64,000 nt of DNA from a bacterium A37T11 (GTDB lineage Bacteria; Bacteroidota; Bacteroidia; Sphingobacteriales; Sphingobacteriaceae). The notes beneath the pieces are model-generated. The model did not search any database. It was not told the DNA's origin and saw only the letters and a list, made by a program, of their open reading frames with translations. Where the stretch lies: positions 1 to 64,000 of the forward strand of contig FOBR01000017.1 of the NCBI GenBank assembly GCA_900109895.1, given 5' to 3'. The position numbers and the translations under genes were made by a program. Numbering within the stretch: position 1 is the first letter of the stretch; every line of letters starts with the position of its first letter. Shown here in pieces: positions 1 through 64,000 of the stretch.

Positions 1-142
1 ATCCGGCATACTGCTTGGCATCCCGGAACAAAAACTCAATCTGAAAGCGCAGACGGTAGTAATCCAGGATCTTTTGCGGACTTAGCCCGGTATCTGTACA
101 CATCAGCAGTACTTTGGGCCTGCCACGTAAAATATTAGCCTC
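1..142 (-). pseudogene. IS4-family transposase, C-terminal fragment
   Basis: Read on the minus strand, the frame from 142 down to the window edge encodes the end of a DDE transposase catalytic domain. It carries YYRLRFQIEFLFRDAK, which fits the Y-(2)-R-(3)-E-(6)-K signature of IS4-type transposases exactly, with the last catalytic glutamate in FQIE. Directly upstream the same frame is closed by a TAA (143-145) and a TAG, so the N-terminal part with the first two catalytic aspartates is missing. The 3' end lies outside the window. This is a remnant of an insertion sequence and unlikely to be active. It sits at the edge of a region rich in broken genes, which fits past IS-mediated rearrangement. 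Confidence 0.72.
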
Positions 143-167
143 TTAAGGCTAAATAGAGTCTCGATAT

Positions 168-289
168 CCAATTTGACGACCGGATTGAGACGGTAGGATG
201 AAGGCCCTTTCCTTTCAAAGTGTTATCTTTGCGCTTTGGAAACAGGGAGGGCCCTTGCCGTGAAGCCATCGTCCGGTCGTCAAAATTGG
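168..289. repeat. imperfect inverted-repeat element, about 120 bp
   Basis: The outer arms CCAATTTGACGACCGGA (168-184) and TCCGGTCGTCAAAATTGG (272-289) are inverted copies differing by one extra A. The inside holds smaller complementary stretches around GGCCCTTT and AGGGCCC. A TATCTTTG -7 box (224-231) lies in the middle on the plus strand, about 160 bases before the start of the susC remnant. It may be a small mobile element, an IS end or a structured leader. No gene was recognised here. Confidence 0.4.
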
Positions 290-389
290 GTGCGGTGGTG
301 GAGTGAGCCCGCTTGTGTCGGCAAAACTTTAGCGGGTAGCCTGCCTTATGCTTAAATAACTGATTTTTCAATCACTTAACCATAAAAAA

Positions 390-1087
390 ATGAAGGAACG
401 TCTCCTTAAGGGGTATCTATTGCATAAATCTATACAATATTTTTTAAACAGGAACTGGAAAATAGCAATAATAGCTCAAAAACAAATAGCATCAGGGCCA
501 ATGCCGGATTAAAACAGCAGTTGCTTCCAGGCATGTCTATTGAAATAAAATACCATTATGAACACCAGGATCAGGACCTGCAAAACTTGTACAACCCCGA
601 TACTTACTATACGCGCGATTTGATCAATAGGTTTTCCTCACTCAGTAACAATACAGTCGTGAAACGGAATGTCCCACTGGGGAGTATACGCTTGTCCTCG
701 GCTTCAGGGTTGACAGTTGAAAACTTCCGTTCATTGCTTAGTTTTGAAAGACACTGGCAACGACACGAAGTGACGGCTATGGCCGGTTTTGAGCTAAGAC
801 AAGCATCTGCAACAGGCTATGGCTATGGTTACTACGGTGAAAAGGGAGATCATATCCGCCTTCAGGATATCCGCCTGGACTATCAATTGGCCTTAACCGG
901 TACTGTCCGAAAATATATCCAAACCTTGGGCATCTACTTTTACGCAACTAATTTAGGCATTCTCTGGCGCGCTAACAAGCAGCACCTTGACCCGGATTAC
1001 AGCGTTGCAAAGCCCGCGGGCGCTACATCAGCCGTTCTGCCAGAGCCTGCTAGTTATGCGTTTGGCCTGAATATCCATTTAAAGTAA
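390..1087 (+). pseudogene. SusC/RagA-type TonB-linked outer membrane receptor, internally deleted remnant
   Basis: An ATG at 390 begins a typical sphingobacterial SusC start (MKERLLKGYLL, then IQYFLNRNW). After about 25 codons the homology jumps out of frame, near 452-475, to an internal receptor segment (SIRANAGLKQQL, then LPGMSIEIKYHYEHQ). A second, in-frame jump near 840 leads to the extreme C-terminus (KGDHIRLQDIRLDYQL, ATNLGILWRANK, ending FGLNIHLK). An intact receptor is about 1,000-1,100 residues; here the plug and most of the barrel are gone. The frame switch prevents a full product. A susD fragment follows directly, so a whole susCD pair has decayed here. Confidence 0.8.
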
Positions 1088-1089
1088 AT

Positions 1090-1270
1090 AACCCTCTCTG
1101 CGGAACCGGGGGGCGATAATTATTATATTTCTGGCGATACTTACCAGTCATTGTCAGAACAAGACCGGTCTGCCTATCTCTGGGCCGACCAAATGTTCAC
1201 CGGGCGGGATCCGGTGGCCGAATGGAACAGCAATTACGCGCAGGTGTTTCAGGTGAATGATGACATAAAA
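1090..1270 (+). pseudogene. SusD/RagB lipoprotein fragment
   Basis: Directly after the susC remnant one frame reads GDNYYISGDTYQS, then AYLWADQMFTG and WNSNYAQVFQVND. This matches the early part of SusD-type glycan-binding lipoproteins, where an ADxxY segment is followed by YLWAD and W-x-x-x-Y. The lipoprotein signal peptide in front and the TPR-like body behind (usually 450-600 residues in all) are absent. Resemblance stops near 1265, shortly before the promoter of the oxidoreductase gene. It is a remnant of the partner of the susC fragment and not expected to be functional. Confidence 0.65.
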
Positions 1271-1313
1271 GAACGAGTTGGGGTGGCAAAAATGAACTTA
1301 CTGGCTGTTTTTG

Positions 1314-1321
1314 TATCTTTG
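1314..1321 (+). promoter_or_regulatory. TAnnTTTG -7 box of the Gfo/Idh gene
   Basis: TATCTTTG matches the Bacteroidota -7 consensus. Only four bases separate it from the ATG at 1326, so the transcript is predicted to start at or next to the start codon. No clear -33 TTG was identified. Confidence 0.5.
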
Positions 1322-1325
1322 AACA

Positions 1326-2429
1326 ATGATTACATCACAACAACCCATCCGCGTATTGGTGGTTGGCTGTGGCAATATGGGGGCTTCCCACGCTGCTGCT
1401 TACCATCGGTTAGACGGATTTGAGATCGTGGGCCTGGTAGCTACCGGGTCCAGTAAAGAAAAACTGAATCAAGAATTGGGCGGGCACTATACGTTGTTCT
1501 CCGATTATGAAACCGCATTGCTGGCTACCCGGCCCGATGCGGTGTGTATTTCTACCTACCCGGATACCCATGAGGCCTATGCGGTCAAAGCAATGGAAAA
1601 CGGGTGCCATGTGTTTCTTGAAAAACCGCTGGCTGATACCATGGCTGGTGCTGAACGGGTGGCCGCTGTGGCCCGGTTAACCGGTAAGAAACTGGTTATT
1701 GGCTATATTTTGCGATATCATCCGTCCTGGCAGCAGTTCATTGCCCTGTCGGGCAAGCTGGGTAAACCCCTGGTGATGCGCATGAACCTGAACCAACAGA
1801 GCCATGGCCGGATGTGGGATGTGCACCGTAACCTGATGAAGTCCCTGAGCCCCATCGTTGATTGCGGGGTGCATTACATTGATGTGATGTGCCAAATGAC
1901 CCGCAGCAAGCCTGTGCAGGTGAGTGCGATTGGGGCAAGGCTTACGCAAGATATTTCCGCCGGTAATTACAACTATGGCCAGCTGCAGATCCGTTTTGAG
2001 GATGGATCTGTCGGTTGGTATGAAGCGGCTTGGGGGCCAATGGTCAGCGAAACGGCTTTTTTCGTAAAAGATGTAATGGGCCCGGAAGGCTCGGTTTCAA
2101 TCGTGGCCAAAGAGACGGTTTTAGGTGGTAAGTCCGATTCGGTAGCGGCACATACCAAGACTGAATCGCTGCGCTGGCACCATGCGGCCATCTCGCCGCA
2201 AAATGAGTTCCTGATGGCAGACGAATGGATAGACCTGGCCGATGAGCCGGACCACCAGGAGTTGTGCAACCGCGAACAGCAGTTTTTCCTGAAAGCGATC
2301 CGCGAGGATCTGGACCTGGATGAGCAGATACAACATGCCTTGGATAGTCTGCGCATTGCCTTTGCCTGCGACGAGTCTGTCAGAACCGGGAAGATGGTGA
2401 GCTTGCTTCCGTCAGAATATAAAATGTGA
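1326..2429 (+). CDS. Gfo/Idh/MocA family oxidoreductase
   Basis: The 367-residue protein is a predicted NAD(P)-dependent dehydrogenase acting on a sugar or sugar derivative. The N-terminal Rossmann fold shows GCGNMGASHAAAYHRL at residues 14-29, and the family motif EKPLA at 99-103 includes the conserved catalytic lysine (K100). A C-terminal alpha/beta substrate domain follows, with HYID near residue 182. The length is usual for the family and there is no signal peptide, so it should be cytoplasmic. It stands alone after the susCD remnants and runs convergently to the AraC gene, with a 14-base gap. The sequence gives no basis for naming the substrate. Confidence 0.88.
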   Translation: MITSQQPIRVLVVGCGNMGASHAAAYHRLDGFEIVGLVATGSSKEKLNQELGGHYTLFSDYETALLATRPDAVCISTYPDTHEAYAVKAMENGCHVFLEKPLADTMAGAERVAAVARLTGKKLVIGYILRYHPSWQQFIALSGKLGKPLVMRMNLNQQSHGRMWDVHRNLMKSLSPIVDCGVHYIDVMCQMTRSKPVQVSAIGARLTQDISAGNYNYGQLQIRFEDGSVGWYEAAWGPMVSETAFFVKDVMGPEGSVSIVAKETVLGGKSDSVAAHTKTESLRWHHAAISPQNEFLMADEWIDLADEPDHQELCNREQQFFLKAIREDLDLDEQIQHALDSLRIAFACDESVRTGKMVSLLPSEYKM

Positions 2430-2443
2430 TGACGAAAAAGAAC

Positions 2444-3202
2444 TTAATGATCACCCGGACTTTTTCCAAACTGTTTTTTATACTGCCGGATGAAATGGCG
2501 CACATCGGTATAACCTCTTTGGTACGCCACTTCTTTTACGGTCATGTGCTTATCGCGTAGCATGCGCCGGCATTCTCCCAAATGGATGGCCAGGTAGTAT
2601 TGTTTGGGGGTGATGTGGTAAACCAAGCGGAACTCCCGGATGAGATGCTGCTGCGAAAAGCCAAAATGCCCGGCCACCAGCGCGACGGAGAAAGGGGCTG
2701 CATGCAGCCCGAGCTGCCCAATGTGGTGTTTAACTACTTCCAGCCTTTCGGCCAGCAAATGCGTTTTTGGTTTGCCGGCCAGCAGGTCGGCTTGGGCAAT
2801 ATGCAATAGGGTTGCCAATGGTCGGTATACCTTCACATCCATTATTATCCCTTCTTCTTCCGGAAGGCTGGCCAGCAATAGCCACTCATCGCTGATCAAA
2901 GCATGCATGGGTAGCGGGCCAAGCACCACATAGCGATCGGTTTGCTTAAGAGCTTTTTCAAGCAATCCATCAAAGCCGATCAAGTAGGAATGCCGATAGC
3001 GCTTAAGCCAGTCTATGGCCACAGCATAGAAGCCGATCACTGTAGTGCCGGCTGGCACCTGGAGATAATAAGGCCCTTCAGGGCAGTAGACAAAACCGTA
3101 ATGGTCTTCCTCCAGGCGCAGGATAGGATTTTGGCTGGTACAATAATGCAGTTGCAGGTGTTGTTGCAGGGCATAGACGCCAAAGATGTCTGCGTGAGAC
3201 AC
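2444..3202 (-). CDS. AraC-family transcriptional regulator, 3' part after an in-frame stop
   Basis: The 252-residue frame ends in an AraC-type double helix-turn-helix domain (about residues 150-250: FSVALVAGHFGFSQQHLIREF, MTVKEVAYQRGYTDVRHFIRQYKKQFGKSP). The only usable start is GTG at 3202. The frame upstream stays open in the same phase (LEIRTDKPRWVKLR) back to a TAA at 3245-3247, and before that reads as another 58 codons from an ATG at 3421. The joined product would be about 311 residues, normal for an AraC regulator with an N-terminal sensing domain. The most likely reading is a single gene interrupted by one nonsense codon. The DNA-binding half could still be made from the GTG. Confidence 0.75.
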   Translation of the reverse strand: MSHADIFGVYALQQHLQLHYCTSQNPILRLEEDHYGFVYCPEGPYYLQVPAGTTVIGFYAVAIDWLKRYRHSYLIGFDGLLEKALKQTDRYVVLGPLPMHALISDEWLLLASLPEEEGIIMDVKVYRPLATLLHIAQADLLAGKPKTHLLAERLEVVKHHIGQLGLHAAPFSVALVAGHFGFSQQHLIREFRLVYHITPKQYYLAIHLGECRRMLRDKHMTVKEVAYQRGYTDVRHFIRQYKKQFGKSPGDH

Positions 3203-3244
3203 CCGCAGTTTTACCCAGCGGGGTTTGTCTGTTCGTATCTCCAG

Positions 3245-3421
3245 TTAATAGACCAGGGCATGCTTGGCATTATATCCCTGTAAGGTAATGCGGCAAGTCT
3301 CGGCCTTCCAGCAAGCTGCTTTCATATAGGATGCTCGGTACGCACAATTGGCCGGCGCCTTGTCGCTATAAGTATAAGGAGGGTATACCTCCTCCAACTC
3401 AATATGCAGGGAATCTATCAT
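3245..3421 (-). pseudogene. N-terminal piece of the interrupted AraC regulator (58 codons)
   Basis: ATG at 3421 opens a 58-codon frame (MIDSLHIELEEVYPP, then NCAYRASYMKAACWKAE, ending NAKHALVY) that stops at TAA 3245-3247. It lies in exactly the same reading frame as the AraC gene that continues at once after the stop, with no start codon at the join. This supports one ancestral gene split by a point mutation. A separate small protein cannot be excluded. A sequencing error or loss of one residue codon (for example TAC or CAA to TAA) would look the same. Confidence 0.55.
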
Positions 3422-3533
3422 GGATGTAATTTTAGGAACTTATTAAAAATGAGCGCTGGTTTTTTCAGACGCCGTTTTAGCACCCACTATCCCTCGCCGC
3501 ACCCAGGCTTCGGGACATCAGTTGCTGATGAAT

Positions 3534-3563
3534 AAATAAAAAAACCGGTCAGGCAGCAGCCTG
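3534..3563 (-). terminator. Rho-independent terminator downstream of abiE operon
   Basis: On the minus strand a CAGGC-TGCT-GCCTG hairpin (3549-3562) is followed by ACCGG and a run of seven T. It lies about 150 bases past the AbiEii stop codon. Between them is the palindrome array at 3620-3677, which could itself also stop transcription. Confidence 0.5.
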
Positions 3564-3619
3564 CTGTGAAACAATGTTTTAACTAAGGCTAAGTTAAGGG
3601 GGGAGGGGGGTGATTGAAC

Positions 3620-3677
3620 CTCATAAATCTGAGATAAATTTTCTCAGATTTATGAGAAAAAAACTCAGAATTCTGAG
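3620..3677. promoter_or_regulatory. three 14-bp palindromes in array (candidate operator)
   Basis: Three sites fit CTCAKAWWTMTGAG: 3620-3633, 3643-3656 and 3664-3677. Their spacing is 23 and 21 bases, close to two helical turns, so all face the same side of the DNA. The first two form a perfect 15-bp inverted repeat (CTCATAAATCTGAGA) around a 7-base loop; the third is a perfect palindrome. The array lies between the end of the toxin gene and the AraC remnant. It could be an operator left from a lost gene or a terminator-like structure. The binding protein is unknown. The rest of 3422-3709 holds a G-rich run near 3597-3610 and the terminator at 3534-3563, and no gene was seen. Confidence 0.5.
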
Positions 3678-3709
3678 GTAAAAAAGTATAAGTATTTTAT
3701 TTTCAATGA

Positions 3710-4411
3710 CTAAAATTTAATAATGGGGAATTCTTTATAAAAGTTTAAAAGGGAGATAGTTTCTGTACGCAGCTTGCTGCGGACAAATTTTTTCATGTTT
3801 TCATCCATAAGCTCGCCTAAACCGTTCAACAGCCCTTTATCGCTCATCTTTTCTAAGTGATGAATGCATTTTTGGATATAATCTGCTAATGGCATTTCCA
3901 TACGTAACTCTACCAGATGTTGATTAATAGGGGTTCGGCGTTGCATGAAGAACCAGCTGTCAAAAATATCCCGGTTGGTTACCTCACTTCGGTCAAGCAA
4001 TGCACATAACTTGTGGGCAAACATATCGGGCTCTACCATGACCTGCATACGGATACCTAACAGGTCTTTTATTTCATATTCGTTAGGCCATTGTCGGTTA
4101 GAGATTTCTACTTTTAGTTTCCGCTCTCCAATACCATAATCGAGCACCACAATAGGACCAAAGAATTTGGAAGCCTCATCATGGATCTTTCCATATTTCA
4201 GTAAAATCTTTTTGGTTTTCTCGTAGACAACTGATTGTTTATTAGCATCCAGTAGGTTAAAATCTAAGTCGACTGAAAATCGAGGCAAGTCATAAAAGAA
4301 CATTAGTGCTGTACCTCCTTTGAACCCGAGTGCAACTGCCAGGTCGATATCTGTATACAGATCCTTAAGTATCTGAGCCATGAAAAAGCGATGCTTGTTA
4401 ATATTAACCAT
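3710..4411 (-). CDS. abiEii: AbiEii/AbiGii-type nucleotidyltransferase toxin
   Basis: Predicted toxin of a type IV toxin-antitoxin / abortive infection module. It has the nucleotidyltransferase signature GGTAL (residues 32-36) followed by RFSVDLDF (D48 and D50 as metal-binding aspartates), then the conserved EPDMFAHKLCAL and NRDIFDSWFF helices of the AbiEii family. The start was placed at ATG 4411 (VNINKHRFF) because it overlaps the antitoxin stop by eight bases (ATGGTTAA), a usual arrangement for translational coupling. An upstream ATG at 4477 would add 22 residues lying inside the antitoxin gene. Length 233 residues fits small family members. Known AbiEii toxins use nucleotides to inhibit growth during phage attack. 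Confidence 0.85.
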   Translation of the reverse strand: MVNINKHRFFMAQILKDLYTDIDLAVALGFKGGTALMFFYDLPRFSVDLDFNLLDANKQSVVYEKTKKILLKYGKIHDEASKFFGPIVVLDYGIGERKLKVEISNRQWPNEYEIKDLLGIRMQVMVEPDMFAHKLCALLDRSEVTNRDIFDSWFFMQRRTPINQHLVELRMEMPLADYIQKCIHHLEKMSDKGLLNGLGELMDENMKKFVRSKLRTETISLLNFYKEFPIIKF

Positions 4412-4982
4412 ATGAGAGTAATTTATGGACCCGGTGAGATAAACGCTTGTTCTGATATATCTCCAGTAATTGTTCAACCAGTTCTTTATTTAGCGGGGAA
4501 ATATTGTCAAAGTAATAATGGCTGTTTAAATACATTAAGTCTAAGAATGCCCGTTCGGGGGTGGCTATATTGACCTGGTTAATTTGCTGTATGCCCTGCG
4601 TGCAGATTAATATTTCACCTTTTATTTTGCGGTATTTGTAGGTTTGCCCCGCTATTTCCAAATTCCGGCTCAAGTAGCTAATGGCTGTAATCCTTTCGTC
4701 ATATTGGAAGATGATGCCTGCCTGCTGAAGCACATATTCAAGGGAAATGTAGGATGGAGTGTATAAACGGCAACATAGTTCTGTGGCTTTATACCCACTT
4801 TTTGCATAGATTCCCCGGACCGGATTTTGTAATTTTCCCTGATGTACGTAGTAATTTAGTTTCTTATTCAAACTTCCAAAATCAGCCTCTCCCGCTAGCA
4901 TGGCAACGTCGGTCAGGGTAAATATACTCTTCTCCGATCCGTAAATCAGAAAGAGAATATCTTTATTTTGTGAACTGTACAT
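4404..4982 (-). CDS. abiEi: AbiEi-family antitoxin
   Basis: The 192-residue partner of the AbiEii toxin. It shows an N-terminal winged helix-turn-helix region (residues 15-60: FTLTDVAMLAGEADFGSLN, YYVHQGKLQNPVRGIYAKSGY), followed by the AbiEi antitoxin domain with YISLEYVLQQAGI and PERAFLDLMYLNSHYYFD. Known AbiEi proteins repress their own operon by binding inverted repeats in the promoter and counter the toxin without stable binding. The gene is first in the two-gene minus-strand operon, with its promoter at 5008-5039. The module appears intact within an otherwise decayed region, as expected for a unit that favours its own maintenance. Confidence 0.85.
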   Translation of the reverse strand: MYSSQNKDILFLIYGSEKSIFTLTDVAMLAGEADFGSLNKKLNYYVHQGKLQNPVRGIYAKSGYKATELCCRLYTPSYISLEYVLQQAGIIFQYDERITAISYLSRNLEIAGQTYKYRKIKGEILICTQGIQQINQVNIATPERAFLDLMYLNSHYYFDNISPLNKELVEQLLEIYQNKRLSHRVHKLLSYG

Positions 4983-4994
4983 CCGATTTTTTCG

Positions 4995-5039
4995 TATTTG
5001 CAGTTCACAAATATAGTGTTTATCTTCAAAACATCAAAA
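4995..5039 (-). promoter_or_regulatory. abiE promoter with overlapping inverted repeat
   Basis: On the minus strand a TATATTTG -7 box (5015-5008) is preceded, 19 bases upstream, by TTTTG (5039-5035), which fits the Bacteroidota TTG/TAnnTTTG promoter. The inverted repeat TATTTG/CAAATA (4995-5000 and 5008-5013) overlaps the -7 box and is a candidate site for AbiEi self-repression. Confidence 0.5.
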
Positions 5040-5052
5040 CAAAGTAATTTTT

Positions 5053-5452
5053 TCAGTGTATCCAGCTCAGGTAATTGGGGTTTTTATCCAGATAGCGGGC
5101 TAAGAGGAGCCTGTTTAATATCTATGATCATCAGTTTATAATGGATGAGCAACATTTCATACCACTCCTCCATCAGCTCATCAAAGCGCATTCCGATAAT
5201 CGGAAAATGCGTACGAAGCGCAAGATAGTTCTCCCGGCTGAGGCGCAACAGGATACAATTTTCGAGGGCTATGAGAAAACCTTGGTAGCCATTCAGGGTA
5301 ATAAACAACGGATCGTCTTCTTTGATAAAACGGGTAATAATGATCTTGCCGTGCTGATCATACGCTTCTTTCAGCAAGCCTTTACATACAAAGTAAAAAT
5401 CACCAGGCCGGTTTCGCAAGGGATGTCCCTTTATACAGGATACGAGTTCCAT
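5053..5452 (-). pseudogene. Crp/Fnr-type cyclic-nucleotide-binding regulator, frameshifted and truncated
   Basis: The main frame has the core of a Crp-like beta-barrel: GDFYFVCKGLLKEAYDQHGK, IITRFIKEDD, then ENCILLRLSRENYLAL and a long helix (GMRFDELMEEWYEMLL). Near 5108-5118 the family sequence moves to another frame that reads LLLARYLDKNPNYLSW before ending at TGA 5053-5055, so one frameshift is visible. The C-terminal helix-turn-helix that should follow is missing. A second frame change near 5420 is possible, since RILYKGTSLAKP in the neighbouring frame resembles the usual N-terminal strand. Intact proteins are about 190 residues. It cannot act as a DNA-binding regulator as it stands. Confidence 0.6.
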
Positions 5453-5507
5453 ACAAGGTCTGAGCCTATCCCATGCTGCGGGTGGGACTGCATCGCCGGG
5501 TAGTGGG

Positions 5508-6035
5508 ATGCGTCGACTAGCACCGCTTGCTCAGAAAAACGTAAAAATGGGCGATGTATTTGGTTTGTATTACTCTGAATTAAAACGAATTGCTCATTGT
5601 GGTTTTGTGGATCAATGGGATGGTATATGGTGTATAACCGTTGAAGCCAACACCAACAGTGTTGGTGCTGTGATAAGCGAAAACGACATAGGCAATCCAA
5701 TAAGAGCCGGCCCAGATGAAGGTGAGCTCACCGAGATCATCCCCGCCGGAACATTTGTCTACCAACCGGATTCCGGGTATGCAGGGGCAGCTACCCGTGT
5801 GCGGATATATCGCCAGCATCAGCAGCGATCCATAGACCAGGATACTTCAACCGTGAGGCTAACAGCCATCACAAATCGGGTAGGGGTAGACAGCACCGTC
5901 CACCAGCAGGAGAAGCGACAAGTAGAAGGAACGAAGAAGTCAAAACCATTGGGGATATGGGTCTACCTGGTAGTAGCGCTAGGGGTGTTAGGTGTGGTAT
6001 TGTACCTGTTCGTCACCATCAAAAATCATAGCTAA
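5508..6035 (+). CDS. CHAP-like partial domain protein with C-terminal membrane segment
   Basis: Residues 14-50 (GDVFGLYYSELKRIAHCGFV, WDGIWCITVEANTN) resemble the second half of CHAP-type peptidoglycan amidase domains, including the conserved histidine and the VEGNTN-like loop (here VEANTN). The first half with the catalytic cysteine is absent: the gene starts right at the domain middle and its upstream sequence is shared with the broken Crp gene. After VEANTN the expected SREGDGVYRK-type ending is replaced by about 95 unrecognised residues, a lysine-rich linker and one membrane helix (GIWVYLVVALGVLGVVLYLF, about 148-167). A hairpin CACCAAC/GTTGGTG marks the switch point near 5650. It is probably a truncated or fused gene and may be non-functional. 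Confidence 0.4.
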   Translation: MRRLAPLAQKNVKMGDVFGLYYSELKRIAHCGFVDQWDGIWCITVEANTNSVGAVISENDIGNPIRAGPDEGELTEIIPAGTFVYQPDSGYAGAATRVRIYRQHQQRSIDQDTSTVRLTAITNRVGVDSTVHQQEKRQVEGTKKSKPLGIWVYLVVALGVLGVVLYLFVTIKNHS

Positions 6036-6145
6036 CCAGTAGTAATTTTATTCTGCCATTGTTAATAACAATTCTCGTATTCCCATGGTATCGTTGCCTC
6101 CTGCTATTTCTAGTTTTTTTCATGTATGTTTTTACTAGCCATCAG

Positions 6146-6250
6146 TTAATTATCGTCCAGATGAGATAGTTTCAGTTCATTATATTTGTAGGTAATCTCA
6201 GTACCCATAAAAGATAGCTTGAATGTATCCTGTCGGGCTTTTTTGCTGGG
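6146..6250 (-). pseudogene. possible 3' gene remnant, unidentified
   Basis: Within the 6036-6461 gap the minus strand reads a short frame (SKKARQDTFKLSF, then TYKYNELKLSHLDDN) ending in TAA at 6146-6148, with a TGA close upstream. Its composition looks like a real protein end rather than random sequence, but no family was recognised. The gap also holds a hairpin repeat at 6290-6358 and regulatory dyads at 6366-6457. Confidence 0.2.
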
Positions 6251-6289
6251 TCAAAAGGCTTTGGTCAAGTTTTGCAGAATCCTGAATTC

Positions 6290-6358
6290 AAAATGGAACT
6301 TTGAGGGTGGGTACCTTGGATGCGAAGCAGGCTCGTCCCCGGACCAAAGGTCCATTTT
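6290..6358. repeat. REP-like hairpin element, copy 1
   Basis: The 69-bp element begins AAAATGGAACTTTG and ends CAAAGGTCCATTTT; the ends pair with one mismatch. The inside is G-rich (GAGGGTGGGTACCTTGG) with a matching C-rich part (CGTCCCCGGACC). A related copy lies at 6900-6968 and a half copy at 6982-7010. Confidence 0.65.
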
Positions 6359-6365
6359 AAAATAT

Positions 6366-6457
6366 TTACTAAATAATGGTTCTAAGTAAGAGCATTTTTG
6401 TAAAATAAATGTCAAAAATTATACATATACCATATTATTTATAATCGTTCTAAATAA
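6366..6457 (+). promoter_or_regulatory. two related AT-rich dyads upstream of the small gene
   Basis: Dyads at 6366-6389 and 6435-6457 share the half-site GTTCTAARTAA. The second is a good palindrome (18 of 23 positions symmetrical) ending just before the -7 box. Their AT-rich dyad form recalls metal regulators of the Fur family; this link is an inference. Confidence 0.35.
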
Positions 6458-6461
6458 AAAG

Positions 6462-6469
6462 TATCTTTG
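6462..6469 (+). promoter_or_regulatory. TAnnTTTG -7 box of the DUF6686-like gene
   Basis: TATCTTTG fits the Bacteroidota consensus and gives a leader of about 100 bases. This leader contains a 9-bp hairpin (TGTGCCAGC at 6513-6521 with GCTGGCACA at 6531-6539), which may affect translation or mRNA stability. Confidence 0.5.
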
Positions 6470-6574
6470 TGGTGTCTTTGTAAGACAATATGTATTATAA
6501 AAACAAGTCCTGTGTGCCAGCATAAAACTTGCTGGCACAGCAGGCACAATGATAAGGACTTAAATATCGGGTAT

Positions 6575-6901
6575 ATGAGTTGTAGAATGAAAATTTTAAC
6601 GCAGCATAAAAAAGGATTTGTCAGTATGCATAAAGATTATGATCTGATACATTTATCTTTTAAAAACTTGTTCCTTAATTTTTCCTTTGTAGAGTATTCT
6701 GAATTCCGAATGCTTACTAAACACATTTTGGGTGAAGAGTGTACTACATCTTTTCCGGATGGTTCTGAAAAGTTTATTATACGGACACCTTTTGAAGGAG
6801 TGAACTTCTCGTTGGATGCTATTGAAATGCAGCAATTGGCAAATTTACTGGATGAGGCTCATTTTATGAAAGAACTCTATGTAATGAATCATCCGAATTA
6901 A
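6575..6901 (+). CDS. small DUF6686-like protein
   Basis: A 108-residue soluble protein starting MSCRMKILTQHKKGFVSMHK. The pattern of Cys-x(n)-Q-x-K-x-G near the N-terminus, a central hydrophobic strand (LIHLSFKNLFLNFSF) followed by FRML, and a late (LDAIEMQQLANLLDEA) helix resembles the small DUF6686 proteins of Bacteroidota, often found with iron- or heme-related genes. The second usual cysteine motif is not kept (MHKDYD instead of a Cys-x-x-Cys), so the assignment is tentative. ATG 6575 was preferred to frames opening further upstream because it follows the leader hairpin. The gene is flanked on both sides by copies of the same hairpin repeat. Function unknown. Confidence 0.5.
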   Translation: MSCRMKILTQHKKGFVSMHKDYDLIHLSFKNLFLNFSFVEYSEFRMLTKHILGEECTTSFPDGSEKFIIRTPFEGVNFSLDAIEMQQLANLLDEAHFMKELYVMNHPN

Positions 6902-6968
6902 ATGAGAACTTTGAGGGTGGGAACCTTGGCTGCGGAGCAGGCTTGGCCCCGGACCAAAGGTTCATTTA
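6900..6968. repeat. REP-like hairpin element, copy 2
   Basis: Begins AAATGAGAACTTTG and ends CAAAGGTTCATTT, with the same G-rich and C-rich inside as copy 1. It overlaps the stop codon of the small gene, so it may also act as its transcription end. Changes in one arm relative to copy 1 are partly matched in the other arm. Confidence 0.65.
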
Positions 6969-6981
6969 AAATAACTACCTA

Positions 6982-7010
6982 TAAAATGGATCTTTGAGGA
7001 TGGGTACCTT
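6982..7010. repeat. REP-like hairpin element, half copy
   Basis: Only the left half of the element is present (AAAATGGATCTTTGAGG, then ATGGGTACCTT), ten bases after copy 2. The right arm is missing. Confidence 0.5.
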
Positions 7011-7020
7011 AAGCGTATAG

Positions 7021-7053
7021 ATGATGGGAATTAAAAAAATTAATTCCCATCAT
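7021..7053 (-). terminator. hairpin at the end of the PUL operon
   Basis: A perfect 14-bp stem (ATGATGGGAATTAA at 7021-7034 with its complement at 7040-7053) and a 5-base loop lie about ten bases after the GH78 stop codon. No long T-run follows, so termination efficiency is uncertain. Confidence 0.55.
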
Positions 7054-7062
7054 GTTGTGCGG

Positions 7063-9723
7063 TTATTTTGCTGCCAATGCAAAGGATAGCTCATAGGTGC
7101 CAGTAGCCAGTTCGAAATAACGATTTTCGATGTTCTTTCTTTTACCGTTGAGCGTATAACTGATGGCTTTTTCAGGAATACTGACGGTGGCCGATACGCC
7201 GGTAGGCAATGAAATGTGCATGGTTTGCAGGTTTTCTTTTAATTCCCAATTTACGGAAACCGTTCCATAAGGCGTTTCCTTGGTGGTTTTTGACCAGGTA
7301 ACGCCTTTTGGAATTTGAGGCTCAATATATAGGTGTTTATAACCCGGTTGTTTTTCATCAGGCCGGATACCGCCTACCGCCTGATAAAACCAACTTCCGA
7401 TGCCATTATAACAATTGTGTACGCGGCTGCGTTCTCCACTCCAGTATTCCCAGGTAGTCGTCGCTTTGTTATTGATCATGTGCAAATAACCGGGATAATC
7501 GGGTTTTTTAAGCATGCCATACATAAAATCAGCCGCTTTATTTTTAATGACCCATTCGGTAAGAATGGGTACGCCAACCAAACCTACCCCAATGTGATCA
7601 TGATAGTGGGTCGATGTGCGGGCAATCAGTTGCTCCTTTACTGCTGTGTTTAAAGTGTCGGGAACGGCACCAACGAGCATCGGATAGGACATATCCAGCT
7701 GCGATCCGGTAGCATAGGTATGATCATTAGGGTGATAGAAAGTCTGATGGATCAATAAATTTAATTTCGCTTTTCGCGCCGCAAATTGTTGCCCCTCTTC
7801 CGGCTTTCCAAGTACGATGGCTATTTTTTCCAACACATCCAAACACTGGCTGATAAAACAATTATTGACCAGGTCTATGGATGATTGAGCTCCGGCATCC
7901 ACACCTATGGGAGCTAGCCAATCACCCAGATACCAATCACGGTAAGGTAGGTCAGGCCAGCGTTTCAGCAGTCCGTCAATGGTGTACTTTTCCACATACC
8001 TCATCCATTCTTTCATGGATTCGTAGTATTGGCTAATCAGGCGGGGATCGTTGTAATTTACATAGGTTCGCCAGGGCGCTAATACTATAAATCCACACCA
8101 ATAAGGGCCACCACCGCCGGCTCCCGGATTTGGGGCCACGTGTGGAAGGCTTCCTCCGTCACGCATGGAATCGTTCCAGGCCTGTAGCCAATTGTAAAAA
8201 GTTGGCGCTACATTATACATGGTTTGCAACGATTGGGTGGATGAGTTGCCGTCCCCACCATAACCTGCCCGTTCTAAATGCGGGCAGTCAACCATGTATC
8301 CGCTAAATGTGAGGCAGCTTAGCGTATATTGTACCATGTTATGGATGGCATTTAGATCAGCATCTGAACATTTGAACGTGGCTGCCGGTAGATAATCACC
8401 GTGGATTAGGTACCCTTTGATCTGTTCATTTGTGGGTTTAATTGGTAGGTTTATGAGCTGTACATAGCGAAAAGCATGGTGGTTGAACTTATTGCAGAAC
8501 ACATCCGATGCCTTCCCTGATGTAATATACAAGTCACTTTGTCCTTGGTCATCCAAATTCCCATCTTTTGTGAGGTTATCGCTGTACTTTGCGACAATTT
8601 CATGCCCTGCTGGAAGTTGTGCGGTATGTAGTTCAAACCAACCGGTGAGCACCTTTCCCATATCAATGAGCCATGAGTCCTTTCCCAGAGCTTTAATATG
8701 TATCGGGGTGATGGTTTCTTGCACTTTATCCGGATCGGACATTTGTGGGGAGGCGATTTGTTCTGCTCCAATAGATACTTGAACAACCGGAAACCAACGT
8801 AGTTTATTTAGCTCATCCGGCAATAGATTATCCGGAAGTATGCGCCGGTCTATTTTTTCCCCTCCAAATTGAAGGGCCATCCAAGTACCGGTATCCGAAT
8901 AGCCACTTTCGCGACCTTCCCAGGACGTGTCGGTTGCGATTATGGGTTTCCATATTCCCTTGAAATGAGTTTCCAATTCTGCGTTGACCAATGGACCATC
9001 ATAAGCTGATCCAAATGTGGTTTTTTTATACCATCCCTGTCCTAGCCATAGAATTACTTCGTTTTTGCCTTTTCGTAAATAGGGGGTCACATCATACGTT
9101 ACGATCAGCGAACGTTTATTTAGCTGTGAAACGGAAGGGGCCAATACATTGTTGCCTACTTTTTTGCCATTGATATATACTTCGTGATAGCCTAGCGAAT
9201 TTACATGAAGGAAAGTGGTTCCAGGTTTGGTAATAGTGAATGTTTTTCTTAACAATGGAGAGCGTATGTCTCCGGCTTTTGTTGAAAGTCCGATATAGTT
9301 ACCGCGCAAGCGGTCACCTTCTAAAATTCCGATACCAAATCGTTGGATAGGGCTCCATCCTGATCTTTTTCCTTGAGCGTCCCATACACGGACACGCCAA
9401 AATGCCAGCATCCGTGATTGTAGTTTATGCCCTTTATAAGGTACCATTACTGACTCCTGAGAGGGTACTTTGTCAGAATTCCACAGATCAGCGCGGTTTT
9501 TTGTAAGCCACAGGCTGTCTGATGCCACCTGGATTTCATAATACCGCTGCTGCATGGAATGGTCACTACGTATTTTCCAGCTGAAATGCGGTGCCGTACG
9601 ATCAATGCCATTCGGATTGGTCAGATTTTCACAAGTTAGGTCAGCAAGTGTGATGGATGAGGCCATCAATATCTTTAAGTTTATAAAACAGCATAAAATA
9701 ATAAGCATTTCTTTTTTCATCAT
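7063..9723 (-). CDS. GH78 family alpha-L-rhamnosidase
   Basis: Predicted exo-acting alpha-L-rhamnosidase of 886 residues with an N-terminal signal peptide (MMKKEMLIILCCFINLKILMAS). An Ig-like first domain (about 25-140) precedes the Bac_rhamnosid_N carbohydrate-binding-like domain (about 145-330), a beta domain and an (alpha/alpha)6 catalytic barrel (about 440-790), then a C-terminal beta-sandwich. The motif DCPHLERAGYGGDG holds the expected general acid E484; TTTWEYW holds the expected base E759. The start is ATG 9723, whose A overlaps the TAA of the upstream lipoprotein (TAATG); a second ATG follows at once. It is the last gene of the 11-gene unit and would remove terminal rhamnose in the periplasm. 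Confidence 0.92.
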   Translation of the reverse strand: MMKKEMLIILCCFINLKILMASSITLADLTCENLTNPNGIDRTAPHFSWKIRSDHSMQQRYYEIQVASDSLWLTKNRADLWNSDKVPSQESVMVPYKGHKLQSRMLAFWRVRVWDAQGKRSGWSPIQRFGIGILEGDRLRGNYIGLSTKAGDIRSPLLRKTFTITKPGTTFLHVNSLGYHEVYINGKKVGNNVLAPSVSQLNKRSLIVTYDVTPYLRKGKNEVILWLGQGWYKKTTFGSAYDGPLVNAELETHFKGIWKPIIATDTSWEGRESGYSDTGTWMALQFGGEKIDRRILPDNLLPDELNKLRWFPVVQVSIGAEQIASPQMSDPDKVQETITPIHIKALGKDSWLIDMGKVLTGWFELHTAQLPAGHEIVAKYSDNLTKDGNLDDQGQSDLYITSGKASDVFCNKFNHHAFRYVQLINLPIKPTNEQIKGYLIHGDYLPAATFKCSDADLNAIHNMVQYTLSCLTFSGYMVDCPHLERAGYGGDGNSSTQSLQTMYNVAPTFYNWLQAWNDSMRDGGSLPHVAPNPGAGGGGPYWCGFIVLAPWRTYVNYNDPRLISQYYESMKEWMRYVEKYTIDGLLKRWPDLPYRDWYLGDWLAPIGVDAGAQSSIDLVNNCFISQCLDVLEKIAIVLGKPEEGQQFAARKAKLNLLIHQTFYHPNDHTYATGSQLDMSYPMLVGAVPDTLNTAVKEQLIARTSTHYHDHIGVGLVGVPILTEWVIKNKAADFMYGMLKKPDYPGYLHMINNKATTTWEYWSGERSRVHNCYNGIGSWFYQAVGGIRPDEKQPGYKHLYIEPQIPKGVTWSKTTKETPYGTVSVNWELKENLQTMHISLPTGVSATVSIPEKAISYTLNGKRKNIENRYFELATGTYELSFALAAK

Positions 9724-11561
9724 TATAACCCGATTATAGAATAAGGTACCCGAATGCCTTTCACCCGGTAATAATATGGATCGATCACCCCATCCTGGCA
9801 CTCACTGAGTCCGCATGCTGAATAGTTGATACAGTATGTTAATAATAATTCGTTACGCCCATTATCAAACTGTGGATGAATGGCCGGTGTATAATAACGG
9901 GTATACTTACCGTAAAAATACTCATTGATGGTATAAACCAACTTTCGATTCGTAAACGGCCCTGTAGGGCTATCTGCGGTGGCAATATAAACATTCCGGC
10001 TGGCATCACAATTATACCCTTGGTCCATGGTCATGAGAATAAATTTTCCTTGGAGGTAGCTGACGGTAATTGTTCCAAGTCCATCGGCTATTTTTGAACC
10101 AGCCCCTTTTATGGGAGCGTCGGTCCAGGAGTTTCCGTCAAAGAAAGACCATTTTTGCGGATTTTCTTGCCGGAAGCGGGCTACATGCAAGTAGGTTTGA
10201 TAGCCAAAACCGATCGTTTCACTTCCAAATGCATATACGAAACCATCAGCCCCCTTTACCATGCCCGAGGAATAAATGATTTCAACTTGGCCGCTTAATC
10301 CTGCGGGTAAGGTGCGTTCTGCCTCCCAAACGGTACCTTCATTTTCAGAGAGGACATAAAGTGATTGATTGGTGGCTCCCAAACCTGATCCTTCTCCGCA
10401 GTGAATATAAATTTTTTGACCAATCTCTACGCCCATGCCTGGCCAGGCAAAGGTATTGTTCGGCTGTATGGTGCACACTTGCCTGTTACGGCCATTGGCC
10501 CCTCCTGGAATGGTTACGTTAGGTGTATGTACATTGTTCCAATCCTGTGCCGAGGGTTGCAATAACATAGAATTTCCATAACTAAAAAAATAACCGCATT
10601 GAAATTTGTCGTCTTGGGTGAGTGATGTTCCGTCCCAGGCATCTTGTGTGACCCATAATATTTTTCCGTTGTTAGGGCCCCAGCTTAACGGGATGCTATT
10701 TCCTTGATCAAAAGCAACCGATCCTTGGCTGGATTCGTTTCGGTTAAAAAATCGGACTACATCATCATCCCGATAGGTATCTGCTTCAATTGGTACCATC
10801 ATCCAATGTTGTATTGGTAGATTTCCTACGGAGCTTGAAAAATGCTTATTAATAAGCGTATATTGTCCCAGGTTTGAAGTTTGATCCAATTTCCACAATT
10901 GCCGGTCGGTTTCTGCTGTTAAGGATGTCCGTTGAACTAACGCAATGGATGTATTTGGATCATTTCCGTCAGCAGTAAGCAATTTGCCACTATGTAAGTT
11001 CCTCAATTGATAATAGGAAACACCGTTAACCGTATTTTTTTTTATTAAATGCCACTTTTGGTATCTGGGTATTTGAATTCCGCCAGGCGGCAATGTGCTT
11101 ACCAAAGCGCCATCGTCGTATTTTTTATTATATAATGTATCGCCTAATACACTTAAATACTGTTTTTGTGCAGTATCTGAAATGAGATAGGTACCGTAGT
11201 CACCAATAGTGAGTATTACAAATTCTACTTCCCATTCCATACTTAACCCCGATGCAGCTGTGACTGTATAAGTAAATTTGTGATTTTTTGATACATCGAT
11301 CGGCTGGCCGGAAGCTGGTGATATGATGGCTCCTTCAGAAACCTCGATCTTGGGAACTAGTGCTTTCAAATCCAGCCCGTCATAAATCTGAACGGTTATT
11401 GTACTTTTATCTTCCTGTATGGTCATCTGTGCTTTGCCATATTGTCCGCTGGCTAATCTGAAGGACTTTATGAGACGTTCAGGACTAGGGGGTGTTTTTA
11501 GCTCTTTTGTGCATGCGACCAATAATAGGAGGCTGCATAACAGGTGTGTTCTTTTCATCAT
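9723..11561 (-). CDS. multi-domain lipoprotein: DUF5018-like, beta-trefoil-like and propeller-like regions
   Basis: A 612-residue predicted surface lipoprotein; the signal peptide ends in the lipobox LVAC with C17. Residues about 30-115 look like the Ig-like DUF5018 module seen in PUL surface proteins (VPKIEVSEGAIISPASG, FTYTVTAASG). Residues about 120-265 have ricin-type beta-trefoil features (YQLRNLHSGKLLTADG, LWKLDQTSNLGQYTLINK). From about 270 to the end repeated strands and phrases such as TADSPTGPFTNRKLVY and YTPAIHPQF resemble DUF4185/DUF5005-type five-bladed propellers. It sits between the full-length SusC and GH78. It may bind glycan at the surface or be an uncharacterised enzyme; no catalytic residues could be named. 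Confidence 0.7.
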   Translation of the reverse strand: MMKRTHLLCSLLLLVACTKELKTPPSPERLIKSFRLASGQYGKAQMTIQEDKSTITVQIYDGLDLKALVPKIEVSEGAIISPASGQPIDVSKNHKFTYTVTAASGLSMEWEVEFVILTIGDYGTYLISDTAQKQYLSVLGDTLYNKKYDDGALVSTLPPGGIQIPRYQKWHLIKKNTVNGVSYYQLRNLHSGKLLTADGNDPNTSIALVQRTSLTAETDRQLWKLDQTSNLGQYTLINKHFSSSVGNLPIQHWMMVPIEADTYRDDDVVRFFNRNESSQGSVAFDQGNSIPLSWGPNNGKILWVTQDAWDGTSLTQDDKFQCGYFFSYGNSMLLQPSAQDWNNVHTPNVTIPGGANGRNRQVCTIQPNNTFAWPGMGVEIGQKIYIHCGEGSGLGATNQSLYVLSENEGTVWEAERTLPAGLSGQVEIIYSSGMVKGADGFVYAFGSETIGFGYQTYLHVARFRQENPQKWSFFDGNSWTDAPIKGAGSKIADGLGTITVSYLQGKFILMTMDQGYNCDASRNVYIATADSPTGPFTNRKLVYTINEYFYGKYTRYYTPAIHPQFDNGRNELLLTYCINYSACGLSECQDGVIDPYYYRVKGIRVPYSIIGL

Positions 11562-11579
11562 GCTTTAGTTAAACTAGTC

Positions 11580-14500
11580 TTAAAATCCTATCTGAACGCC
11601 CAAATTTACTACCCGCTGGTTAAAATAGGCGTCGCCTGTGGAGTTGCTGGATATTTCAGGGTCTTGCTGGTATTTGTTATAATTTGTCCATGTGAGCAGA
11701 TTGTAGGCACTCAGGTATAGCCGTAGGTTGTTTAATCCTAAAGGAAGGTGGTTACTTGAAAACTGATATCCTACATCTACCGTTTTTAATCGGATATACT
11801 GTGCATCGATTAACCAGAAATCAGACATATAAGTGCGCGCACTATTAATCGTGGTAGCGTTTTGGGTCAACCGGGGGAACTGGGCTTCAGTTACATTTTG
11901 GGATGTCCAGCGTTGTTGATGGATGGGTTGGAATTGACTTTGAAAGGCTTCTATGCCAGTTCCCATGACACTAAAACTGTAGTTAAATGATCCTTGCACG
12001 AGTACGTTGATGCTAAATCCGGCATAATTTACGCCCAAGGTTAGTCCAAGAACCGTGCTGGGTAGGTTTGGCTTGCCGATAGGTCCCATGTCCCGCTCAT
12101 CAATAAAACCATCCGCATTTAAGTCCCGGTACTTCAAATCGCCTGCCTGTATACCGCCTTCTCCGGAGGATGCCAGCCCATACAGGGGTATTGCTGGTCG
12201 GTTATCTGCTGGAGCTACGCCATCGTCAGTATAGATTCGGGCTACGTCATTTTCTGAGTAAAAGCCGTCAAATGTATATCCAAAAGGTTGGTTAATTGCC
12301 CTGCCGGTTCGGGCTAGCCAAGCAAATGCAGGTAAGGCTTCGTCCTGATACAGAATTTTATTTTTGAATACCTGAAATACCAAATCGCTGCTGAAGGCTA
12401 CATTCCCAAATTTTGTTCGGTACCCAAGTATGCCATCGAATCCTCTATTAACCGTTTTTGCAACATTGGTAGGTGCAAATCCGATTCCCAGAATAGTTGG
12501 GATTGACCCACGGTAGGTGAGTTGGTCAAACCGGGTGTTATAAAAATAGTCAATGGTCAAACTGAGTTTTTGCTTGAACAGATTGACCTCGACCCCGATA
12601 TTTCGTTTCCATTCCTTCTCCCAGGTCACATTTGGGTTTCCCAATTCTCCTTCTTTAATGGTGTTTACCGTACTTCCACTGGTTCCAAATACATAGCCAC
12701 TCGATGGATTGTAAGTTTGGTTATACAGGTAACGCCCCCCACCGGTTACGTCTGAACCGACCAATCCGTAGGAACCCCGTATCTTTAGCAGATCGATCGC
12801 AGGCAGGTGATCTTTTATAAATGATTCCTGCGAAACAACCCAACCCAATCCGACTGCCGGAAACCAACCATAACGGTTATCCTTAGCAAAACGATCGGTG
12901 CCATTATAGGCGGTATTAATATCCAACAAATACTTGTTTTTATAGTAATATCCCACTTTGAAAGAGGTCCCTCTAAAATTGGCAGGTACATCGGCTTTTG
13001 TTGACACACTTTGTTGATTAAACAGCAGTAATGAACTGAGCTGATGGTCGCCAAAAGTGCGGTCAAAATTTAAGAATCCTTGCAAATTCAGGTTTCGGTA
13101 ATACTGATTGGTTGTGCCGATAACGGCATAGGGTGCCAATACAAATGCGCCTCTTGGGTCTAATAAATAGTTGCCTGTTAAACTATTATAATGGTAGGAG
13201 GGAGGAAGGCTTTCCCTAAACAGGTTGCGGCCATATTCCTCGACACCCCCATAGGCAACACGTGCGGTGAGAGAGAGTCCTTTGCTAAGGAAACTAAGCT
13301 GTTGAGTAGCCTGGAGCAATGCATTATAATCAGACCGTTTTGTCCGGGTATAGCCCCCATTTGCCAAGCGCGCATTTAAGGTAGGCAACGCCTCAGGGTT
13401 GAAGTCTGAATACGCATAGGCATAACTGCCATTGGGGTTAATAAATGGGGCAGAAAATGGTGTGATCTTCTGGAAATCATATATTTCTCCAACCGCATTG
13501 AGCGCTTGTGGCTGGTTTATATCTGCAAAACGCGTACTTAGATCGAAGCGCAGCTGCAGGGTTTCTGTCGCTTTGAGATCCAGGTTTGACCTGAAATTAT
13601 ATCGTCTGAAAAAGTAATTGGTGTTCACCTCATTTAACGGATCTTTAAAATCCCTCACAAGTCCTCCTTGGGTTAGTGCGCCACCTGATAGGAAATATCG
13701 TAAGCCGGTAGAACCACCTGAGAAGTCAATGTTAGCATTGGTTTGGGTGGCAAGCGACTTAAAAATGGCTTGATACCAGTCTACATCCGGATAGGTGTAG
13801 GCGTCTTGGCCGCTTTTAAACATGTCAAGTGCATGCGCGCTAAATTTTGCGGGCAATCCGTCGTTGGTATAGGCTTCGTTAATGAGGGTTGCTGCATCGT
13901 AAGAATTCAGGAATTTTGGAGTTCGTACTGGATTTTGAAGGCCTGTCTCTACGCGCAAATTCATTTGTGGTTGCCCACTGCTTCCACGCCGTGTAGTGAC
14001 CACCAAAACACCGTTTGCACCTTTAATTCCATAGATGGCTGTGGTAGACGCGTCTTTTAGGATGGATATGTTTTCGATTTCATTGACATTTATCTGCTGT
14101 AGTTGATCATATGAATACTCAATATCGTCAACAATAATGAGTGGTCGGTTTCCTTCATTGTTTAAGGAACTTACTCCGCGTATGAAGAAATCTGAGGCGT
14201 CTTTGCCTGGTTGGCCTGAACGCTGCTGTGCTACAAATCCGGGCATTCTTCCCATCAGCGTGTTTTGTACGTTAGCTGTGGGTATATTCCGGATCTCAGT
14301 TCCGCTGACTGAACTAACGGCTCCTGTATTGGTAATTTTTTTCTTGGTTCCAAACCCGACTACGACCACTTCATCCAATCCCTGATTGGAGGGCTGCATG
14401 GTTATATCGATATTATTCTTACCTAATACATGTACTTCATTGTCAGCAAATCCGATCAGTCTGACGATAAGTATATTAGAAGTACCCTGAAGGGTTAGCT

Positions 14501-14690
14501 GGAACCTTCCTTTGCTATCTGAGCCAGTGATGTTTTTTGCGATCCCCTTTTCCAATATAGTGGCTCCGGGCAATATTCCTCCTAAATCCCGGATGGTTCC
14601 CTTGATGATCCGCTGCTGGGCAACAAGGGTATGCTGGTTTAAAAGCAAAACTATCAGGAGCAATGCAAATCCTATTTTTTTCATGTTCAT
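11580..14690 (-). CDS. SusC/RagA TonB-linked outer membrane receptor, full length
   Basis: A 1036-residue receptor expected to import oligosaccharides across the outer membrane with a SusD lid. It has a signal peptide (ends near VAQQ), a carboxypeptidase-D-regulatory-like domain (about 27-105: IKGTIRDLGGILPGATI), the GLDEVVVVGFGTKKK segment typical before the plug, a plug (about 120-235) with ENISILKDASTTAIYG and NGVLVVTTRRG, and a 22-strand-type barrel ending in RVVNLGVQIGF. It follows a susD gene by 25 bases and precedes the 612-residue lipoprotein by 18. Unusually, no susD follows it. Its true partner may be either SusD of this locus. Confidence 0.92.
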   Translation of the reverse strand: MNMKKIGFALLLIVLLLNQHTLVAQQRIIKGTIRDLGGILPGATILEKGIAKNITGSDSKGRFQLTLQGTSNILIVRLIGFADNEVHVLGKNNIDITMQPSNQGLDEVVVVGFGTKKKITNTGAVSSVSGTEIRNIPTANVQNTLMGRMPGFVAQQRSGQPGKDASDFFIRGVSSLNNEGNRPLIIVDDIEYSYDQLQQINVNEIENISILKDASTTAIYGIKGANGVLVVTTRRGSSGQPQMNLRVETGLQNPVRTPKFLNSYDAATLINEAYTNDGLPAKFSAHALDMFKSGQDAYTYPDVDWYQAIFKSLATQTNANIDFSGGSTGLRYFLSGGALTQGGLVRDFKDPLNEVNTNYFFRRYNFRSNLDLKATETLQLRFDLSTRFADINQPQALNAVGEIYDFQKITPFSAPFINPNGSYAYAYSDFNPEALPTLNARLANGGYTRTKRSDYNALLQATQQLSFLSKGLSLTARVAYGGVEEYGRNLFRESLPPSYHYNSLTGNYLLDPRGAFVLAPYAVIGTTNQYYRNLNLQGFLNFDRTFGDHQLSSLLLFNQQSVSTKADVPANFRGTSFKVGYYYKNKYLLDINTAYNGTDRFAKDNRYGWFPAVGLGWVVSQESFIKDHLPAIDLLKIRGSYGLVGSDVTGGGRYLYNQTYNPSSGYVFGTSGSTVNTIKEGELGNPNVTWEKEWKRNIGVEVNLFKQKLSLTIDYFYNTRFDQLTYRGSIPTILGIGFAPTNVAKTVNRGFDGILGYRTKFGNVAFSSDLVFQVFKNKILYQDEALPAFAWLARTGRAINQPFGYTFDGFYSENDVARIYTDDGVAPADNRPAIPLYGLASSGEGGIQAGDLKYRDLNADGFIDERDMGPIGKPNLPSTVLGLTLGVNYAGFSINVLVQGSFNYSFSVMGTGIEAFQSQFQPIHQQRWTSQNVTEAQFPRLTQNATTINSARTYMSDFWLIDAQYIRLKTVDVGYQFSSNHLPLGLNNLRLYLSAYNLLTWTNYNKYQQDPEISSNSTGDAYFNQRVVNLGVQIGF

Positions 14691-14715
14691 TTACCTTTTA
14701 ACGTCAACACGTTGA

Positions 14716-16434
14716 TTAGTTCCAACCTGGGTTTTGCTGCATCTGACTATTTTTTAATACTTCGCTATCCGGAATGGGGTATAGATACATCGCCGTGGTA
14801 AAACGGGGTTCAAAAACAGCTATTCTATTGTAAGTCAGTGCGCCTGATGTCTGTACGATTTGCATCCCGTGCAAGGGTTGTCCCATCACAGAGGTTGCTG
14901 TTTTCCATCGGCGAATGTCCCAGTAGCGGTGTTCTTCAAAGGCCAGTTCCAAACGTCTTTCGGTATGAATCAGTTCCCGCAATTGGTCTTGCGACAATCC
15001 TGTAGGGATGCCATAATTACCTTCGTCACCTGGTAATATACCTGCCCTTGCCCGCAGTGAGATAAGTAGGTCATAAATATCCTGGCTAGGTCCCGAATAT
15101 TCATTTAATGCTTCCACATAATTTAAGATGACTTCTGTATACCTAAATAGGATGTAATCGCGTTGTACATCGCTGTATTGGGTAGCTTCTTCAAATGAAC
15201 CCATAAACTTCTTTAAGTAATAACTGGTGCGGGTCTGCATGGTTGTTCCATCGGGTTTATTGCGGCCCCCATCATAGGTTTGCAAGTTGCTGTTCAGCCA
15301 ACGTGCACCGTTGTAAAATAGGGTTTTTGAGAGTCGTGGGTCTCGATTTGCATACGGATCATTTGTGTTATAGTTGGCTGCAGTGCCTATGGGGATACCT
15401 GAGCTCATCGGAAATGCATCGACCAATTCCTGGGTGGGGCTAGTCTGGCCATTGCCACCTATTTGTGTGCCGAAGCCATAGGGTCCGTTTACACTTTCAA
15501 TGCTGTGATTTGCCCCCCACTGCTTGAAAAACAGTATTTCGGTATTATATTGAGTGATGAATAGTTGGGTTGTATTGTCAACTAGCTTATAGGTACCTAA
15601 GGCCATTATGGCTTTGGATGCGTCTGCTGCACGTAACCATCGTTGTTTATCAAACCCACTGTAACCAGTAAGGGGGTTGCTTGCATCTACATTGCCACCA
15701 TTAAATAATGGGCTAGCTGCGTACAAAAGTGTGCGGGCCTTAAGTGCTAATGCGGCCCCTTTTGTGACACGGTGACTGTTGCGTGAGGGGCTCGGCACGG
15801 GGTATGATAGTAAACTATCTTGGATAGCATCCATTTCTGATACGATGTAGTCGACGCATGCTTCAAACGAATTGCGCGGAAGCTCCACATTTTCGCCAAG
15901 TTCCAGGACGTTATCTCCCATAAGCGGAATGCCTCCGTATCGTTTAAGTAATTCAAAATAGGCCAAGGCCCGAAGGAAACGGGCCTCGGCTTTCCAGGTT
16001 CCTTTAACAGTCAGCCCTACCGGCAATGGGTCGAAGCGGCTGTCATTGACCGGAACGATACCAATGTTATTAATAAAAATATTGGCTGCCCGGATATTTT
16101 TATAACAAACCCCCCAGATCATGTCTGATGAGACTCGGTCGTAAGCATTATAACGGCCCTTTCCAAGCCTGCTGGCGTCGTTTTCTTCCAGGTCAGAAGA
16201 AATGGCGTCATCACTGGCTGCATCCAGGAGATTCCCGCCCACGCGATTGATGGTTACATCCTGCGGAAACATATCTGAATACATAGCGTTTAAAAATCGG
16301 TTTGAGTTGGTCCCCAACGAATCAAGCGGGTCAAATACATAATCAATGGTAATACTTTCCAGTGGAACCGCTTCGTAATCTTTTTTGCACGCAAATGCTG
16401 TTGTGCAAAGGAGTATGAATAAGATCTTTTTCAT
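14716..16434 (-). CDS. SusD/RagB family glycan-binding lipoprotein (B)
   Basis: 572 residues with a lipoprotein signal (MKKILFILLCTTAFAC, C16). The N-terminal TPR-containing SusD-like domain shows IRAANIFINNIG and AEARFLRALAYFELLKRYGGIPLM; the C-terminal RagB part has YTEVILNYVEALNEYSG, IHTERRLELAFEEHRYWDIRRWK and the closing YLYPIPDSEVLKN with QNPGWN. It is expected to cap a SusC receptor on the cell surface and bind the target glycan. It follows the short SusC by 11 bases, the usual susC-susD order, so that receptor is the probable partner. Confidence 0.93.
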   Translation of the reverse strand: MKKILFILLCTTAFACKKDYEAVPLESITIDYVFDPLDSLGTNSNRFLNAMYSDMFPQDVTINRVGGNLLDAASDDAISSDLEENDASRLGKGRYNAYDRVSSDMIWGVCYKNIRAANIFINNIGIVPVNDSRFDPLPVGLTVKGTWKAEARFLRALAYFELLKRYGGIPLMGDNVLELGENVELPRNSFEACVDYIVSEMDAIQDSLLSYPVPSPSRNSHRVTKGAALALKARTLLYAASPLFNGGNVDASNPLTGYSGFDKQRWLRAADASKAIMALGTYKLVDNTTQLFITQYNTEILFFKQWGANHSIESVNGPYGFGTQIGGNGQTSPTQELVDAFPMSSGIPIGTAANYNTNDPYANRDPRLSKTLFYNGARWLNSNLQTYDGGRNKPDGTTMQTRTSYYLKKFMGSFEEATQYSDVQRDYILFRYTEVILNYVEALNEYSGPSQDIYDLLISLRARAGILPGDEGNYGIPTGLSQDQLRELIHTERRLELAFEEHRYWDIRRWKTATSVMGQPLHGMQIVQTSGALTYNRIAVFEPRFTTAMYLYPIPDSEVLKNSQMQQNPGWN

Positions 16435-16445
16435 GACGTCTTTAT

Positions 16446-19280
16446 TTATAAATGGATAGTTATACCGAGGTTTACAACCCGTTGGATGGGATACGCGCCA
16501 ATAGCGACTTCCGGATCCTGCCCCTTAAAACTTGCCCAGGTAGCTACGTTGATTGCATTTGCAAATAGTTGCAGGCCTTGAAGTTTTAAAAGGTTGGCCA
16601 ATTGCTTCGGAAAATCATAAGCTATTTGAACGTTTTTTAAACGTAGATAATCGCCAGAACGCAACCAAAAAGATGAGGTTGCATAATTATACGTATTTCC
16701 AATGGTCACTCTGGGATAGGTGGCACTCATGGCGGTTTCTGGGGTCCAACGGCTAAGTACCGGAGTATAGGCTTGTTCATAACCTCCAAATCCTTGAAAA
16801 CCACTTTGAATAGTGCCGTCTCCCCAATAAATTTGCCGATTTTCGACCCCTTGAAATAGTGCGCTAACACTAAACCCTTTGTAGCAAAATCCGACTGTTA
16901 ATCCATAGTATAACCGTGGTTTTTTGTTGGAAATGGGTGTTTGGTCAAATTGATTTATAATTCCGTCATTATTCAGGTCGCGGTATTTGATATCACCGGG
17001 TTGGGGCTCATAACCATCGGTAGAAGCACTTTTTGCTGCCTCTTCCGAGGTTTGGAAAAGTCCCTCTGCGATGTAACCCATGCGCACTCCTATAGGTAAA
17101 CCGGTAACCTGCATCCAGGGATAATGCTGCTGTTGTTCATCAAAAAACGTGATTTTTGATTGTTCAATGGAAAAATTGCCAGTAACGAAATAGCTTAATT
17201 CCCCTTTTTGTTGTTGGTATGTTAACTGAAATTCTGCACCTTTCATCGTTGTCCGGCCAATATTTTCAAAAGGATAGCTAATGCCTATGAGCTCTATACT
17301 TTTGCCTCTGGTTTGTAACAAGTCAAAATATCGGTCGTAATAAATATCGCTGACAAGGGAAAGTTTATTTTCAAAAAAGCTGGCATCTAGTCCGATGTTC
17401 AGTTTATGTGCGCCCTCCCAGGTTCTTACATTTGGAAGGGTGGTGTTTTCCCAAAAACCACGTAGCTCTGATCGGGATGTTCCTGCCGAATACACTCCGC
17501 TTCCAATACGGCCATCTGTAGACCGAAATGTTGACCGGAAGTCGTAATATCCCGAATTGTCTACGCCATTGCCCGTTTTTCCATATGTAGCACGCAGTTT
17601 CAAGAGGTTTAACCAAGCTGATTGATCCTTAAGGAACGGTTCTTCAGAAACATTCCATCCCACTCCAAGAGCATAAAAAACTCCATATTGATATCCTGGA
17701 CGGTATCGGTTGTACCCACTGGTATTCAGCGCTCCTTGTATTAAATACTTGCCGAGGTAATCATAGAACAATTTGCCGGTTAAATTGGTGGCTACGGCTG
17801 GCAGGTCGTAGTTGAATAACGTACGTCGCTGATCGCCCATAATGCTTCCGTTTAGGTGATGTTTTTGCCAGGTACGGTCATAATTTATTCCGATTTGTCC
17901 GAACCAAAAACGAGCATTGAAAACGGTGTTAAAATCATTTTTTTGTGCCACTGCATTGGCAATGGAGGTATAGGTAGTATCTCCGCTTGGGCCGATAACC
18001 ATGCGGAATGTGGGCTCTTTCCGTTCTCTGACAATACCAGTGAGCGACTGTACGGCAACGTTGGTGGTTGCCTTGATCGATAATCCCTTAACCACGTTGT
18101 TCAGGTCATATCCCAAGTCTACATTAGCCATGACATCTTTCATGTTATCTTGACGATAGCCAGAATGAGTGGCCATGGCCTGTAGATTGTCTTTAAAATA
18201 ATTGGTAGAACTCCAGCTTCCATTTGGATTTTTGTTTGGATAGGAGCCATTTGGCGTTTTTTTTAAGGCTTGCAATAAATTATTCATGCCCACCCCCGGT
18301 TCGTTGCCATCTTGTATGCGGCCCATAATCTGAAGTCCCAGACTAAACCTTTCGGTAATATTTATGTGAACATTGGTGCTCAGTAAATATCTTTTTAAGG
18401 ATGCGTTGGTATTGTAAGCTACCCCTGGATCTTCATTGAAAAGGCCTTTTTGCTCAGTGTAATTTAATGCTATGGCGTATTGTGCCGTTTTTCCACCTCC
18501 ATTAGCACCCAGGTTATAACGCATGAGTGGTGCGTGCGCGCGCAATACGTTCTTATACCAGTCAGTGTTTGGATAGCTATAAGGGGTATTTCCCAAACGG
18601 AATGCGTCAAATTCCGATTCCTGATAAGCGGGTTGATATCCGCTATTGGTGAGTGCTTCGTTAAGTAGGTAAGCATATTGGTAGGAGGGTAGTGGTTTGG
18701 GAAGAAAGAGTGGTTCTTGTAAACCAGCCTGTGCACTAAAACTAATGTTTGTTTTGCCGGCTCTGGGTGTTTTGGTGCTGATCAATAAGATACCCCGTGA
18801 GCTCCGTTGGCCAAGGGCAATGGTAGATAGGGCATCTTTCAACAGGGTGATCGATTCAATATTTTCGGGGTCAATGGAGAAAATGTCGCGTTGAATACCG
18901 TCAATGACCACGATGGGGGTTTGTCCACGCAGTGAGATATTGTATTCGGTATTTTCGCTGGGTACTCCTGCACCGGTGATTGGCCGATTGCCGAGGAACG
19001 CATCCACGTTGTAATTGACTGCGGTATTGATTTGTCGAAAACCACTAGTTTGTTGTGTATAAAATCCAGGAATCCTTCCAGTTAGAGCTGGTAAATAACC
19101 AGTTGCCGGGGTGCTGTTTAGTTGTGAATTTTGGAGCGTGGCCCGCGATCCGACAAATGTCTTTACGGGTATTATATCATAAAGTACGGCTACGCTATCC
19201 TGGCCATAGCTTGATGCCGGGAATGTCAGCCAGCAGCTGCTAAGTAAACCAATCGCTATCAGATATGTCCTTATATGCAT
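16446..19280 (-). CDS. SusC-type TonB-dependent receptor, short form (A)
   Basis: A receptor of about 944 residues starting at ATG 19280 (MHIRTYLIAIGLLSSCWL). An in-frame start 24 codons earlier would lie inside the previous gene. After the signal peptide (about 1-26) there is no carboxypeptidase-regulatory-like domain: the protein passes almost directly into the plug (PALTGRIPGFYTQQTSG, then IVVIDGIQRDIFSIDPENIE and SITLLKDALSTIALGQRSSRG). A barrel follows, ending in RVVNLGITIHL. Length is about 100 residues below full SusCs. It lies 19 bases after the DUF4961 gene and 11 before susD B. It should import glycan fragments with SusD B, possibly with different TonB coupling. Confidence 0.9.
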   Translation of the reverse strand: MHIRTYLIAIGLLSSCWLTFPASSYGQDSVAVLYDIIPVKTFVGSRATLQNSQLNSTPATGYLPALTGRIPGFYTQQTSGFRQINTAVNYNVDAFLGNRPITGAGVPSENTEYNISLRGQTPIVVIDGIQRDIFSIDPENIESITLLKDALSTIALGQRSSRGILLISTKTPRAGKTNISFSAQAGLQEPLFLPKPLPSYQYAYLLNEALTNSGYQPAYQESEFDAFRLGNTPYSYPNTDWYKNVLRAHAPLMRYNLGANGGGKTAQYAIALNYTEQKGLFNEDPGVAYNTNASLKRYLLSTNVHINITERFSLGLQIMGRIQDGNEPGVGMNNLLQALKKTPNGSYPNKNPNGSWSSTNYFKDNLQAMATHSGYRQDNMKDVMANVDLGYDLNNVVKGLSIKATTNVAVQSLTGIVRERKEPTFRMVIGPSGDTTYTSIANAVAQKNDFNTVFNARFWFGQIGINYDRTWQKHHLNGSIMGDQRRTLFNYDLPAVATNLTGKLFYDYLGKYLIQGALNTSGYNRYRPGYQYGVFYALGVGWNVSEEPFLKDQSAWLNLLKLRATYGKTGNGVDNSGYYDFRSTFRSTDGRIGSGVYSAGTSRSELRGFWENTTLPNVRTWEGAHKLNIGLDASFFENKLSLVSDIYYDRYFDLLQTRGKSIELIGISYPFENIGRTTMKGAEFQLTYQQQKGELSYFVTGNFSIEQSKITFFDEQQQHYPWMQVTGLPIGVRMGYIAEGLFQTSEEAAKSASTDGYEPQPGDIKYRDLNNDGIINQFDQTPISNKKPRLYYGLTVGFCYKGFSVSALFQGVENRQIYWGDGTIQSGFQGFGGYEQAYTPVLSRWTPETAMSATYPRVTIGNTYNYATSSFWLRSGDYLRLKNVQIAYDFPKQLANLLKLQGLQLFANAINVATWASFKGQDPEVAIGAYPIQRVVNLGITIHL

Positions 19281-19299
19281 AATTTTAGGTGCTAAGTGC

Positions 19300-20304
19300 T
19301 TATTCGCAACGGAATGTATAAACAAAGGGCTCTTCGGTATTTGCATATCCAACTTTGACTGCCCCGCTACTATCGGTAAAATAATAGGTGAGTTGCGATA
19401 TGCTTTCGCCAGACGCTAGTTCAAAATAGGCTCTGGGCCAAAAGGTGATCTCAAACCTTCCCTGGGCGCCGTTTACTTTTTTTAAGCGGTGTTTATCGGT
19501 AGGTTCACAGATGGTTTTTGTTTTTCCATTGGTTAGTTGAGCGGAGGCACATAGATAAATATCATCGGCCAGAGGACCCGGAATAATGTCCCTGTCATAC
19601 GTCAATGTAATAATGTCGTTATCATTGGAGTGGTAGGGATCAACAAATGTTTGCGGTGGGTTACAAAAATCCTGTACATCGCCTTGGCCATCGGTCACTT
19701 CAAAGCAATCGGTAAATAGCTTTTTATAGAGTGCCCCCGGACCGCCCAGAAAATCGCTTAATCCGTCGATACTTGAACCAATAAAGTATCCAAATTTAAA
19801 CTTCATATTTTGCAAGCCACTTTTCAAAGCTATCTGCGCTGTAATCTTCGGTTTGTCACCATTTGGCAGATTATATGTTTCCTGTGTCCAAAATGCTACC
19901 CATTCCATATCATCAATCAGGTTGGGTCCTATACCGAACTTGTTCATTAATGCAGGCGACCAGGTGAGTGTATTGCCTGATTGTGGCGCCCGAACGTTGG
20001 CAGGTATTTGCACTAATTTTCCACTGCCAAAATCAGGGGCTGAATAGGTCATTTGCATTGTTTCACCCGCCTTCCAGCTCCTGGGAACTAATAAAGCAAT
20101 AATGAACCGCACATTGGTCCTGTCTTCGGATACATTGACGTGGGCCTGAAGGGTCATATGGACAGTTTCGCCAGCCTTCACCGTATCCGGCTGGTCAACG
20201 TTGTCTAAAAATACACAGTGTGTAGTAACGGCAAGCACTAGGCATGCAATTAGGTACTTAGCAAGTGTATAGCGTGTTTTCTTTCTTTTTGTGAACGTTT
20301 TCAT
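19300..20304 (-). CDS. DUF4961-type PUL surface protein
   Basis: A 334-residue exported protein. The N-terminus is basic then hydrophobic (YLIACLVLAVTTHC), with C30 a weak lipobox cysteine. It continues with VDQPDTVKAGETVHMTLQAH, a pattern I associate with DUF4961 proteins encoded in PULs, and then Ig-like strands (LLVPRSWKAGETMQMTYSAP). The domain near residues 185-215 contains YFIGSSIDGLSDFLGG. Eight or more cysteines in the mature part could form disulfides. It lies 25 bases after the DUF5004 gene and 19 before the short susC. The likely role is a surface glycan-binding accessory protein, inferred from context; family recall is from memory without a profile search. Confidence 0.65.
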   Translation of the reverse strand: MKTFTKRKKTRYTLAKYLIACLVLAVTTHCVFLDNVDQPDTVKAGETVHMTLQAHVNVSEDRTNVRFIIALLVPRSWKAGETMQMTYSAPDFGSGKLVQIPANVRAPQSGNTLTWSPALMNKFGIGPNLIDDMEWVAFWTQETYNLPNGDKPKITAQIALKSGLQNMKFKFGYFIGSSIDGLSDFLGGPGALYKKLFTDCFEVTDGQGDVQDFCNPPQTFVDPYHSNDNDIITLTYDRDIIPGPLADDIYLCASAQLTNGKTKTICEPTDKHRLKKVNGAQGRFEITFWPRAYFELASGESISQLTYYFTDSSGAVKVGYANTEEPFVYTFRCE

Positions 20305-20329
20305 TCGTTAATAGTTGCGTTATTTCTAT

Positions 20330-20791
20330 TTAATCCCTTCTTAAGGTATAGCGGTAAATATTGGTAGCACAGCCCGTACTGAAGGTGAGGGTGAGGCTTC
20401 TTTGCCCGTCAACGATGGGATATTCAAAGGCTGAGGTGGCTTCGCCGGCCTGATTTTCCTGGTCAAATTTTATTTGGAAGGGATATTGCGGATCGTCCAA
20501 AGCATATCGTCCATTTTGAGAAACAATAAAAGGAACGGGTTGACCAAGTTGGAAACTACCGTCTGTCTGAAAGACAATTTTAAAACCCGAAAAATCAAAT
20601 TTATCGGTGATATCCGTTCCGTTGCGGGTGGCTTTGCTTATATGCCAGGTGCCCTGGATTTCTTTGGTAGCCTCATTTGCCACCATTTCTTCAACTTTGC
20701 AGGATCCCATCATCAGGACCACCCCGATGGTTGTTAGCAAGCTCCAAAGGTTGCTGGAACACTTGGTTCCGGTGTTTCGCGTATTGGTCAT
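20330..20791 (-). CDS. DUF5004 (lipocalin-like) lipoprotein
   Basis: A 153-residue small lipoprotein with signal LMMGSC (C31). The mature part shows the lipocalin-like DUF5004 pattern: EIQGTWHISKATRNGTDITD, FSGFKIVFQTDGSF, PFIVSQNGRYALDDPQYPFQ, and a strand-rich ending (NIYRYTLRRD). It lies 27 bases after susD A and 25 before DUF4961, forming a susD-DUF5004-DUF4961 block. A surface or periplasmic binding role in the PUL is likely from context; the ligand is unknown. Confidence 0.7.
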   Translation of the reverse strand: MTNTRNTGTKCSSNLWSLLTTIGVVLMMGSCKVEEMVANEATKEIQGTWHISKATRNGTDITDKFDFSGFKIVFQTDGSFQLGQPVPFIVSQNGRYALDDPQYPFQIKFDQENQAGEATSAFEYPIVDGQRSLTLTFSTGCATNIYRYTLRRD

Positions 20792-20818
20792 AATTAGCTT
20801 TATGTTTGCTTCTAGTTA

Positions 20819-22507
20819 TTAATAGCCTGGGTTTTGCTCTAATTCTGGAGATTTACCGACTTCTCCCATAGGTATGGGCCAGTAGTACATTTCAGGCCGG
20901 AAGTTATGCTTATCAACAGGTACTATTTTATAGGTTGCTACTCCGTTTGCTCGCGTCACCTCCATGCCGTGCATGCGTTGGTTTTGGGTGTCACCAAGCA
21001 TCCACCTGCGTATGTCCCAAAATCGGTGTCCTTCATAAGCAAGCTCAACCCGGCGCTCATGCCGGATGATCGCTCGTAGTGCTTCCTTTGTTAGCCCGGG
21101 AGTTAACAGGTAGGGATCCAGCCCAGCCCTTTTCCGAACGGCTTCAACAGCTTGATAGACGATTTCAGAAGGGCCGCTATACTCATTCGTTGCTTCGGCA
21201 TAGTTTAACAGTATCTCTGCATAGCGAATCAATGGAAAACACCGTTGGCCGCCATGTATAAAATTGGCGGCGATCTCTTGATTCAGCATTTTATTCGTAT
21301 AATACCCGGTGGGAGTGCCTGAATAGATGGCATCTTGACTGGATGGTGTGCCGTTGGCATATAGATAAATATTTACGGGTACCATGGATCCTTGGTTATT
21401 GGCTATTACGGTTTGGTCTTTAATAAATGTATATGCGAGCCGGGGATCCCGGTTGGCATAAGGATTTAACGGATCATATCCACTGCCTGGATCATCAATG
21501 GACTTGCCATTTTTCATGCTGAACGCATCTACCGTTTCCTGATAAGGAAATCCACCTTTGGCTGCCCCCCGTGATGGTGGTTGCCATATTTCTTCCAACT
21601 CTTTATTGCCTGGTTGCATACGGGCCACGATGTACTCTGGATTTTCCCTCAGTGTAAATAAATAGTAAAAACTATTGCCGGCAGGGCTATTGTTTGCTTC
21701 ATACAGCGCATACTGACTCGAACCGATGACTTTCTCGGCGGCATCGGCAGCTAACTTCCAACGTTCAGGGTCTTCCTGGGTGTATCCCAGCAATGGATTT
21801 GAGTTAGCCCGGTTATACAATGGACTCGCGGCATAGAGTAAAACACGGGCTTTTAAAGCGTCGCACGCAGCACCACCTATCCGACCATAATCACCTCTGA
21901 TTTGTTTATAGGGTAATTTATCGCGTACCTCATCACATTCATTCATAATATAGGATACAACTTCGGCATAGGTATTTCGCACAGCTGGAATATGATCTGT
22001 GAAGGCATAAACGGTATCTCCTACGATGGGTACGCCACCATAATGTTTTAAGAGAATGGCATAATACCAAGCTCGTAGAAAACGTGCTTCGGCAGCAACC
22101 TCAATTTTTTGAAAACTGGCCATGGGAACTCTTGGCAAATTTTTGAGCAGTATGTTTACTTTACGTATGTTAGCATATGGTTTATTCCAACCATCAGTGG
22201 CGATGCTTGAAGCCGTAATGGTGCCTGAAGAAAAGAGCACTGTTGTGGTAACACTGGTGCTGTTTTGCGGGCGCGATTCGTCACTGGCTGCATCCAATCC
22301 GCCATTTCCAAAGCGGTTTGGGTGCTCAGAAAAACCGATGTCCACATAGATGTCGCTGAGGAATTGTGAGGTATAAGTGCTATCTGAAAATACCAGATCT
22401 TCGTTTAAATCGGAAGTCACTGTCTGATCCAGAAAGCCTTGTTTTCCGCACGATAATAGGGAAAAGATGCCTACGCCGACAACTAGTGACAATAATTTAT
22501 AGTTCAT
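20819..22507 (-). CDS. SusD/RagB family glycan-binding lipoprotein (A)
   Basis: 562 residues with lipobox LLSC (C20). SusD features include IRKVNILLKNLPRVP, EARFLRAWYYAILLKHYGG, YAEILLNYAEATNEYSG, IRHERRVELAYEGHRFWDIR and the closing YYWPIPMGEV with LEQNPGY. It is placed 40 bases after the GH92 gene, ahead of all SusC genes, so it lacks an immediate upstream susC partner. It may pair with the full-length SusC encoded several genes later, or be an extra surface binder. Compared with SusD B it shows the same domain layout but clearly different sequence, so the two are probably not a recent duplication. Confidence 0.93.
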   Translation of the reverse strand: MNYKLLSLVVGVGIFSLLSCGKQGFLDQTVTSDLNEDLVFSDSTYTSQFLSDIYVDIGFSEHPNRFGNGGLDAASDESRPQNSTSVTTTVLFSSGTITASSIATDGWNKPYANIRKVNILLKNLPRVPMASFQKIEVAAEARFLRAWYYAILLKHYGGVPIVGDTVYAFTDHIPAVRNTYAEVVSYIMNECDEVRDKLPYKQIRGDYGRIGGAACDALKARVLLYAASPLYNRANSNPLLGYTQEDPERWKLAADAAEKVIGSSQYALYEANNSPAGNSFYYLFTLRENPEYIVARMQPGNKELEEIWQPPSRGAAKGGFPYQETVDAFSMKNGKSIDDPGSGYDPLNPYANRDPRLAYTFIKDQTVIANNQGSMVPVNIYLYANGTPSSQDAIYSGTPTGYYTNKMLNQEIAANFIHGGQRCFPLIRYAEILLNYAEATNEYSGPSEIVYQAVEAVRKRAGLDPYLLTPGLTKEALRAIIRHERRVELAYEGHRFWDIRRWMLGDTQNQRMHGMEVTRANGVATYKIVPVDKHNFRPEMYYWPIPMGEVGKSPELEQNPGY

Positions 22508-22547
22508 AATGGTTTTAAAAAAATGGTTAAACTTAAAATTTTACACG

Positions 22548-24869
22548 TTACTTGGTTTCTAAATTGTCATTGGGCGTTTTTCCCATTTCAAGCACCAGCA
22601 GCCCCCCTTGCCGCATGGTTTCATAGGTAATATAGCTTTTATGATATGGCTTTCCATTCCAAGTGATGGATTGGATATACCGGTTTGTTTTTGAATTGTG
22701 AGGTGCTATTATGGTCAATGTTTTTCGGGTAGGATATGCAGGGTCTAATTGTATGTTGATTTTTTTAAATACAGGACTAGTTATTTCAAAGCGGCCGTCT
22801 CCGGGGCAAATGGGATGTATTCCTGCAGCGGCCATTACGTACCAGGCAGACATCTGCCCGACATCTTCGTTTCCTACCAATCCTTTTTCTACGGCGTTGT
22901 GATAGGCTTTCTGACAGATTTCGCGCGTCCAATATTGCGTTAATGATGGTTTCCCCAGTCTATTAAATAAAAACGGCACGTGATGGACCGGCTCATTGGC
23001 ATGATTGTAAAAGGCGTTCCAGTGGAAATCATTGGGTGTTTTTTCAAAAAAATGGGTTAATTCCTGGAGCATCTTTTCCTTGCCACCCAGAAGGGTCGCC
23101 AAGCCGTCAAGGTCATGAGGTACAAACCATCCTTGCTGGCTGGGGTTGGTTTCTATGCAGCCGTAACCTTCGGTTTCCCGGCCTCCTTCTGGCCATGGAG
23201 CCCAACTACCGTCTGCTTCTTTGGGACGAAACGATTCTTTTGCCGGGTCGAATAATGCCTTATATGAATTTGCGCGGATGGCATACTTTTTTTCATCGTT
23301 TGGCTTGTTTAGCTTTTTTGCCAATAGGGAGACACACCATTCGTTGTAGGCATATTCCAGGGTTTGCGAAATACTTAACCCACCTGCAGTGTAGCCCTTT
23401 TCTCCATTTCCAAATTGCTCTACTGAGCCAACGGCAAGGTTATATGCTTTTTCTACATCGTAGTTTCTGATTCCTTTTACATAAGCATCTGCCAATACAT
23501 TGACCGCCGGATTGCCAATCATGCAGCCCGAGTAGGCGTTGAGTAATTCCCATCGTTCAAAGTAGTTTTTTTGCTTTTCTCCTGCCAGATCTATCAACGA
23601 GGCCAGCATGTCGTTTACTACACTTGGATTTATCAGGGTCTGTAACGGCATTTGGCTGCGGAATACATCCCATCCGCTGAAAATCGTTCGGCGGGTATTC
23701 CCATTTTTTGTTATTCCGATTTTGCCATCGCCTCGCGGATATCGGCCGTCCAAATCCTGTAAGGTGCGTGGGTCTAGCATAGTACGGTATAACGCGGTAT
23801 AAAATACAGTTCGTTCCTCTTCAGTGCCGCCGGTTATACTGATTTTACGAAGGAACTTGTTCCATCGTTGCCGGGCTTCGATACGTACTTTTTTAAAGTT
23901 CCAGCTGGGTATTTCTGTTTCCAGATTCCGTTTGGCGCCTGCTATGTCAACAAATGAAATACCGGCTTTCATCAATACTTCTTCACCTTCATTCGTTGCG
24001 AATTGTGTATAAAATCCGAGATGTTTTCCTTTCAATTCCCGGAGATTTTCATGTATGCTAGCATCGGCTACCCATTGTTGGTAGTAATCTGCTGTTATAT
24101 TTTCACGCTTACGGTGGGCAGTGTCTGGTATGTTTGCTGACCAGATGCCTACTTGCTTAAGGGGTTTACTGAATGTGGCATAAAAGTAAACGGTGTAGGA
24201 GGCATGCCCGTCGCCATTGCCCCAACCACCTCCCTCCGGTGTGCACTTCATCCACCCGATAATGGCAGTGTCGTTTACTACTTTTATATATTGTTCCGTT
24301 GAGGTGCCGCCTACTCTTCTGGCCAGGTCAATTTGAATGCGCGACTGAGCATGCCTTGGGAACTTAAATTTAAGGATACCGCTGTGGGGTGCTGATGTCA
24401 TCTCAGCTTCTATGCCATAGGTGGCCAATAATACCTTATAATATCCGCATGTGGCTTCCTCACTTGATTTGTCAAGCTGGCTGCGGTATCCTCCAGGTTT
24501 TCCTTCCTTTCCTGCATAGGTCGATAATTTTCCAGTGGTGGGTGTTACTAGGAGGTTGCCCAGGTCGCCATACCATCCAATCCCGCTCATTTGTGTGAAG
24601 GCAAATCCTTCAAGAGTTTTATGCTCATAGCTATATCCAGACCCATTATCCCCTCCGGTAATGGTGTTGGGACCTAACTGTACCATGCCAAAGGGGGTAG
24701 TGGCTCCAGGGATGGTTTTTCCAAGTCCGTGGTATACGCCGGCAGCCCCCACGCTCGTGCTTGCGCCAATAAATGGATTGACATAGTCGGCAGGCGTCTT
24801 GGTCGCTTGTTGCGCGCTAAGAACGTAAGGGACTATTCCAATAATTATACCAACGAGTAGCTGCTTCAT
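22548..24869 (-). CDS. GH92 family exo-alpha-mannosidase
   Basis: A 773-residue exported glycosidase. GH92 enzymes are calcium-dependent, inverting exo-alpha-mannosidases. The mature N-terminus has the family hallmark VNPFIGASTS then IPGATTPFGMVQLGP, the start of the N-terminal beta-sandwich (about 25-270). The (alpha/alpha)6 catalytic domain has IFSGWDVFRSQMPL, ETNPSQQGWFVPHD (E573 region), NEPVHHVPFLFN (around 625-636) and GNEDVGQMSAWYVMAAAG, where D669 fits the catalytic base position. It lies 6 bases after the SGNH gene and 40 before susD A. Linkage preference (1,2, 1,3, 1,6 or mannose-phosphate) cannot be told by eye. Confidence 0.92.
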   Translation of the reverse strand: MKQLLVGIIIGIVPYVLSAQQATKTPADYVNPFIGASTSVGAAGVYHGLGKTIPGATTPFGMVQLGPNTITGGDNGSGYSYEHKTLEGFAFTQMSGIGWYGDLGNLLVTPTTGKLSTYAGKEGKPGGYRSQLDKSSEEATCGYYKVLLATYGIEAEMTSAPHSGILKFKFPRHAQSRIQIDLARRVGGTSTEQYIKVVNDTAIIGWMKCTPEGGGWGNGDGHASYTVYFYATFSKPLKQVGIWSANIPDTAHRKRENITADYYQQWVADASIHENLRELKGKHLGFYTQFATNEGEEVLMKAGISFVDIAGAKRNLETEIPSWNFKKVRIEARQRWNKFLRKISITGGTEEERTVFYTALYRTMLDPRTLQDLDGRYPRGDGKIGITKNGNTRRTIFSGWDVFRSQMPLQTLINPSVVNDMLASLIDLAGEKQKNYFERWELLNAYSGCMIGNPAVNVLADAYVKGIRNYDVEKAYNLAVGSVEQFGNGEKGYTAGGLSISQTLEYAYNEWCVSLLAKKLNKPNDEKKYAIRANSYKALFDPAKESFRPKEADGSWAPWPEGGRETEGYGCIETNPSQQGWFVPHDLDGLATLLGGKEKMLQELTHFFEKTPNDFHWNAFYNHANEPVHHVPFLFNRLGKPSLTQYWTREICQKAYHNAVEKGLVGNEDVGQMSAWYVMAAAGIHPICPGDGRFEITSPVFKKINIQLDPAYPTRKTLTIIAPHNSKTNRYIQSITWNGKPYHKSYITYETMRQGGLLVLEMGKTPNDNLETK

Positions 24870-24875
24870 GATGTA

Positions 24876-26258
24876 TTAATAAGCTTGTACTAAAATCCGG
24901 TGTGAGGTGGGTTTGTTCAGCTGGTAGAGTTGTTTTCGGATAAGCGCCATTTGCTGTTCCAGATCTTTTCTCTTGGTCTTGTTGCGTACGATCTCATAAT
25001 CGGCCATTTTTGATTTTAAAAAAATATTGGTTGCAGTATAAGCCAATGCGGTATCACGGGCAGCTTCACTGTCATTAAACAACAAGCCCTTATCCTTTAA
25101 AAAATCATATTGTACCCAATAATAATTGCGTAACTTGGCTTCCAGCTCACGGTGCTGCCGGTTGAGGTCCATCAGCCGGAGTGCTTGTTTGTATTGAGGG
25201 GTATTGGTATATTCAGCCAGATTTATTCCAGCGGCCAGTTCTTTATTTGTAGTCTTCAGTAGGTGTTCTCCATCGATCAGCACGTCATAACGACCGTCAT
25301 CAAGTCCGGAAATGGCCAGCCGCTCCTGGTTAAATTCCTGCATAAAAGGGATGACCTGTAGTGCTTGTTTTTGGGTTTGGAAATTTTCCCAAACACGAGG
25401 TACGGTATCAATGGGATAGGGGAGTGATTTAGCCAGATAATCAAAGGTGATGCCTTGTTCTGTCTTTTTTATATTGTTGACAGAGGCATTTTGTGTCTGA
25501 TTTGTGCGAGCGGTTTTTGCATCCAATACGACATCTGCTACAGGTTTATTGGCAAAGCCTTGGTTTTTCAAAAAGAGGTAAGCCATCACAAAATGCCCGG
25601 CACTTCCCGGATGTATGCGGTCTGGGCCTGTAAGCGTGAAGTCGGACTTCCGAGCCTGTTCGCGCTGATTAATTGTTGTCATTGGATGGAACATGTCAAC
25701 AAAGTCCCAGTGGTTAATTTTTGCAGCTTCTTGTTGAAAAGCAGCGATTCGATCCATCGCTATACTTTTGCCTTTGAACAGGTTTTTGCTGTTCTCCATG
25801 GTTTCATCGTAAGGGGAGGAGGTCATCATGATTTTTCGCAACTTTGGAAGTTGTTGGAGCCTTGTCAGGATCTGATCAAAACTATTTTTTGAGGTAACGA
25901 CCGCGTCCTGGATGGTTTGCTGGGTTTTGGTGGTGTCTCCATATTCAAAATACTTGCTATCATTCATCCCAAATGTCAGCACCAAAACGGTTGGTTTTTT
26001 TGGCAGTAGGTCGCCATCAAGCCGGGCAAGAATCTGGCCGGCGACATCGCCGCCTACACCACCATTGATCACCCGTATGGGAATGTCTGGAAAATGGGTT
26101 AGGTAATATAACCAGATGTAGTTTTCGTAAAGTCCGGCTTCGGTAATGCTATTGCCAGCAAATACAATCTGGTCCCCTGGTTTAAAAGGGGCTATCTGCT
26201 GTGCATGAACCCCGAGGTGCATGGCTAAAAGAAATAGCATAGCTGAGAATAGTTTCAT
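24876..26258 (-). CDS. SGNH/GDSL hydrolase (probable carbohydrate esterase)
   Basis: A 460-residue exported esterase with signal peptide ending near VHAQ. The N-terminal SGNH domain (about 20-230) shows all four blocks: GNSITE with nucleophile S37, GGVGGD, GMND with N99, and DRIHP with D213 and H216. A C-terminal part of about 230 residues carries helices and strands without a recognised family, including a coiled region near 415-450 (KTKRKDLEQQMALIRKQ). Such enzymes in PULs usually remove acetyl groups from glycans so that glycosidases can act. It is 5 bases from the GH38-like gene and 6 from GH92, so co-expressed with both. Confidence 0.88.
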   Translation of the reverse strand: MKLFSAMLFLLAMHLGVHAQQIAPFKPGDQIVFAGNSITEAGLYENYIWLYYLTHFPDIPIRVINGGVGGDVAGQILARLDGDLLPKKPTVLVLTFGMNDSKYFEYGDTTKTQQTIQDAVVTSKNSFDQILTRLQQLPKLRKIMMTSSPYDETMENSKNLFKGKSIAMDRIAAFQQEAAKINHWDFVDMFHPMTTINQREQARKSDFTLTGPDRIHPGSAGHFVMAYLFLKNQGFANKPVADVVLDAKTARTNQTQNASVNNIKKTEQGITFDYLAKSLPYPIDTVPRVWENFQTQKQALQVIPFMQEFNQERLAISGLDDGRYDVLIDGEHLLKTTNKELAAGINLAEYTNTPQYKQALRLMDLNRQHRELEAKLRNYYWVQYDFLKDKGLLFNDSEAARDTALAYTATNIFLKSKMADYEIVRNKTKRKDLEQQMALIRKQLYQLNKPTSHRILVQAY

Positions 26259-26263
26259 ATGGA

Positions 26264-28849
26264 TTATAAATTATGCGGGTCGTTAAATGATAGTCGTATG
26301 GTTCTTACGCCAAATCTTGGCATGGCTATGCTGAAAGCGTAAGAACCGGTGGGTGTTTGCTTAGCGTCCGGATGCTGCAAGGGCCGTCCGTCTAATTCCT
26401 CCATCGTGATCCTGCTTGGATGTACTGGTACCAAAACCGTTAGTGGGCTAACATCAGATGCGGCATTAAAGATGCGCATGATCATCGCATTATCTTCAAT
26501 ATATAAGGCGCTGAGCTGGTAGCCAACTTTGTCAAAGGCTACTAGCGAAGTGGGCGTCTGGTATTGCAAATAGTCATCTGTTATCAATAACGGTGATTTC
26601 ATTCGGTCATCTTCCTGCCAAAGTTGGGCTTGGTCCCAGGTTTTGGCATGTGGCATCAGGCTATAGGAAATTTGGGTTGGACCATCTACCTGATAGTCTT
26701 TACCCCAAAGTCCTTTTCCCGCATATTGAACCGTTAGCCCAAGTGGGTGGTCTTTTCCATGCACGTAGGACGTGGTATGATCTGTAAATAAGGCCATCCC
26801 TTGCTGCCGTTTTTGGTCTACTTCATCAACCCAATCAAGCACCACATTATTTTTAATGCTATCCCAACGACTGAAAAAGGTATTATCCAGCGTACTTTCT
26901 GTGACGTCAAAAGGGGCATTTTTCATAATCTGCTGGCCAGCCAATGCGGTGGGGAATAATAGTAACAATTTATAGCGATCGTTGTAAAACGCCTTATTTC
27001 TATTTTCAGCTTTATAGGCTGTCTCTTCGTATTGACCGATATGTGGCTGGCCTTTCCAGTCAATCGTTAAGTTAAAGTCAATACGTGGCTGGCCATTCAC
27101 CAATATCAGCTCCTGGGTGAATGGATGCCCGGCGATGTGTCCGTCTACACGTAGTTTGAAGCGCACGGCTCCTTGTTCCACAAGGGTTATCGTTGCTGGG
27201 TTTTCTGCACTTGATCGAAAGGCATGTTCTTGATAAAAAAAGCCACGTAATTCATTGAAACCTGCGTTATGATTGGTATCAACCCATTCTTTCTGGAGGG
27301 ACGCCTTGCTTTTGAGACTGGTGATCACTCCTCCTTGTGCCGTATCGAGACAAATTTGATATTGATCTGATTCGATAAAGTAATTAGTACCTGCTTTATG
27401 TAGATTGACAAATGATTTTCCCATATTTCGTTTTGACTTTTTTAAATGATATAGTCGATCTGCCATTGCTGGTATTGTTGCTAAAAATAGTAAATCGGTC
27501 CCTGTGCCATCTACCCGTTTGCTCCATTGGGTAGGTTGTGCGCGACCTTGGCTATCAAATACGACCAGATTTGTGTCAGTTTTACTACCTTTAAATGAGT
27601 AATTTAACTGGCCGTTCTGTGTATAGGGTAATGTATTCCGAATGGTTAGTGATGTGCCAGCTACTGCCTGATGTTTAGCCGGGGTTAACACTTGGTTGGC
27701 GCTGCGAAGTGTAGCTGCAGTCCATTGAGCTACTTTTTCAGCCCAATTGGAATTTTCGACCCTATTATAGGGCACGATCCAACAGTCATGATGTTGGGCT
27801 AATAGCAGGCTGCGCCATGCTTCATCAAATTTTTGTCCGGGCCATGTTGCCTGCTTGAAAAAATAGTCCATGGTGGCTGAACGTTCGGCCAGTAACAATT
27901 TATTTTCTGATTGGCGGATTTGTTGGCCTATTCGCTGCAATATCTGAGATCCCCATACCAGGCTCACGCGGATGTCTTCTTGTGATAATCTCCATACGGG
28001 AGCTTGCACTAGCGGTATAACCATTGCGAAATAATCACTCCACAAGGTGGTTATAGTGGGTTGAAATCCGCTATTTATGTGACCTAACCAGGGTCCGTTA
28101 CGCCAGCCAGCGTCCTGAAGGCACATGCCCAGGGGATATTTGATGCCAGCTGCTATTGCCGATTGTACATAATTTAGACTGTTATTGTTGCCAATGGTTT
28201 CCCAGGTAGAACCAGGCTTTAATTGCTCCATGCCATACCTCGGAGATGTTGGTATGTTAGTGCCATCAGGTCCCTGCCAAGTAATCAAATCTTTGCCATA
28301 GGCTTTGACGTATCCTCCCCAACAGGTATTTGGGTTTTTTAAAGAAGCATACCGAATGCCAAAGGAGGTGAGTAGTTGTGGCAAACTGCTCGTAAAACAA
28401 GGTTCTTCTGAAGAATAGGTGGTAAATGTGAGCGTAGGAAAATGCTTTCTTAATTGCTGCATACCATAACTTAATTGCCGAATAATGCTTTCTCCGGAGA
28501 TATTGTACATATATGGTTGTCCATATGCCGGATTGACATATTCAATGCTTCTTCCTGTGGTTTGGTCGGCGGCCATCTTTACAACTGTTTGATAGCTTAT
28601 GGGATCAACTTGCTTAACCCAATCCCAGGTCTCAGGTTCTATTTCCAGATTAAGTTTCCAGGTGGGGTATTCTGTCAGTTTGGTTAGTAGGTATTGGGTA
28701 AAATCTTGGGGGTAATGGCCCCATTTTCCGCCATGATAGCCGTCAATAAAATAGGCTTTTTGTGCCACCGCTTTTGTGGGCATCCATAATGCATTGATTA
28801 GGGTGATAAATATGCAACAGCGTATGTGGACAAGCCGTAAAAATATCAT
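26264..28849 (-). CDS. divergent GH38-like glycoside hydrolase
   Basis: An 861-residue exported protein, first in the operon. The layout is that of GH38 alpha-mannosidases: N-terminal beta/alpha domain (about 31-290), central helical domain (about 320-400) with AQHHDCWIVPYN (H353/H354 in the place of the GH38 zinc histidine), and a long C-terminal beta region (about 430-855) with FTDHTTSYVHGKDHPLGLTV. The N-terminal zinc motif HxDxGW is not kept; the equivalent stretch reads IDGYHGGKWGHYP. A highly patterned block LEIEPETWDW, NISGESIIRQ, TYSSEEPCFTSSLPQ, LKNPNTCWGGY fills the active-site positions. It is probably a distinct clade whose substrate may not be mannose. Confidence 0.8.
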   Translation of the reverse strand: MIFLRLVHIRCCIFITLINALWMPTKAVAQKAYFIDGYHGGKWGHYPQDFTQYLLTKLTEYPTWKLNLEIEPETWDWVKQVDPISYQTVVKMAADQTTGRSIEYVNPAYGQPYMYNISGESIIRQLSYGMQQLRKHFPTLTFTTYSSEEPCFTSSLPQLLTSFGIRYASLKNPNTCWGGYVKAYGKDLITWQGPDGTNIPTSPRYGMEQLKPGSTWETIGNNNSLNYVQSAIAAGIKYPLGMCLQDAGWRNGPWLGHINSGFQPTITTLWSDYFAMVIPLVQAPVWRLSQEDIRVSLVWGSQILQRIGQQIRQSENKLLLAERSATMDYFFKQATWPGQKFDEAWRSLLLAQHHDCWIVPYNRVENSNWAEKVAQWTAATLRSANQVLTPAKHQAVAGTSLTIRNTLPYTQNGQLNYSFKGSKTDTNLVVFDSQGRAQPTQWSKRVDGTGTDLLFLATIPAMADRLYHLKKSKRNMGKSFVNLHKAGTNYFIESDQYQICLDTAQGGVITSLKSKASLQKEWVDTNHNAGFNELRGFFYQEHAFRSSAENPATITLVEQGAVRFKLRVDGHIAGHPFTQELILVNGQPRIDFNLTIDWKGQPHIGQYEETAYKAENRNKAFYNDRYKLLLLFPTALAGQQIMKNAPFDVTESTLDNTFFSRWDSIKNNVVLDWVDEVDQKRQQGMALFTDHTTSYVHGKDHPLGLTVQYAGKGLWGKDYQVDGPTQISYSLMPHAKTWDQAQLWQEDDRMKSPLLITDDYLQYQTPTSLVAFDKVGYQLSALYIEDNAMIMRIFNAASDVSPLTVLVPVHPSRITMEELDGRPLQHPDAKQTPTGSYAFSIAMPRFGVRTIRLSFNDPHNL

Positions 28850-28872
28850 ATTTGTGTGTACAATTAGTTAGG

Positions 28873-28880
28873 CAAAAGTA
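28873..28880 (-). promoter_or_regulatory. TAnnTTTG -7 box of the 11-gene PUL operon
   Basis: TACTTTTG on the minus strand lies 23 bases before the ATG of the GH38-like gene and about 67 bases after the stop of the hybrid regulator. No clear -33 element was seen, which fits a promoter depending on an activator. Confidence 0.5.
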
Positions 28881-28946
28881 GTTTTTTGCCTTTTTTAATG
28901 TACGTGTTATCGTGCCAATCTTCCGACCTATTATGCCTTTTTGGGT

Positions 28947-31900
28947 CTATACGTGCACTTTCTTGCCAAATGCCGTTGGTGTCTGGCTGAATTGTTTTAT
29001 AAAATTTCTGGTAAAGGTGTCTGACGATTTAAAACCGGTCTCCATGGCAATTTCATAGATCTTCTTGTCAGTGGTCAACAATAATTCGGCCGCTTTTTTC
29101 AGTCTGATAATGGTTATCATTTCTGAGGGGGAAACTCCCGAGATGCCGTTGATCTTGCGGTACAAATTGCGACGGCTCATATTAAGCGAGGCGGCTAGAA
29201 AGTCAACGTCTAAGGCTGTGTTTTGTAGGTTTGCCAGAATAACTTCATTTAATTTGCTGAGAAATAGATCATCGGCTTTTGAGATGGCGATACTGCCAAT
29301 TTCTGCTACTGCAGAAGTGGCAAAGCGGCGAATAGTGCGTTGCCTGTTTTCAAGCAAACTGACTATTTGGGCTTTCACGTAGGTGGGTGAAAAGGGCTTC
29401 TCAATATAGGTGTCTGCTCCCAAATGCAAGCCTTCTACTTTGGCTTGTATGTTGTTTTTAGCAGTAAGCAGGATAACCGGAGTATGACTAAGGTGGAGGC
29501 TAGTTTTGATGGCTTGACATAGTTCAAATCCGTCCATTTCCGGCATCATCACATCACTCAGTACTAAATCAATGTGGGTGGTATGTAGAAGTTCCAATGC
29601 CGATATTCCATTTGTTGCGGTGTGTACGTGATAGGCATCCTCTAATTCCTTTTTTAAAAAGTTAAGGATGTCTTCACTATCTTCTACGATTAAAAGATGC
29701 GTCTTTTTTTCATTCCTTTTATCGCTTGTTGCGGAATATGTGTTTTTTTCTAACTGTTTTTCGAATTCAAATTGTATTTCCTGATGGATGGGCACGGTTA
29801 ATTGAAACGTTATATGGTTTGCTTGGGGTTTGGCTTGTAAACTGCCTTTATGCAGCTCTGTGAGTGATTTTGCCATGGCCAACCCAATTCCTGTTCCTTC
29901 GGAATGCGCTTTGGAATGAAAACGGTAGAATGGTTCAAATAGTTTATTTTTTAAGTTTTCAGGAATAGTTTTACCATCGTTGGTTATTGTCACTTTGATG
30001 GTGTGTTCATCCTGCTGGGATAAGATGATTAGAATGTTTTTAAGTGCATATTTGATGGCATTATGTATCAAATTGCTTAGTATTTTAGTCATTGCTTCCC
30101 GGTCTATATAGGCATATATTATGCTTGCTTCCGTTTGGAGCTGATAGGTATATCCTTTTGATGCTGCAATGAGTTGGAAAGATTGGTAAATGTCTGTTAA
30201 AAGGTCAACGAAGTTTGTCTTAATAAAATTAAGTTTTAAATCTTTTTGTTCTATTTTACGAAAATCCAATAGTTGATTGGTCAGGCTGACCAGCCTGTTG
30301 GCATTCTTTTGTAAGAGTGAAAGATTACTTTTTACCTCATCCATATGAGTTGCTTGTTCTATTTTTTCTATAGGTGCAACTATTAGGGAAAGTGGTGTGC
30401 GGATTTCATGGGCCACGTTGGTAAAGAAATCGATCTTGGCTTCGTAGATTTCTTTGTCTTTTTCATGATTTAAATAGTCGATCATCCGTGCATTTTTTTC
30501 TTTAATTTTTCGATGGTAATACTGAATGGTCAGATAAATAAAAAGTATTGCCAATGCGGTATAAAGAACATAAGCGGGACTGCTTTGCCACCAGGGTGGG
30601 CTAATGGTAATAATCAATGACCGGGTGGGTCCCCAATGTCCATTAGCTATAGCGGCTCTGACCTTGAAAGTGTATTGGCCAGGCGGTAGTTTAGAATAAT
30701 ATATTTTGCGATTTGTTTTTAGGGATGTCCAAGTTTTGTCTATCCCATCCATTAGATATTGGTATTGGGTGAGAAGTGGAGATTGATAAGATAAAGCGGC
30801 GACATCTATACTGATGGAGGAATTATCATATGGCAAGTTGAGGGTTTTAGTCCTTATAATAGAGGTGCTCAACGGAGATTGACCTGTGTCTATTAGCAGT
30901 TCTTTATTTTCTGCTTGTATACCTGTTATATATAATGGTGCTTTGGAAACGGGTTTTAAAACATGGTTTTCATCAAAGCTAAGTAACCCTCGGGTTGAAC
31001 CAAAATAGAGCATTCCATTTGCTGCTGCATAGCCTGCATTGTAGTTGAATTGGCTTACGGGTAAACCATTGTTTTCTGTGAATGGCAGGATTTTCAGATT
31101 GTATAGGTCAAGCATAGCTAAGCCTGCTGCGGTGGCTATCCATAGGGTATTTTTCTTGCCTTTTAATATTTTAAAGGTGTTATTGCTGGGCAAACCTTCA
31201 TCTGTGGTAATGAATGTTAGTTTTTTTCTGTTACGATCGTATTTGGCTATCCCCTGTCCTTCGGTGGATAGCCAGATATTGTTGTGTTCATCTTCAGCTA
31301 TGCTGGTGACCGTATTGTTGAAATGGCCTCCATCTGAAAAATCCAGGTTAAGTGGGGTGCCGGTCATCGCTTTCGGATCGATATAAAAAAGGCCTGAGTA
31401 GGCTGACCCAATCCAAATTCCGCCTTCATGATCTTCAAATATGGTGGATACAACTATATGCTCTATACCTTTCACTGCTTTTAGTTGTTTACTAATCGGG
31501 TCATAGATAAACACACCATCGTTGGTGCCGGCTATGATAGCTGTTGATGTTTTAAATAGGTTGTTAAAATTGGTGGTCCCGTTAATATCCCTATTTTCTA
31601 TAAGTTGATTATATGTGGATAATCGTTGACCGGTTGTTTTATCAACGATATCTAAACCTTCCTGGCCTTTACCAATCCATAATTCGTTTTCATGGATCAT
31701 GATGCTTTCTATATGCTTATGGGGGTATGGGTGGCGCTCCATGGATTGATGTGCCGGATCTAAAATATAAAGTCCGTTGTTTTGGGTAGCTATGTATAAG
31801 TTGCCATGGTTATCGGGGATGATTTGTGAAATAACATTTGGGTTTTGTATGGATTTAGTGGGGATGTTTCGAGTAAATAAGTTATTATTTCTATGGTAGT

Positions 31901-32876
31901 AATTGATGCCTTCATATTTGCTGCAAATCCATATTCCTCCATCTTTATCCATATTTAAATCTTGAATATAGTCATCTGATAAGCTGTTTGGATCATTGTT
32001 TTGGTTAATATGGTTAATCTTTCCAGTGTTGGGATGGTATATATAAATACCCTCTGTGGTGCTAACCCAATATTCATCTTGCGCAGTTTTCAAGATGTCA
32101 GTAACTGTAATGCCTTTTCCGTCTTGGGTATTGCTCAAAAGGTCTTTATAGGTGTTTGTATGGGTGTCAAAAATTTTTAAGCCTTGGTCCTGGGTACCGA
32201 TAAGTATGGTGTGTTGGGGAGTATATAAAAGCCGGTTGATTTTTTTTGTGTTGGAAGAGCGGGATGCGTTGAATACGTTATATGAGATAAGTGTGTCTCT
32301 TTTTGGATCATAACGCGATAGCTGCCCGGTATTGGTGCCTACCCAAATTTCTCCTGTTAGGGTTGCCATGATAGAGACACAGTTTTTGTAAGAATAAGCA
32401 TGATAGGTGTCTTTAATTGTATTATATTTGATCAATTGTCCTAAGCTTATAAACCAAAGGTTTCCATGTTTATCTTCTGTTATGTCAAATATCCACTTTG
32501 TAAAGGTAAAGTTAAGCCGGGTGAAATTCTCTTTAATGCTGTTATATTTCCATAATCCATTATGTGTGCCGATCCATAATGTCCCGCCCTTATCTTCATA
32601 AAGTACACTTACAAAATTATTACCAATGTTTTTGGACGATGGATTGCCAGTACGGAAAACTTTAAAATTATATCCGTCAAAGCGATTAAGCCCATCTAAT
32701 GTGCCAAACCAAATAAATCCATTCTTGTCTTGTATGCTACAATTAACAAAATTATAGGATAGGCCATCTTTATTGGTGTAATGCCTGAACCAATGTGTCT
32801 GGCCAAGGCCATATGTGTTAAATAATAGGATCCAGCATATCTGTGCTACCATAAATATAAAGATTTTTTGAACCAT
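28947..32876 (-). CDS. hybrid two-component system regulator (HTCS)
   Basis: A 1309-residue one-protein signalling system. A signal peptide (1-25) leads to a periplasmic sensor of reg_prop beta-propeller repeats (about 30-640: IWFGTLDGLNRFD, LWIGTHNGLWKY, IWIGSAYSGLFYI) and a Y_Y_Y domain (about 690-760). One membrane helix (768-786) follows, then HisKA with H823 in VAHEIRTP, HATPase (about 920-1030, GTGIGLAMAK), a receiver with D1108 in LVLSDVMMPEMDG, and an AraC-type DNA-binding domain (about 1215-1305). Such proteins sense oligosaccharides released in the periplasm and switch on the neighbouring PUL. It lies just upstream of the PUL operon on the same strand, in its own unit. Confidence 0.95.
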   Translation of the reverse strand: MVQKIFIFMVAQICWILLFNTYGLGQTHWFRHYTNKDGLSYNFVNCSIQDKNGFIWFGTLDGLNRFDGYNFKVFRTGNPSSKNIGNNFVSVLYEDKGGTLWIGTHNGLWKYNSIKENFTRLNFTFTKWIFDITEDKHGNLWFISLGQLIKYNTIKDTYHAYSYKNCVSIMATLTGEIWVGTNTGQLSRYDPKRDTLISYNVFNASRSSNTKKINRLLYTPQHTILIGTQDQGLKIFDTHTNTYKDLLSNTQDGKGITVTDILKTAQDEYWVSTTEGIYIYHPNTGKINHINQNNDPNSLSDDYIQDLNMDKDGGIWICSKYEGINYYHRNNNLFTRNIPTKSIQNPNVISQIIPDNHGNLYIATQNNGLYILDPAHQSMERHPYPHKHIESIMIHENELWIGKGQEGLDIVDKTTGQRLSTYNQLIENRDINGTTNFNNLFKTSTAIIAGTNDGVFIYDPISKQLKAVKGIEHIVVSTIFEDHEGGIWIGSAYSGLFYIDPKAMTGTPLNLDFSDGGHFNNTVTSIAEDEHNNIWLSTEGQGIAKYDRNRKKLTFITTDEGLPSNNTFKILKGKKNTLWIATAAGLAMLDLYNLKILPFTENNGLPVSQFNYNAGYAAANGMLYFGSTRGLLSFDENHVLKPVSKAPLYITGIQAENKELLIDTGQSPLSTSIIRTKTLNLPYDNSSISIDVAALSYQSPLLTQYQYLMDGIDKTWTSLKTNRKIYYSKLPPGQYTFKVRAAIANGHWGPTRSLIITISPPWWQSSPAYVLYTALAILFIYLTIQYYHRKIKEKNARMIDYLNHEKDKEIYEAKIDFFTNVAHEIRTPLSLIVAPIEKIEQATHMDEVKSNLSLLQKNANRLVSLTNQLLDFRKIEQKDLKLNFIKTNFVDLLTDIYQSFQLIAASKGYTYQLQTEASIIYAYIDREAMTKILSNLIHNAIKYALKNILIILSQQDEHTIKVTITNDGKTIPENLKNKLFEPFYRFHSKAHSEGTGIGLAMAKSLTELHKGSLQAKPQANHITFQLTVPIHQEIQFEFEKQLEKNTYSATSDKRNEKKTHLLIVEDSEDILNFLKKELEDAYHVHTATNGISALELLHTTHIDLVLSDVMMPEMDGFELCQAIKTSLHLSHTPVILLTAKNNIQAKVEGLHLGADTYIEKPFSPTYVKAQIVSLLENRQRTIRRFATSAVAEIGSIAISKADDLFLSKLNEVILANLQNTALDVDFLAASLNMSRRNLYRKINGISGVSPSEMITIIRLKKAAELLLTTDKKIYEIAMETGFKSSDTFTRNFIKQFSQTPTAFGKKVHV

Positions 32877-33018
32877 AACGCTTATTAAAATGTTAGCACA
32901 AAATGTTTAATTGGCGCTGCAAGTTACAAATATCTGATTATTTATATGGGGTTTTAACTATCTTTTTTTATGGTAGTTGAAGTTTTTTTGTTTCTAAATT
33001 ATTGATTAATAAAAAAAT

Positions 33019-33048
33019 AAAAAGCTACTCAAATAGGAATAGCTTTTT
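33019..33048 (-). terminator. terminator of the Oar-like receptor gene
   Basis: AAAAAGCTA (33019-33027) and TAGCTTTTT (33040-33048) form a hairpin with A/T runs on both sides, about 20 bases after the stop of the receptor gene on the minus strand. Confidence 0.7.
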
Positions 33049-33069
33049 ATTTTTTAATGCTTTGGATAG

Positions 33070-36000
33070 TTAAAACGTGTATCTTATACCAAATTGCATT
33101 TGCCACCTGGATGCAAACAGATCGACTGAATAAGGCAATCCAGGATCTTGGAAGGTATAGGTGGGATAGGTGGATTCCATTTGACCAAAGGTTGGAGTCG
33201 TTTTAGGTTTTAAGCCAATACTCGCCGTTGAATTGAAGGTATTGGCAGAGAAATAATACTGACCCCAACGCTTATTTAATAAATTGGTCAGGTTAATGAT
33301 GTCATAAGTGAACGTGATTGATTGCTTATGCTTATCACTACCAAACTTAAAGTCTTGGGAAAAGCGGAAGTCTAGATTATTATTCCAGGGTGTAAATGCA
33401 GCATTACGCTCGGTAAACTTTCCCCGGCGCGTTTTTAAGTATTTATCATTATCAATGAAAGCGTCAAAAGCTGCTGCTTGTTGTACCGCAGTTGTACCTT
33501 CACTGATATCTTCAAAAAACTTTACGGTCTCACCAGTTTTGGGTATGTAGGCTAAACTAACCTGCTGTCCGGTACCGTCGATTGATTTTGGATAGAAACC
33601 ATAAGAATACGGGTTGCCAGACTGTGCGCTAAAGAAGAACGAAAAATTTGCTGTGTAATTGGCGTTTTTATCCCAGTTATGTTGATAGTTCAGCGTGGAA
33701 ACGATGCGGTGCCGGATGTCAAAGTTGGAGTTGGCCAATCCAGGATCATTTGGATTCAATGCCTGGTTTAACTGCCAGTTTGATTCCATTGAGTTACGGA
33801 TACCATTTGTTACATCCTTAGAATGGCCATATGTATAAGCGACCGAAGCACTAAGTCCAAACAGAAAATTTTTAGCCACTTGTGCAGTGACACTGTAGCG
33901 GTATCCCTGATTGGTATTAGAAAGCAAATAGGCATTGGTGTATTTGGGATTGATGCCTTGGTTAACAAAGATAGGTTGCTGTTCTTCGGTGTCATAAGGA
34001 TAGTAAGTAACACTATCTTTGGTGTTAACTTGCTGAAACTTGAGGTCGTGGATCACTTTGGTATAGATTGCTTCCAGTGTAAACTTCCATTGATCATTCG
34101 TGGTGGCATCCAGTGCAAGGCTGGTTCTCCAGACCTGCGGCATCTTAAAATGATTGTCAATTAAATCTACCTGCGTTTTTCCAGTTGCGTCGTTCAGGTT
34201 TTCACCGAGGTTTGCGACATATCCAGCTCCCCCGATAGCCGGTGCTGCGATGACGGATACACCTGCTGGTGCTTTTTGGTTGTCATAAGCGCCATAGGTA
34301 TCACCATTGTTATAATAAGCATAGCCAAACCAGGCAAACGGAACACGGCCAGTGAACAACCCAGAACCACCGCGTAAAATGAGTTTTTGATCACCATAAA
34401 TATCATAATTAAAAGAAACTCGCGGGTTGAACTCCACATTTCCTAAAAAATTCTGTTTAATATCCTTTGGTGGGGTATAGGTGAAGGTATTTCCGTAATT
34501 CAGATCAACCGGAGACTCTGTTGTTTTCTTACTCAGTGGTTGCTTATTTGGAACCCCTGCATAATCCAGGCGTAAGCCGGCTGAGAGCTTAAAATTATCT
34601 GATAGCTGGATGTCGTCCTGTCCATATACGCTAAATAGATTTACTTTAAACTTGGCAGACGGGTGCGCCATAATATATTCGCGCGTGTTGTTTATATAAT
34701 TGTAGTTGATACGTACTCTGGCAGGTTTGTCAGTAAGGAAATCTTCGATGCTGTTAAACCCAACCCGGCCATTCCATGCATTCACAAAGTTATAGGTAAT
34801 GTTGTAAAATTCGTTGTGCGTACCGAACGTAAAAGTGTGTTTTCCTTTGGTCCAGGTAAGATTATCGGTAAACTCAAACGTTTTCTGATGCATATCAAAG
34901 ATGGCGGCCTCACGGTCTGTACCCAAAAAGATGGTAGTGCCGGGTGTCCTTCCGGTAATCTCTATTTGTGGCAAGGCTGGGTTTGAATTTGGGTCACGAT
35001 AGTCGTGTACATTTGAATAACCCAAAACCAAACTGTTGCTTACATTATCAGAAAACCTGGATTTCCACTCGGCAACTGTTGAAGAGGAGTTATTGTGTGA
35101 TGTATAGTCAATACCCCCAAATCTGAAATTTTGCTGATCGCGTTCCAAGTTAGTGGCGGTAGATGAAATGGTGTTATTCCTAATAGTTAACTGGTTTTTT
35201 TCATTGATATTCCAATCCAAGCGGTTAAAGTATTTGTTTGAATTGGAAAAAATGCTCGTATTGTTATACGTACCGGCATCAAAGCCGGCGTCTGAAAATT
35301 TAGCGGCAATATCTTTTGCATCCTGCAAAGAAAGGATCTGGTCGGCACCGGCAGTACCAACACCCCTAATCACTGGATCCCTACGTCGGGCAAACTCTTC
35401 ACTGGTAAAAAAGAATAACTTGTCTTTAATGATGGGCAGGCCTAAGCGGATTCCCGCATTATAGTCATGAAAGCTGGTAGGAATATTGGAACCGTCGCCC
35501 CCTGCTGCTTTAGAGGCATTATTGGGGCCAACTAAGCTTGCATTTCTCCCAAATCCATAAATAGACCCACTCACATTGTTGGTTCCGCTGCGCGTCACCG
35601 CGTTAATACTGCCTCCAAGTACATTTCCGATCTTGATATCATAAGGAGCTACCAAAACCTGGATATCCTGAATCGCATCGAGCGAGATAGGGCTGGTACG
35701 TGTACTGCTGCCCACCTGGCCGGAGGCATTTGATTGCCCACCCAGTGAAGGGCTGAAACCGATCGCATCATTATTAATGGCACCATCCAGCGTAACGTTA
35801 TTATACCTGAAGTTGGTACCTTGAAATGAGTTGTTATTACTCTGTGGGGTGATACGGGTCACATCCTGCAGGCTTCGGCTGATAGAAGGCATATTTCGAA
35901 TTTGGCTTTGGCTTATGCGCGTGCCCGATCCGGGTTTTGCACCAGGAGCTAACACCTTCACCTCATCCAACGTTTGTGCGTCATCCGCCAACATAAAATT

Positions 36001-36315
36001 AATGGTGGCATTTCCAAGATTTAACGTTATACTGGTACGTTCGTCATTTTTAAGTCCTACAAATGAAGCCGTGATCGTGTATGGTCCACCCGGGTTTATG
36101 TTTGTTATTGTATAACGACCATCACTGTTGGTCTGTGCCGTATAGCGCGTGGAAGTGCCTGTATTCATTACGACGATGCTTGCACCGGATACCGTTGCCC
36201 CTTTTTGGTTAGTGACCTTGCCGCTGATGACCGAAGTGGTGATCTGCGCATAACTTGAAACGCCTATCGCGTTCAGCAGTGTTAACAGGAGAATTTTGTA
36301 AAATCCCTTCATCAT
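33070..36315 (-). CDS. Oar-like TonB-dependent outer membrane receptor
   Basis: About 1081 residues from ATG 36315 (MMKGFYKILLLTLL). The upstream in-frame start at 36342 would add nine residues before an otherwise standard signal peptide. The mature protein has a carboxypeptidase-regulatory-like domain (about 25-110: VISGKVTNQKGATVSGASIVV), then a plug (about 125-240) with YNNVTLDGAINN and ISLDAIQDIQVLVAPYD and IGNVLGGSINAVTRSGTN, all typical of Oar-type receptors, and a large beta-barrel ending in RWQMQFGIRYTF. It is distinct from the SusC type. It is monocistronic and lies between the PUL regulator and the divergent GH127 gene; the ligand is unknown. Confidence 0.9.
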   Translation of the reverse strand: MMKGFYKILLLTLLNAIGVSSYAQITTSVISGKVTNQKGATVSGASIVVMNTGTSTRYTAQTNSDGRYTITNINPGGPYTITASFVGLKNDERTSITLNLGNATINFMLADDAQTLDEVKVLAPGAKPGSGTRISQSQIRNMPSISRSLQDVTRITPQSNNNSFQGTNFRYNNVTLDGAINNDAIGFSPSLGGQSNASGQVGSSTRTSPISLDAIQDIQVLVAPYDIKIGNVLGGSINAVTRSGTNNVSGSIYGFGRNASLVGPNNASKAAGGDGSNIPTSFHDYNAGIRLGLPIIKDKLFFFTSEEFARRRDPVIRGVGTAGADQILSLQDAKDIAAKFSDAGFDAGTYNNTSIFSNSNKYFNRLDWNINEKNQLTIRNNTISSTATNLERDQQNFRFGGIDYTSHNNSSSTVAEWKSRFSDNVSNSLVLGYSNVHDYRDPNSNPALPQIEITGRTPGTTIFLGTDREAAIFDMHQKTFEFTDNLTWTKGKHTFTFGTHNEFYNITYNFVNAWNGRVGFNSIEDFLTDKPARVRINYNYINNTREYIMAHPSAKFKVNLFSVYGQDDIQLSDNFKLSAGLRLDYAGVPNKQPLSKKTTESPVDLNYGNTFTYTPPKDIKQNFLGNVEFNPRVSFNYDIYGDQKLILRGGSGLFTGRVPFAWFGYAYYNNGDTYGAYDNQKAPAGVSVIAAPAIGGAGYVANLGENLNDATGKTQVDLIDNHFKMPQVWRTSLALDATTNDQWKFTLEAIYTKVIHDLKFQQVNTKDSVTYYPYDTEEQQPIFVNQGINPKYTNAYLLSNTNQGYRYSVTAQVAKNFLFGLSASVAYTYGHSKDVTNGIRNSMESNWQLNQALNPNDPGLANSNFDIRHRIVSTLNYQHNWDKNANYTANFSFFFSAQSGNPYSYGFYPKSIDGTGQQVSLAYIPKTGETVKFFEDISEGTTAVQQAAAFDAFIDNDKYLKTRRGKFTERNAAFTPWNNNLDFRFSQDFKFGSDKHKQSITFTYDIINLTNLLNKRWGQYYFSANTFNSTASIGLKPKTTPTFGQMESTYPTYTFQDPGLPYSVDLFASRWQMQFGIRYTF

Positions 36316-36409
36316 GATATTTTTTTTTACAAAAGACCCCAATTAGTATTACGCTAATGTTAAGTTACCATTAATAAAGAAACCCGCCATTTGATCAGGA
36401 TAGAACAGG

Positions 36410-36440
36410 TTGCAGCTTCCGAAAGGCTTGATTAACTTTG
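36410..36440 (+). promoter_or_regulatory. promoter of the GH127 gene
   Basis: TTG at 36410-36412 and TAACTTTG at 36433-36440 are 20 bases apart, a good fit to the Bacteroidota -33/-7 promoter. The leader to ATG 36469 would be about 22 bases. Confidence 0.6.
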
Positions 36441-36468
36441 AAAAAACCAATCGAAATAATCCAATTTT

Positions 36469-38304
36469 ATGCGATCAGTCATTTTATTTCTTACGCTAGC
36501 TGTCCCTTTAGGTGTTTTTGGCCAATCACCACTCAACTACCCCTCGTCCATCCGTATATCCGGCGAAGTGGGAAAACGCCTGGATGCTTCCTACGAGAAC
36601 CGTATTTTGGCCCAATCGGTAGATGAGCTGGTGGAGCCTTTTAAACACCATACTGAGACGCGTGGTTGGCAGACTGAATTTTGGGGAAAGTGGTTTACTT
36701 CGGCTGTGCTAGCCTATCGTTATAAGCCAGAGCCCCGGCTCAAGGTTGTTCTGGACAATGCTGTGGCCAAATTGGAAGCTACCCAGACCCCTGACGGATA
36801 TATTGGGAATTATGCGGATAGTTCCAGGTTGAAGCAATGGGATATCTGGGGGCGTAAATACGTCATGTTGGGGATGTTGGATTACCATGATCTTACCGGT
36901 GATAAAAAGAGCCTCAAAGTAGCAGCAAAGGTGGCTGATAATCTAATAAACGACCTGGCTAAGACCGATGGCATTATCGTCACTAAAGGTAACTACCGTG
37001 GAATGGCTGCTTCTTCAGTGCTTGAGCCCATCTGTTTATTATATGTACGCACTAAAAACAAAAAGTACCTTGACTTTGCAGAAACCATCGTTACCCAATG
37101 GGAAACGCCAGAAGGCCCACAATTAATTAGCAAGGCCGGAGAAAATGTAGGGAAACGGTTTCCGAAGCCGCAAAATTGGTACAGTTGGGAGCAGGGGCAA
37201 AAAGCCTATGAAATGATGTCTTGCTATGAGGGGCTCTTGGAACTTTATCGCATCACCGGTAAGAATGACTATAAAATAGCGGTTGAAAAGACCTGGCAAA
37301 ATATTTACGATACGGAGATTAATGTTGCCGGATCGGGAGCGGCTGTAGAGATGTGGTTTGGAGGTAAAGTATACCAAGCCGGTCACGTTAACCATTACCA
37401 GGAAACTTGTGTGGGGGTGACCTGGCTCAAACTGAGCCATCAGTTGTTCCGGCTTACCGGCGAATCAAAATATGCAGATGCCGTGGAGCAAACGTTTTAT
37501 AATGCGATCCTTGCAGCCATGAGTGCTGACGGGTTTCATTGGGCTAAATATACGCCACTCGCTGGCCAGCGCCTGCCTGGTAGTGGGCAGTGCGGCATGT
37601 CATTGAACTGCTGTGAGGCCAGCGGGCCCAGGGGTTTGTTTAACATGCCTTTGCATGCAGTGATGCACGATAAGGACGGCTTGGTGGTTAGTTATTTTTT
37701 ACCTGGCGAGTACACCTTGAACACCCCTGGAGGTCAGGAAGCCCATTTACAGCAGCAGACAAGCTATCCGGAAACGGGAACTGTAAAGATCATTTTAGCG
37801 CTTCCAAAAGTAGAATCGATGAGCATCCGGTTGCGCATCCCGGCTTGGAGCAAACAAACTAGCCTCACCGTGAATGGCGAACAGATAGCTGTACAGCCGG
37901 GTAAGTTTGCCATTATTAAGCGAACCTGGAAAAGTGGGGATCAATTGGAGCTGAACCTGGATATGCGCGGCCGTGTGATGAAGGTTGATGAGGGTTTGCA
38001 AAAAGCGATTATGCGCGGGCCGATACTACTGGCCCGTGATTCACGCCTTCAGGGAGCACCGATGGGCATCGTCCTTAACCCTAGCGCCGATAAGGATGGA
38101 TACATTGTGCTGACACCATCTAAAGAAAAACAGGCTGATGTTTGGTTACAATATTCCGCCAGCTTTATGCCGGAGTCTTATACAGAAGGAGGCGCTAAAC
38201 CCGTGCAGGCAGATCTATGTGATTATGCCTCTGCTGGCAATGGCACAGAAAGTTCGGTATATAATGTTTGGTTGCCTCAATTGACTGACCCAAAAAATTT
38301 ATAG
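36469..38304 (+). CDS. GH127 family beta-L-arabinofuranosidase-like enzyme
   Basis: A 611-residue protein with signal peptide (ends VFGQ) and the GH127 (formerly DUF1680) fold: an (alpha/alpha)6 barrel (about 30-430) and C-terminal beta domains. The zinc-thiolate active site of the family is visible: E312-T-C314 in HYQETCVG and C381-C382 in SLNCCEASGPRG. By comparison with the characterised GH127 arabinofuranosidase, C381 would be the nucleophile and E294 is a candidate acid/base. It is transcribed away from the Oar-like receptor. A related family (GH146) has similar motifs, so the exact family and sugar are not certain. Confidence 0.87.
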   Translation: MRSVILFLTLAVPLGVFGQSPLNYPSSIRISGEVGKRLDASYENRILAQSVDELVEPFKHHTETRGWQTEFWGKWFTSAVLAYRYKPEPRLKVVLDNAVAKLEATQTPDGYIGNYADSSRLKQWDIWGRKYVMLGMLDYHDLTGDKKSLKVAAKVADNLINDLAKTDGIIVTKGNYRGMAASSVLEPICLLYVRTKNKKYLDFAETIVTQWETPEGPQLISKAGENVGKRFPKPQNWYSWEQGQKAYEMMSCYEGLLELYRITGKNDYKIAVEKTWQNIYDTEINVAGSGAAVEMWFGGKVYQAGHVNHYQETCVGVTWLKLSHQLFRLTGESKYADAVEQTFYNAILAAMSADGFHWAKYTPLAGQRLPGSGQCGMSLNCCEASGPRGLFNMPLHAVMHDKDGLVVSYFLPGEYTLNTPGGQEAHLQQQTSYPETGTVKIILALPKVESMSIRLRIPAWSKQTSLTVNGEQIAVQPGKFAIIKRTWKSGDQLELNLDMRGRVMKVDEGLQKAIMRGPILLARDSRLQGAPMGIVLNPSADKDGYIVLTPSKEKQADVWLQYSASFMPESYTEGGAKPVQADLCDYASAGNGTESSVYNVWLPQLTDPKNL

Positions 38305-38352
38305 TTGCGCCTTTTTTTACATCTGTGGGATAAGATTCTATTAAAATGTGGT

Positions 38353-38360
38353 TAGCTTTG
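38353..38360 (+). promoter_or_regulatory. TAnnTTTG -7 box of the OYE gene
   Basis: TAGCTTTG 29 bases before ATG 38390. No good -33 element was found, so it is a possible start within the gap after GH127. Confidence 0.4.
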
Positions 38361-38389
38361 TTTATTCATAAGCACCCATTATATTTATT

Positions 38390-39457
38390 ATGTCTAAACT
38401 TTTTTTACCACTCGCTATAAAAGGTATTACGTTAAAGAACCGCATTGTCGTTTCTCCCATGTGCCAGTATTCATCCATTGATGGTTTTGCCAATCAATGG
38501 CACTTGGTGCATCTGGGTAGCCGTGCGGTAGGAGGTGCGGGCCTGCTAATTACCGAAGCTATTGCTGTTTCGCCTGAAGGGCGCATCTCACCCGACGACC
38601 TTGGTATCTGGAAGGACGAGCATATCGGGAAATTGGCTGAGATCACTGATTTTATAAAAGCGCAGGGTGCCGTACCCGGCATCCAACTGGCGCATGCAGG
38701 TCGAAAAGGCTCTACCTATACTTCTTGGAAAGGTAATGGTAAAATCCCTGTTGCAGAAGGTGGGTGGGAAACCGTTGCTCCATCGGCTATGCCTTTTGCA
38801 GATGATTATCCGCATCCGGCAGCGCTTGACCTCGCAGGTATTCAAAAAGTGATCGGCGATTTTAAAGCGTCAGCAAAAAGGGCCTATGAGGCTGGATTTG
38901 AAGTGGCAGAGATCCATGCGGCCCATGGCTACCTATTACACCAATTTCTGTCACCGCTCAGTAATAAACGTATTGATCAATATGGGGGTAGTTTTGAGAA
39001 TCGAAGTCGGTTATTGCTGGAAGTGATCGATGCCGTAAAAAGTGTCTGGCCTGTAGATCTGCCCTTGTTTGTGCGCATATCTGCTACTGATTGGTCCGCA
39101 TCAGAAGAAGGCTGGGACCTCCCTCAGTCTATCCAGCTTGCAGTTTTACTTAAAGAAAAAGGGGTGGATGTGCTGGATGTATCTACTGGTGGGAATCTGG
39201 CCAGTGCCAAAATTCCGGTTGGCCCGGCTTATCAACTGCCGTTTGCAACAGCTATAAAAAAGGAAACTGGCATCACGACTGCCACGGTTGGCCTAATTAC
39301 CAGTGCTGTACAGGCAGAAACGATCTTAGTAAATGAGGATGCAGATTTGATATTGTTTGCCCGGGAGCTGTTGCGGGATCCTTATTTTCCATTAAGGGCT
39401 GCCAAAGAATTACGGGAAGACATCGCATGGCCGGAGCAGTATGCGCGGGCCAAATAG
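38390..39457 (+). CDS. NADH:flavin oxidoreductase, YqjM-type old yellow enzyme
   Basis: A 355-residue FMN-dependent ene-reductase. The N-terminal strand VVSPMCQYSS carries C25, matching the redox-tuning cysteine of the YqjM subgroup. IQLAHAGRKGST, EIHAAHGYLLHQFLSPLSN and RIDQYGGSFENR are the conserved FMN and substrate-binding segments of the TIM barrel; LILFARELLRDPYFP closes the phosphate site. Length is usual and no signal peptide is present, so it acts in the cytoplasm, reducing activated C=C bonds with NAD(P)H. It follows GH127 by 85 bases and probably has its own promoter. The natural substrate is unknown. Confidence 0.92.
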   Translation: MSKLFLPLAIKGITLKNRIVVSPMCQYSSIDGFANQWHLVHLGSRAVGGAGLLITEAIAVSPEGRISPDDLGIWKDEHIGKLAEITDFIKAQGAVPGIQLAHAGRKGSTYTSWKGNGKIPVAEGGWETVAPSAMPFADDYPHPAALDLAGIQKVIGDFKASAKRAYEAGFEVAEIHAAHGYLLHQFLSPLSNKRIDQYGGSFENRSRLLLEVIDAVKSVWPVDLPLFVRISATDWSASEEGWDLPQSIQLAVLLKEKGVDVLDVSTGGNLASAKIPVGPAYQLPFATAIKKETGITTATVGLITSAVQAETILVNEDADLILFARELLRDPYFPLRAAKELREDIAWPEQYARAK

Positions 39458-39491
39458 TATCATTGTAATATACAATTTACGATTAATTTAT

Positions 39492-39529
39492 TGTCCGGTT
39501 ATGTAATAGTTGTTGTCCGATATCGAACA
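39492..39529 (+). promoter_or_regulatory. dyad and half-site upstream of the permease cluster
   Basis: TGTCCGATATCGAACA (39514-39529) is a 16-bp palindrome with one mismatch pair, and TGTCCG recurs 22 bases upstream (39492-39497). The site lies about 110 bases before the first permease gene and is a candidate activator or repressor site. The remaining part of 39458-39637 holds no gene. Confidence 0.45.
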
Positions 39530-39637
39530 CTTTCTTCTTAAAAATATCTTGTATTTTATTGATTATTAGTTTGTTGGTTTTTTGGATCATTTTATGTCTA
39601 ACTCATAGATAACATTGAGACATGAATAATTTTTGCT

Positions 39638-42076
39638 ATGATCAGGAACTATTTCAAAACCGCCTTCAGAACGATGGTTAAGGACAAGGCCTACGCCATC
39701 ATTAACATCTTGGGCCTTACCATCGGGCTGTGTGCCTGCATGCTTGTCATTAACGTGGTTATTGATGAGCAATCTTACGACAAGTTCTGGAGCCGGTCAA
39801 AGGACTTATATAAAATGTATGTCATAGATAAAATGGCCGATGGCATATACCAGAAAAAACCTTTTACACCCGATCGGCTTGGAAAAGCCCTGAAGGCTAA
39901 TTTTCCGGAGGTAGAGCAGTTCTCAGCCATTTCCGTCAGTGAAAAACGATTCCGTATTGGACTGGACAATCCGGATGGAATTGCGGCAAACGTATGGGAT
40001 GCAGATACGAATGCGCTGTCCATGTTCGATATAAAATCTATGGATGGCAGACTGCCTTCCTTTATTGCCGGACAGAAAAATCTGCTGATTACAGAAAGTT
40101 TTCGTGACAGATATTTTAGGGATAGAAATCCTGTTGGACAGGTCATTGATGACATTCCCTCCTGGAGCAATAACAAAGAACAATATCTTATTACAGGAAT
40201 TATCAAAGATATTCGACAAAACACGCACTTACGGGCAGACGCCATCGCACTGAAAAAGCCTACTGATGCTTCATTGGATAAAAGTGGACTATGGGGAGGT
40301 GGCTGGGTGTATTACCTACTAAAATCAGGAACTAATGCGGAAGTATTTACCCGGAAAATGAACGGCTGGATCCGTCATTATGTGAATAATCCTGAAAAGG
40401 ACCTCAAAACATTTAGGCTGCAGCCCATTGCCGACGTTTACCTGGGTTCTGACTTTGATACCCATGTCACGGTGCAGGGCAGCCAAACCACGCTATATAT
40501 TCTGACGGGCGTGGGCGCCCTTCTGCTATTCATAGCATGTGTTAATTTTGTGAACCTCAGCATTGCAAGAGCGATAAAACGGTTAAAGGAAACCGGAGTA
40601 CGCAAAATACTCGGTGCCCAGCGGGGCCAGCTGGCCGCGCAATTCCTTGCAGAAGCGCTTCTGTTTTTTTTGATAAGTACCGTACTGGCCATCGCTGGAT
40701 ATGCACTTGCCCTGCCCGTGGTGGAAAATTTTGCTGGTCATCAGCTAGTACTATCACTATTTTCCCGTCCTGATTTGTTCGGAGGGATGCTGCTGGTTGT
40801 TTTCCTGGTCTGCATCCTAACAGGTGCTTACCCCGCATGGGTATTATCAGGATTCAAGCCTTCCTTGGCCCTCCGAGGCAAGCTTTTCCAGCAAAGCGCA
40901 ATCAGTGCAGGTACCTTACGGAAATTGCTGGTTATTGTACAGTTTGCCATTGCCATTGTGGTATTGGTGAGTTTGCTGGTGGTGAGGAACCAGGTAAATT
41001 ACCTGGAGAAGAAGGATATTGGTTATCAAAAAGAAAATCTATTGCACATTGGCCTCCGGCAGTGGGAGGGGAGAGGGCAGGTGTTTAAAAACGAGCTTCG
41101 GAAATTACCCGGTATCGAAGATGCCAGCATTGCTGGCTGGAGCCCTGTAGATGGCGGGATTACGATGTCTCAGCAGATTGACAACCCGCTTAAGGAGGGT
41201 GAAAAGGTTGACATCAATTTCATCATTGCAGACTTCGACTTTGCCCGGACCATGCGTTTCAAACTGGAATCAGGCCGGTACCTGGATCTGGCATACGGAA
41301 CGGATGCCTATGATATGAATGGTTCGTTTGCAATGGACAGCGCGCAATACGTCCAATATAAGAACTCGCGTTCTTCACTCATCACAGCTTCTACAGCAAA
41401 GATGCTGGACATCAAAGAGACGGGAGTCGCCAATCCCAAAATTGGTTATCCGTCTGTGGGTATCCTCCGCGATTTCAACAGGGAATCACTGCGCCATGCC
41501 CTGGGGCCGATTTTCATTCTCGGTGATCCAAACCCAGACTATGCGCGGATGTTCATCCGCACGACGCCCGGCAGAGAACAGCAGGCACAGCAATCGTTGC
41601 GAAAGCTATGGAAAGAATTTTACCCGAACCGTGTGCTGGATGCCGAATGGGTGACAGACATCCTGGATAAGCAATACGAAGCCGAACACAAACAACAGAC
41701 ACTGTTCTTCTTTTTCAGCGGACTCATGCTGTTCCTATCGGCTATGGGCGTATTCGGGCTGATCGTCCACACGGCCCAGCAACGCTTAAAAGAAATTGGC
41801 ATCCGCAAGGTATTGGGTGCTTCGGTATCAGGCATTGTCGCGCTGTTGTCCAAAGATTTTGTCAAATTGGTCCTTATCGCAGTCATTGTTGCCTCACCGG
41901 TTGCCTGGTGGCTCATGAATAAATGGCTGGAAGATTTTGCCTATCGTATAGCCATGCAATGGTGGATGTTTGCCGTCGCAGGACTTACGGCCATATTGAT
42001 CGCGCTACTCACGGTGGGCTGGCAAGCAATCTGGGCAGCAGTGGCTAATCCGGTAGATAGTTTGAGAAATGAATAA
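39638..42076 (+). CDS. ABC transporter permease, double FtsX/MacB type (1)
   Basis: An 812-residue inner membrane protein with the architecture common in Bacteroidota: first membrane helix (about 20-42), MacB-like periplasmic core, FtsX block of three helices (about 285-425), another helix (about 430-450) followed by a second periplasmic domain, and a last FtsX block (about 685-800). FtsX signatures LKETGVRKILGAQRGQLAAQF and LKEIGIRKVLGASVSG are clear. Such proteins export peptides or lipids or act in cell-surface stress response together with a separate ATPase; no ATPase gene is nearby. First of three tandem paralogues. Confidence 0.88.
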   Translation: MIRNYFKTAFRTMVKDKAYAIINILGLTIGLCACMLVINVVIDEQSYDKFWSRSKDLYKMYVIDKMADGIYQKKPFTPDRLGKALKANFPEVEQFSAISVSEKRFRIGLDNPDGIAANVWDADTNALSMFDIKSMDGRLPSFIAGQKNLLITESFRDRYFRDRNPVGQVIDDIPSWSNNKEQYLITGIIKDIRQNTHLRADAIALKKPTDASLDKSGLWGGGWVYYLLKSGTNAEVFTRKMNGWIRHYVNNPEKDLKTFRLQPIADVYLGSDFDTHVTVQGSQTTLYILTGVGALLLFIACVNFVNLSIARAIKRLKETGVRKILGAQRGQLAAQFLAEALLFFLISTVLAIAGYALALPVVENFAGHQLVLSLFSRPDLFGGMLLVVFLVCILTGAYPAWVLSGFKPSLALRGKLFQQSAISAGTLRKLLVIVQFAIAIVVLVSLLVVRNQVNYLEKKDIGYQKENLLHIGLRQWEGRGQVFKNELRKLPGIEDASIAGWSPVDGGITMSQQIDNPLKEGEKVDINFIIADFDFARTMRFKLESGRYLDLAYGTDAYDMNGSFAMDSAQYVQYKNSRSSLITASTAKMLDIKETGVANPKIGYPSVGILRDFNRESLRHALGPIFILGDPNPDYARMFIRTTPGREQQAQQSLRKLWKEFYPNRVLDAEWVTDILDKQYEAEHKQQTLFFFFSGLMLFLSAMGVFGLIVHTAQQRLKEIGIRKVLGASVSGIVALLSKDFVKLVLIAVIVASPVAWWLMNKWLEDFAYRIAMQWWMFAVAGLTAILIALLTVGWQAIWAAVANPVDSLRNE

Positions 42077-42124
42077 TTTTAAGAGAATAGCGATAAGTTT
42101 CACAGGCAAGCATCTGGATCTGGT
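42030..42124 (+). repeat. direct repeat, copy 1 (gene end plus downstream DNA)
   Basis: The end of the first permease gene and about 45 bases after its stop codon are nearly identical to 44515-44602 after the second gene (shared TTTTAAGAGAATAGCGATAA, then GTTTC and CAGGCAAGC). Identity going past the stop codon points to a tandem duplication or conversion event. Confidence 0.65.
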
Positions 42125-42171
42125 TTATCCGGGATGCCTACAGCTTATAGCTTACAGTTAATTGCTTAACT

Positions 42172-44553
42172 ATGATAATGAACTATCTAAAAATCGCATG
42201 GCGCAACCTTTGGAAAAGCAAGGCTTTTTCTTTTATCAATATAATGGGGCTTACGGTGGGACTAACGGCCAGCTTCCTTATTTTTCTGTTTGTTAGCTTT
42301 GAATTAAGCTATGATACCTTCCACACAAAGGCTGACCGGATCTATCGTCTGGTGAGCGACATCCGGACCCCTACGGAAACCATTAATTCCGGGGGACCGG
42401 CCTGGGCTGTGCCACCCAACGTGATCCATGACTTTGCCGAAGTAAAAGCGTTCGTGCGCTTTAATAAGACAGACTTCATCGCAAAAAAAGGCGATATTAA
42501 ATTTAAGGAAGATGCGTGTGCATTTGTGGACTCGGCGTTTTTGTCGGTTTTTGATTTTAGGCTGCTGGAAGGTGATAGAAGGACGGCCCTTAAAGAACCG
42601 TCCAGTATCGTGCTCAGCCAAACGGCTGCCCGGAAATATTTTGGCAATGAAAACCCGGTCGGGCAAACGATGCTCATCGGGCAGGAAGAAATCTTGGTAA
42701 CCGTTACGGGCGTCATGGCAGATATGCCCGAAAATACACGTTTGAAAGCAGACATGCTGGTGTCAATGACTACGCTCACCGAAAAATTAAGGCCGGGCCT
42801 GGACGGACAGTGGGGAAATTATGGCGCCGAGGCGTATCTGCTGCTGAAAGACGGCGTAAATGCGAAGGCCTTGCAAGCTAAATTCCCGGATTTTTTGGAA
42901 AAGCGAAATGGCGGCGAAATGAAACAGAGGCAGATGTTCGTGACGCTTTTGTTAGAACCACTTAACGAGGTATACCTCTATTCAACTCGCAATGGCTCCA
43001 ATACCGGAAACATCAGGAATGTTTACATCTTTTCTGTGATTGCCGTATTCATCCTGCTGATAGCTGCTTTTAACTTTATTAACCTGACGACAGCCCGCTC
43101 TGCAGAGCGGGCGAAGGAAGTGGGCATACGCAAAGTGGTTGGGGCATACAGGATGCAGCTGGTTAAGCAATTTATGGGCGATTCGGTTTTTCTGTGCCTC
43201 ATCGCTTTCTTGTTATCTGTTGGGCTTTTGCTGGTTTTGCTCCCCTTGTTCAATCACCTGGCCGGAAAGACCATCTGTACGGGTATTTTTTCAAATCCTG
43301 GGTATATCGGTATCCTGTTTATTGCCGCTGTTGGCGTCGGTTTGCTTGCGGGTATGTATCCGGCGCTTGTATTGTCGGGTTTTCGGCCGGTTTCGGTTTT
43401 AAAAGGCCGTTTCGCTACAGGCATCCGGGGAATCTTTTTACGGAAGGCCCTAGTTATTGTTCAGTTTACGATTTCCATTGCATTGATCTTCGGTACCATC
43501 GTTGTATACTACCAAATGCGTTATATGCGTAACCAGGACCTTGGTTTCGCGAAAGACCAGACATTGGTGGTGGATACACAGGAGAATCCTTCCAGGGAAG
43601 CGTTCCGGCAGGCACTCACGCATATACCGGCTGTCAAGGCTACAGCCTTATCGGGAAGCGTACCGGGAGGAGGGTATGCCGGGGCTTACTCGGAGATAGA
43701 AAACAGGGTTGGCGACCTGCAGGTCGCCAATCTGAATCTCTTTTTTGTGGATTACGACTACTTGGGCCTGTATGCGATGAAACTGGTCGCGGGACGTGGC
43801 TTTTCCCGTGATTTTGGCACCGATTCTACCCAAGCGATGGTACTGAACGAGGCAGCCGTGAAGATGTTTGGTTATCATTCGGCAGGAGAGGCTATCGGGA
43901 GGCGCTTCAAGCAGTGGGGGAGGGAAGGGAAGATCATCGGTGTTGTAAAAGATTTCCATTATCAGGGTTTACAGGGAAAGATCGAGCCCCTGACCATGCG
44001 TATCGAACCACAAGAACTGACCTTGGTCTCGGCAAAGGTTTCGGCCGCTAACTTGCCGGTTACCCTTGCCGCTGTCGAAAAAGCATGGAAAGCGACGGTA
44101 CCGAACCAGCCCTTTACATATTTTTTCTTGGACGAATTTTTCAACCGGCAATACCGTGGTGAAGAGCAATTTGGGCGGCTGTTCCTGGACTTTGCCGTAT
44201 TGGCGATATTTATCTCCTGCCTGGGATTGTTCGGCCTTGCGTCCTACAGTACTACACAGCGTGTCAAGGAAATCGGTATCCGTAAGGTGCTTGGGGCATC
44301 GGTACCCAGCATTGCGAAGATGCTGTCGTCGGACTTTATCCGGCTTGTTTTGATTGCCATGGCTATTTCCCTGCCTATCGCCTGGTGGGCGATGCATCGC
44401 TGGCTGGATGACTTTGCGTATCATATCCCGATCCAATGGTGGGTGTTTGTCGCAGCGGGGCTTACGGCGATGGTTATCGCGGTGGCCACGGTGAGCTGGC
44501 AGGCAATACGTGCGGCCGTGGCTAATCCGGTAAGTAGTTTGAGAAATGAGTAA
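42172..44553 (+). CDS. ABC transporter permease, double FtsX/MacB type (2)
   Basis: A 793-residue paralogue of the preceding permease with the same plan: N-terminal helix (LTVGLTASFLIFLFVSFEL), MacB-like periplasmic domain, FtsX block with AKEVGIRKVVGAYRMQLVKQF, second periplasmic domain, and final FtsX block with VKEIGIRKVLGASVPSIAKM. The last 100 residues are close to those of the first copy (LVLIAMAISLPIAWWAMHRWL). It starts at ATG 42172, 95 bases after the first gene; an ATG two codons on is also possible. Three tandem copies could form different complexes with a shared ATPase encoded elsewhere. Confidence 0.88.
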   Translation: MIMNYLKIAWRNLWKSKAFSFINIMGLTVGLTASFLIFLFVSFELSYDTFHTKADRIYRLVSDIRTPTETINSGGPAWAVPPNVIHDFAEVKAFVRFNKTDFIAKKGDIKFKEDACAFVDSAFLSVFDFRLLEGDRRTALKEPSSIVLSQTAARKYFGNENPVGQTMLIGQEEILVTVTGVMADMPENTRLKADMLVSMTTLTEKLRPGLDGQWGNYGAEAYLLLKDGVNAKALQAKFPDFLEKRNGGEMKQRQMFVTLLLEPLNEVYLYSTRNGSNTGNIRNVYIFSVIAVFILLIAAFNFINLTTARSAERAKEVGIRKVVGAYRMQLVKQFMGDSVFLCLIAFLLSVGLLLVLLPLFNHLAGKTICTGIFSNPGYIGILFIAAVGVGLLAGMYPALVLSGFRPVSVLKGRFATGIRGIFLRKALVIVQFTISIALIFGTIVVYYQMRYMRNQDLGFAKDQTLVVDTQENPSREAFRQALTHIPAVKATALSGSVPGGGYAGAYSEIENRVGDLQVANLNLFFVDYDYLGLYAMKLVAGRGFSRDFGTDSTQAMVLNEAAVKMFGYHSAGEAIGRRFKQWGREGKIIGVVKDFHYQGLQGKIEPLTMRIEPQELTLVSAKVSAANLPVTLAAVEKAWKATVPNQPFTYFFLDEFFNRQYRGEEQFGRLFLDFAVLAIFISCLGLFGLASYSTTQRVKEIGIRKVLGASVPSIAKMLSSDFIRLVLIAMAISLPIAWWAMHRWLDDFAYHIPIQWWVFVAAGLTAMVIAVATVSWQAIRAAVANPVSSLRNE

Positions 44554-44602
44554 TTTTAAGAGAATAGCGATAAGTTTCCCAGGCAAGCGTCGGGATGCGG
44601 TT
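44515..44602 (+). repeat. direct repeat, copy 2 (gene end plus downstream DNA)
   Basis: Counterpart of 42030-42124. It spans the last codons of the second permease gene and about 48 bases after its TGA/TAA region, with a few substitutions (CCCAGGCAAGCGTC here against CACAGGCAAGCATC). Confidence 0.65.
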
Positions 44603-44682
44603 TGACTGGAATAATAGATAGGAAGAAAGTAAAAAATAAAAGGATGCAAGAACCTAATTCCTACAACTAATTTTTAATAGCT

Positions 44683-47066
44683 ATGATCAGGAACTATTTC
44701 AGGACAGCCTTCCGCAATATGTTGCGGAACAAATACTACACCGGTATCCATGTATTTGGGTTGGGCTTGGGAATGGCTTGTTGTTTGTTTATATACTTAT
44801 ATATCCACTTCCATTTAGGCTTTGACCGGTACCACAAGGATGCTGACTGTATCTATCACATCGGTTATGACCTGCACATGAAAGAGACCGAGCACAATGG
44901 CGAAGCCTCCTACGCCATTTATGAAGCCTGAAAGACCAAAGTGGCGGGCGTAAAACAGGCTGCTTTCTGCATGATACATCAGGACCTGACGATCAGGGCC
45001 GGCGATCGTTTATTCCGCACCGACCGCAAAGCAGCTTTTACGTCTTCAGAATGGTTTAAGCTATTTGCGTATCATTGGATCCAGGGTGGTTCCATAAGGT
45101 GGTGCTGACAGAAAGCCGCGCTAGGCAATATTTCCCGGGTGTGCCGGTCAAAGAGGTCCTGGGCAAAACCATCATTTACAATCATGAGCAGCAAGTGACC
45201 GTCTCGGGTATCGTTGCCGATCTGCACTATTCAAATAGCTTTGACTGGCAGGAGTTCTTTGCAGTTCCCAAAGGCGACTGGTATGCCAGCCTTTGGGAAG
45301 CATTTCAAATTACCGACATGCTGTTTGTCAAATTAGAAAAAGGGGTCAGTGGAGATCAGGTCATCAGGCAACTCAACCAGATCAATACAACCCATAACAA
45401 GGACAACTTTGAAAAATTCCACTATAAACAGTGGTACGAGTTATTACCATTAAAAGAGGCGCATTTTTCGGACGTTTGTGGTGCATATACCCGTACAGCA
45501 AATAAACCCATTATGATTGGGTTATTAGGGGTGGCAATCTTCCTAATCCTGCTGGCATGCATCAACTACATTAATTTGAGTACTGCGTAAGCGCAGCAAA
45601 GGGCTAAGGAGATCGGTATCCGTAAGACACTGGGCAGCCTTCCTGCCCAACTAATGGGCAATTTGTGAGTGAAACAGCTCTTATCACGCTATTTTCAACG
45701 CTCCTATCTTTTGTTCTTTCGTTTCTGGTCTTTCGCTTTTTTAAGGAATTCATGCCCGAAGGAATGGAGGTGTTTCACAATTCCACAAAAAAGACCGTCT
45801 TTCTGATGGGCCTGATGTTGTTGACTACTTTCCTGGCTGGTATCTATCCTGCTTGGTTAAGTACGAAGGTAAGAACGGCGTCAGTACTTAAAGGAAATGA
45901 GTGCCGTAGGGACGGCAGGAATCCTTCGAAAAGGCCTTATCGTATTCCAGTTTGTGGTAGCGCAAGTATTCATCATCAGTGCTATCATTGTGGGTAATCA
46001 ATTGCTTTATATGCAAAATAACGATCTTGGATTTAACTACGACGCTGTGCTGACCATTTCTATACCCTCCAGTGTGCAACGCGACAAAACGTTGCTCCAT
46101 AATAAGTTTGTATTTAAGGAAGCCCTTGCTAAGCATCCTGAAATTGCGTCCGTGGCACTCGGCGACCTTCCAATGGACATCGGTGCCGTGCCTATTATAG
46201 CAAATTATCAAAGTGATTCGGGAATGGTGCAAACCCACGTAAACCTGAAATATGCTGATGAGGATTACATGGATCTGTACCAACTGAAGCTGCTGGCCGG
46301 GAAGCCGCTAACAGCTTCTGATACCGGCCTAGAATATATGATAAACGAGGCAGAGCTAAAAGTGATGGGATTAGCCTCTCCCTAAGCTGCTATTGGAAAA
46401 GTACTTATTAATAGTATGTATGATCAACAATTGCCAATAATGGCCGTAGTTCGCGATTTTCATCAGCAAAACTACCGTAGCAGGATCGGCCCATCTATTT
46501 TTATGAACATCAATGGAGAGCTGAACTTTGTTCATATAAAATTGGCCAAATCCCGCCGTGAGGAATGGGATAAAGATATTTTAATGATCAGAAATACCTG
46601 GAATAGCATTTACTCAAATGTTCCTTTTACGTATAAATTTTATGACGAGACCATCGCCAATCTGTATAAGCAAGACCGGAATTCTGCAAAACTCATATCG
46701 GTGGCTACCTGCACCACCATTTTTATCAGTTGCCTGGGCTTATTGGGGCTTGCTACACTTACCGCTTTTCAGCGCAGTAAGGAGATCGGTGTACGTAAGG
46801 TGCTGGGTGCCAATGTCGCGGCTATTATCCAACTGTTATCGGTTGATTTCTTAGTGTTAATGCTGATAGCCGTCACTATCGCCTCTCCGATAGCCTGGTG
46901 GGCCACAAATACATGGCTGCAAGATTTTGCCTATCACATCACCATACAGTGGTGGATGTTTGCCGTGGCCGGCTCCGGAGCTGTATTAATTGCTTTATTG
47001 ACGGTTGGGGTGCAGGCCGTGAAAGCCACGCATGCTAATCCCGTCAATTCTTTACCTGATGAATGA
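44683..47066 (+). pseudogene. ABC transporter permease (3), decayed by stops and frameshifts
   Basis: Homology to the two upstream permeases runs over the whole stretch from MIRNYFRTAFRNMLRNKYY to the end NPVNSLPDE, but the frame is broken at least six times. There is a TGA at 44929-44931, a frame change near 45085, a TAA at 45588-45590 in the first FtsX block (NLSTA-stop-AQQRAKEIG), a one-base loss near 45655 (LMG then QFVSETALIT in another frame), a frame change near 45895, and a TAA at 46383-46385. The last intact piece (46416-47066) keeps the final FtsX block with SKEIGVRKVLGANVAA. No full product can be made. Confidence 0.9.
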
Positions 47067-47119
47067 CTAAGAAATCGGCCATTCGGAAGGCTCATGATTA
47101 AAGAAAATATGTTTAACTA

Positions 47120-47842
47120 TCAAGAAATATTTAACAAAGTTAAATAGGATAAAATATCCCGTATATTAGCGATTTCCAAAAAGTTTTCATGGCTGACCTG
47201 ATGATCGATCTGTTCATGTTCCCAGGTGATGTGGTAGGGAATATGGGCGGCATATCCGCCCATTTCAAGAACGGGTAAAACGTCGGATTTGAGCGAGTTG
47301 CCTAACATGAGGAAGTTTTGGGGCTGGCAGTCCAGGTGTTTAATGAGCTTTTGGTAATCACCTACTTGTTTGTCGCTCATGATTTCAATATGATGAAAAT
47401 AGTCTGACAGGCCTGATTTTTTTAATTTCCGTTCCTGATCAAGCAAGTCTCCTTTGGTAGCTACGACCAATCGGTATGACCCTTTTAGCGTCTCCAGCAC
47501 TTCTTCCACGCCTTCTAACAGTTCAATAGGCTTGTCCATCATTTCCTTGCCAAAGGCTATGGCTTTGCTGATCACAAGAGGATGTACGGTATGATTACTT
47601 ACACGCAGAATGGTTTCAATCATACTTAGTATAAATGCTTTAATGCCGTACCCATAAAGCGGCAGGTTTTGTATCTCAGTTTTAAAAAGTTCATGCATGC
47701 TGCTGTGTTGCGGCAGATAGTCTTCCATCAGAACACAAAATTTATCTTCCGTTTCCCGGAAATAGGGTTCGTTTGCCCATAGGGTATCGTCGGCGTCAAA
47801 GGCGATCACCTGGATATGTGATAGTTTAATCTGATTTTCCAT
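47120..47842 (-). CDS. HAD-superfamily hydrolase (phosphatase-like)
   Basis: About 240 residues from ATG 47842 (MENQIKLSHIQVI). The start was placed here because an upstream in-frame ATG (47887) lies inside the previous gene. HAD motif I is AFDADDTLW with the nucleophile and second aspartate, motif II the threonine in VVATKGD, motif III the lysine near KQVGDYQKLI, and motif IV LGNSLKSDVLP. A helical cap lies between motifs I and II. Substrate not predictable; phosphoglycolate-phosphatase-like members are the closest look-alike. It is 23 bases after the PLP-enzyme gene and probably cotranscribed. Confidence 0.87.
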   Translation of the reverse strand: MENQIKLSHIQVIAFDADDTLWANEPYFRETEDKFCVLMEDYLPQHSSMHELFKTEIQNLPLYGYGIKAFILSMIETILRVSNHTVHPLVISKAIAFGKEMMDKPIELLEGVEEVLETLKGSYRLVVATKGDLLDQERKLKKSGLSDYFHHIEIMSDKQVGDYQKLIKHLDCQPQNFLMLGNSLKSDVLPVLEMGGYAAHIPYHITWEHEQIDHQVSHENFLEIANIRDILSYLTLLNIS

Positions 47843-47865
47843 TATTGCATTATTATTTTTCTGAC

Positions 47866-48774
47866 TTAATGACCACTTTTCATCCACTGCATCCCGGTAA
47901 GGCCTCCGGTGTGTAAGGCCAAAATACGGTCGCCATGGCTGAAATAGTCTTTCTCCAGCAAGTCAAAAATAGCAAAAAACAATTTGCCGGTGTAAACAGG
48001 TTCAATGAGTATGCCACTAGAGGAGCAAAATTTTCGTATAAAGTGTGTTAGTTCGGGTTTGATTTTGGCATAGCCACCAAAATGGTAATCTGTGTGCAGG
48101 TCAAAAGGGTAGGGATGCGGTGTCAGCTTTTTCACTTCCTGCCGAATGAAATCGCCGCCTTTTAATACCGGTACGCCGTGCAAACGGGTATGTAACTCTT
48201 TACCAGCTATTCCCAAACCCAGCCCGGCCAGCGTCGTGCCCGTTCCGCACGCACAAAAGAGGTGGTCATATTGCTGGCTCAGTTCTCCGATAATCTCTGC
48301 ACATCCTTTCGTTGCTTCGATGGATGCGCCGCCTTCGTCAATGAAGTAGGCTTCCGGATCATCGCCATAATGCTGCGCGAAAAGGTCTTTTTTATCCCGA
48401 TAGGCCGTTCGATCTACAAACCGAAGCACCATCCCAAATATACGGCAAAGGCTTAGCTGTGGATTCTCCACCTCCTCCCCCCGGACAAACCCTGTAGTAT
48501 TAAACCCAAACTTAGCCCCGGCACAGGCCGTAGCCACCAAATGGTTAGACCAGGCCCCGCCAAAGGTCACCAGATGTCGCCGGTTTTCTGCTTGCGCCCT
48601 AGCGAGCACATATTTTAATTTCCGCCATTTATTGCCTGAAATGAAGGGATGGATCAGGTCATCCCGCTTCACAAACAACCGTACTTCTTTTTCCTGCAAA
48701 AGTGGGTGCAACAGTTCCTCCTCCGGGCTATGGAAATCAATATGCAATATAGCGGTGGGTTGCTGGCCTGACAT
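47866..48774 (-). CDS. D-cysteine desulfhydrase / ACC deaminase-like PLP enzyme
   Basis: A 302-residue fold-type II PLP enzyme. SGNKWRKLKY carries the PLP lysine K49, followed by TFGGAWSNHLVATA, a phosphate and substrate-binding loop, and CACGTGTTLAGLGLG, the PLP phosphate-binding glycine loop. The family includes D-cysteine desulfhydrase and 1-aminocyclopropane-1-carboxylate deaminase; shorter Bacteroidota members such as this are usually annotated with both names. The -7 box TAAGTTTG ends four bases before the ATG. First gene of a probable two-gene unit with the HAD hydrolase. Confidence 0.87.
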   Translation of the reverse strand: MSGQQPTAILHIDFHSPEEELLHPLLQEKEVRLFVKRDDLIHPFISGNKWRKLKYVLARAQAENRRHLVTFGGAWSNHLVATACAGAKFGFNTTGFVRGEEVENPQLSLCRIFGMVLRFVDRTAYRDKKDLFAQHYGDDPEAYFIDEGGASIEATKGCAEIIGELSQQYDHLFCACGTGTTLAGLGLGIAGKELHTRLHGVPVLKGGDFIRQEVKKLTPHPYPFDLHTDYHFGGYAKIKPELTHFIRKFCSSSGILIEPVYTGKLFFAIFDLLEKDYFSHGDRILALHTGGLTGMQWMKSGH

Positions 48775-48778
48775 GGGA

Positions 48779-48786
48779 CAAACTTA
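48779..48786 (-). promoter_or_regulatory. TAnnTTTG -7 box of the PLP-enzyme gene
   Basis: TAAGTTTG on the minus strand with TCCC between it and the ATG at 48774, so the mRNA is predicted to be leaderless or nearly so. Confidence 0.5.
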
Positions 48787-48826
48787 CTGATTTATTCATT
48801 TAAAATAAGACGTTATCTTCCAATCG

Positions 48827-48927
48827 TTATTTTGACCGGCATCGGAGTGCACATGGGGATCGAAGGCGCAGGAGGCCGAGGCTCCGCAGCCGAAAGATTT
48901 CCGAGCACGAGGAGCTGGTTAAAATAA
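48827..48927. repeat. imperfect inverted-repeat element, about 100 bp
   Basis: The ends TTATTTTGACC (48827-48837) and GGTTAAAATAA (48917-48927) pair with one mismatch, and the similarity continues inward with gaps. A GC-rich centre holds GGCTGCGGAGC on the minus strand, 11 bases also found in the hairpin repeat at 6900-6968. It lies between two divergent promoters. Confidence 0.4.
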
Positions 48928-48970
48928 TGGATCACACAATTCCAACATATTCTGACTTCCCGACTTTTGC

Positions 48971-48978
48971 TATCTTTG
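48971..48978 (+). promoter_or_regulatory. TAnnTTTG -7 box of the rluD-like gene
   Basis: TATCTTTG ends four bases before ATG 48983 (TTTGCAAAATG). No ribosome-binding site can fit, so translation probably starts on a leaderless mRNA. Confidence 0.55.
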
Positions 48979-48982
48979 CAAA

Positions 48983-50011
48983 ATGGTAGACGATTTGGAT
49001 TTACAGGAAAGCGAAGAGCAGGACTTATTTGAGCATTTACGGGTGTTGGTTGACAAAGGGCAATCTCCATTGCGCCTTGACAAATTCTTAATGCACCGTG
49101 TAGAGAACGCCTCCCGTAACCGGATCCAAAACGCCATTGATGCTGAGACTGTGCGCGTGAACGACAAGACTGTCAAGGCCAGTTACAAGGTAAAGCCCGG
49201 CGACGTGATCACCGTCGTGTTGCCCCATCCACCACGAGATACAGAAGTCTATCCGGAAGATATTCCACTGGAAATCGTTTATGAAGACGATGACCTTTTA
49301 ATTGTCAATAAAGCACCTGGTATGGTAGTGCATCCTGGATTCAATAACTATACAGGTACTCTGGTTAATGCATTGGTTTTTCATTTTAACCAATTGCCAC
49401 AGCTGCCCGGAAATAGTGGTCGGCCGGGTTTGGTGCACCGTATTGATAAGGATACCAGCGGCCTGTTGGTGATCGGGAAGAACGAATTTACGCTCACATT
49501 TCTCGCCAAGCAGTTCTTTGAACACACCATAGACCGCAAATACCAGGCGTTGGTGTGGGGAGATTTGGAAGAAGGCGGTACAGTGACAGGCTATATCGGC
49601 CGCAGCCTGAAAGACCGTCGGATCATGTCGATTTATGACGATGAAACCAAAGGAAAGTGGTCAGTGACCCATTACAGCGTATTGGAGCGCTTTGGCTATG
49701 TCACGCTGATCGAATGTGAGCTGGAAACCGGCCGTACCCATCAGATCCGTGCACATATGCAGTCCATAGGTCATCCACTTTTTAACGATGCTACTTATGG
49801 GGGCGACCGGATCCTGAAAGGAACTGTATTTAATAAGTATAAGCAGTTTGTAGAAAACTGTTTTGAACTCCTGCCAAGGCAGGCCTTGCACGCCAAAAGC
49901 TTGGGCTTTGTGCATCCGAAAAGCAGGCAGCATTTGTTTTTTGAATCCCCGCTGCCAGTAGACTTTCGGAAGTGTCTGGAAAAATGGCGAATCTATAGTC
50001 ATCAATCATAA
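48983..50011 (+). CDS. rluD: RluA/RluD-family pseudouridine synthase
   Basis: A 342-residue RNA-modifying enzyme. An S4 RNA-binding domain (about 28-85: LRLDKFLMHRV, VNDKTVKASYKVKPGD) is followed by the catalytic domain with HRIDKDTSGLLV, where D155 is the catalytic aspartate, and ETGRTHQIRAHMQSIGHPLFND. The S4-plus-catalytic layout fits RluD, which modifies 23S rRNA helix 69, but RluC-like specificity cannot be excluded. It is followed 29 bases later by a class IV aminotransferase on the same strand. Confidence 0.9.
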   Translation: MVDDLDLQESEEQDLFEHLRVLVDKGQSPLRLDKFLMHRVENASRNRIQNAIDAETVRVNDKTVKASYKVKPGDVITVVLPHPPRDTEVYPEDIPLEIVYEDDDLLIVNKAPGMVVHPGFNNYTGTLVNALVFHFNQLPQLPGNSGRPGLVHRIDKDTSGLLVIGKNEFTLTFLAKQFFEHTIDRKYQALVWGDLEEGGTVTGYIGRSLKDRRIMSIYDDETKGKWSVTHYSVLERFGYVTLIECELETGRTHQIRAHMQSIGHPLFNDATYGGDRILKGTVFNKYKQFVENCFELLPRQALHAKSLGFVHPKSRQHLFFESPLPVDFRKCLEKWRIYSHQS

Positions 50012-50040
50012 TTCATTTATCATTATCCATCATATAATAA

Positions 50041-50907
50041 GTGGCAATAACCTATATAAATATTAACGGAGAGATTGTCGTAGATAGTAAACCGGTACTA
50101 ACTACCGGGAATAGGGGTTTTCGTTACGGCGATGGAATTTTCGAAACCATGCGCTGGGCGGACGAGGATATCCGTTTTTTGGATTACCATTTGGAGCGCT
50201 TGCGCGAGAGCATGCACATGCTGCATTTGGAGGGTAGTCACCTTTATTCAGTTGATTTTTTGCGTGAAAAGGCTGCAGAGCTTGTTCAAAAGAATAATTT
50301 TAAGGCGGATGTGCGCTTAAGGTTGGGTATTTATAGGGGTGGTGGAGGCTTATATAGTCCCGAGATAAACAAAGCTGCCTACGTGATGGAAGCAAGTGAT
50401 CTTTCTGCAACCGAACACAAATCAGGGCTGATCGTTGATATTTATGCAGAATACCGAAAACCAGTGAGTTCGCTGTCAAAATTGAAAAGTGCGAATAGCC
50501 TGCTTTATGTGATGGCAGGCCTGTACCGGAAGCAAAAAGGCCTGGATGAGGTAATTATTTTGAATCAAAATGGGTTTTTATGCGAATCTGGTAGCAGTAA
50601 CCTGTTTGTATGGTATGAAAATAAACTGTATACGCCGGCTGTTAGTGAAGGTTGCATCGCAGGAGTGATGCGTAGGGTGGTCATTGAGCTGGCTCTGGGA
50701 AATGATATCCAAGTGATCGAAGCACAAATCAATCCTGACATTCTACAACTGGCAGATGAGCTGTTCCTGACCAATGCCATCCACGGCATCCAGTGGGTGA
50801 TGGGGTATAAAAAGAAACGCTACTTTAACAGGATATCCAAACTTTTGCAGGAAAAATTAAATAATTGGCCGGTTAAAACCGATACCCCCGAAGAAACTCA
50901 TCAATGA
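50041..50907 (+). CDS. class IV aminotransferase (4-amino-4-deoxychorismate lyase / BCAT-like)
   Basis: A 288-residue PLP enzyme of fold type IV starting at GTG 50041 (MAITYININGEIV). The family opening GNRGFRYGDGIFETM is intact; SKLKSANSLLYVMAG holds the PLP lysine (K149), and GFLCESGSSNLFVW is the conserved phosphate-side motif. Length and the GDGIFETMR signature suit aminodeoxychorismate lyase (folate synthesis), D-amino acid or branched-chain aminotransferase; the sequence alone does not decide. Its 3' end overlaps the end of the convergent fmt gene by 35 bases. Confidence 0.85.
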   Translation: MAITYININGEIVVDSKPVLTTGNRGFRYGDGIFETMRWADEDIRFLDYHLERLRESMHMLHLEGSHLYSVDFLREKAAELVQKNNFKADVRLRLGIYRGGGGLYSPEINKAAYVMEASDLSATEHKSGLIVDIYAEYRKPVSSLSKLKSANSLLYVMAGLYRKQKGLDEVIILNQNGFLCESGSSNLFVWYENKLYTPAVSEGCIAGVMRRVVIELALGNDIQVIEAQINPDILQLADELFLTNAIHGIQWVMGYKKKRYFNRISKLLQEKLNNWPVKTDTPEETHQ

Positions 50908-51802
50908 GGATGCGTTTTTTCCCTTCCTGCTGCACTTCCAGCAATTGAACATATCCGTCGGTGCCGGCAAATTTTAGGTAAGTTTTGCCGTCTGTGTCGT
51001 ATTCTCCTGGTTTATGGGTCACATTCCCTTTCTCGGGCAATGATTTATAGACTTTAAGTGATTTACCCCCCAGCTCGGTATACGCTGTAGGGTAGGGGCT
51101 TAAGCCCCGGATATGGTTGTGTATTTCCTTGACGGTACGGTTCCAAATGATCTGACAATCTTTCTTAAAAATTTTGGGGGCGTGCTTGAGCGGGGTGCCC
51201 GTGATCAATTCCTTTTGCGGGATGGGTTCTACTTCTCCCTCGGAAATGGCCTGTACTGTTTTAACTAATAAGGCGGCACCTACCTGCATAAGCTCATCGT
51301 GCAGCTCGCCGGCAGTATCTGACGGACCTATCCGCACCACTTCTCTAAAAAGCAAGTTTCCGGTATCGATTTCTTGTTGCAGAAAAAATGTACTGACCCC
51401 ACTTTCCCGTTCACCATTTATGATGGCGTGGTTGATGGGGGCGGCACCGCGGTACTGCGGCAATAAAGATGCATGGAGATTAATGGTACCCATCGGAGGC
51501 ATATCCCAAACTACTTCTGGAAGCATCCGGAAGGCGACCACTACTTGTAGGTCAGCCTCATAACTGGCCAGCTCTTCTAAAAAAGTTTCATCTTTTAGTT
51601 TTACGGGCTGTAAAATGGGAAGGTTTTGCGACAGTGCATATTGCTTTACTGCAGATTCCTGCAGTTTCTGCCCCCTGCCAGCTGGTTTATCCGGCGCGGT
51701 CACGACAGCGACAATCTGTTCGCCTGCCTTTAATAGCGCTTCCAATGATGCCACCGCAAATTCCGGTGTTCCCATAAATATGATCCTTGGTTTTTCGTAC
51801 AT
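50873..51802 (-). CDS. fmt: methionyl-tRNA formyltransferase
   Basis: A 309-residue enzyme that formylates initiator Met-tRNA using 10-formyltetrahydrofolate. The N-terminal formyltransferase domain has IIFMGTPEFAVASLEAL, APDKPAGRGQKL (the tRNA-binding loop region), and the active site NLHASLLPQYRGAAPINHAI with the catalytic asparagine and histidine, then GVSTFFLQQEIDTGNLL with the catalytic aspartate. The C-terminal OB-like domain begins near residue 205. The length is standard. The -7 box lies just four bases before the ATG. folD, which supplies the one-carbon pathway, lies 2 kb away. Confidence 0.96.
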   Translation of the reverse strand: MYEKPRIIFMGTPEFAVASLEALLKAGEQIVAVVTAPDKPAGRGQKLQESAVKQYALSQNLPILQPVKLKDETFLEELASYEADLQVVVAFRMLPEVVWDMPPMGTINLHASLLPQYRGAAPINHAIINGERESGVSTFFLQQEIDTGNLLFREVVRIGPSDTAGELHDELMQVGAALLVKTVQAISEGEVEPIPQKELITGTPLKHAPKIFKKDCQIIWNRTVKEIHNHIRGLSPYPTAYTELGGKSLKVYKSLPEKGNVTHKPGEYDTDGKTYLKFAGTDGYVQLLEVQQEGKKRILIDEFLRGYRF

Positions 51803-51806
51803 GTTG

Positions 51807-51814
51807 CAAAGTTA
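51807..51814 (-). promoter_or_regulatory. TAnnTTTG -7 box of fmt
   Basis: TAACTTTG on the minus strand, with CAAC between it and ATG 51802; it repeats the close -7/ATG spacing seen at rluD. Confidence 0.5.
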
Positions 51815-51880
51815 AAAACCTTTTTTAAACAGATGTACACATCATTCATTAACTTTACCCCAAAATAAAAGAACAACGGT

Positions 51881-53101
51881 TTGAATTTTCCTTATTTTTT
51901 GGCCAAGCGCATCACCGGACAAGGGCAGCGGGTATTTTCGGGCCTTATCGTGCGGGTGGCGATTGTGGGGATTGCGCTGGGGCTTTCCGCTATGATCTTA
52001 TCAGTAGCAGTATTGAAAGGGTTTAAGCAAGCTATCGTTTCTAAACAACGGGGCTTTTTTGGTGATCTGACTATTTTTAATAAATATTGGCAGTTGTCGG
52101 AAGAAAACCAACCCTTACATTTACCGTCTGGAACAGTGGATAGTTTGACCCAATTGAGAGGTGGGGTGCAATGCAAGCCTATTGCTACTAAACCGGCCGT
52201 CATGAAGGCGCATGATGAAGTGGAAGGCGTTGTATTAAAGGGTATTGACAAGCGATATGACCAAAGGTTCCTGAAGGGAATACTTGTAAAAGGGGATACA
52301 ATCAGTTTTAAGGATTCAGTTTTGGCATTGCAGCAGGTGCTGATTTCTGCTTATACGGCAAACAGAATGAGACTTGATGTGGGGGATCATTTTATCATGT
52401 ATTTTGTGCAGGAACCACTGCGTAAGCGAAAGTTCGTGATTGCGGGAATTTACAACATGGGCGTTGAAGAGGTCGATAAAACGTTTGTGATTGGCGATAT
52501 GGGGGTAATTAAAAGGCTCAATAATTGGTTGGAAAGTGATGTGGGCGGATACCAGGTGAGGTTTGGTAATTTTGATAAGTTGTCCTTGATGAGGGGGCGG
52601 GTGATGAAGTTGCTTCCACAACATGTAGGAACTATCACAGTACCTGAACAGTATCCGGAAGTATTTCAATGGCTGGATATGCTGGATGTGAATACGCAAA
52701 TTATTCTGATTTTGATGATTGGGGTAGGGGCAATCAATATGATTTCTGCTTTGCTGATAATGATTTTGGAACGGACCTCTATGATTGGTATACTTAAGGC
52801 GCTGGGATTCCCCAACACAGGTATCCGGAAGGTTTTTATTTATCACGCCACGACTTTAATTGGTTTTGGTTTGTTATTGGGTAATGTATTGGGCTTAGGT
52901 ATCTATTTTTTTCAGGATCAAACCCATTTCTTTAAATTGGACGAAGCTGCTTATTATGTAGCTTACGTTCCGGTAAGTATTTCTTGGTGGGAGGTTGTGG
53001 GCTTGAATGTTGGCCTTTTAGTTATTTGCGTGCTAGCCTTATTGATACCCTCTGGCCTTATAAGCCGGTTGAGCCCTATAAAAATTATTCGTTGGTCATA
53101 A
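51881..53101 (+). CDS. LolC/LolE-type ABC permease (FtsX family)
   Basis: A 406-residue inner membrane protein starting at TTG 51881 (MNFPYFLAKRITGQGQRVFSG); no ATG or GTG fits upstream. It has the LolCE plan: an N-terminal helix (about 22-48, VAIVGIALGLSAMILSVAVL), a periplasmic domain of about 200 residues, and three C-terminal helices (about 270-300, 315-345, 365-400) with the FtsX signature MIGILKALGFPNTGIRKVFIYH. LolC/E extracts lipoproteins from the inner membrane for outer membrane transport with the LolD ATPase, which is not in this window. Divergent from fmt. Confidence 0.88.
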   Translation: MNFPYFLAKRITGQGQRVFSGLIVRVAIVGIALGLSAMILSVAVLKGFKQAIVSKQRGFFGDLTIFNKYWQLSEENQPLHLPSGTVDSLTQLRGGVQCKPIATKPAVMKAHDEVEGVVLKGIDKRYDQRFLKGILVKGDTISFKDSVLALQQVLISAYTANRMRLDVGDHFIMYFVQEPLRKRKFVIAGIYNMGVEEVDKTFVIGDMGVIKRLNNWLESDVGGYQVRFGNFDKLSLMRGRVMKLLPQHVGTITVPEQYPEVFQWLDMLDVNTQIILILMIGVGAINMISALLIMILERTSMIGILKALGFPNTGIRKVFIYHATTLIGFGLLLGNVLGLGIYFFQDQTHFFKLDEAAYYVAYVPVSISWWEVVGLNVGLLVICVLALLIPSGLISRLSPIKIIRWS

Positions 53102-53109
53102 TCGTTCAC

Positions 53110-53148
53110 AAAAAAGCCTGTCAACTTTCTGGGAAGACAGGCTTTTTT
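53110..53148. terminator. bidirectional terminator between permease and lipoprotein genes
   Basis: AAAAAAGCCTGTC (53110-53122) and GACAGGCTTTTTT (53136-53148) form a perfect 13-bp stem with a 13-base loop, between two convergent genes. The A and T runs serve both directions. Confidence 0.85.
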
Positions 53149-53165
53149 ATTACTTTTAGGAAAAA

Positions 53166-53588
53166 TTAAAATTTCTTCTTCACCGAATCAACGATTGATT
53201 TGGTTTTTTCTCCTGTTTTTTTAGCAGCATCCTTTATGTCTTTTCCTGCGCTGTGTGCAGCATCTTTGACATCTTCTTTAGCAGCTTTCATATCATCTTT
53301 TATATTTTCTTTGGTTTCTTCAAAACCACTTTTAGCCTTTTCACCAGCTTCTTTTGCAGAAGCCTTGACGTCTGAAACGGCATCTTTTGCACTGTCCTTC
53401 AATTCACCTGCTTTTTCAGAGATGCTGTCAGTGGCTGCATCCAGTTTTTCTCCTGCGGTAGTATTGCTACTTGAAATTGAATCTGCCGCTGATTGTTCAC
53501 TTTCAGCTTGTTTAGCACTATTATTACAAGCGCCTAAGCTTAAGGTAGCTGCCGTGATGGCTAGAACTGCTAAATTGTTAATTTTCAT
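53166..53588 (-). CDS. LEA-like repeat lipoprotein
   Basis: A 140-residue predicted lipoprotein: signal with lipobox LGAC (C21), a serine-rich spacer, then about 85 residues of 11-residue-type amphipathic repeats rich in Lys, Glu, Asp and Ala (EKAGELKDSAKDAVSD, VKASAKEAGEKAKSG, AAKEDVKDAAHSAGKD, IKDAAKKTGEKTKS). This is the pattern of group 3 LEA and YtxH-like stress proteins, which form helices at membranes or protect proteins on drying. It is a single gene between folD and a terminator. Low sequence complexity makes homology-based naming unsafe; an envelope stress role is an inference. Confidence 0.75.
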   Translation of the reverse strand: MKINNLAVLAITAATLSLGACNNSAKQAESEQSAADSISSSNTTAGEKLDAATDSISEKAGELKDSAKDAVSDVKASAKEAGEKAKSGFEETKENIKDDMKAAKEDVKDAAHSAGKDIKDAAKKTGEKTKSIVDSVKKKF

Positions 53589-53689
53589 CGTTATTGAATT
53601 ATTTTATGATTTTAAAAATATTCTATATGTTAATAGTCCTCATAACAAAGTGCGTGCCTTTATTGTTTGCTAAAATTAAAATTATTTTT

Positions 53690-54571
53690 TTAGGAGTAAA
53701 TAGTTTTTTTAGCGGCAGCCAGTGTATTCTTTAATAGTCCAATAATGGTCATCAAGCCAACCCCACCCGGTACTGGAGTGATCCAGGAACTTTTTGGTGC
53801 TACTTGTTCGAAATCAACATCACCATACAGCTTATAGCCTGATTTAGTCTGCGTGCTGATTTCGCGGTTTATGCCCACATCGATCACAATAGCGCCGGGT
53901 TTAACCATATCGGCCGTAATAAAATTCTTTCGGCCAATAGCCGCCACAATAATATCGGCTCTCAACACTTCGGCCTTTAGGTCATTAGTACGGCTGTGGG
54001 TGAGGGTGACTGTACAATTTCCCGGATTGGCATTCCTTGCCAGTAATACACTCATTGGGCTTCCCACAATGTTGCTTCTGCCTACCACTACCGCATGTTT
54101 GCCGGCAGTCTCAATGCGGTAATGTTCCAGCATGAGCATAATGCCAAAAGGGGTGGCCGGAATAAAGCAAGGTAAGTTGCGCAGCATCCTTCCCAAATTT
54201 ACAGGATGAAAACCGTCTACATCTTTCCGATAGTCAATGGCTTCGGTCACTTTCTCCGGGTCAATGTGTGCCGGCAGGGGCAATTGGACGATCAGCCCAT
54301 CAACTTCCGGATCAGCATTGAGTTCACGTATACGCTCCAATAATTCCGCTTCAGTGACATCATCTTCATAATGCAGGTTGCTGGAGTCAAAACCCACCAA
54401 CGAACAATTGCGCATTTTGCTGGCCACATACGTCTCACTGCCGCCGTCATGCCCAACTAAAATTGCTACCAAATGAGGTTTACGCCCAGTTTTGGCTGTA
54501 AATTCTGCAGCTTCTGCCTTTATATCTTGTTTTATTTTCTCGGAAACCAGTTTCCCGTCGAGTAGTTTCAT
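53690..54571 (-). CDS. folD: bifunctional methylenetetrahydrofolate dehydrogenase / cyclohydrolase
   Basis: A 293-residue enzyme interconverting 5,10-methylene-, methenyl- and 10-formyl-tetrahydrofolate. The N-terminal catalytic domain shows [11 protein letters not shown] with the catalytic lysine and [16 protein letters not shown]; the Rossmann domain shows [19 protein letters not shown], and the ending VTPVGGVG-like loop appears as [17 protein letters not shown]. The length matches the family. It provides formyl donors for purine synthesis and for Fmt. It lies 55 bases after lepA on the same strand, so it may be cotranscribed. Confidence 0.96.
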
Positions 54572-54626
54572 TTACAATTTACAAATTAAGACTTTGTTTA
54601 AAATTTGATCTGTTCTGGTCAGGCTG

Positions 54627-56414
54627 CTAGTCCAATTTTAATACCGCCATAAACGCCGATTGCGGGATTTCTACGTTACCAACTTGGCGCATGCGTTTCT
54701 TTCCTTTCTTTTGTTTTTCTAACAATTTACGCTTACGTGAGATGTCGCCTCCGTAACACTTGGCGGTTACGTCCTTCCGTAGGGCACGTACACTTTCGCG
54801 GGCTATGATCTTGGCGCCAATGGATGCTTGAATGATGATTTCAAATTGTTGCCGGGGCAACAATTCCTTTAACTTTTCACATATTTTTTTTCCGAAATCA
54901 TACGAGTTGCTGCGGTGTATGAGTGAAGAAAGTGCGTCTACTGGCTCACCGTTGAGACGAATATCCAGCTTCACCAGATCTGATTGGCGGTACCCGATCT
55001 GATGGTAGTCAAAGGATGCATATCCTTTGGAAATGGTTTTTAATCGGTCATAAAAATCAAACACAATTTCACCCATGGGCATTTCAAATGCCAATTCTAC
55101 CCGGTTTGATGTTAGGTACGATTGGTTGATGATTATGCCCCGCTTTTGGATACACAACGACATGATAGGGCCTACAAAATCAGATTTGGTAATGATATTA
55201 GCCTTGATGTACGGCTCTTCAACAAAATCCAATTTAGAAGGGTCTGGTAGGTCAGATGGGTTATGTACCAATATTTCTTCGCCCTTTGTTAGGAATGCAC
55301 GGTACGATACGTTGGGTACGGTGGTAATGACTGTCATGTCAAACTCGCGTTCCAGGCGCTCTTGGATGATCTCCATGTGTAACATACCTAAAAATCCGCA
55401 ACGGAAGCCAAAACCCAGTGCCGCAGAAGACTCCGGTTCAAATACGAGGGAAGCATCATTTAGCTGCAAGCGGTGCATACTTTCGCGTAGTTCCTCATAA
55501 TCTTCCGTATCAACCGGATAAATCCCCGCAAAGACCATTGGTTTTACTTCTTCAAATCCTTGGATGGCTTCGGATGAAGGACGGTGGGTATGGGTGATGG
55601 TATCGCCCACTTTAACCTCCCTGGCTTCTTTGATGCCTGAAATAATGTAGCCTACATCACCGGTTTTTATCACTTCTTTGGGTACTTGTGTGAGTTTTAG
55701 AGTGCCAATTTCTTCGGCTATATACTCCCTTCCCGTTGCGATAAACTTTACTTTGTCTCCCTTGTGGATCTCACCATTCTGTACCTTAAAATAGGCCATA
55801 ATACCACGAAAGGAGTTAAAAACAGAATCAAATATTAAGGCCTGCAATGGAGCTGCCTGATCTCCTTTTGGGGCCGGAATTCGGTCAACAATAGCGTGTA
55901 GGATTTCATGAACACCCAGGCCAGTTTTTCCAGATGCTGGTATGATATCTTCCCGCTTGCCCCCAATTAGCTCGATGATCTGGTCCTTAACCTCTTCGGG
56001 CATTGCACCAGGCAAGTCCATTTTGTTAAGTATAGGAATGATTTCCAGATCATGTTCCAAGGCCAGGTAAAGGTTTGAGATGGTCTGGGCTTGTATACCC
56101 TGTGAGGCGTCTACTATTAATAGCGCCCCTTCGCATGCAGCTATAGACCGCGATACCTCATAAGAAAAATCTACGTGCCCGGGCGTATCGATCAGATTAA
56201 AGATATAAGGTTGTCCATCCCGTACATAATTCATTTGGATAGCGTGGCTTTTGATGGTGATACCGCGCTCCCGTTCCAGGTCCATATCATCAAGCAACTG
56301 AGCCTGAGCTTCACGCTGAGTAATGGTATGGGTGTATTCTAGTAGCCGGTCTGCCAAGGTGCTTTTTCCATGGTCAATGTGGGCAATGATGCAAAAGTTA
56401 CGAATGTGCTCCAT
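54627..56414 (-). CDS. lepA: elongation factor 4 (LepA)
   Basis: A 595-residue ribosome-associated GTPase. The G domain (1-185) has [14 protein letters not shown] (P-loop), [12 protein letters not shown] (switch I), [12 protein letters not shown] and NKMDLPGA. Domain II, the EF-G-like domains III and V and the LepA-specific C-terminal domain follow ([18 protein letters not shown] at the end). Full family length. EF4 acts on stalled or mis-translocated ribosomes. The -7 box is at 56457-56464 and a terminator-like hairpin lies in the leader. Confidence 0.97.
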
Positions 56415-56420
56415 GTAAAA

Positions 56421-56464
56421 ATAAAAAAGCGTTTATTAAAAAACGCTGTTAATCGGCAAAGATA
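56421..56464 (-). promoter_or_regulatory. lepA promoter and leader hairpin
   Basis: On the minus strand TATCTTTG (56464-56457) is followed by AGCGTTT-TTTAAT-AAACGCT (56447-56428) and a T-rich run, ending 12 bases before the lepA ATG. It looks like an intrinsic terminator placed between promoter and gene. It may also end transcription coming from the deacetylase gene. Confidence 0.5.
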
Positions 56465-56502
56465 AATTTTTACGCGGACATTTATGACACCTTCACGTAT
56501 AT

Positions 56503-57111
56503 TTAGAGAATGCCAAAGCTATAGCCCTGTTCAAGCCAATGGTCTACTGCCCGAGGCAAAGCATGTAAAATTCTTGGTATGGCTTTTAGGTTGTCGTGAA
56601 AAACGATAATTGATCCGTTTTTTGTATACTTTAGTACATTTTGCAAACATTTTTCTGGCGACAGCTTCAGATCAAAATCGCCACTCAGCACGTCCCACAT
56701 AATGATTTCATATTGGCCAACGAGTTGCCTGGCCTGCGATTTTTTGATGAGGCCATAGGGTGGGCGCAATAATCGTACTTGGAGAAGCTGTTGCGATTTT
56801 TGAATATTGATCAGGTATGTATCGTCATCCGTTTTCCAGCCATTCAGGTGATTGTAGGTGTGATTGCCAATGGAATGCCCTTGTTTTTTTAGTTCTTGAT
56901 AAATCGCGGGATGTTTCCTGACATTTTCCCCCACACAAAAAAAGGTAGCCTTTACATCCCTGCTTTTTAAAATATCCAGTACGGCAGGTGTAACATCCGG
57001 TATCGGCCCGTCGTCAAAGGTTAAATATATCCGTTTTTCATGGCGGTCTTTGTGCCAGGTAAGTTCAGGATACAGCCAGCGCAGAAATGAGGGCGATTTG
57101 ATGGGATACAT
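56503..57111 (-). CDS. polysaccharide deacetylase, NodB domain
   Basis: A 202-residue carbohydrate esterase family 4 protein. The five usual motifs can be traced: TFDDGP (metal-binding and base aspartates), HSIGNHTYNHL (metal-binding histidines), RPPYG, MWDVLSGDFD, and SIIVFHDN with the catalytic histidine. There is no signal peptide, so it is either cytoplasmic, or membrane-associated by its N-terminal hydrophobic part. Substrates in the family are N-acetylglucosamine polymers or related glycans. The gene lies upstream of lepA with 88 bases between them. Confidence 0.88.
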   Translation of the reverse strand: MYPIKSPSFLRWLYPELTWHKDRHEKRIYLTFDDGPIPDVTPAVLDILKSRDVKATFFCVGENVRKHPAIYQELKKQGHSIGNHTYNHLNGWKTDDDTYLINIQKSQQLLQVRLLRPPYGLIKKSQARQLVGQYEIIMWDVLSGDFDLKLSPEKCLQNVLKYTKNGSIIVFHDNLKAIPRILHALPRAVDHWLEQGYSFGIL

Positions 57112-57239
57112 GTTTGCTTATTGTATTTTTGTCGGCACTAAGGTAAGGGGTTAATTGGAAAAAAGGGAAAATTCAAAAAGGAAAAATAAAAATTTAAAAG
57201 GTTAATTTTTAATGTGAATATTAAATTTTGCATGTTTCT

Positions 57240-58646
57240 ATGGACTACATTTATATAATTAAAAGAATTTTCAAAATTGCTGCAGGTTTATTTTTGTTGC
57301 TGATGGGCGTTAATATCCCAAGTGGTGCGCAAGAGGTTATTCCGGTAAAAAAAGCGATCAATTTGGCTTTGTCCCAAAATTTGCAGGTTAAGCAGGCACA
57401 ATTTCAAAAAGCAATTTCTGAACAGGATGTACGACTAGCGAAGGCAAGTTTTTACCCTGCTTTAAATGGGAGTATTGGTGCTGAGAAAAGCTGGGGGTTG
57501 TTGTTTGACCAAAGCTCTGGCAGATTGATCACAAACTCTGTATCCGTTAATTCTGCAAGTGGCGGATTGCAAACTGATATTCAATTATTTGATGGTTTTC
57601 AACGCAACAGGCAGTTAGCTGCGAATAAGTTAAAACTGCAAGCGGATATGAGTTATGTCGATAAGGTGAAAAACGACCTGGTTCTGAATGTACTGACTAC
57701 TTACCTGGACGCTTTGACAAATCAGGACATCCTGACGGCTAGTAAGCAGCAGTTGTCTTTATCGCAGGAACAGCTTAGAACGGTACAGGTGAGTTATGAT
57801 GTGGGACAAAAAACCCTGGCAGATTTGTCGCAGGCAAAATCGCAGGTGGCTACGGACGAATTGAATGTGGTTACTGCCCAAAACGCGTTTGACTTAGCAA
57901 TCCTGACATTAAAGCAATACATGGAAATGACGCCCGAGACCAATATTGAATTGGAAAGGCCAGCTTTGCCTGATTCATTATTTAATACCAATCAATATAC
58001 CGGCTATGAGGTTTTTGTGAAAGCCGTGGAGGATTATCCGGATATCCAGCAAGCAAAATTTAATACACTTTGGGCTAAAAAAAACATTGCAATTAATAAA
58101 AGTGCTTTATATCCATCTTTGTCACTGGCTGGAAGTGTTGGTACAAGATATTCTTCCAGTGTAATTGACAATGTTTACGCGGTTGAAAATGGACAACCAG
58201 TTCTTGTGGATCAACGTAAGGTGTCTTTTAATGACCAGCTGGACCGTAATTTAAGTGAATCTGTAGGGTTATCACTTAAAATACCTATATTTAATAATTT
58301 GCAAACGCGTGTAGCGATTAAAAAAGCGGAGATTAATTATCAGAATGCGATCAATGATGAGCTACTGGCCCGCAACAATCTTAACAAAGTGATAAACCAA
58401 GCTGTACTTGACCTGCGGTCCTCTCAAAAGAAATTTTCTTCAACAGAGGCGGCTTTCAGGTCGGCGGATGATGCCTTTGGTGTGATCCGGGAAAGGTTTA
58501 GTGTAGGTTTGGCCAATGCAGTGGAGCAAGCTACCGCACAGACAAACCGCAATAAAGCTGAATTTGATGCGATACAAGCTAAATATGAGTTGATTTTCCG
58601 CAGTAAAGTAATCGATTTCTATTTGGGTAACCCCATTGATTTATAA
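57240..58646 (+). CDS. TolC-family outer membrane efflux protein
   Basis: About 468 residues from ATG 57240 (MDYIYIIKRIFKIAAGLFLL); a TTG 12 bases earlier is less likely. A signal peptide ends near SGAQ. Two OEP repeats follow (about 35-225 and 250-460), with long alpha-helical hairpins such as YLDALTNQDILTASKQQLSL, QAKSQVATDELNVVTAQNAF and ERFSVGLANAVEQATAQTNR. It should form the outer membrane channel of a tripartite exporter. The adaptor gene follows 19 bases later, but no inner membrane pump gene follows. Confidence 0.9.
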   Translation: MDYIYIIKRIFKIAAGLFLLLMGVNIPSGAQEVIPVKKAINLALSQNLQVKQAQFQKAISEQDVRLAKASFYPALNGSIGAEKSWGLLFDQSSGRLITNSVSVNSASGGLQTDIQLFDGFQRNRQLAANKLKLQADMSYVDKVKNDLVLNVLTTYLDALTNQDILTASKQQLSLSQEQLRTVQVSYDVGQKTLADLSQAKSQVATDELNVVTAQNAFDLAILTLKQYMEMTPETNIELERPALPDSLFNTNQYTGYEVFVKAVEDYPDIQQAKFNTLWAKKNIAINKSALYPSLSLAGSVGTRYSSSVIDNVYAVENGQPVLVDQRKVSFNDQLDRNLSESVGLSLKIPIFNNLQTRVAIKKAEINYQNAINDELLARNNLNKVINQAVLDLRSSQKKFSSTEAAFRSADDAFGVIRERFSVGLANAVEQATAQTNRNKAEFDAIQAKYELIFRSKVIDFYLGNPIDL

Positions 58647-58665
58647 TCTAATTTTTTACAAAAGC

Positions 58666-60006
58666 ATGGCAAAGAAGAAGAGTAAAATACCTTATATTTT
58701 AGTTGGTGCAGCAGCGCTGCTTATATTGGTTATCATTGCTAACAAGCTCGGATGGATTGGCAAAGGCAATGTTATCCAGGTAGCTACCGAGAAGGCTGTT
58801 AAAAGGACAATAAATGAGCTGGTTTCTGCCAGCGGAAAGGTACAACCTGAAAAGGAAGTAAAGCTCAGTTCTGAGGTATCGGGGGAGATTGTTGAACTTG
58901 CCATTAAGGAAGGTGATGTGGTACAGCAGGGTCAGATTCTTTGCCGGATCAAACCGGATATTTTGCAGTCAGGCTATGAACGGGCAGTTGCTTCCTTGAA
59001 TTCACAAAAAGCCAGTTTAGCGGCGAGTGAACAACAGCTTAAGCAACAACAGGCTGCTTTTGCCAATATTGAGGGAAAATATAAACGGAATAAGGAACTG
59101 TTTGATAAAAAAGTAATCTCTGCTTCTGAATTTGAACAGGTACAGGCTGATTATCAAAGTGCGATTGCTAATCTGGAGGCGCAACGACAAAATGTGCTGG
59201 GTACTAAATATGGTATTGACCAATCGCAGGCTTCGGTGAAGGAAGCAAGTGATAATTTAGCACGCACCACTATCTATGCGCCGGTAAGCGGAGTGGTATC
59301 CTTATTATCTGTCGAGCTGGGCGAGCGTGTGGTAGGTACAGCACAGATGGCTGGTACGGAAATCATGCGCATTGCTAATTTAACTTCTATGGAGGTTAAT
59401 GTAGATGTCAATGAAAATGATATTACCAGAGTATCACTGGCAGATGAGGCTACCATTGAAATCGATGCTTTTCAAAACCGTAAATTTAAGGGCGTTGTGA
59501 CTGAGATTGGTAGCTCGGCTATTGAAAGAACGACTGGAAACACCGATCAGGTGACTAATTTTTTGGTAAAAGTGCGCATATTACCTGATTCTTATAAAGA
59601 CTTGCTTAAACCCGGACTTCCCAATCCTTCGCCTTTCAGGCCGGGCCTTTCGGCCACAGTTGATATTCATACGAAGACGGATAGAGGTCTTTCTGTTCCA
59701 ATTCAAGCTGTGACCACACGCGACAACACAGATAGTCTTGCCAAGATTAAGCAAGGAGATAAATCCGGTGCCGATAAAAAGCCAACTACGGATAAGAAGG
59801 ATATGAAAGAATATGTGTTTGTTTATGATGGAGGCAAGGTGAAACAGGTAGAAGTTACTACCGGTATTCAGGATGATTCAAATATTCGTATTCTGAGCGG
59901 TTTAAAAGAAGGGGATGAAGTGGTAACAAGACCTTTTGACGCCGTAAGTAAATTACTGAAGAATGGGTCACTCGTAGAGAAGGTTCCTGCTGATAAACTG
60001 AAATAA
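58666..60006 (+). CDS. MacA/HlyD-type periplasmic adaptor protein
   Basis: About 446 residues from ATG 58666 (MAKKKSKIPYILVG). One N-terminal membrane helix (about 8-30) is followed by a split barrel-sandwich (VKLSSEVSGEIVELAIKEGD and TTIYAPVSGVVSLLSVELGE), an alpha-hairpin in between (about 105-190, QKASLAASEQQLKQQQAAF), and beta-barrel and membrane-proximal domains. A charged linker (about 375-395, KQGDKSGADKKPTTDKKD) interrupts the last domain. It joins the TolC channel to an ABC pump of MacB type. The next gene is gpsA, so the pump is encoded elsewhere. Confidence 0.9.
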   Translation: MAKKKSKIPYILVGAAALLILVIIANKLGWIGKGNVIQVATEKAVKRTINELVSASGKVQPEKEVKLSSEVSGEIVELAIKEGDVVQQGQILCRIKPDILQSGYERAVASLNSQKASLAASEQQLKQQQAAFANIEGKYKRNKELFDKKVISASEFEQVQADYQSAIANLEAQRQNVLGTKYGIDQSQASVKEASDNLARTTIYAPVSGVVSLLSVELGERVVGTAQMAGTEIMRIANLTSMEVNVDVNENDITRVSLADEATIEIDAFQNRKFKGVVTEIGSSAIERTTGNTDQVTNFLVKVRILPDSYKDLLKPGLPNPSPFRPGLSATVDIHTKTDRGLSVPIQAVTTRDNTDSLAKIKQGDKSGADKKPTTDKKDMKEYVFVYDGGKVKQVEVTTGIQDDSNIRILSGLKEGDEVVTRPFDAVSKLLKNGSLVEKVPADKLK

Positions 60007-60038
60007 GGTTGCAATGCCTACAATTCGGCCTTAAATTG

Positions 60039-60046
60039 TATGTTTG
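60039..60046 (+). promoter_or_regulatory. TAnnTTTG -7 box of gpsA
   Basis: TATGTTTG ends seven bases before ATG 60054, another promoter very close to its start codon. Confidence 0.45.
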
Positions 60047-60053
60047 TACCTTT

Positions 60054-61061
60054 ATGGAGGAACAAAAATTAAGGGTGGCGGTTATTGGGGGTGGAAGCTG
60101 GGCAACAGCACTCATCAAAATTCTAACAGACAACCCGGTTAAAAAAGAAATCTATTGGTGGATGCGAAATGCGGATGCTATTTTATCCATTCGCCAGCAT
60201 CATCATAATCCACATTACTTAAGTTCGGTGGAGGTAAAGATTCCTCCTAAACGGGTATCGGATAATATGACGGCCATTATTGCGAAAGCCAATATTATCG
60301 TATTATGTGTACCTGCGGCTTTTTTGAAAGAGGTATTGCGTGGCATTTCACCGGAGATGTTAAAAGGGAAATGTGTGGTGTCTGCGATAAAAGGAATTAT
60401 TCCGGATCAAAACCAGATTATCGGTGAGTTTTTACAAAGCAAATTTAAGGTGCCTTTAACATCTATTGCTGTAATTGGAGGTCCTTGCCATGCTGAAGAG
60501 GTTTCACTTGAAAAATTATCTTATTTGACGATTGCATCTCAGGCTGTTGAAGTTGCTGGATTGGTGGCTGGAATTCTTGAAAATCGCTATGTAAAAGCGA
60601 ACATATCTGATGATATTTATGGAACGGAATACGCTGCTGTACTTAAAAATATTTATGCGGTTGCCAGCGGTATTTGTCATGGCGTGGGTTATGGGGATAA
60701 TTTTCAGGCAGTGCTAATATCTAATGCTATTCAAGAAATGGCCGCTTTTGTCAGTGCAGTGCATCCTATAAAAAGGGATATTAATGAATCGGCTTATTTG
60801 GGGGATTTGCTGGTTACGGCTTATTCACAGTTTAGTCGTAACCGAACCTTTGGAAATATGGTGGGCAAGGGCTATTCAGTTACTTCCGCCCAATTGGAAA
60901 TGAATATGGTAGCTGAGGGATACTATGCCAGCTATGGTATTGAGCAAATACGGAAAAAATATCGTATTCATACTCCTATTTGTGAAGCAGTTTATGCTAT
61001 TCTTTATGAGAAACAGTCGCCGCTGGTTCGTATGGCTTTATTGGCAGGAAAGCTTTCCTGA
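60054..61061 (+). CDS. gpsA: NAD(P)H-dependent glycerol-3-phosphate dehydrogenase
   Basis: A 335-residue enzyme that reduces dihydroxyacetone phosphate to sn-glycerol 3-phosphate for phospholipid synthesis. The start is ATG 60054 (MEEQKLRVAVIGGGSWATAL), giving the standard N-terminal dinucleotide fold; an in-frame start 15 codons earlier overlaps the promoter. IVLCVPAAFL, SAIKGI, IGGPCHAEEV and the catalytic segment YAAVLKNIYAVASGICHGVGYGDN (lysine in VLKN) follow; GDLLVTAYSQFSRNRTFG closes the active site. Full family length. Confidence 0.95.
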   Translation: MEEQKLRVAVIGGGSWATALIKILTDNPVKKEIYWWMRNADAILSIRQHHHNPHYLSSVEVKIPPKRVSDNMTAIIAKANIIVLCVPAAFLKEVLRGISPEMLKGKCVVSAIKGIIPDQNQIIGEFLQSKFKVPLTSIAVIGGPCHAEEVSLEKLSYLTIASQAVEVAGLVAGILENRYVKANISDDIYGTEYAAVLKNIYAVASGICHGVGYGDNFQAVLISNAIQEMAAFVSAVHPIKRDINESAYLGDLLVTAYSQFSRNRTFGNMVGKGYSVTSAQLEMNMVAEGYYASYGIEQIRKKYRIHTPICEAVYAILYEKQSPLVRMALLAGKLS

Positions 61062-61078
61062 TAGTTTAATGGACAAGC

Positions 61079-63229
61079 TTAGGATAAAATTTTTCTTTTT
61101 AGGGCATTTAAAATGGCAGATATAAATTCTGCCTCCTTGAAGGGCTTTACAATGAGGCCGTCAAAGTGATAGGGGAGGTCCTGATTCAGCCGATCAATCA
61201 TGGAAGTATCTGCTGAAATAGCCAGTACGGGCAATTCCTGGTAGTTAGGATTGGTACGGATTGCTGCTAATAAATCGATGCCGCTCATTCCTGGCATAGA
61301 AAGATCTGTAAGTACTAGGTTAAATTTGTCAACGGCTAGTTTATCGAGAGCTTCATATCCATCAGCTGCGGTTTCGACGCTGCGTACTTTGCCTGACATA
61401 AAGTGTTTTAAATATAAAATGTTGATAGGGTTGTCATCCACTACTAGACAATCTAAATTTTTTGGTAAGTCCTTGGGCTCTGGGTTAATGGATGCGGCGT
61501 ATGTTTCTTTGATACTGGAAACGGGAATACTGACATAAAAAGTACTTCCTTTGGCAAGTTCGCTTTTAAAAGTAATGGTTCCTGAAAGCTGTTTTACCAA
61601 TAATTTAACTAAGTACAAGCCAAGCCCGGTACCGCTGACAGCTGTTTGAGCATCGGCACTAAAATATTTGCGAAATATGTTTTTTTGCGTATCCTGATCC
61701 ATGCCTGAACCCTCGTCTTCGACGGCTATCTTTAAGTGGTGGCCACTTTTTGTGTGTTCAAGGCTAGCATGCAAAATAACTGTTCCTTTTTTGGTGAATT
61801 TAATGGCATTTGATAATAAATTTGTAACAATTTGGCGTATTCTAAGCTCATTACTTTCTATAAGCAGGTCAGAAGATAGTGAACTATTTAGATGGAGATT
61901 AATTTCTTTAAGTATGGCAAGATGCTGGAAGGTGTCCAGCGAATCCTGTAGAACACTTATGGGAGAAAATAGGGCCACGGCGATTTTGTCTTGTCCGGCT
62001 TCTAATTTTCCCAGGCTTAATATGTCATTAACCATGTTGGTGACCACCTTAATGCTATAATATGCTGACTGGATAAGGTTTTTGTCTAATTTTTTTTCGT
62101 CTTCACCAAATCTTAGCATTTCAATAACTCCGAATACGGAGTTGAGAGGTGTACGGATTTCGTGGCTGATATTTGCTAGTATAGCCGTTTTTTCCTGCGC
62201 AATGGCACGAACATATTCCTTTTCCTTTTTTAGCCTTTGTTCTGTTCTTTTGGTGTATTCTTGATAGTAGTTCAAGGCTAATACCATCAGAAACATGAGT
62301 GATAATGCAGCAACTAGCTGCTTGCTGAAAATGTCAGTGTTTTTTTTGTAATTAGCAAAGTCTTTTTTCTCAATGGTTCGCTGCCTGGTTAGCTCTGCGT
62401 CACGTAAGCTTTCTAATCCGGCCTTGTAACTATTTAGCAAGGCATAATTGATAGTAATTAATTGCCTTTCTTTTTTACGGACACGCAACAATTGGTCTTT
62501 GACTTTATTAATTTGCTGTTGATTTGTTTGATTGGCATTTGCAATTACTTTGTCTACGTTTTTATTTAATACCTGGACTTGTTCTTTGGTTAGCTGTTGT
62601 TTTTCATGATACGTATAAAACATTGTGTCAGAGGCTGGTTCAAATAATCGTTTAAAGAGTGATCGTTTCTTCTTTACAACGGTATCTACTTTTGTAATGG
62701 TTTTTTCAGCAACAACATCATGGAGTACTTTCTTGGGAATGATATTTCGCGGAACTATAATGGGAGGGGGGGTGAAGTGGGGGATGGTGTCTTGTGAATA
62801 CAGGATCAATTCATCCATGTTTTTTTTAAGGTTGGCGTACTCAATTGATAATTTATCTTTTTCCTGTAGTTTTGAGAAGCTCGTTTTGAAATGTCCGTTG
62901 CCTGATTGAGGAATGGATAAAGAGTCGGCAATTTTTTTAACAATTCGGATTTGCCGGGCATATTCCTGATAGGCTTTGTTATCAAATGTCAGTGTATATA
63001 GCCGAAAAGCAGTTTCGGCTTTGTTAAATTCAAGAAACAGCGTGTTAGCCATGAAACTATTGATTGGACTAAGCCGTTGATAGGTATTGTTAAGTCGTTT
63101 TTCAATATGTAGGAATTGTACATATTGGTAAATAATAACACCACCTATAAATATGAACAAGACTGTGAAGGCGATAAGGATGCCTCTTCGTAAAGTTGCA
63201 ATATTTGCAAATTTGCTTTGCATGACCAA
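61079..63229 (-). CDS. hybrid sensor histidine kinase with C-terminal receiver
   Basis: A 716-residue membrane kinase. Helices at about 15-37 and 304-322 flank an extracytoplasmic sensor of about 265 residues that is mostly helical, with a proline-rich stretch (HFTPPPIIVPRNIIP) and a basic patch near 187-195. HisKA has H356 in ANISHEIRTPLNSV, the ATPase domain shows NLLSNAIKF and GTGLGLYLVK (about 460-570), and the receiver has D642 in LVLTDLSMPGMSG. No DNA-binding domain, so it probably passes phosphate to a separate protein or is read out by an unknown partner. The sensor ligand is unknown. A second ATG at the third codon is an equally good start. Confidence 0.92.
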   Translation of the reverse strand: MVMQSKFANIATLRRGILIAFTVLFIFIGGVIIYQYVQFLHIEKRLNNTYQRLSPINSFMANTLFLEFNKAETAFRLYTLTFDNKAYQEYARQIRIVKKIADSLSIPQSGNGHFKTSFSKLQEKDKLSIEYANLKKNMDELILYSQDTIPHFTPPPIIVPRNIIPKKVLHDVVAEKTITKVDTVVKKKRSLFKRLFEPASDTMFYTYHEKQQLTKEQVQVLNKNVDKVIANANQTNQQQINKVKDQLLRVRKKERQLITINYALLNSYKAGLESLRDAELTRQRTIEKKDFANYKKNTDIFSKQLVAALSLMFLMVLALNYYQEYTKRTEQRLKKEKEYVRAIAQEKTAILANISHEIRTPLNSVFGVIEMLRFGEDEKKLDKNLIQSAYYSIKVVTNMVNDILSLGKLEAGQDKIAVALFSPISVLQDSLDTFQHLAILKEINLHLNSSLSSDLLIESNELRIRQIVTNLLSNAIKFTKKGTVILHASLEHTKSGHHLKIAVEDEGSGMDQDTQKNIFRKYFSADAQTAVSGTGLGLYLVKLLVKQLSGTITFKSELAKGSTFYVSIPVSSIKETYAASINPEPKDLPKNLDCLVVDDNPINILYLKHFMSGKVRSVETAADGYEALDKLAVDKFNLVLTDLSMPGMSGIDLLAAIRTNPNYQELPVLAISADTSMIDRLNQDLPYHFDGLIVKPFKEAEFISAILNALKRKILS

Positions 63230-63336
63230 GCTTGTTTTAAATTGACTATTTATTAACTTGTCAAATATTATCTACAAACCAGCAGCCTTTTATCTGCTAT
63301 ATGTTTGTCCCAAATAAATATTGTCAGGTTGTTCTT

Positions 63337-64000
63337 TTATAGTTTTCTCAGTCTATCTTCTTGTTTTTTGGTATTTTTAAACGTGTTAAAACGTGGTTTA
63401 ACGATCTTAATGCTTTGTTTTGAAAGCGCAATACTGGCATTTAGCTCAAAGCCAATCAACAAAATTAAAGAGTTGAGATACAACCATATCATAATCACAA
63501 TTAATGTACCAATTGATCCGTACAATTTATTGTAAGTATTGAAGTTGTTTATGTAAGCGCTAAATCCCCAAAAGGTCAAAATTGCTAAAATAGTTGCCAG
63601 GCTGGCACCTGGGCTGAATAGTTTCCATTTGCGCGCAGAGGCTGGTCCAAATTTATATAATACGCTAACTGTAAAGAAATATATACCAATGACAATGATC
63701 CAGCGGATAAAATCGAGGATGTGTACCCAAATAGATCGATCCAAGCCAATGTTGTGGCGGAGGTACCGAAAAACATAATTCGTAACAGTAATGATGGTCA
63801 TGCCGGTAGAGAGCGCAATGACGAGCATAAAGGTTAGGACCACGGCTACGAATCGTTGACGCACCCAACTTCGGCTTTCTGGGATTAGTGATGATTTGTT
63901 AAAAGCTACCATGAGTGAGTGTACTCCATTGGTTGAAAAAAATAGGGCTAATAGAAAACCAAAGGATAGTAGACTGCTGTTTTGGTTCTTAACAATATCT
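63337..64000 (-). CDS. YihY/BrkB family membrane protein, cut by the window end
   Basis: The frame is open from the right window edge; the visible part encodes about 220 residues. It has at least four membrane segments (LLSFGFLLALFFSTNG, FVAVVLTFMLVIALSTGMTI, FIRWIIVIGIYFFTVSVLYKF, GIGT-like LIVIMIWLYLNSLILLIGFELNA) and the family motif GPASARKWKLFSPGA. It ends in a basic tail. These proteins were once annotated as ribonuclease BN; their true role is unknown. The N-terminus lies outside the window. Confidence 0.88.
   Translation of the reverse strand, partial: DIVKNQNSSLLSFGFLLALFFSTNGVHSLMVAFNKSSLIPESRSWVRQRFVAVVLTFMLVIALSTGMTIITVTNYVFRYLRHNIGLDRSIWVHILDFIRWIIVIGIYFFTVSVLYKFGPASARKWKLFSPGASLATILAILTFWGFSAYINNFNTYNKLYGSIGTLIVIMIWLYLNSLILLIGFELNASIALSKQSIKIVKPRFNTFKNTKKQEDRLRKL

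Follow-up and report, generated by a model that had tools for sequence, protein, structure and literature searches.

The GH183 family of endo-acting, retaining D-arabinofuranosidases was founded on the DUF4185 domain (PMC10115798, PMC10509167). The catalytic pair is D33/D51 in EndoMA1 of Microbacterium arabinogalactanolyticum (PMC10509167) and D170/D188 in DgGH4185b of Dysgonomonas gadei, the two aspartates being 18 residues apart in both enzymes, and the E381A variant of DgGH4185b is still active (PMC10115798). In the characterised D-arabinan clusters, GH183 is accompanied by GH172 and GH116 (PMC10115798, PMC10509167), while the known alpha-mannan PULs use GH76, GH99 and GH125, i.e., endo- or exo-acting enzymes for alpha-1,6- or alpha-1,2-mannan (PMC9213526). 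The literature that we searched held nothing useful on DUF4961, DUF5004, the structure 7br2, or LAM and GH92 PULs.

The window analysed here, i.e., the whole stretch of 64,000 nt, belongs to a genome of 5.09 Mb in 60 contigs (contig C21 in our numbering) and carries on its minus strand, at positions 7063-32876, a 12-gene PUL in which one HTCS gene is followed by a unit of 11 co-directional genes. Like the HTCS-regulated PULs of Bacteroidota that follow the SusC/SusD paradigm, it combines an HTCS, tandem SusC/D genes, surface lipoproteins and co-directional GH and esterase genes; it differs from them in that two SusC/D pairs are joined by DUF4961 and DUF5004 genes, and in that it encodes a GH183-type surface enzyme and a non-canonical GH38-fold protein. 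The locus is an HTCS-controlled PUL of ordinary architecture, correctly delimited, with two unusual enzymes that make up its main interest: a surface lipoprotein of the GH183 type, here in a non-D-arabinan setting, and a member of a GH38-fold family devoid of the GH38 nucleophile. The features are listed below from the HTCS gene onwards, with the evidence in brackets.

28947-32876, minus strand: HTCS (hybrid two-component sensor/regulator) with Reg_prop propeller, Y_Y_Y, HisKA, HATPase, receiver and AraC HTH domains (Pfam)
28870-28891, no strand: perfect 8-bp inverted repeat AGGCAAAA-n6-TTTTGCCT, between the HTCS and GH38-like genes (sequence scan)
26264-28849, minus strand: GH38-fold protein, 861 aa, with signal peptide, Tyr113 for the GH38 nucleophile and HGG for the HxD zinc motif (Pfam, Foldseek, alignments)
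24876-26258, minus strand: SGNH/GDSL esterase, 460 aa (406 bits to PDB 7br2)
22548-24869, minus strand: GH92 exo-alpha-mannosidase family protein (best PDB match BT3130, 6f8z, then 7zgm)
20819-22507, minus strand: SusD2, SusD-like lipoprotein (Pfam; lipobox LLSC)
20330-20791, minus strand: DUF5004 lipoprotein (Pfam; lipobox MGSC)
19300-20304, minus strand: DUF4961 protein (353 bits)
16446-19352, minus strand: SusC2, SusC-like TonB-dependent transporter without CarboxypepD domain, probable start 19280 (domain search)
14716-16434, minus strand: SusD1, SusD-like lipoprotein (domain search)
11580-14690, minus strand: SusC1, SusC-like TonB-dependent transporter (domain search)
9723-11561, minus strand: surface lipoprotein, 612 residues, with N-terminal DUF5018-like region, ricin-B beta-trefoil and DUF4185 (GH183-type) propeller with D285/D307; proposed endo-glycosidase (domains, profile and structure searches, lipobox)
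7063-9801, minus strand: GH78 alpha-L-rhamnosidase family protein, probable start 9723 (domain search, PDB match)

An earlier note on this DNA had described one HTCS and an 11-gene unit, and the ORFs, the Pfam/NCBIfam domains and the gaps of 5-40 nt within the unit bear this out: the propeller, HisKA, receiver and AraC domains are found in a single protein (Pfam), next to two SusC/SusD pairs and co-directional CAZyme genes. The note had also mentioned overlaps between genes; its gap sizes stand, and the two long overlaps were artefacts of choosing the longest ORF, which vanish or come down to 1 nt with plausible signal-peptide starts. For SusC2, the most likely start is the ATG at 19280, which gives a signal peptide (MHIRTYLIAIGLLSS...) and leaves a gap of 19 nt; for GH78 it is the ATG at 9723, which overlaps the DUF4185 stop by 1 nt. 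As for gene content, the GH38-like, SGNH, GH92 and GH78 enzymes had been rightly named; the second SusC/D pair with its DUF4961 and DUF5004 genes had gone unmentioned, and DUF4185 unrecognised. Both Pfam domains of GH92 were found in the GH92 protein, and its alignments place a candidate Glu and a candidate Asp in aligned motifs, an exact mapping to the BT3990 numbering (general acid E533, base D644) not being achieved. The GH78 protein has a Pfam six-hairpin domain (324 bits), with Glu residues aligned to positions 636 and 895 of 3w5m, a pair that we take to be catalytic.

The 612-residue lipoprotein, with its propeller of the DUF4185/GH183 type, is a candidate endo-enzyme and probably supplies the chain-cutting step. 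Besides a lipobox (LVAC) and a ricin-B trefoil, it carries a DUF4185 domain that scores 54.7 bits against a Pfam cut-off of 39.5. As no other CAZyme of the unit has a lipobox, it is the obvious protein to propose for an endo step at the surface. Its AlphaFold model (pLDDT 87) finds as its two best PDB matches in Foldseek the EndoMA1 structures 8ic1 and 8hhv (E 1.4e-10 and 3.6e-10, about 16% identity); the TMq to EndoMA1 is 0.37, a low value partly explained by the extra domains of the model. The profile search returned EndoMA1 as a weak and partial match (E 0.04) that does not align the Asp pair residue by residue, as well as the putative hydrolase 4hbs. Across 26 sequences, D285 and D307 are invariant; their spacing is 18 residues in most relatives; in the window protein, which has an insertion of 4 residues, it is 22. 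E390 and E571 are invariant in the same 26 sequences, neither of them at the distance expected for E243, the third acidic residue of EndoMA1, of which we identified no equivalent here. The protein thus resembles the GH183 endo-D-arabinanases (EndoMA1, and DgGH4185a/b of D. gadei PUL42) in its DUF4185 fold, its Asp pair and its nature of secreted protein or lipoprotein, and departs from them in sequence, in its added beta-trefoil lectin domain and in its neighbours, which are GH92, SGNH, GH38-like and GH78 instead of GH172 and GH116. To our knowledge, the GH183 enzymes characterised to date cut D-arabinan and not mannose-containing chains, which counts against the substrate that we propose below.

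The GH38-like protein matches GH38 over its whole length, by domains as well as by fold (Foldseek, Ams1 first), and shares with Ams1 of S. pombe, 5kbp of Enterococcus faecalis and MngB of E. coli a His-His-Asp near the fourth zinc-ligand position. Unlike these alpha-mannosidases, it has Tyr113 instead of the nucleophile Asp, HGG instead of HxD and EEPCF instead of PDxFG. Indeed, hhalign, hmmsearch and MAFFT agree in pairing the Asp of MngB TQTDTT with Tyr113 of GQPYMY, and the position of the nucleophile and zinc ligand (D204 in dGMII, D92 in MngB) is occupied by this Tyr in 80 sequences out of 80. H39-G40-G41 is just as constant (80/80) at the site of the HxD zinc motif; we paired it with MngB PHMHWD by eye, the alignments stopping short of the N-terminus. 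The pairing of the acid/base residue is ambiguous in the GH38 alignments, and the predicted model is moderate in the catalytic domain, where many blocks have a pLDDT below 70. On these replacements, we rejected the protein both as a canonical alpha-mannosidase and as the endo enzyme. About 20 polar residues are nevertheless invariant or nearly so over the 80 divergent sequences, the invariant set being D36, H39, E69, E71, E103, Q111, E120, E148, E149, K171, D195, E208, Q245, D246, Q290, H353, H354 and D355, and such strong conservation speaks for a different activity, not for a decayed site. Judging from the alignments, the protein looks like a member of a distinct and widespread enzyme family. 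Other GH38-fold proteins of the order (our loci L203-L209) also seem to be without the canonical nucleophile (DAGYxNxNTS, MPYESMYDGE), and there may be several GH38-like lineages with altered active sites.

In a one-genome-per-species scan we found 310 relatives of the GH38-like gene, most of them in Bacteroidota and as a rule next to GH92 and SGNH genes. Among the 80 loci that we kept, an SGNH gene lies nearby in at least 62, GH92 in at least 60, a SusD2-type gene in at least 44, DUF4961 in at least 41 and DUF5004 in at least 36, these counts being lower bounds because the flanks were at most 10 kb. The GH38-like/SGNH/GH92 cassette occurs in Sphingobacteriaceae, Chitinophagaceae, Cytophagales and Flavobacteriaceae. 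Within the order, full-length relatives with 42-49% identity are present in about 50 of 301 genomes (57 with any match), and the closest named relative that we found is that of Olivibacter domesticus (56% identity), where GH38-like, SGNH, GH92, GH92b, SASA and DUF4185 genes follow one another in a single run (L123). Most of 20 related-genome neighbourhoods preserve the order SusD2-DUF5004-DUF4961-SusC2-SusD1-SusC1, so the cluster is no chance grouping; the dual SusC/D-DUF4961 core was found in 17 of the 20 larger neighbourhoods, and 11 of 20 have DUF4185 homologues no more than 20 kb from the GH38-like gene. In genomes G251, G196, G288 and G157, a full-length or lectin-bearing DUF4185 homologue adjoins the GH38-like gene or is one gene off; in G271 and G294, the rest of the gene set is kept without the GH38-like gene. 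Recurring accessory genes encode additional types of GH92, a GH78 of a second type, GH130, GH2 with domains of the exo-glucosaminidase/mannosidase type, esterases of the SASA and CE1-like kinds, small proteins with DUF4185, Lgt- and Lnt-like proteins, and a FucP-type transporter and ROK kinases (both named by eye from the sequence). A mini-PUL on the plasmid of Hymenobacter sp. DG25B (NZ_CP010056, 77995-88798, our locus L226) carries in a row SusC/D, a ROK kinase, mannose-6-phosphate isomerase, a sugar MFS transporter, and a SASA (sialate O-acetylesterase) gene between two DUF4185 genes. Taken with these plasmid genes, the richer related loci suggest mannose as one of the major products and an esterified heteroglycan as the substrate. 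We also looked for a missing half of the PUL in the rest of the genome, and the surroundings of the other GH92 and GH130 genes contained no second set (best GH92b match 46%; a GH130 at 58%, in an unrelated setting). The Lgt-like genes (prolipoprotein diacylglyceryl transferase) are located inside or directly after the related PULs in 7 of the 20 neighbourhoods (e.g., L036:1555-2721 and L040:11971-13482), the Lnt-like ones less often.

We believe that the locus is probably a PUL under HTCS control, directed at an acylated heteroglycan rich in mannose that most likely comes from microbial or plant matter in soil. We infer this substrate from family names only, and SGNH, GH92 and GH78 each span several specificities, which counts against our reading. 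The acyl groups that the earlier note had placed on the target are supported by the SGNH esterase. Its alpha-mannose ends hold as far as GH92 is concerned; the GH38-like protein, for its part, is no evidence for them, since the canonical nucleophile and HxD motif are replaced in every member examined. Rhamnose, which it had considered possible, is suggested in this unit by a single GH78 gene, though GH78-type genes recur in the related loci. The note had recognised no endo-acting enzyme and found this odd, unless the 612-residue lipoprotein or the GH38-like protein supplied the activity; the oddity is gone with the DUF4185/GH183-type lipoprotein, for which the guess was very likely right given its predicted propeller, and the same guess fails for the GH38-like protein, whose catalytic motifs are replaced.

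In the proposed mechanism, the trefoil lectin of the surface lipoprotein (9723-11561) would bind the polymer, and its GH183-type retaining propeller (Asp285/Asp307) would cut it in a predicted endo mode. SusC/D pairs 1 and 2 would import the fragments, DUF4961 and DUF5004 being likely accessory surface proteins. In the periplasm, the predicted location of the remaining enzymes, and presumably in this order, the SGNH esterase would strip acyl groups, GH92 would take off terminal alpha-mannose and GH78 alpha-L-rhamnose-type ends, and the GH38-fold protein would perform a further cleavage by a chemistry unlike that of known GH38 enzymes. A fragment, as putative inducer, would bind to the HTCS propeller and induce the operon.

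Other targets have to be weighed against this one. Fungal rhamnomannans bear mannose and rhamnose end groups of the GH92/GH78 type, and a PUL for fungal alpha-mannan or rhamnomannan (e.g., peptidorhamnomannan), in which GH92 and GH78 would trim side chains and DUF4185 would cut the backbone, fits the several GH92, the GH78 and the esterases of related loci; we deem it unlikely, as neither the unit (domain search) nor the scanned accessory genes contain GH76, GH99 or GH125. Compared with the GH76-containing PUL of Salegentibacter sp. Hel_I_6 and the alpha-mannan PULs of B. thetaiotaomicron, our locus likewise has GH92 with SusC/D, and the loci related to it add several GH92 and a GH2, but SGNH, GH78 and DUF4185 stand here in place of the three missing families; the absence of GH76 and GH99 domains from the unit speaks against a yeast alpha-mannan PUL. 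A D-arabinan PUL (arabinogalactan or lipoarabinomannan) aimed at the actinobacterial envelope would make DUF4185 an endo-D-arabinanase, with GH92 acting on mannose caps or branches, SGNH on succinyl or other acyl groups and GH78 on the rhamnose linker. In its favour are EndoMA1 as the top structural match, the conserved Asp pair, the alpha-mannose and acyl groups of LAM, and the one GH172 and two GH116 genes of the same genome. These genes, however, lie on other contigs (C8, C59), and neither family was seen among the identified recurrent genes of the related loci; the linked monosaccharide genes are of the mannose type and identity to EndoMA1 is only about 16%, which makes the idea quite improbable. 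In its simple form, the D-arabinan PUL was rejected, GH172 and GH116 being unlinked. At 105000-124999 of contig C59 (L241), the genome has another SusC/SusD locus, in which two GH116 (DUF608) genes are found. Glycoprotein N-glycans or O-mannosyl glycans, for which no polymer-cutting enzyme would be needed, seem to us very improbable targets: GH92 is closest in the PDB search to the alpha-1,3-mannosidase BT3130 and to 7zgm, presumably the plant N-glycan enzyme of PMC9522356, and relatives add GH130 and GH2, families able to remove the core beta-mannose, yet GH18, GH85 and PNGase are all absent from the unit and the scanned accessory genes, GH78 and repeated esterases are ill-suited to common N-glycans, and two SusC/D pairs with a lectin-bearing surface hydrolase suggest a polymer. 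The absence of these endo-glycosidases and of PNGase from the unit speaks against an N-glycan PUL.

The role of the GH38-like protein can be understood in two ways. It could be a degenerate, non-catalytic GH38 serving in glycan binding only, as Tyr113 and HGG in all members examined would allow; the polar residues kept over 80 divergent sequences are atypical of a decayed site, and the gene is often partnered with GH92 and SGNH, so we hold this to be somewhat unlikely. We tentatively put forward, as a serious possibility, that it defines a new family of glycoside hydrolases or lyases built on the GH38 scaffold, having Tyr113 where the nucleophile and zinc-ligand Asp would be and a remodelled site (EEPCF, QDAGW, HHD). 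It would act jointly with a DUF4185 enzyme whose specificity is new and not for arabinan, their substrate being a glycan that contains mannose and is widespread in soil. The locus raises two questions, whether GH183/DUF4185 includes endo-glycosidases for substrates besides D-arabinan, and what role a GH38-fold enzyme with a Tyr at the site of the nucleophile Asp may have; either answer would widen CAZy assignments and help in naming a common soil glycan.

Terminator-like sites showed no excess over shuffled sequence in our scans, and the sigma-70 promoter scan stayed at chance level. The 97-nt gap between the HTCS and the first gene of the operon holds the inverted repeat (28870-28891), which includes TACTTTTG on the minus strand; the Bacteroidota -7 consensus is TAnnTTTG. 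The repeat has no other exact copy in the window, with a chance expectation of 0.81 per shuffle when up to 3 mismatches are allowed, and on its sequence it could be a candidate promoter, operator, regulator site or hairpin. Just upstream of the PUL, at 33070-38304 of the window, a TonB-family outer-membrane gene (OMP_b-brl_4) and a divergent GH127 gene lie outside the conserved set.
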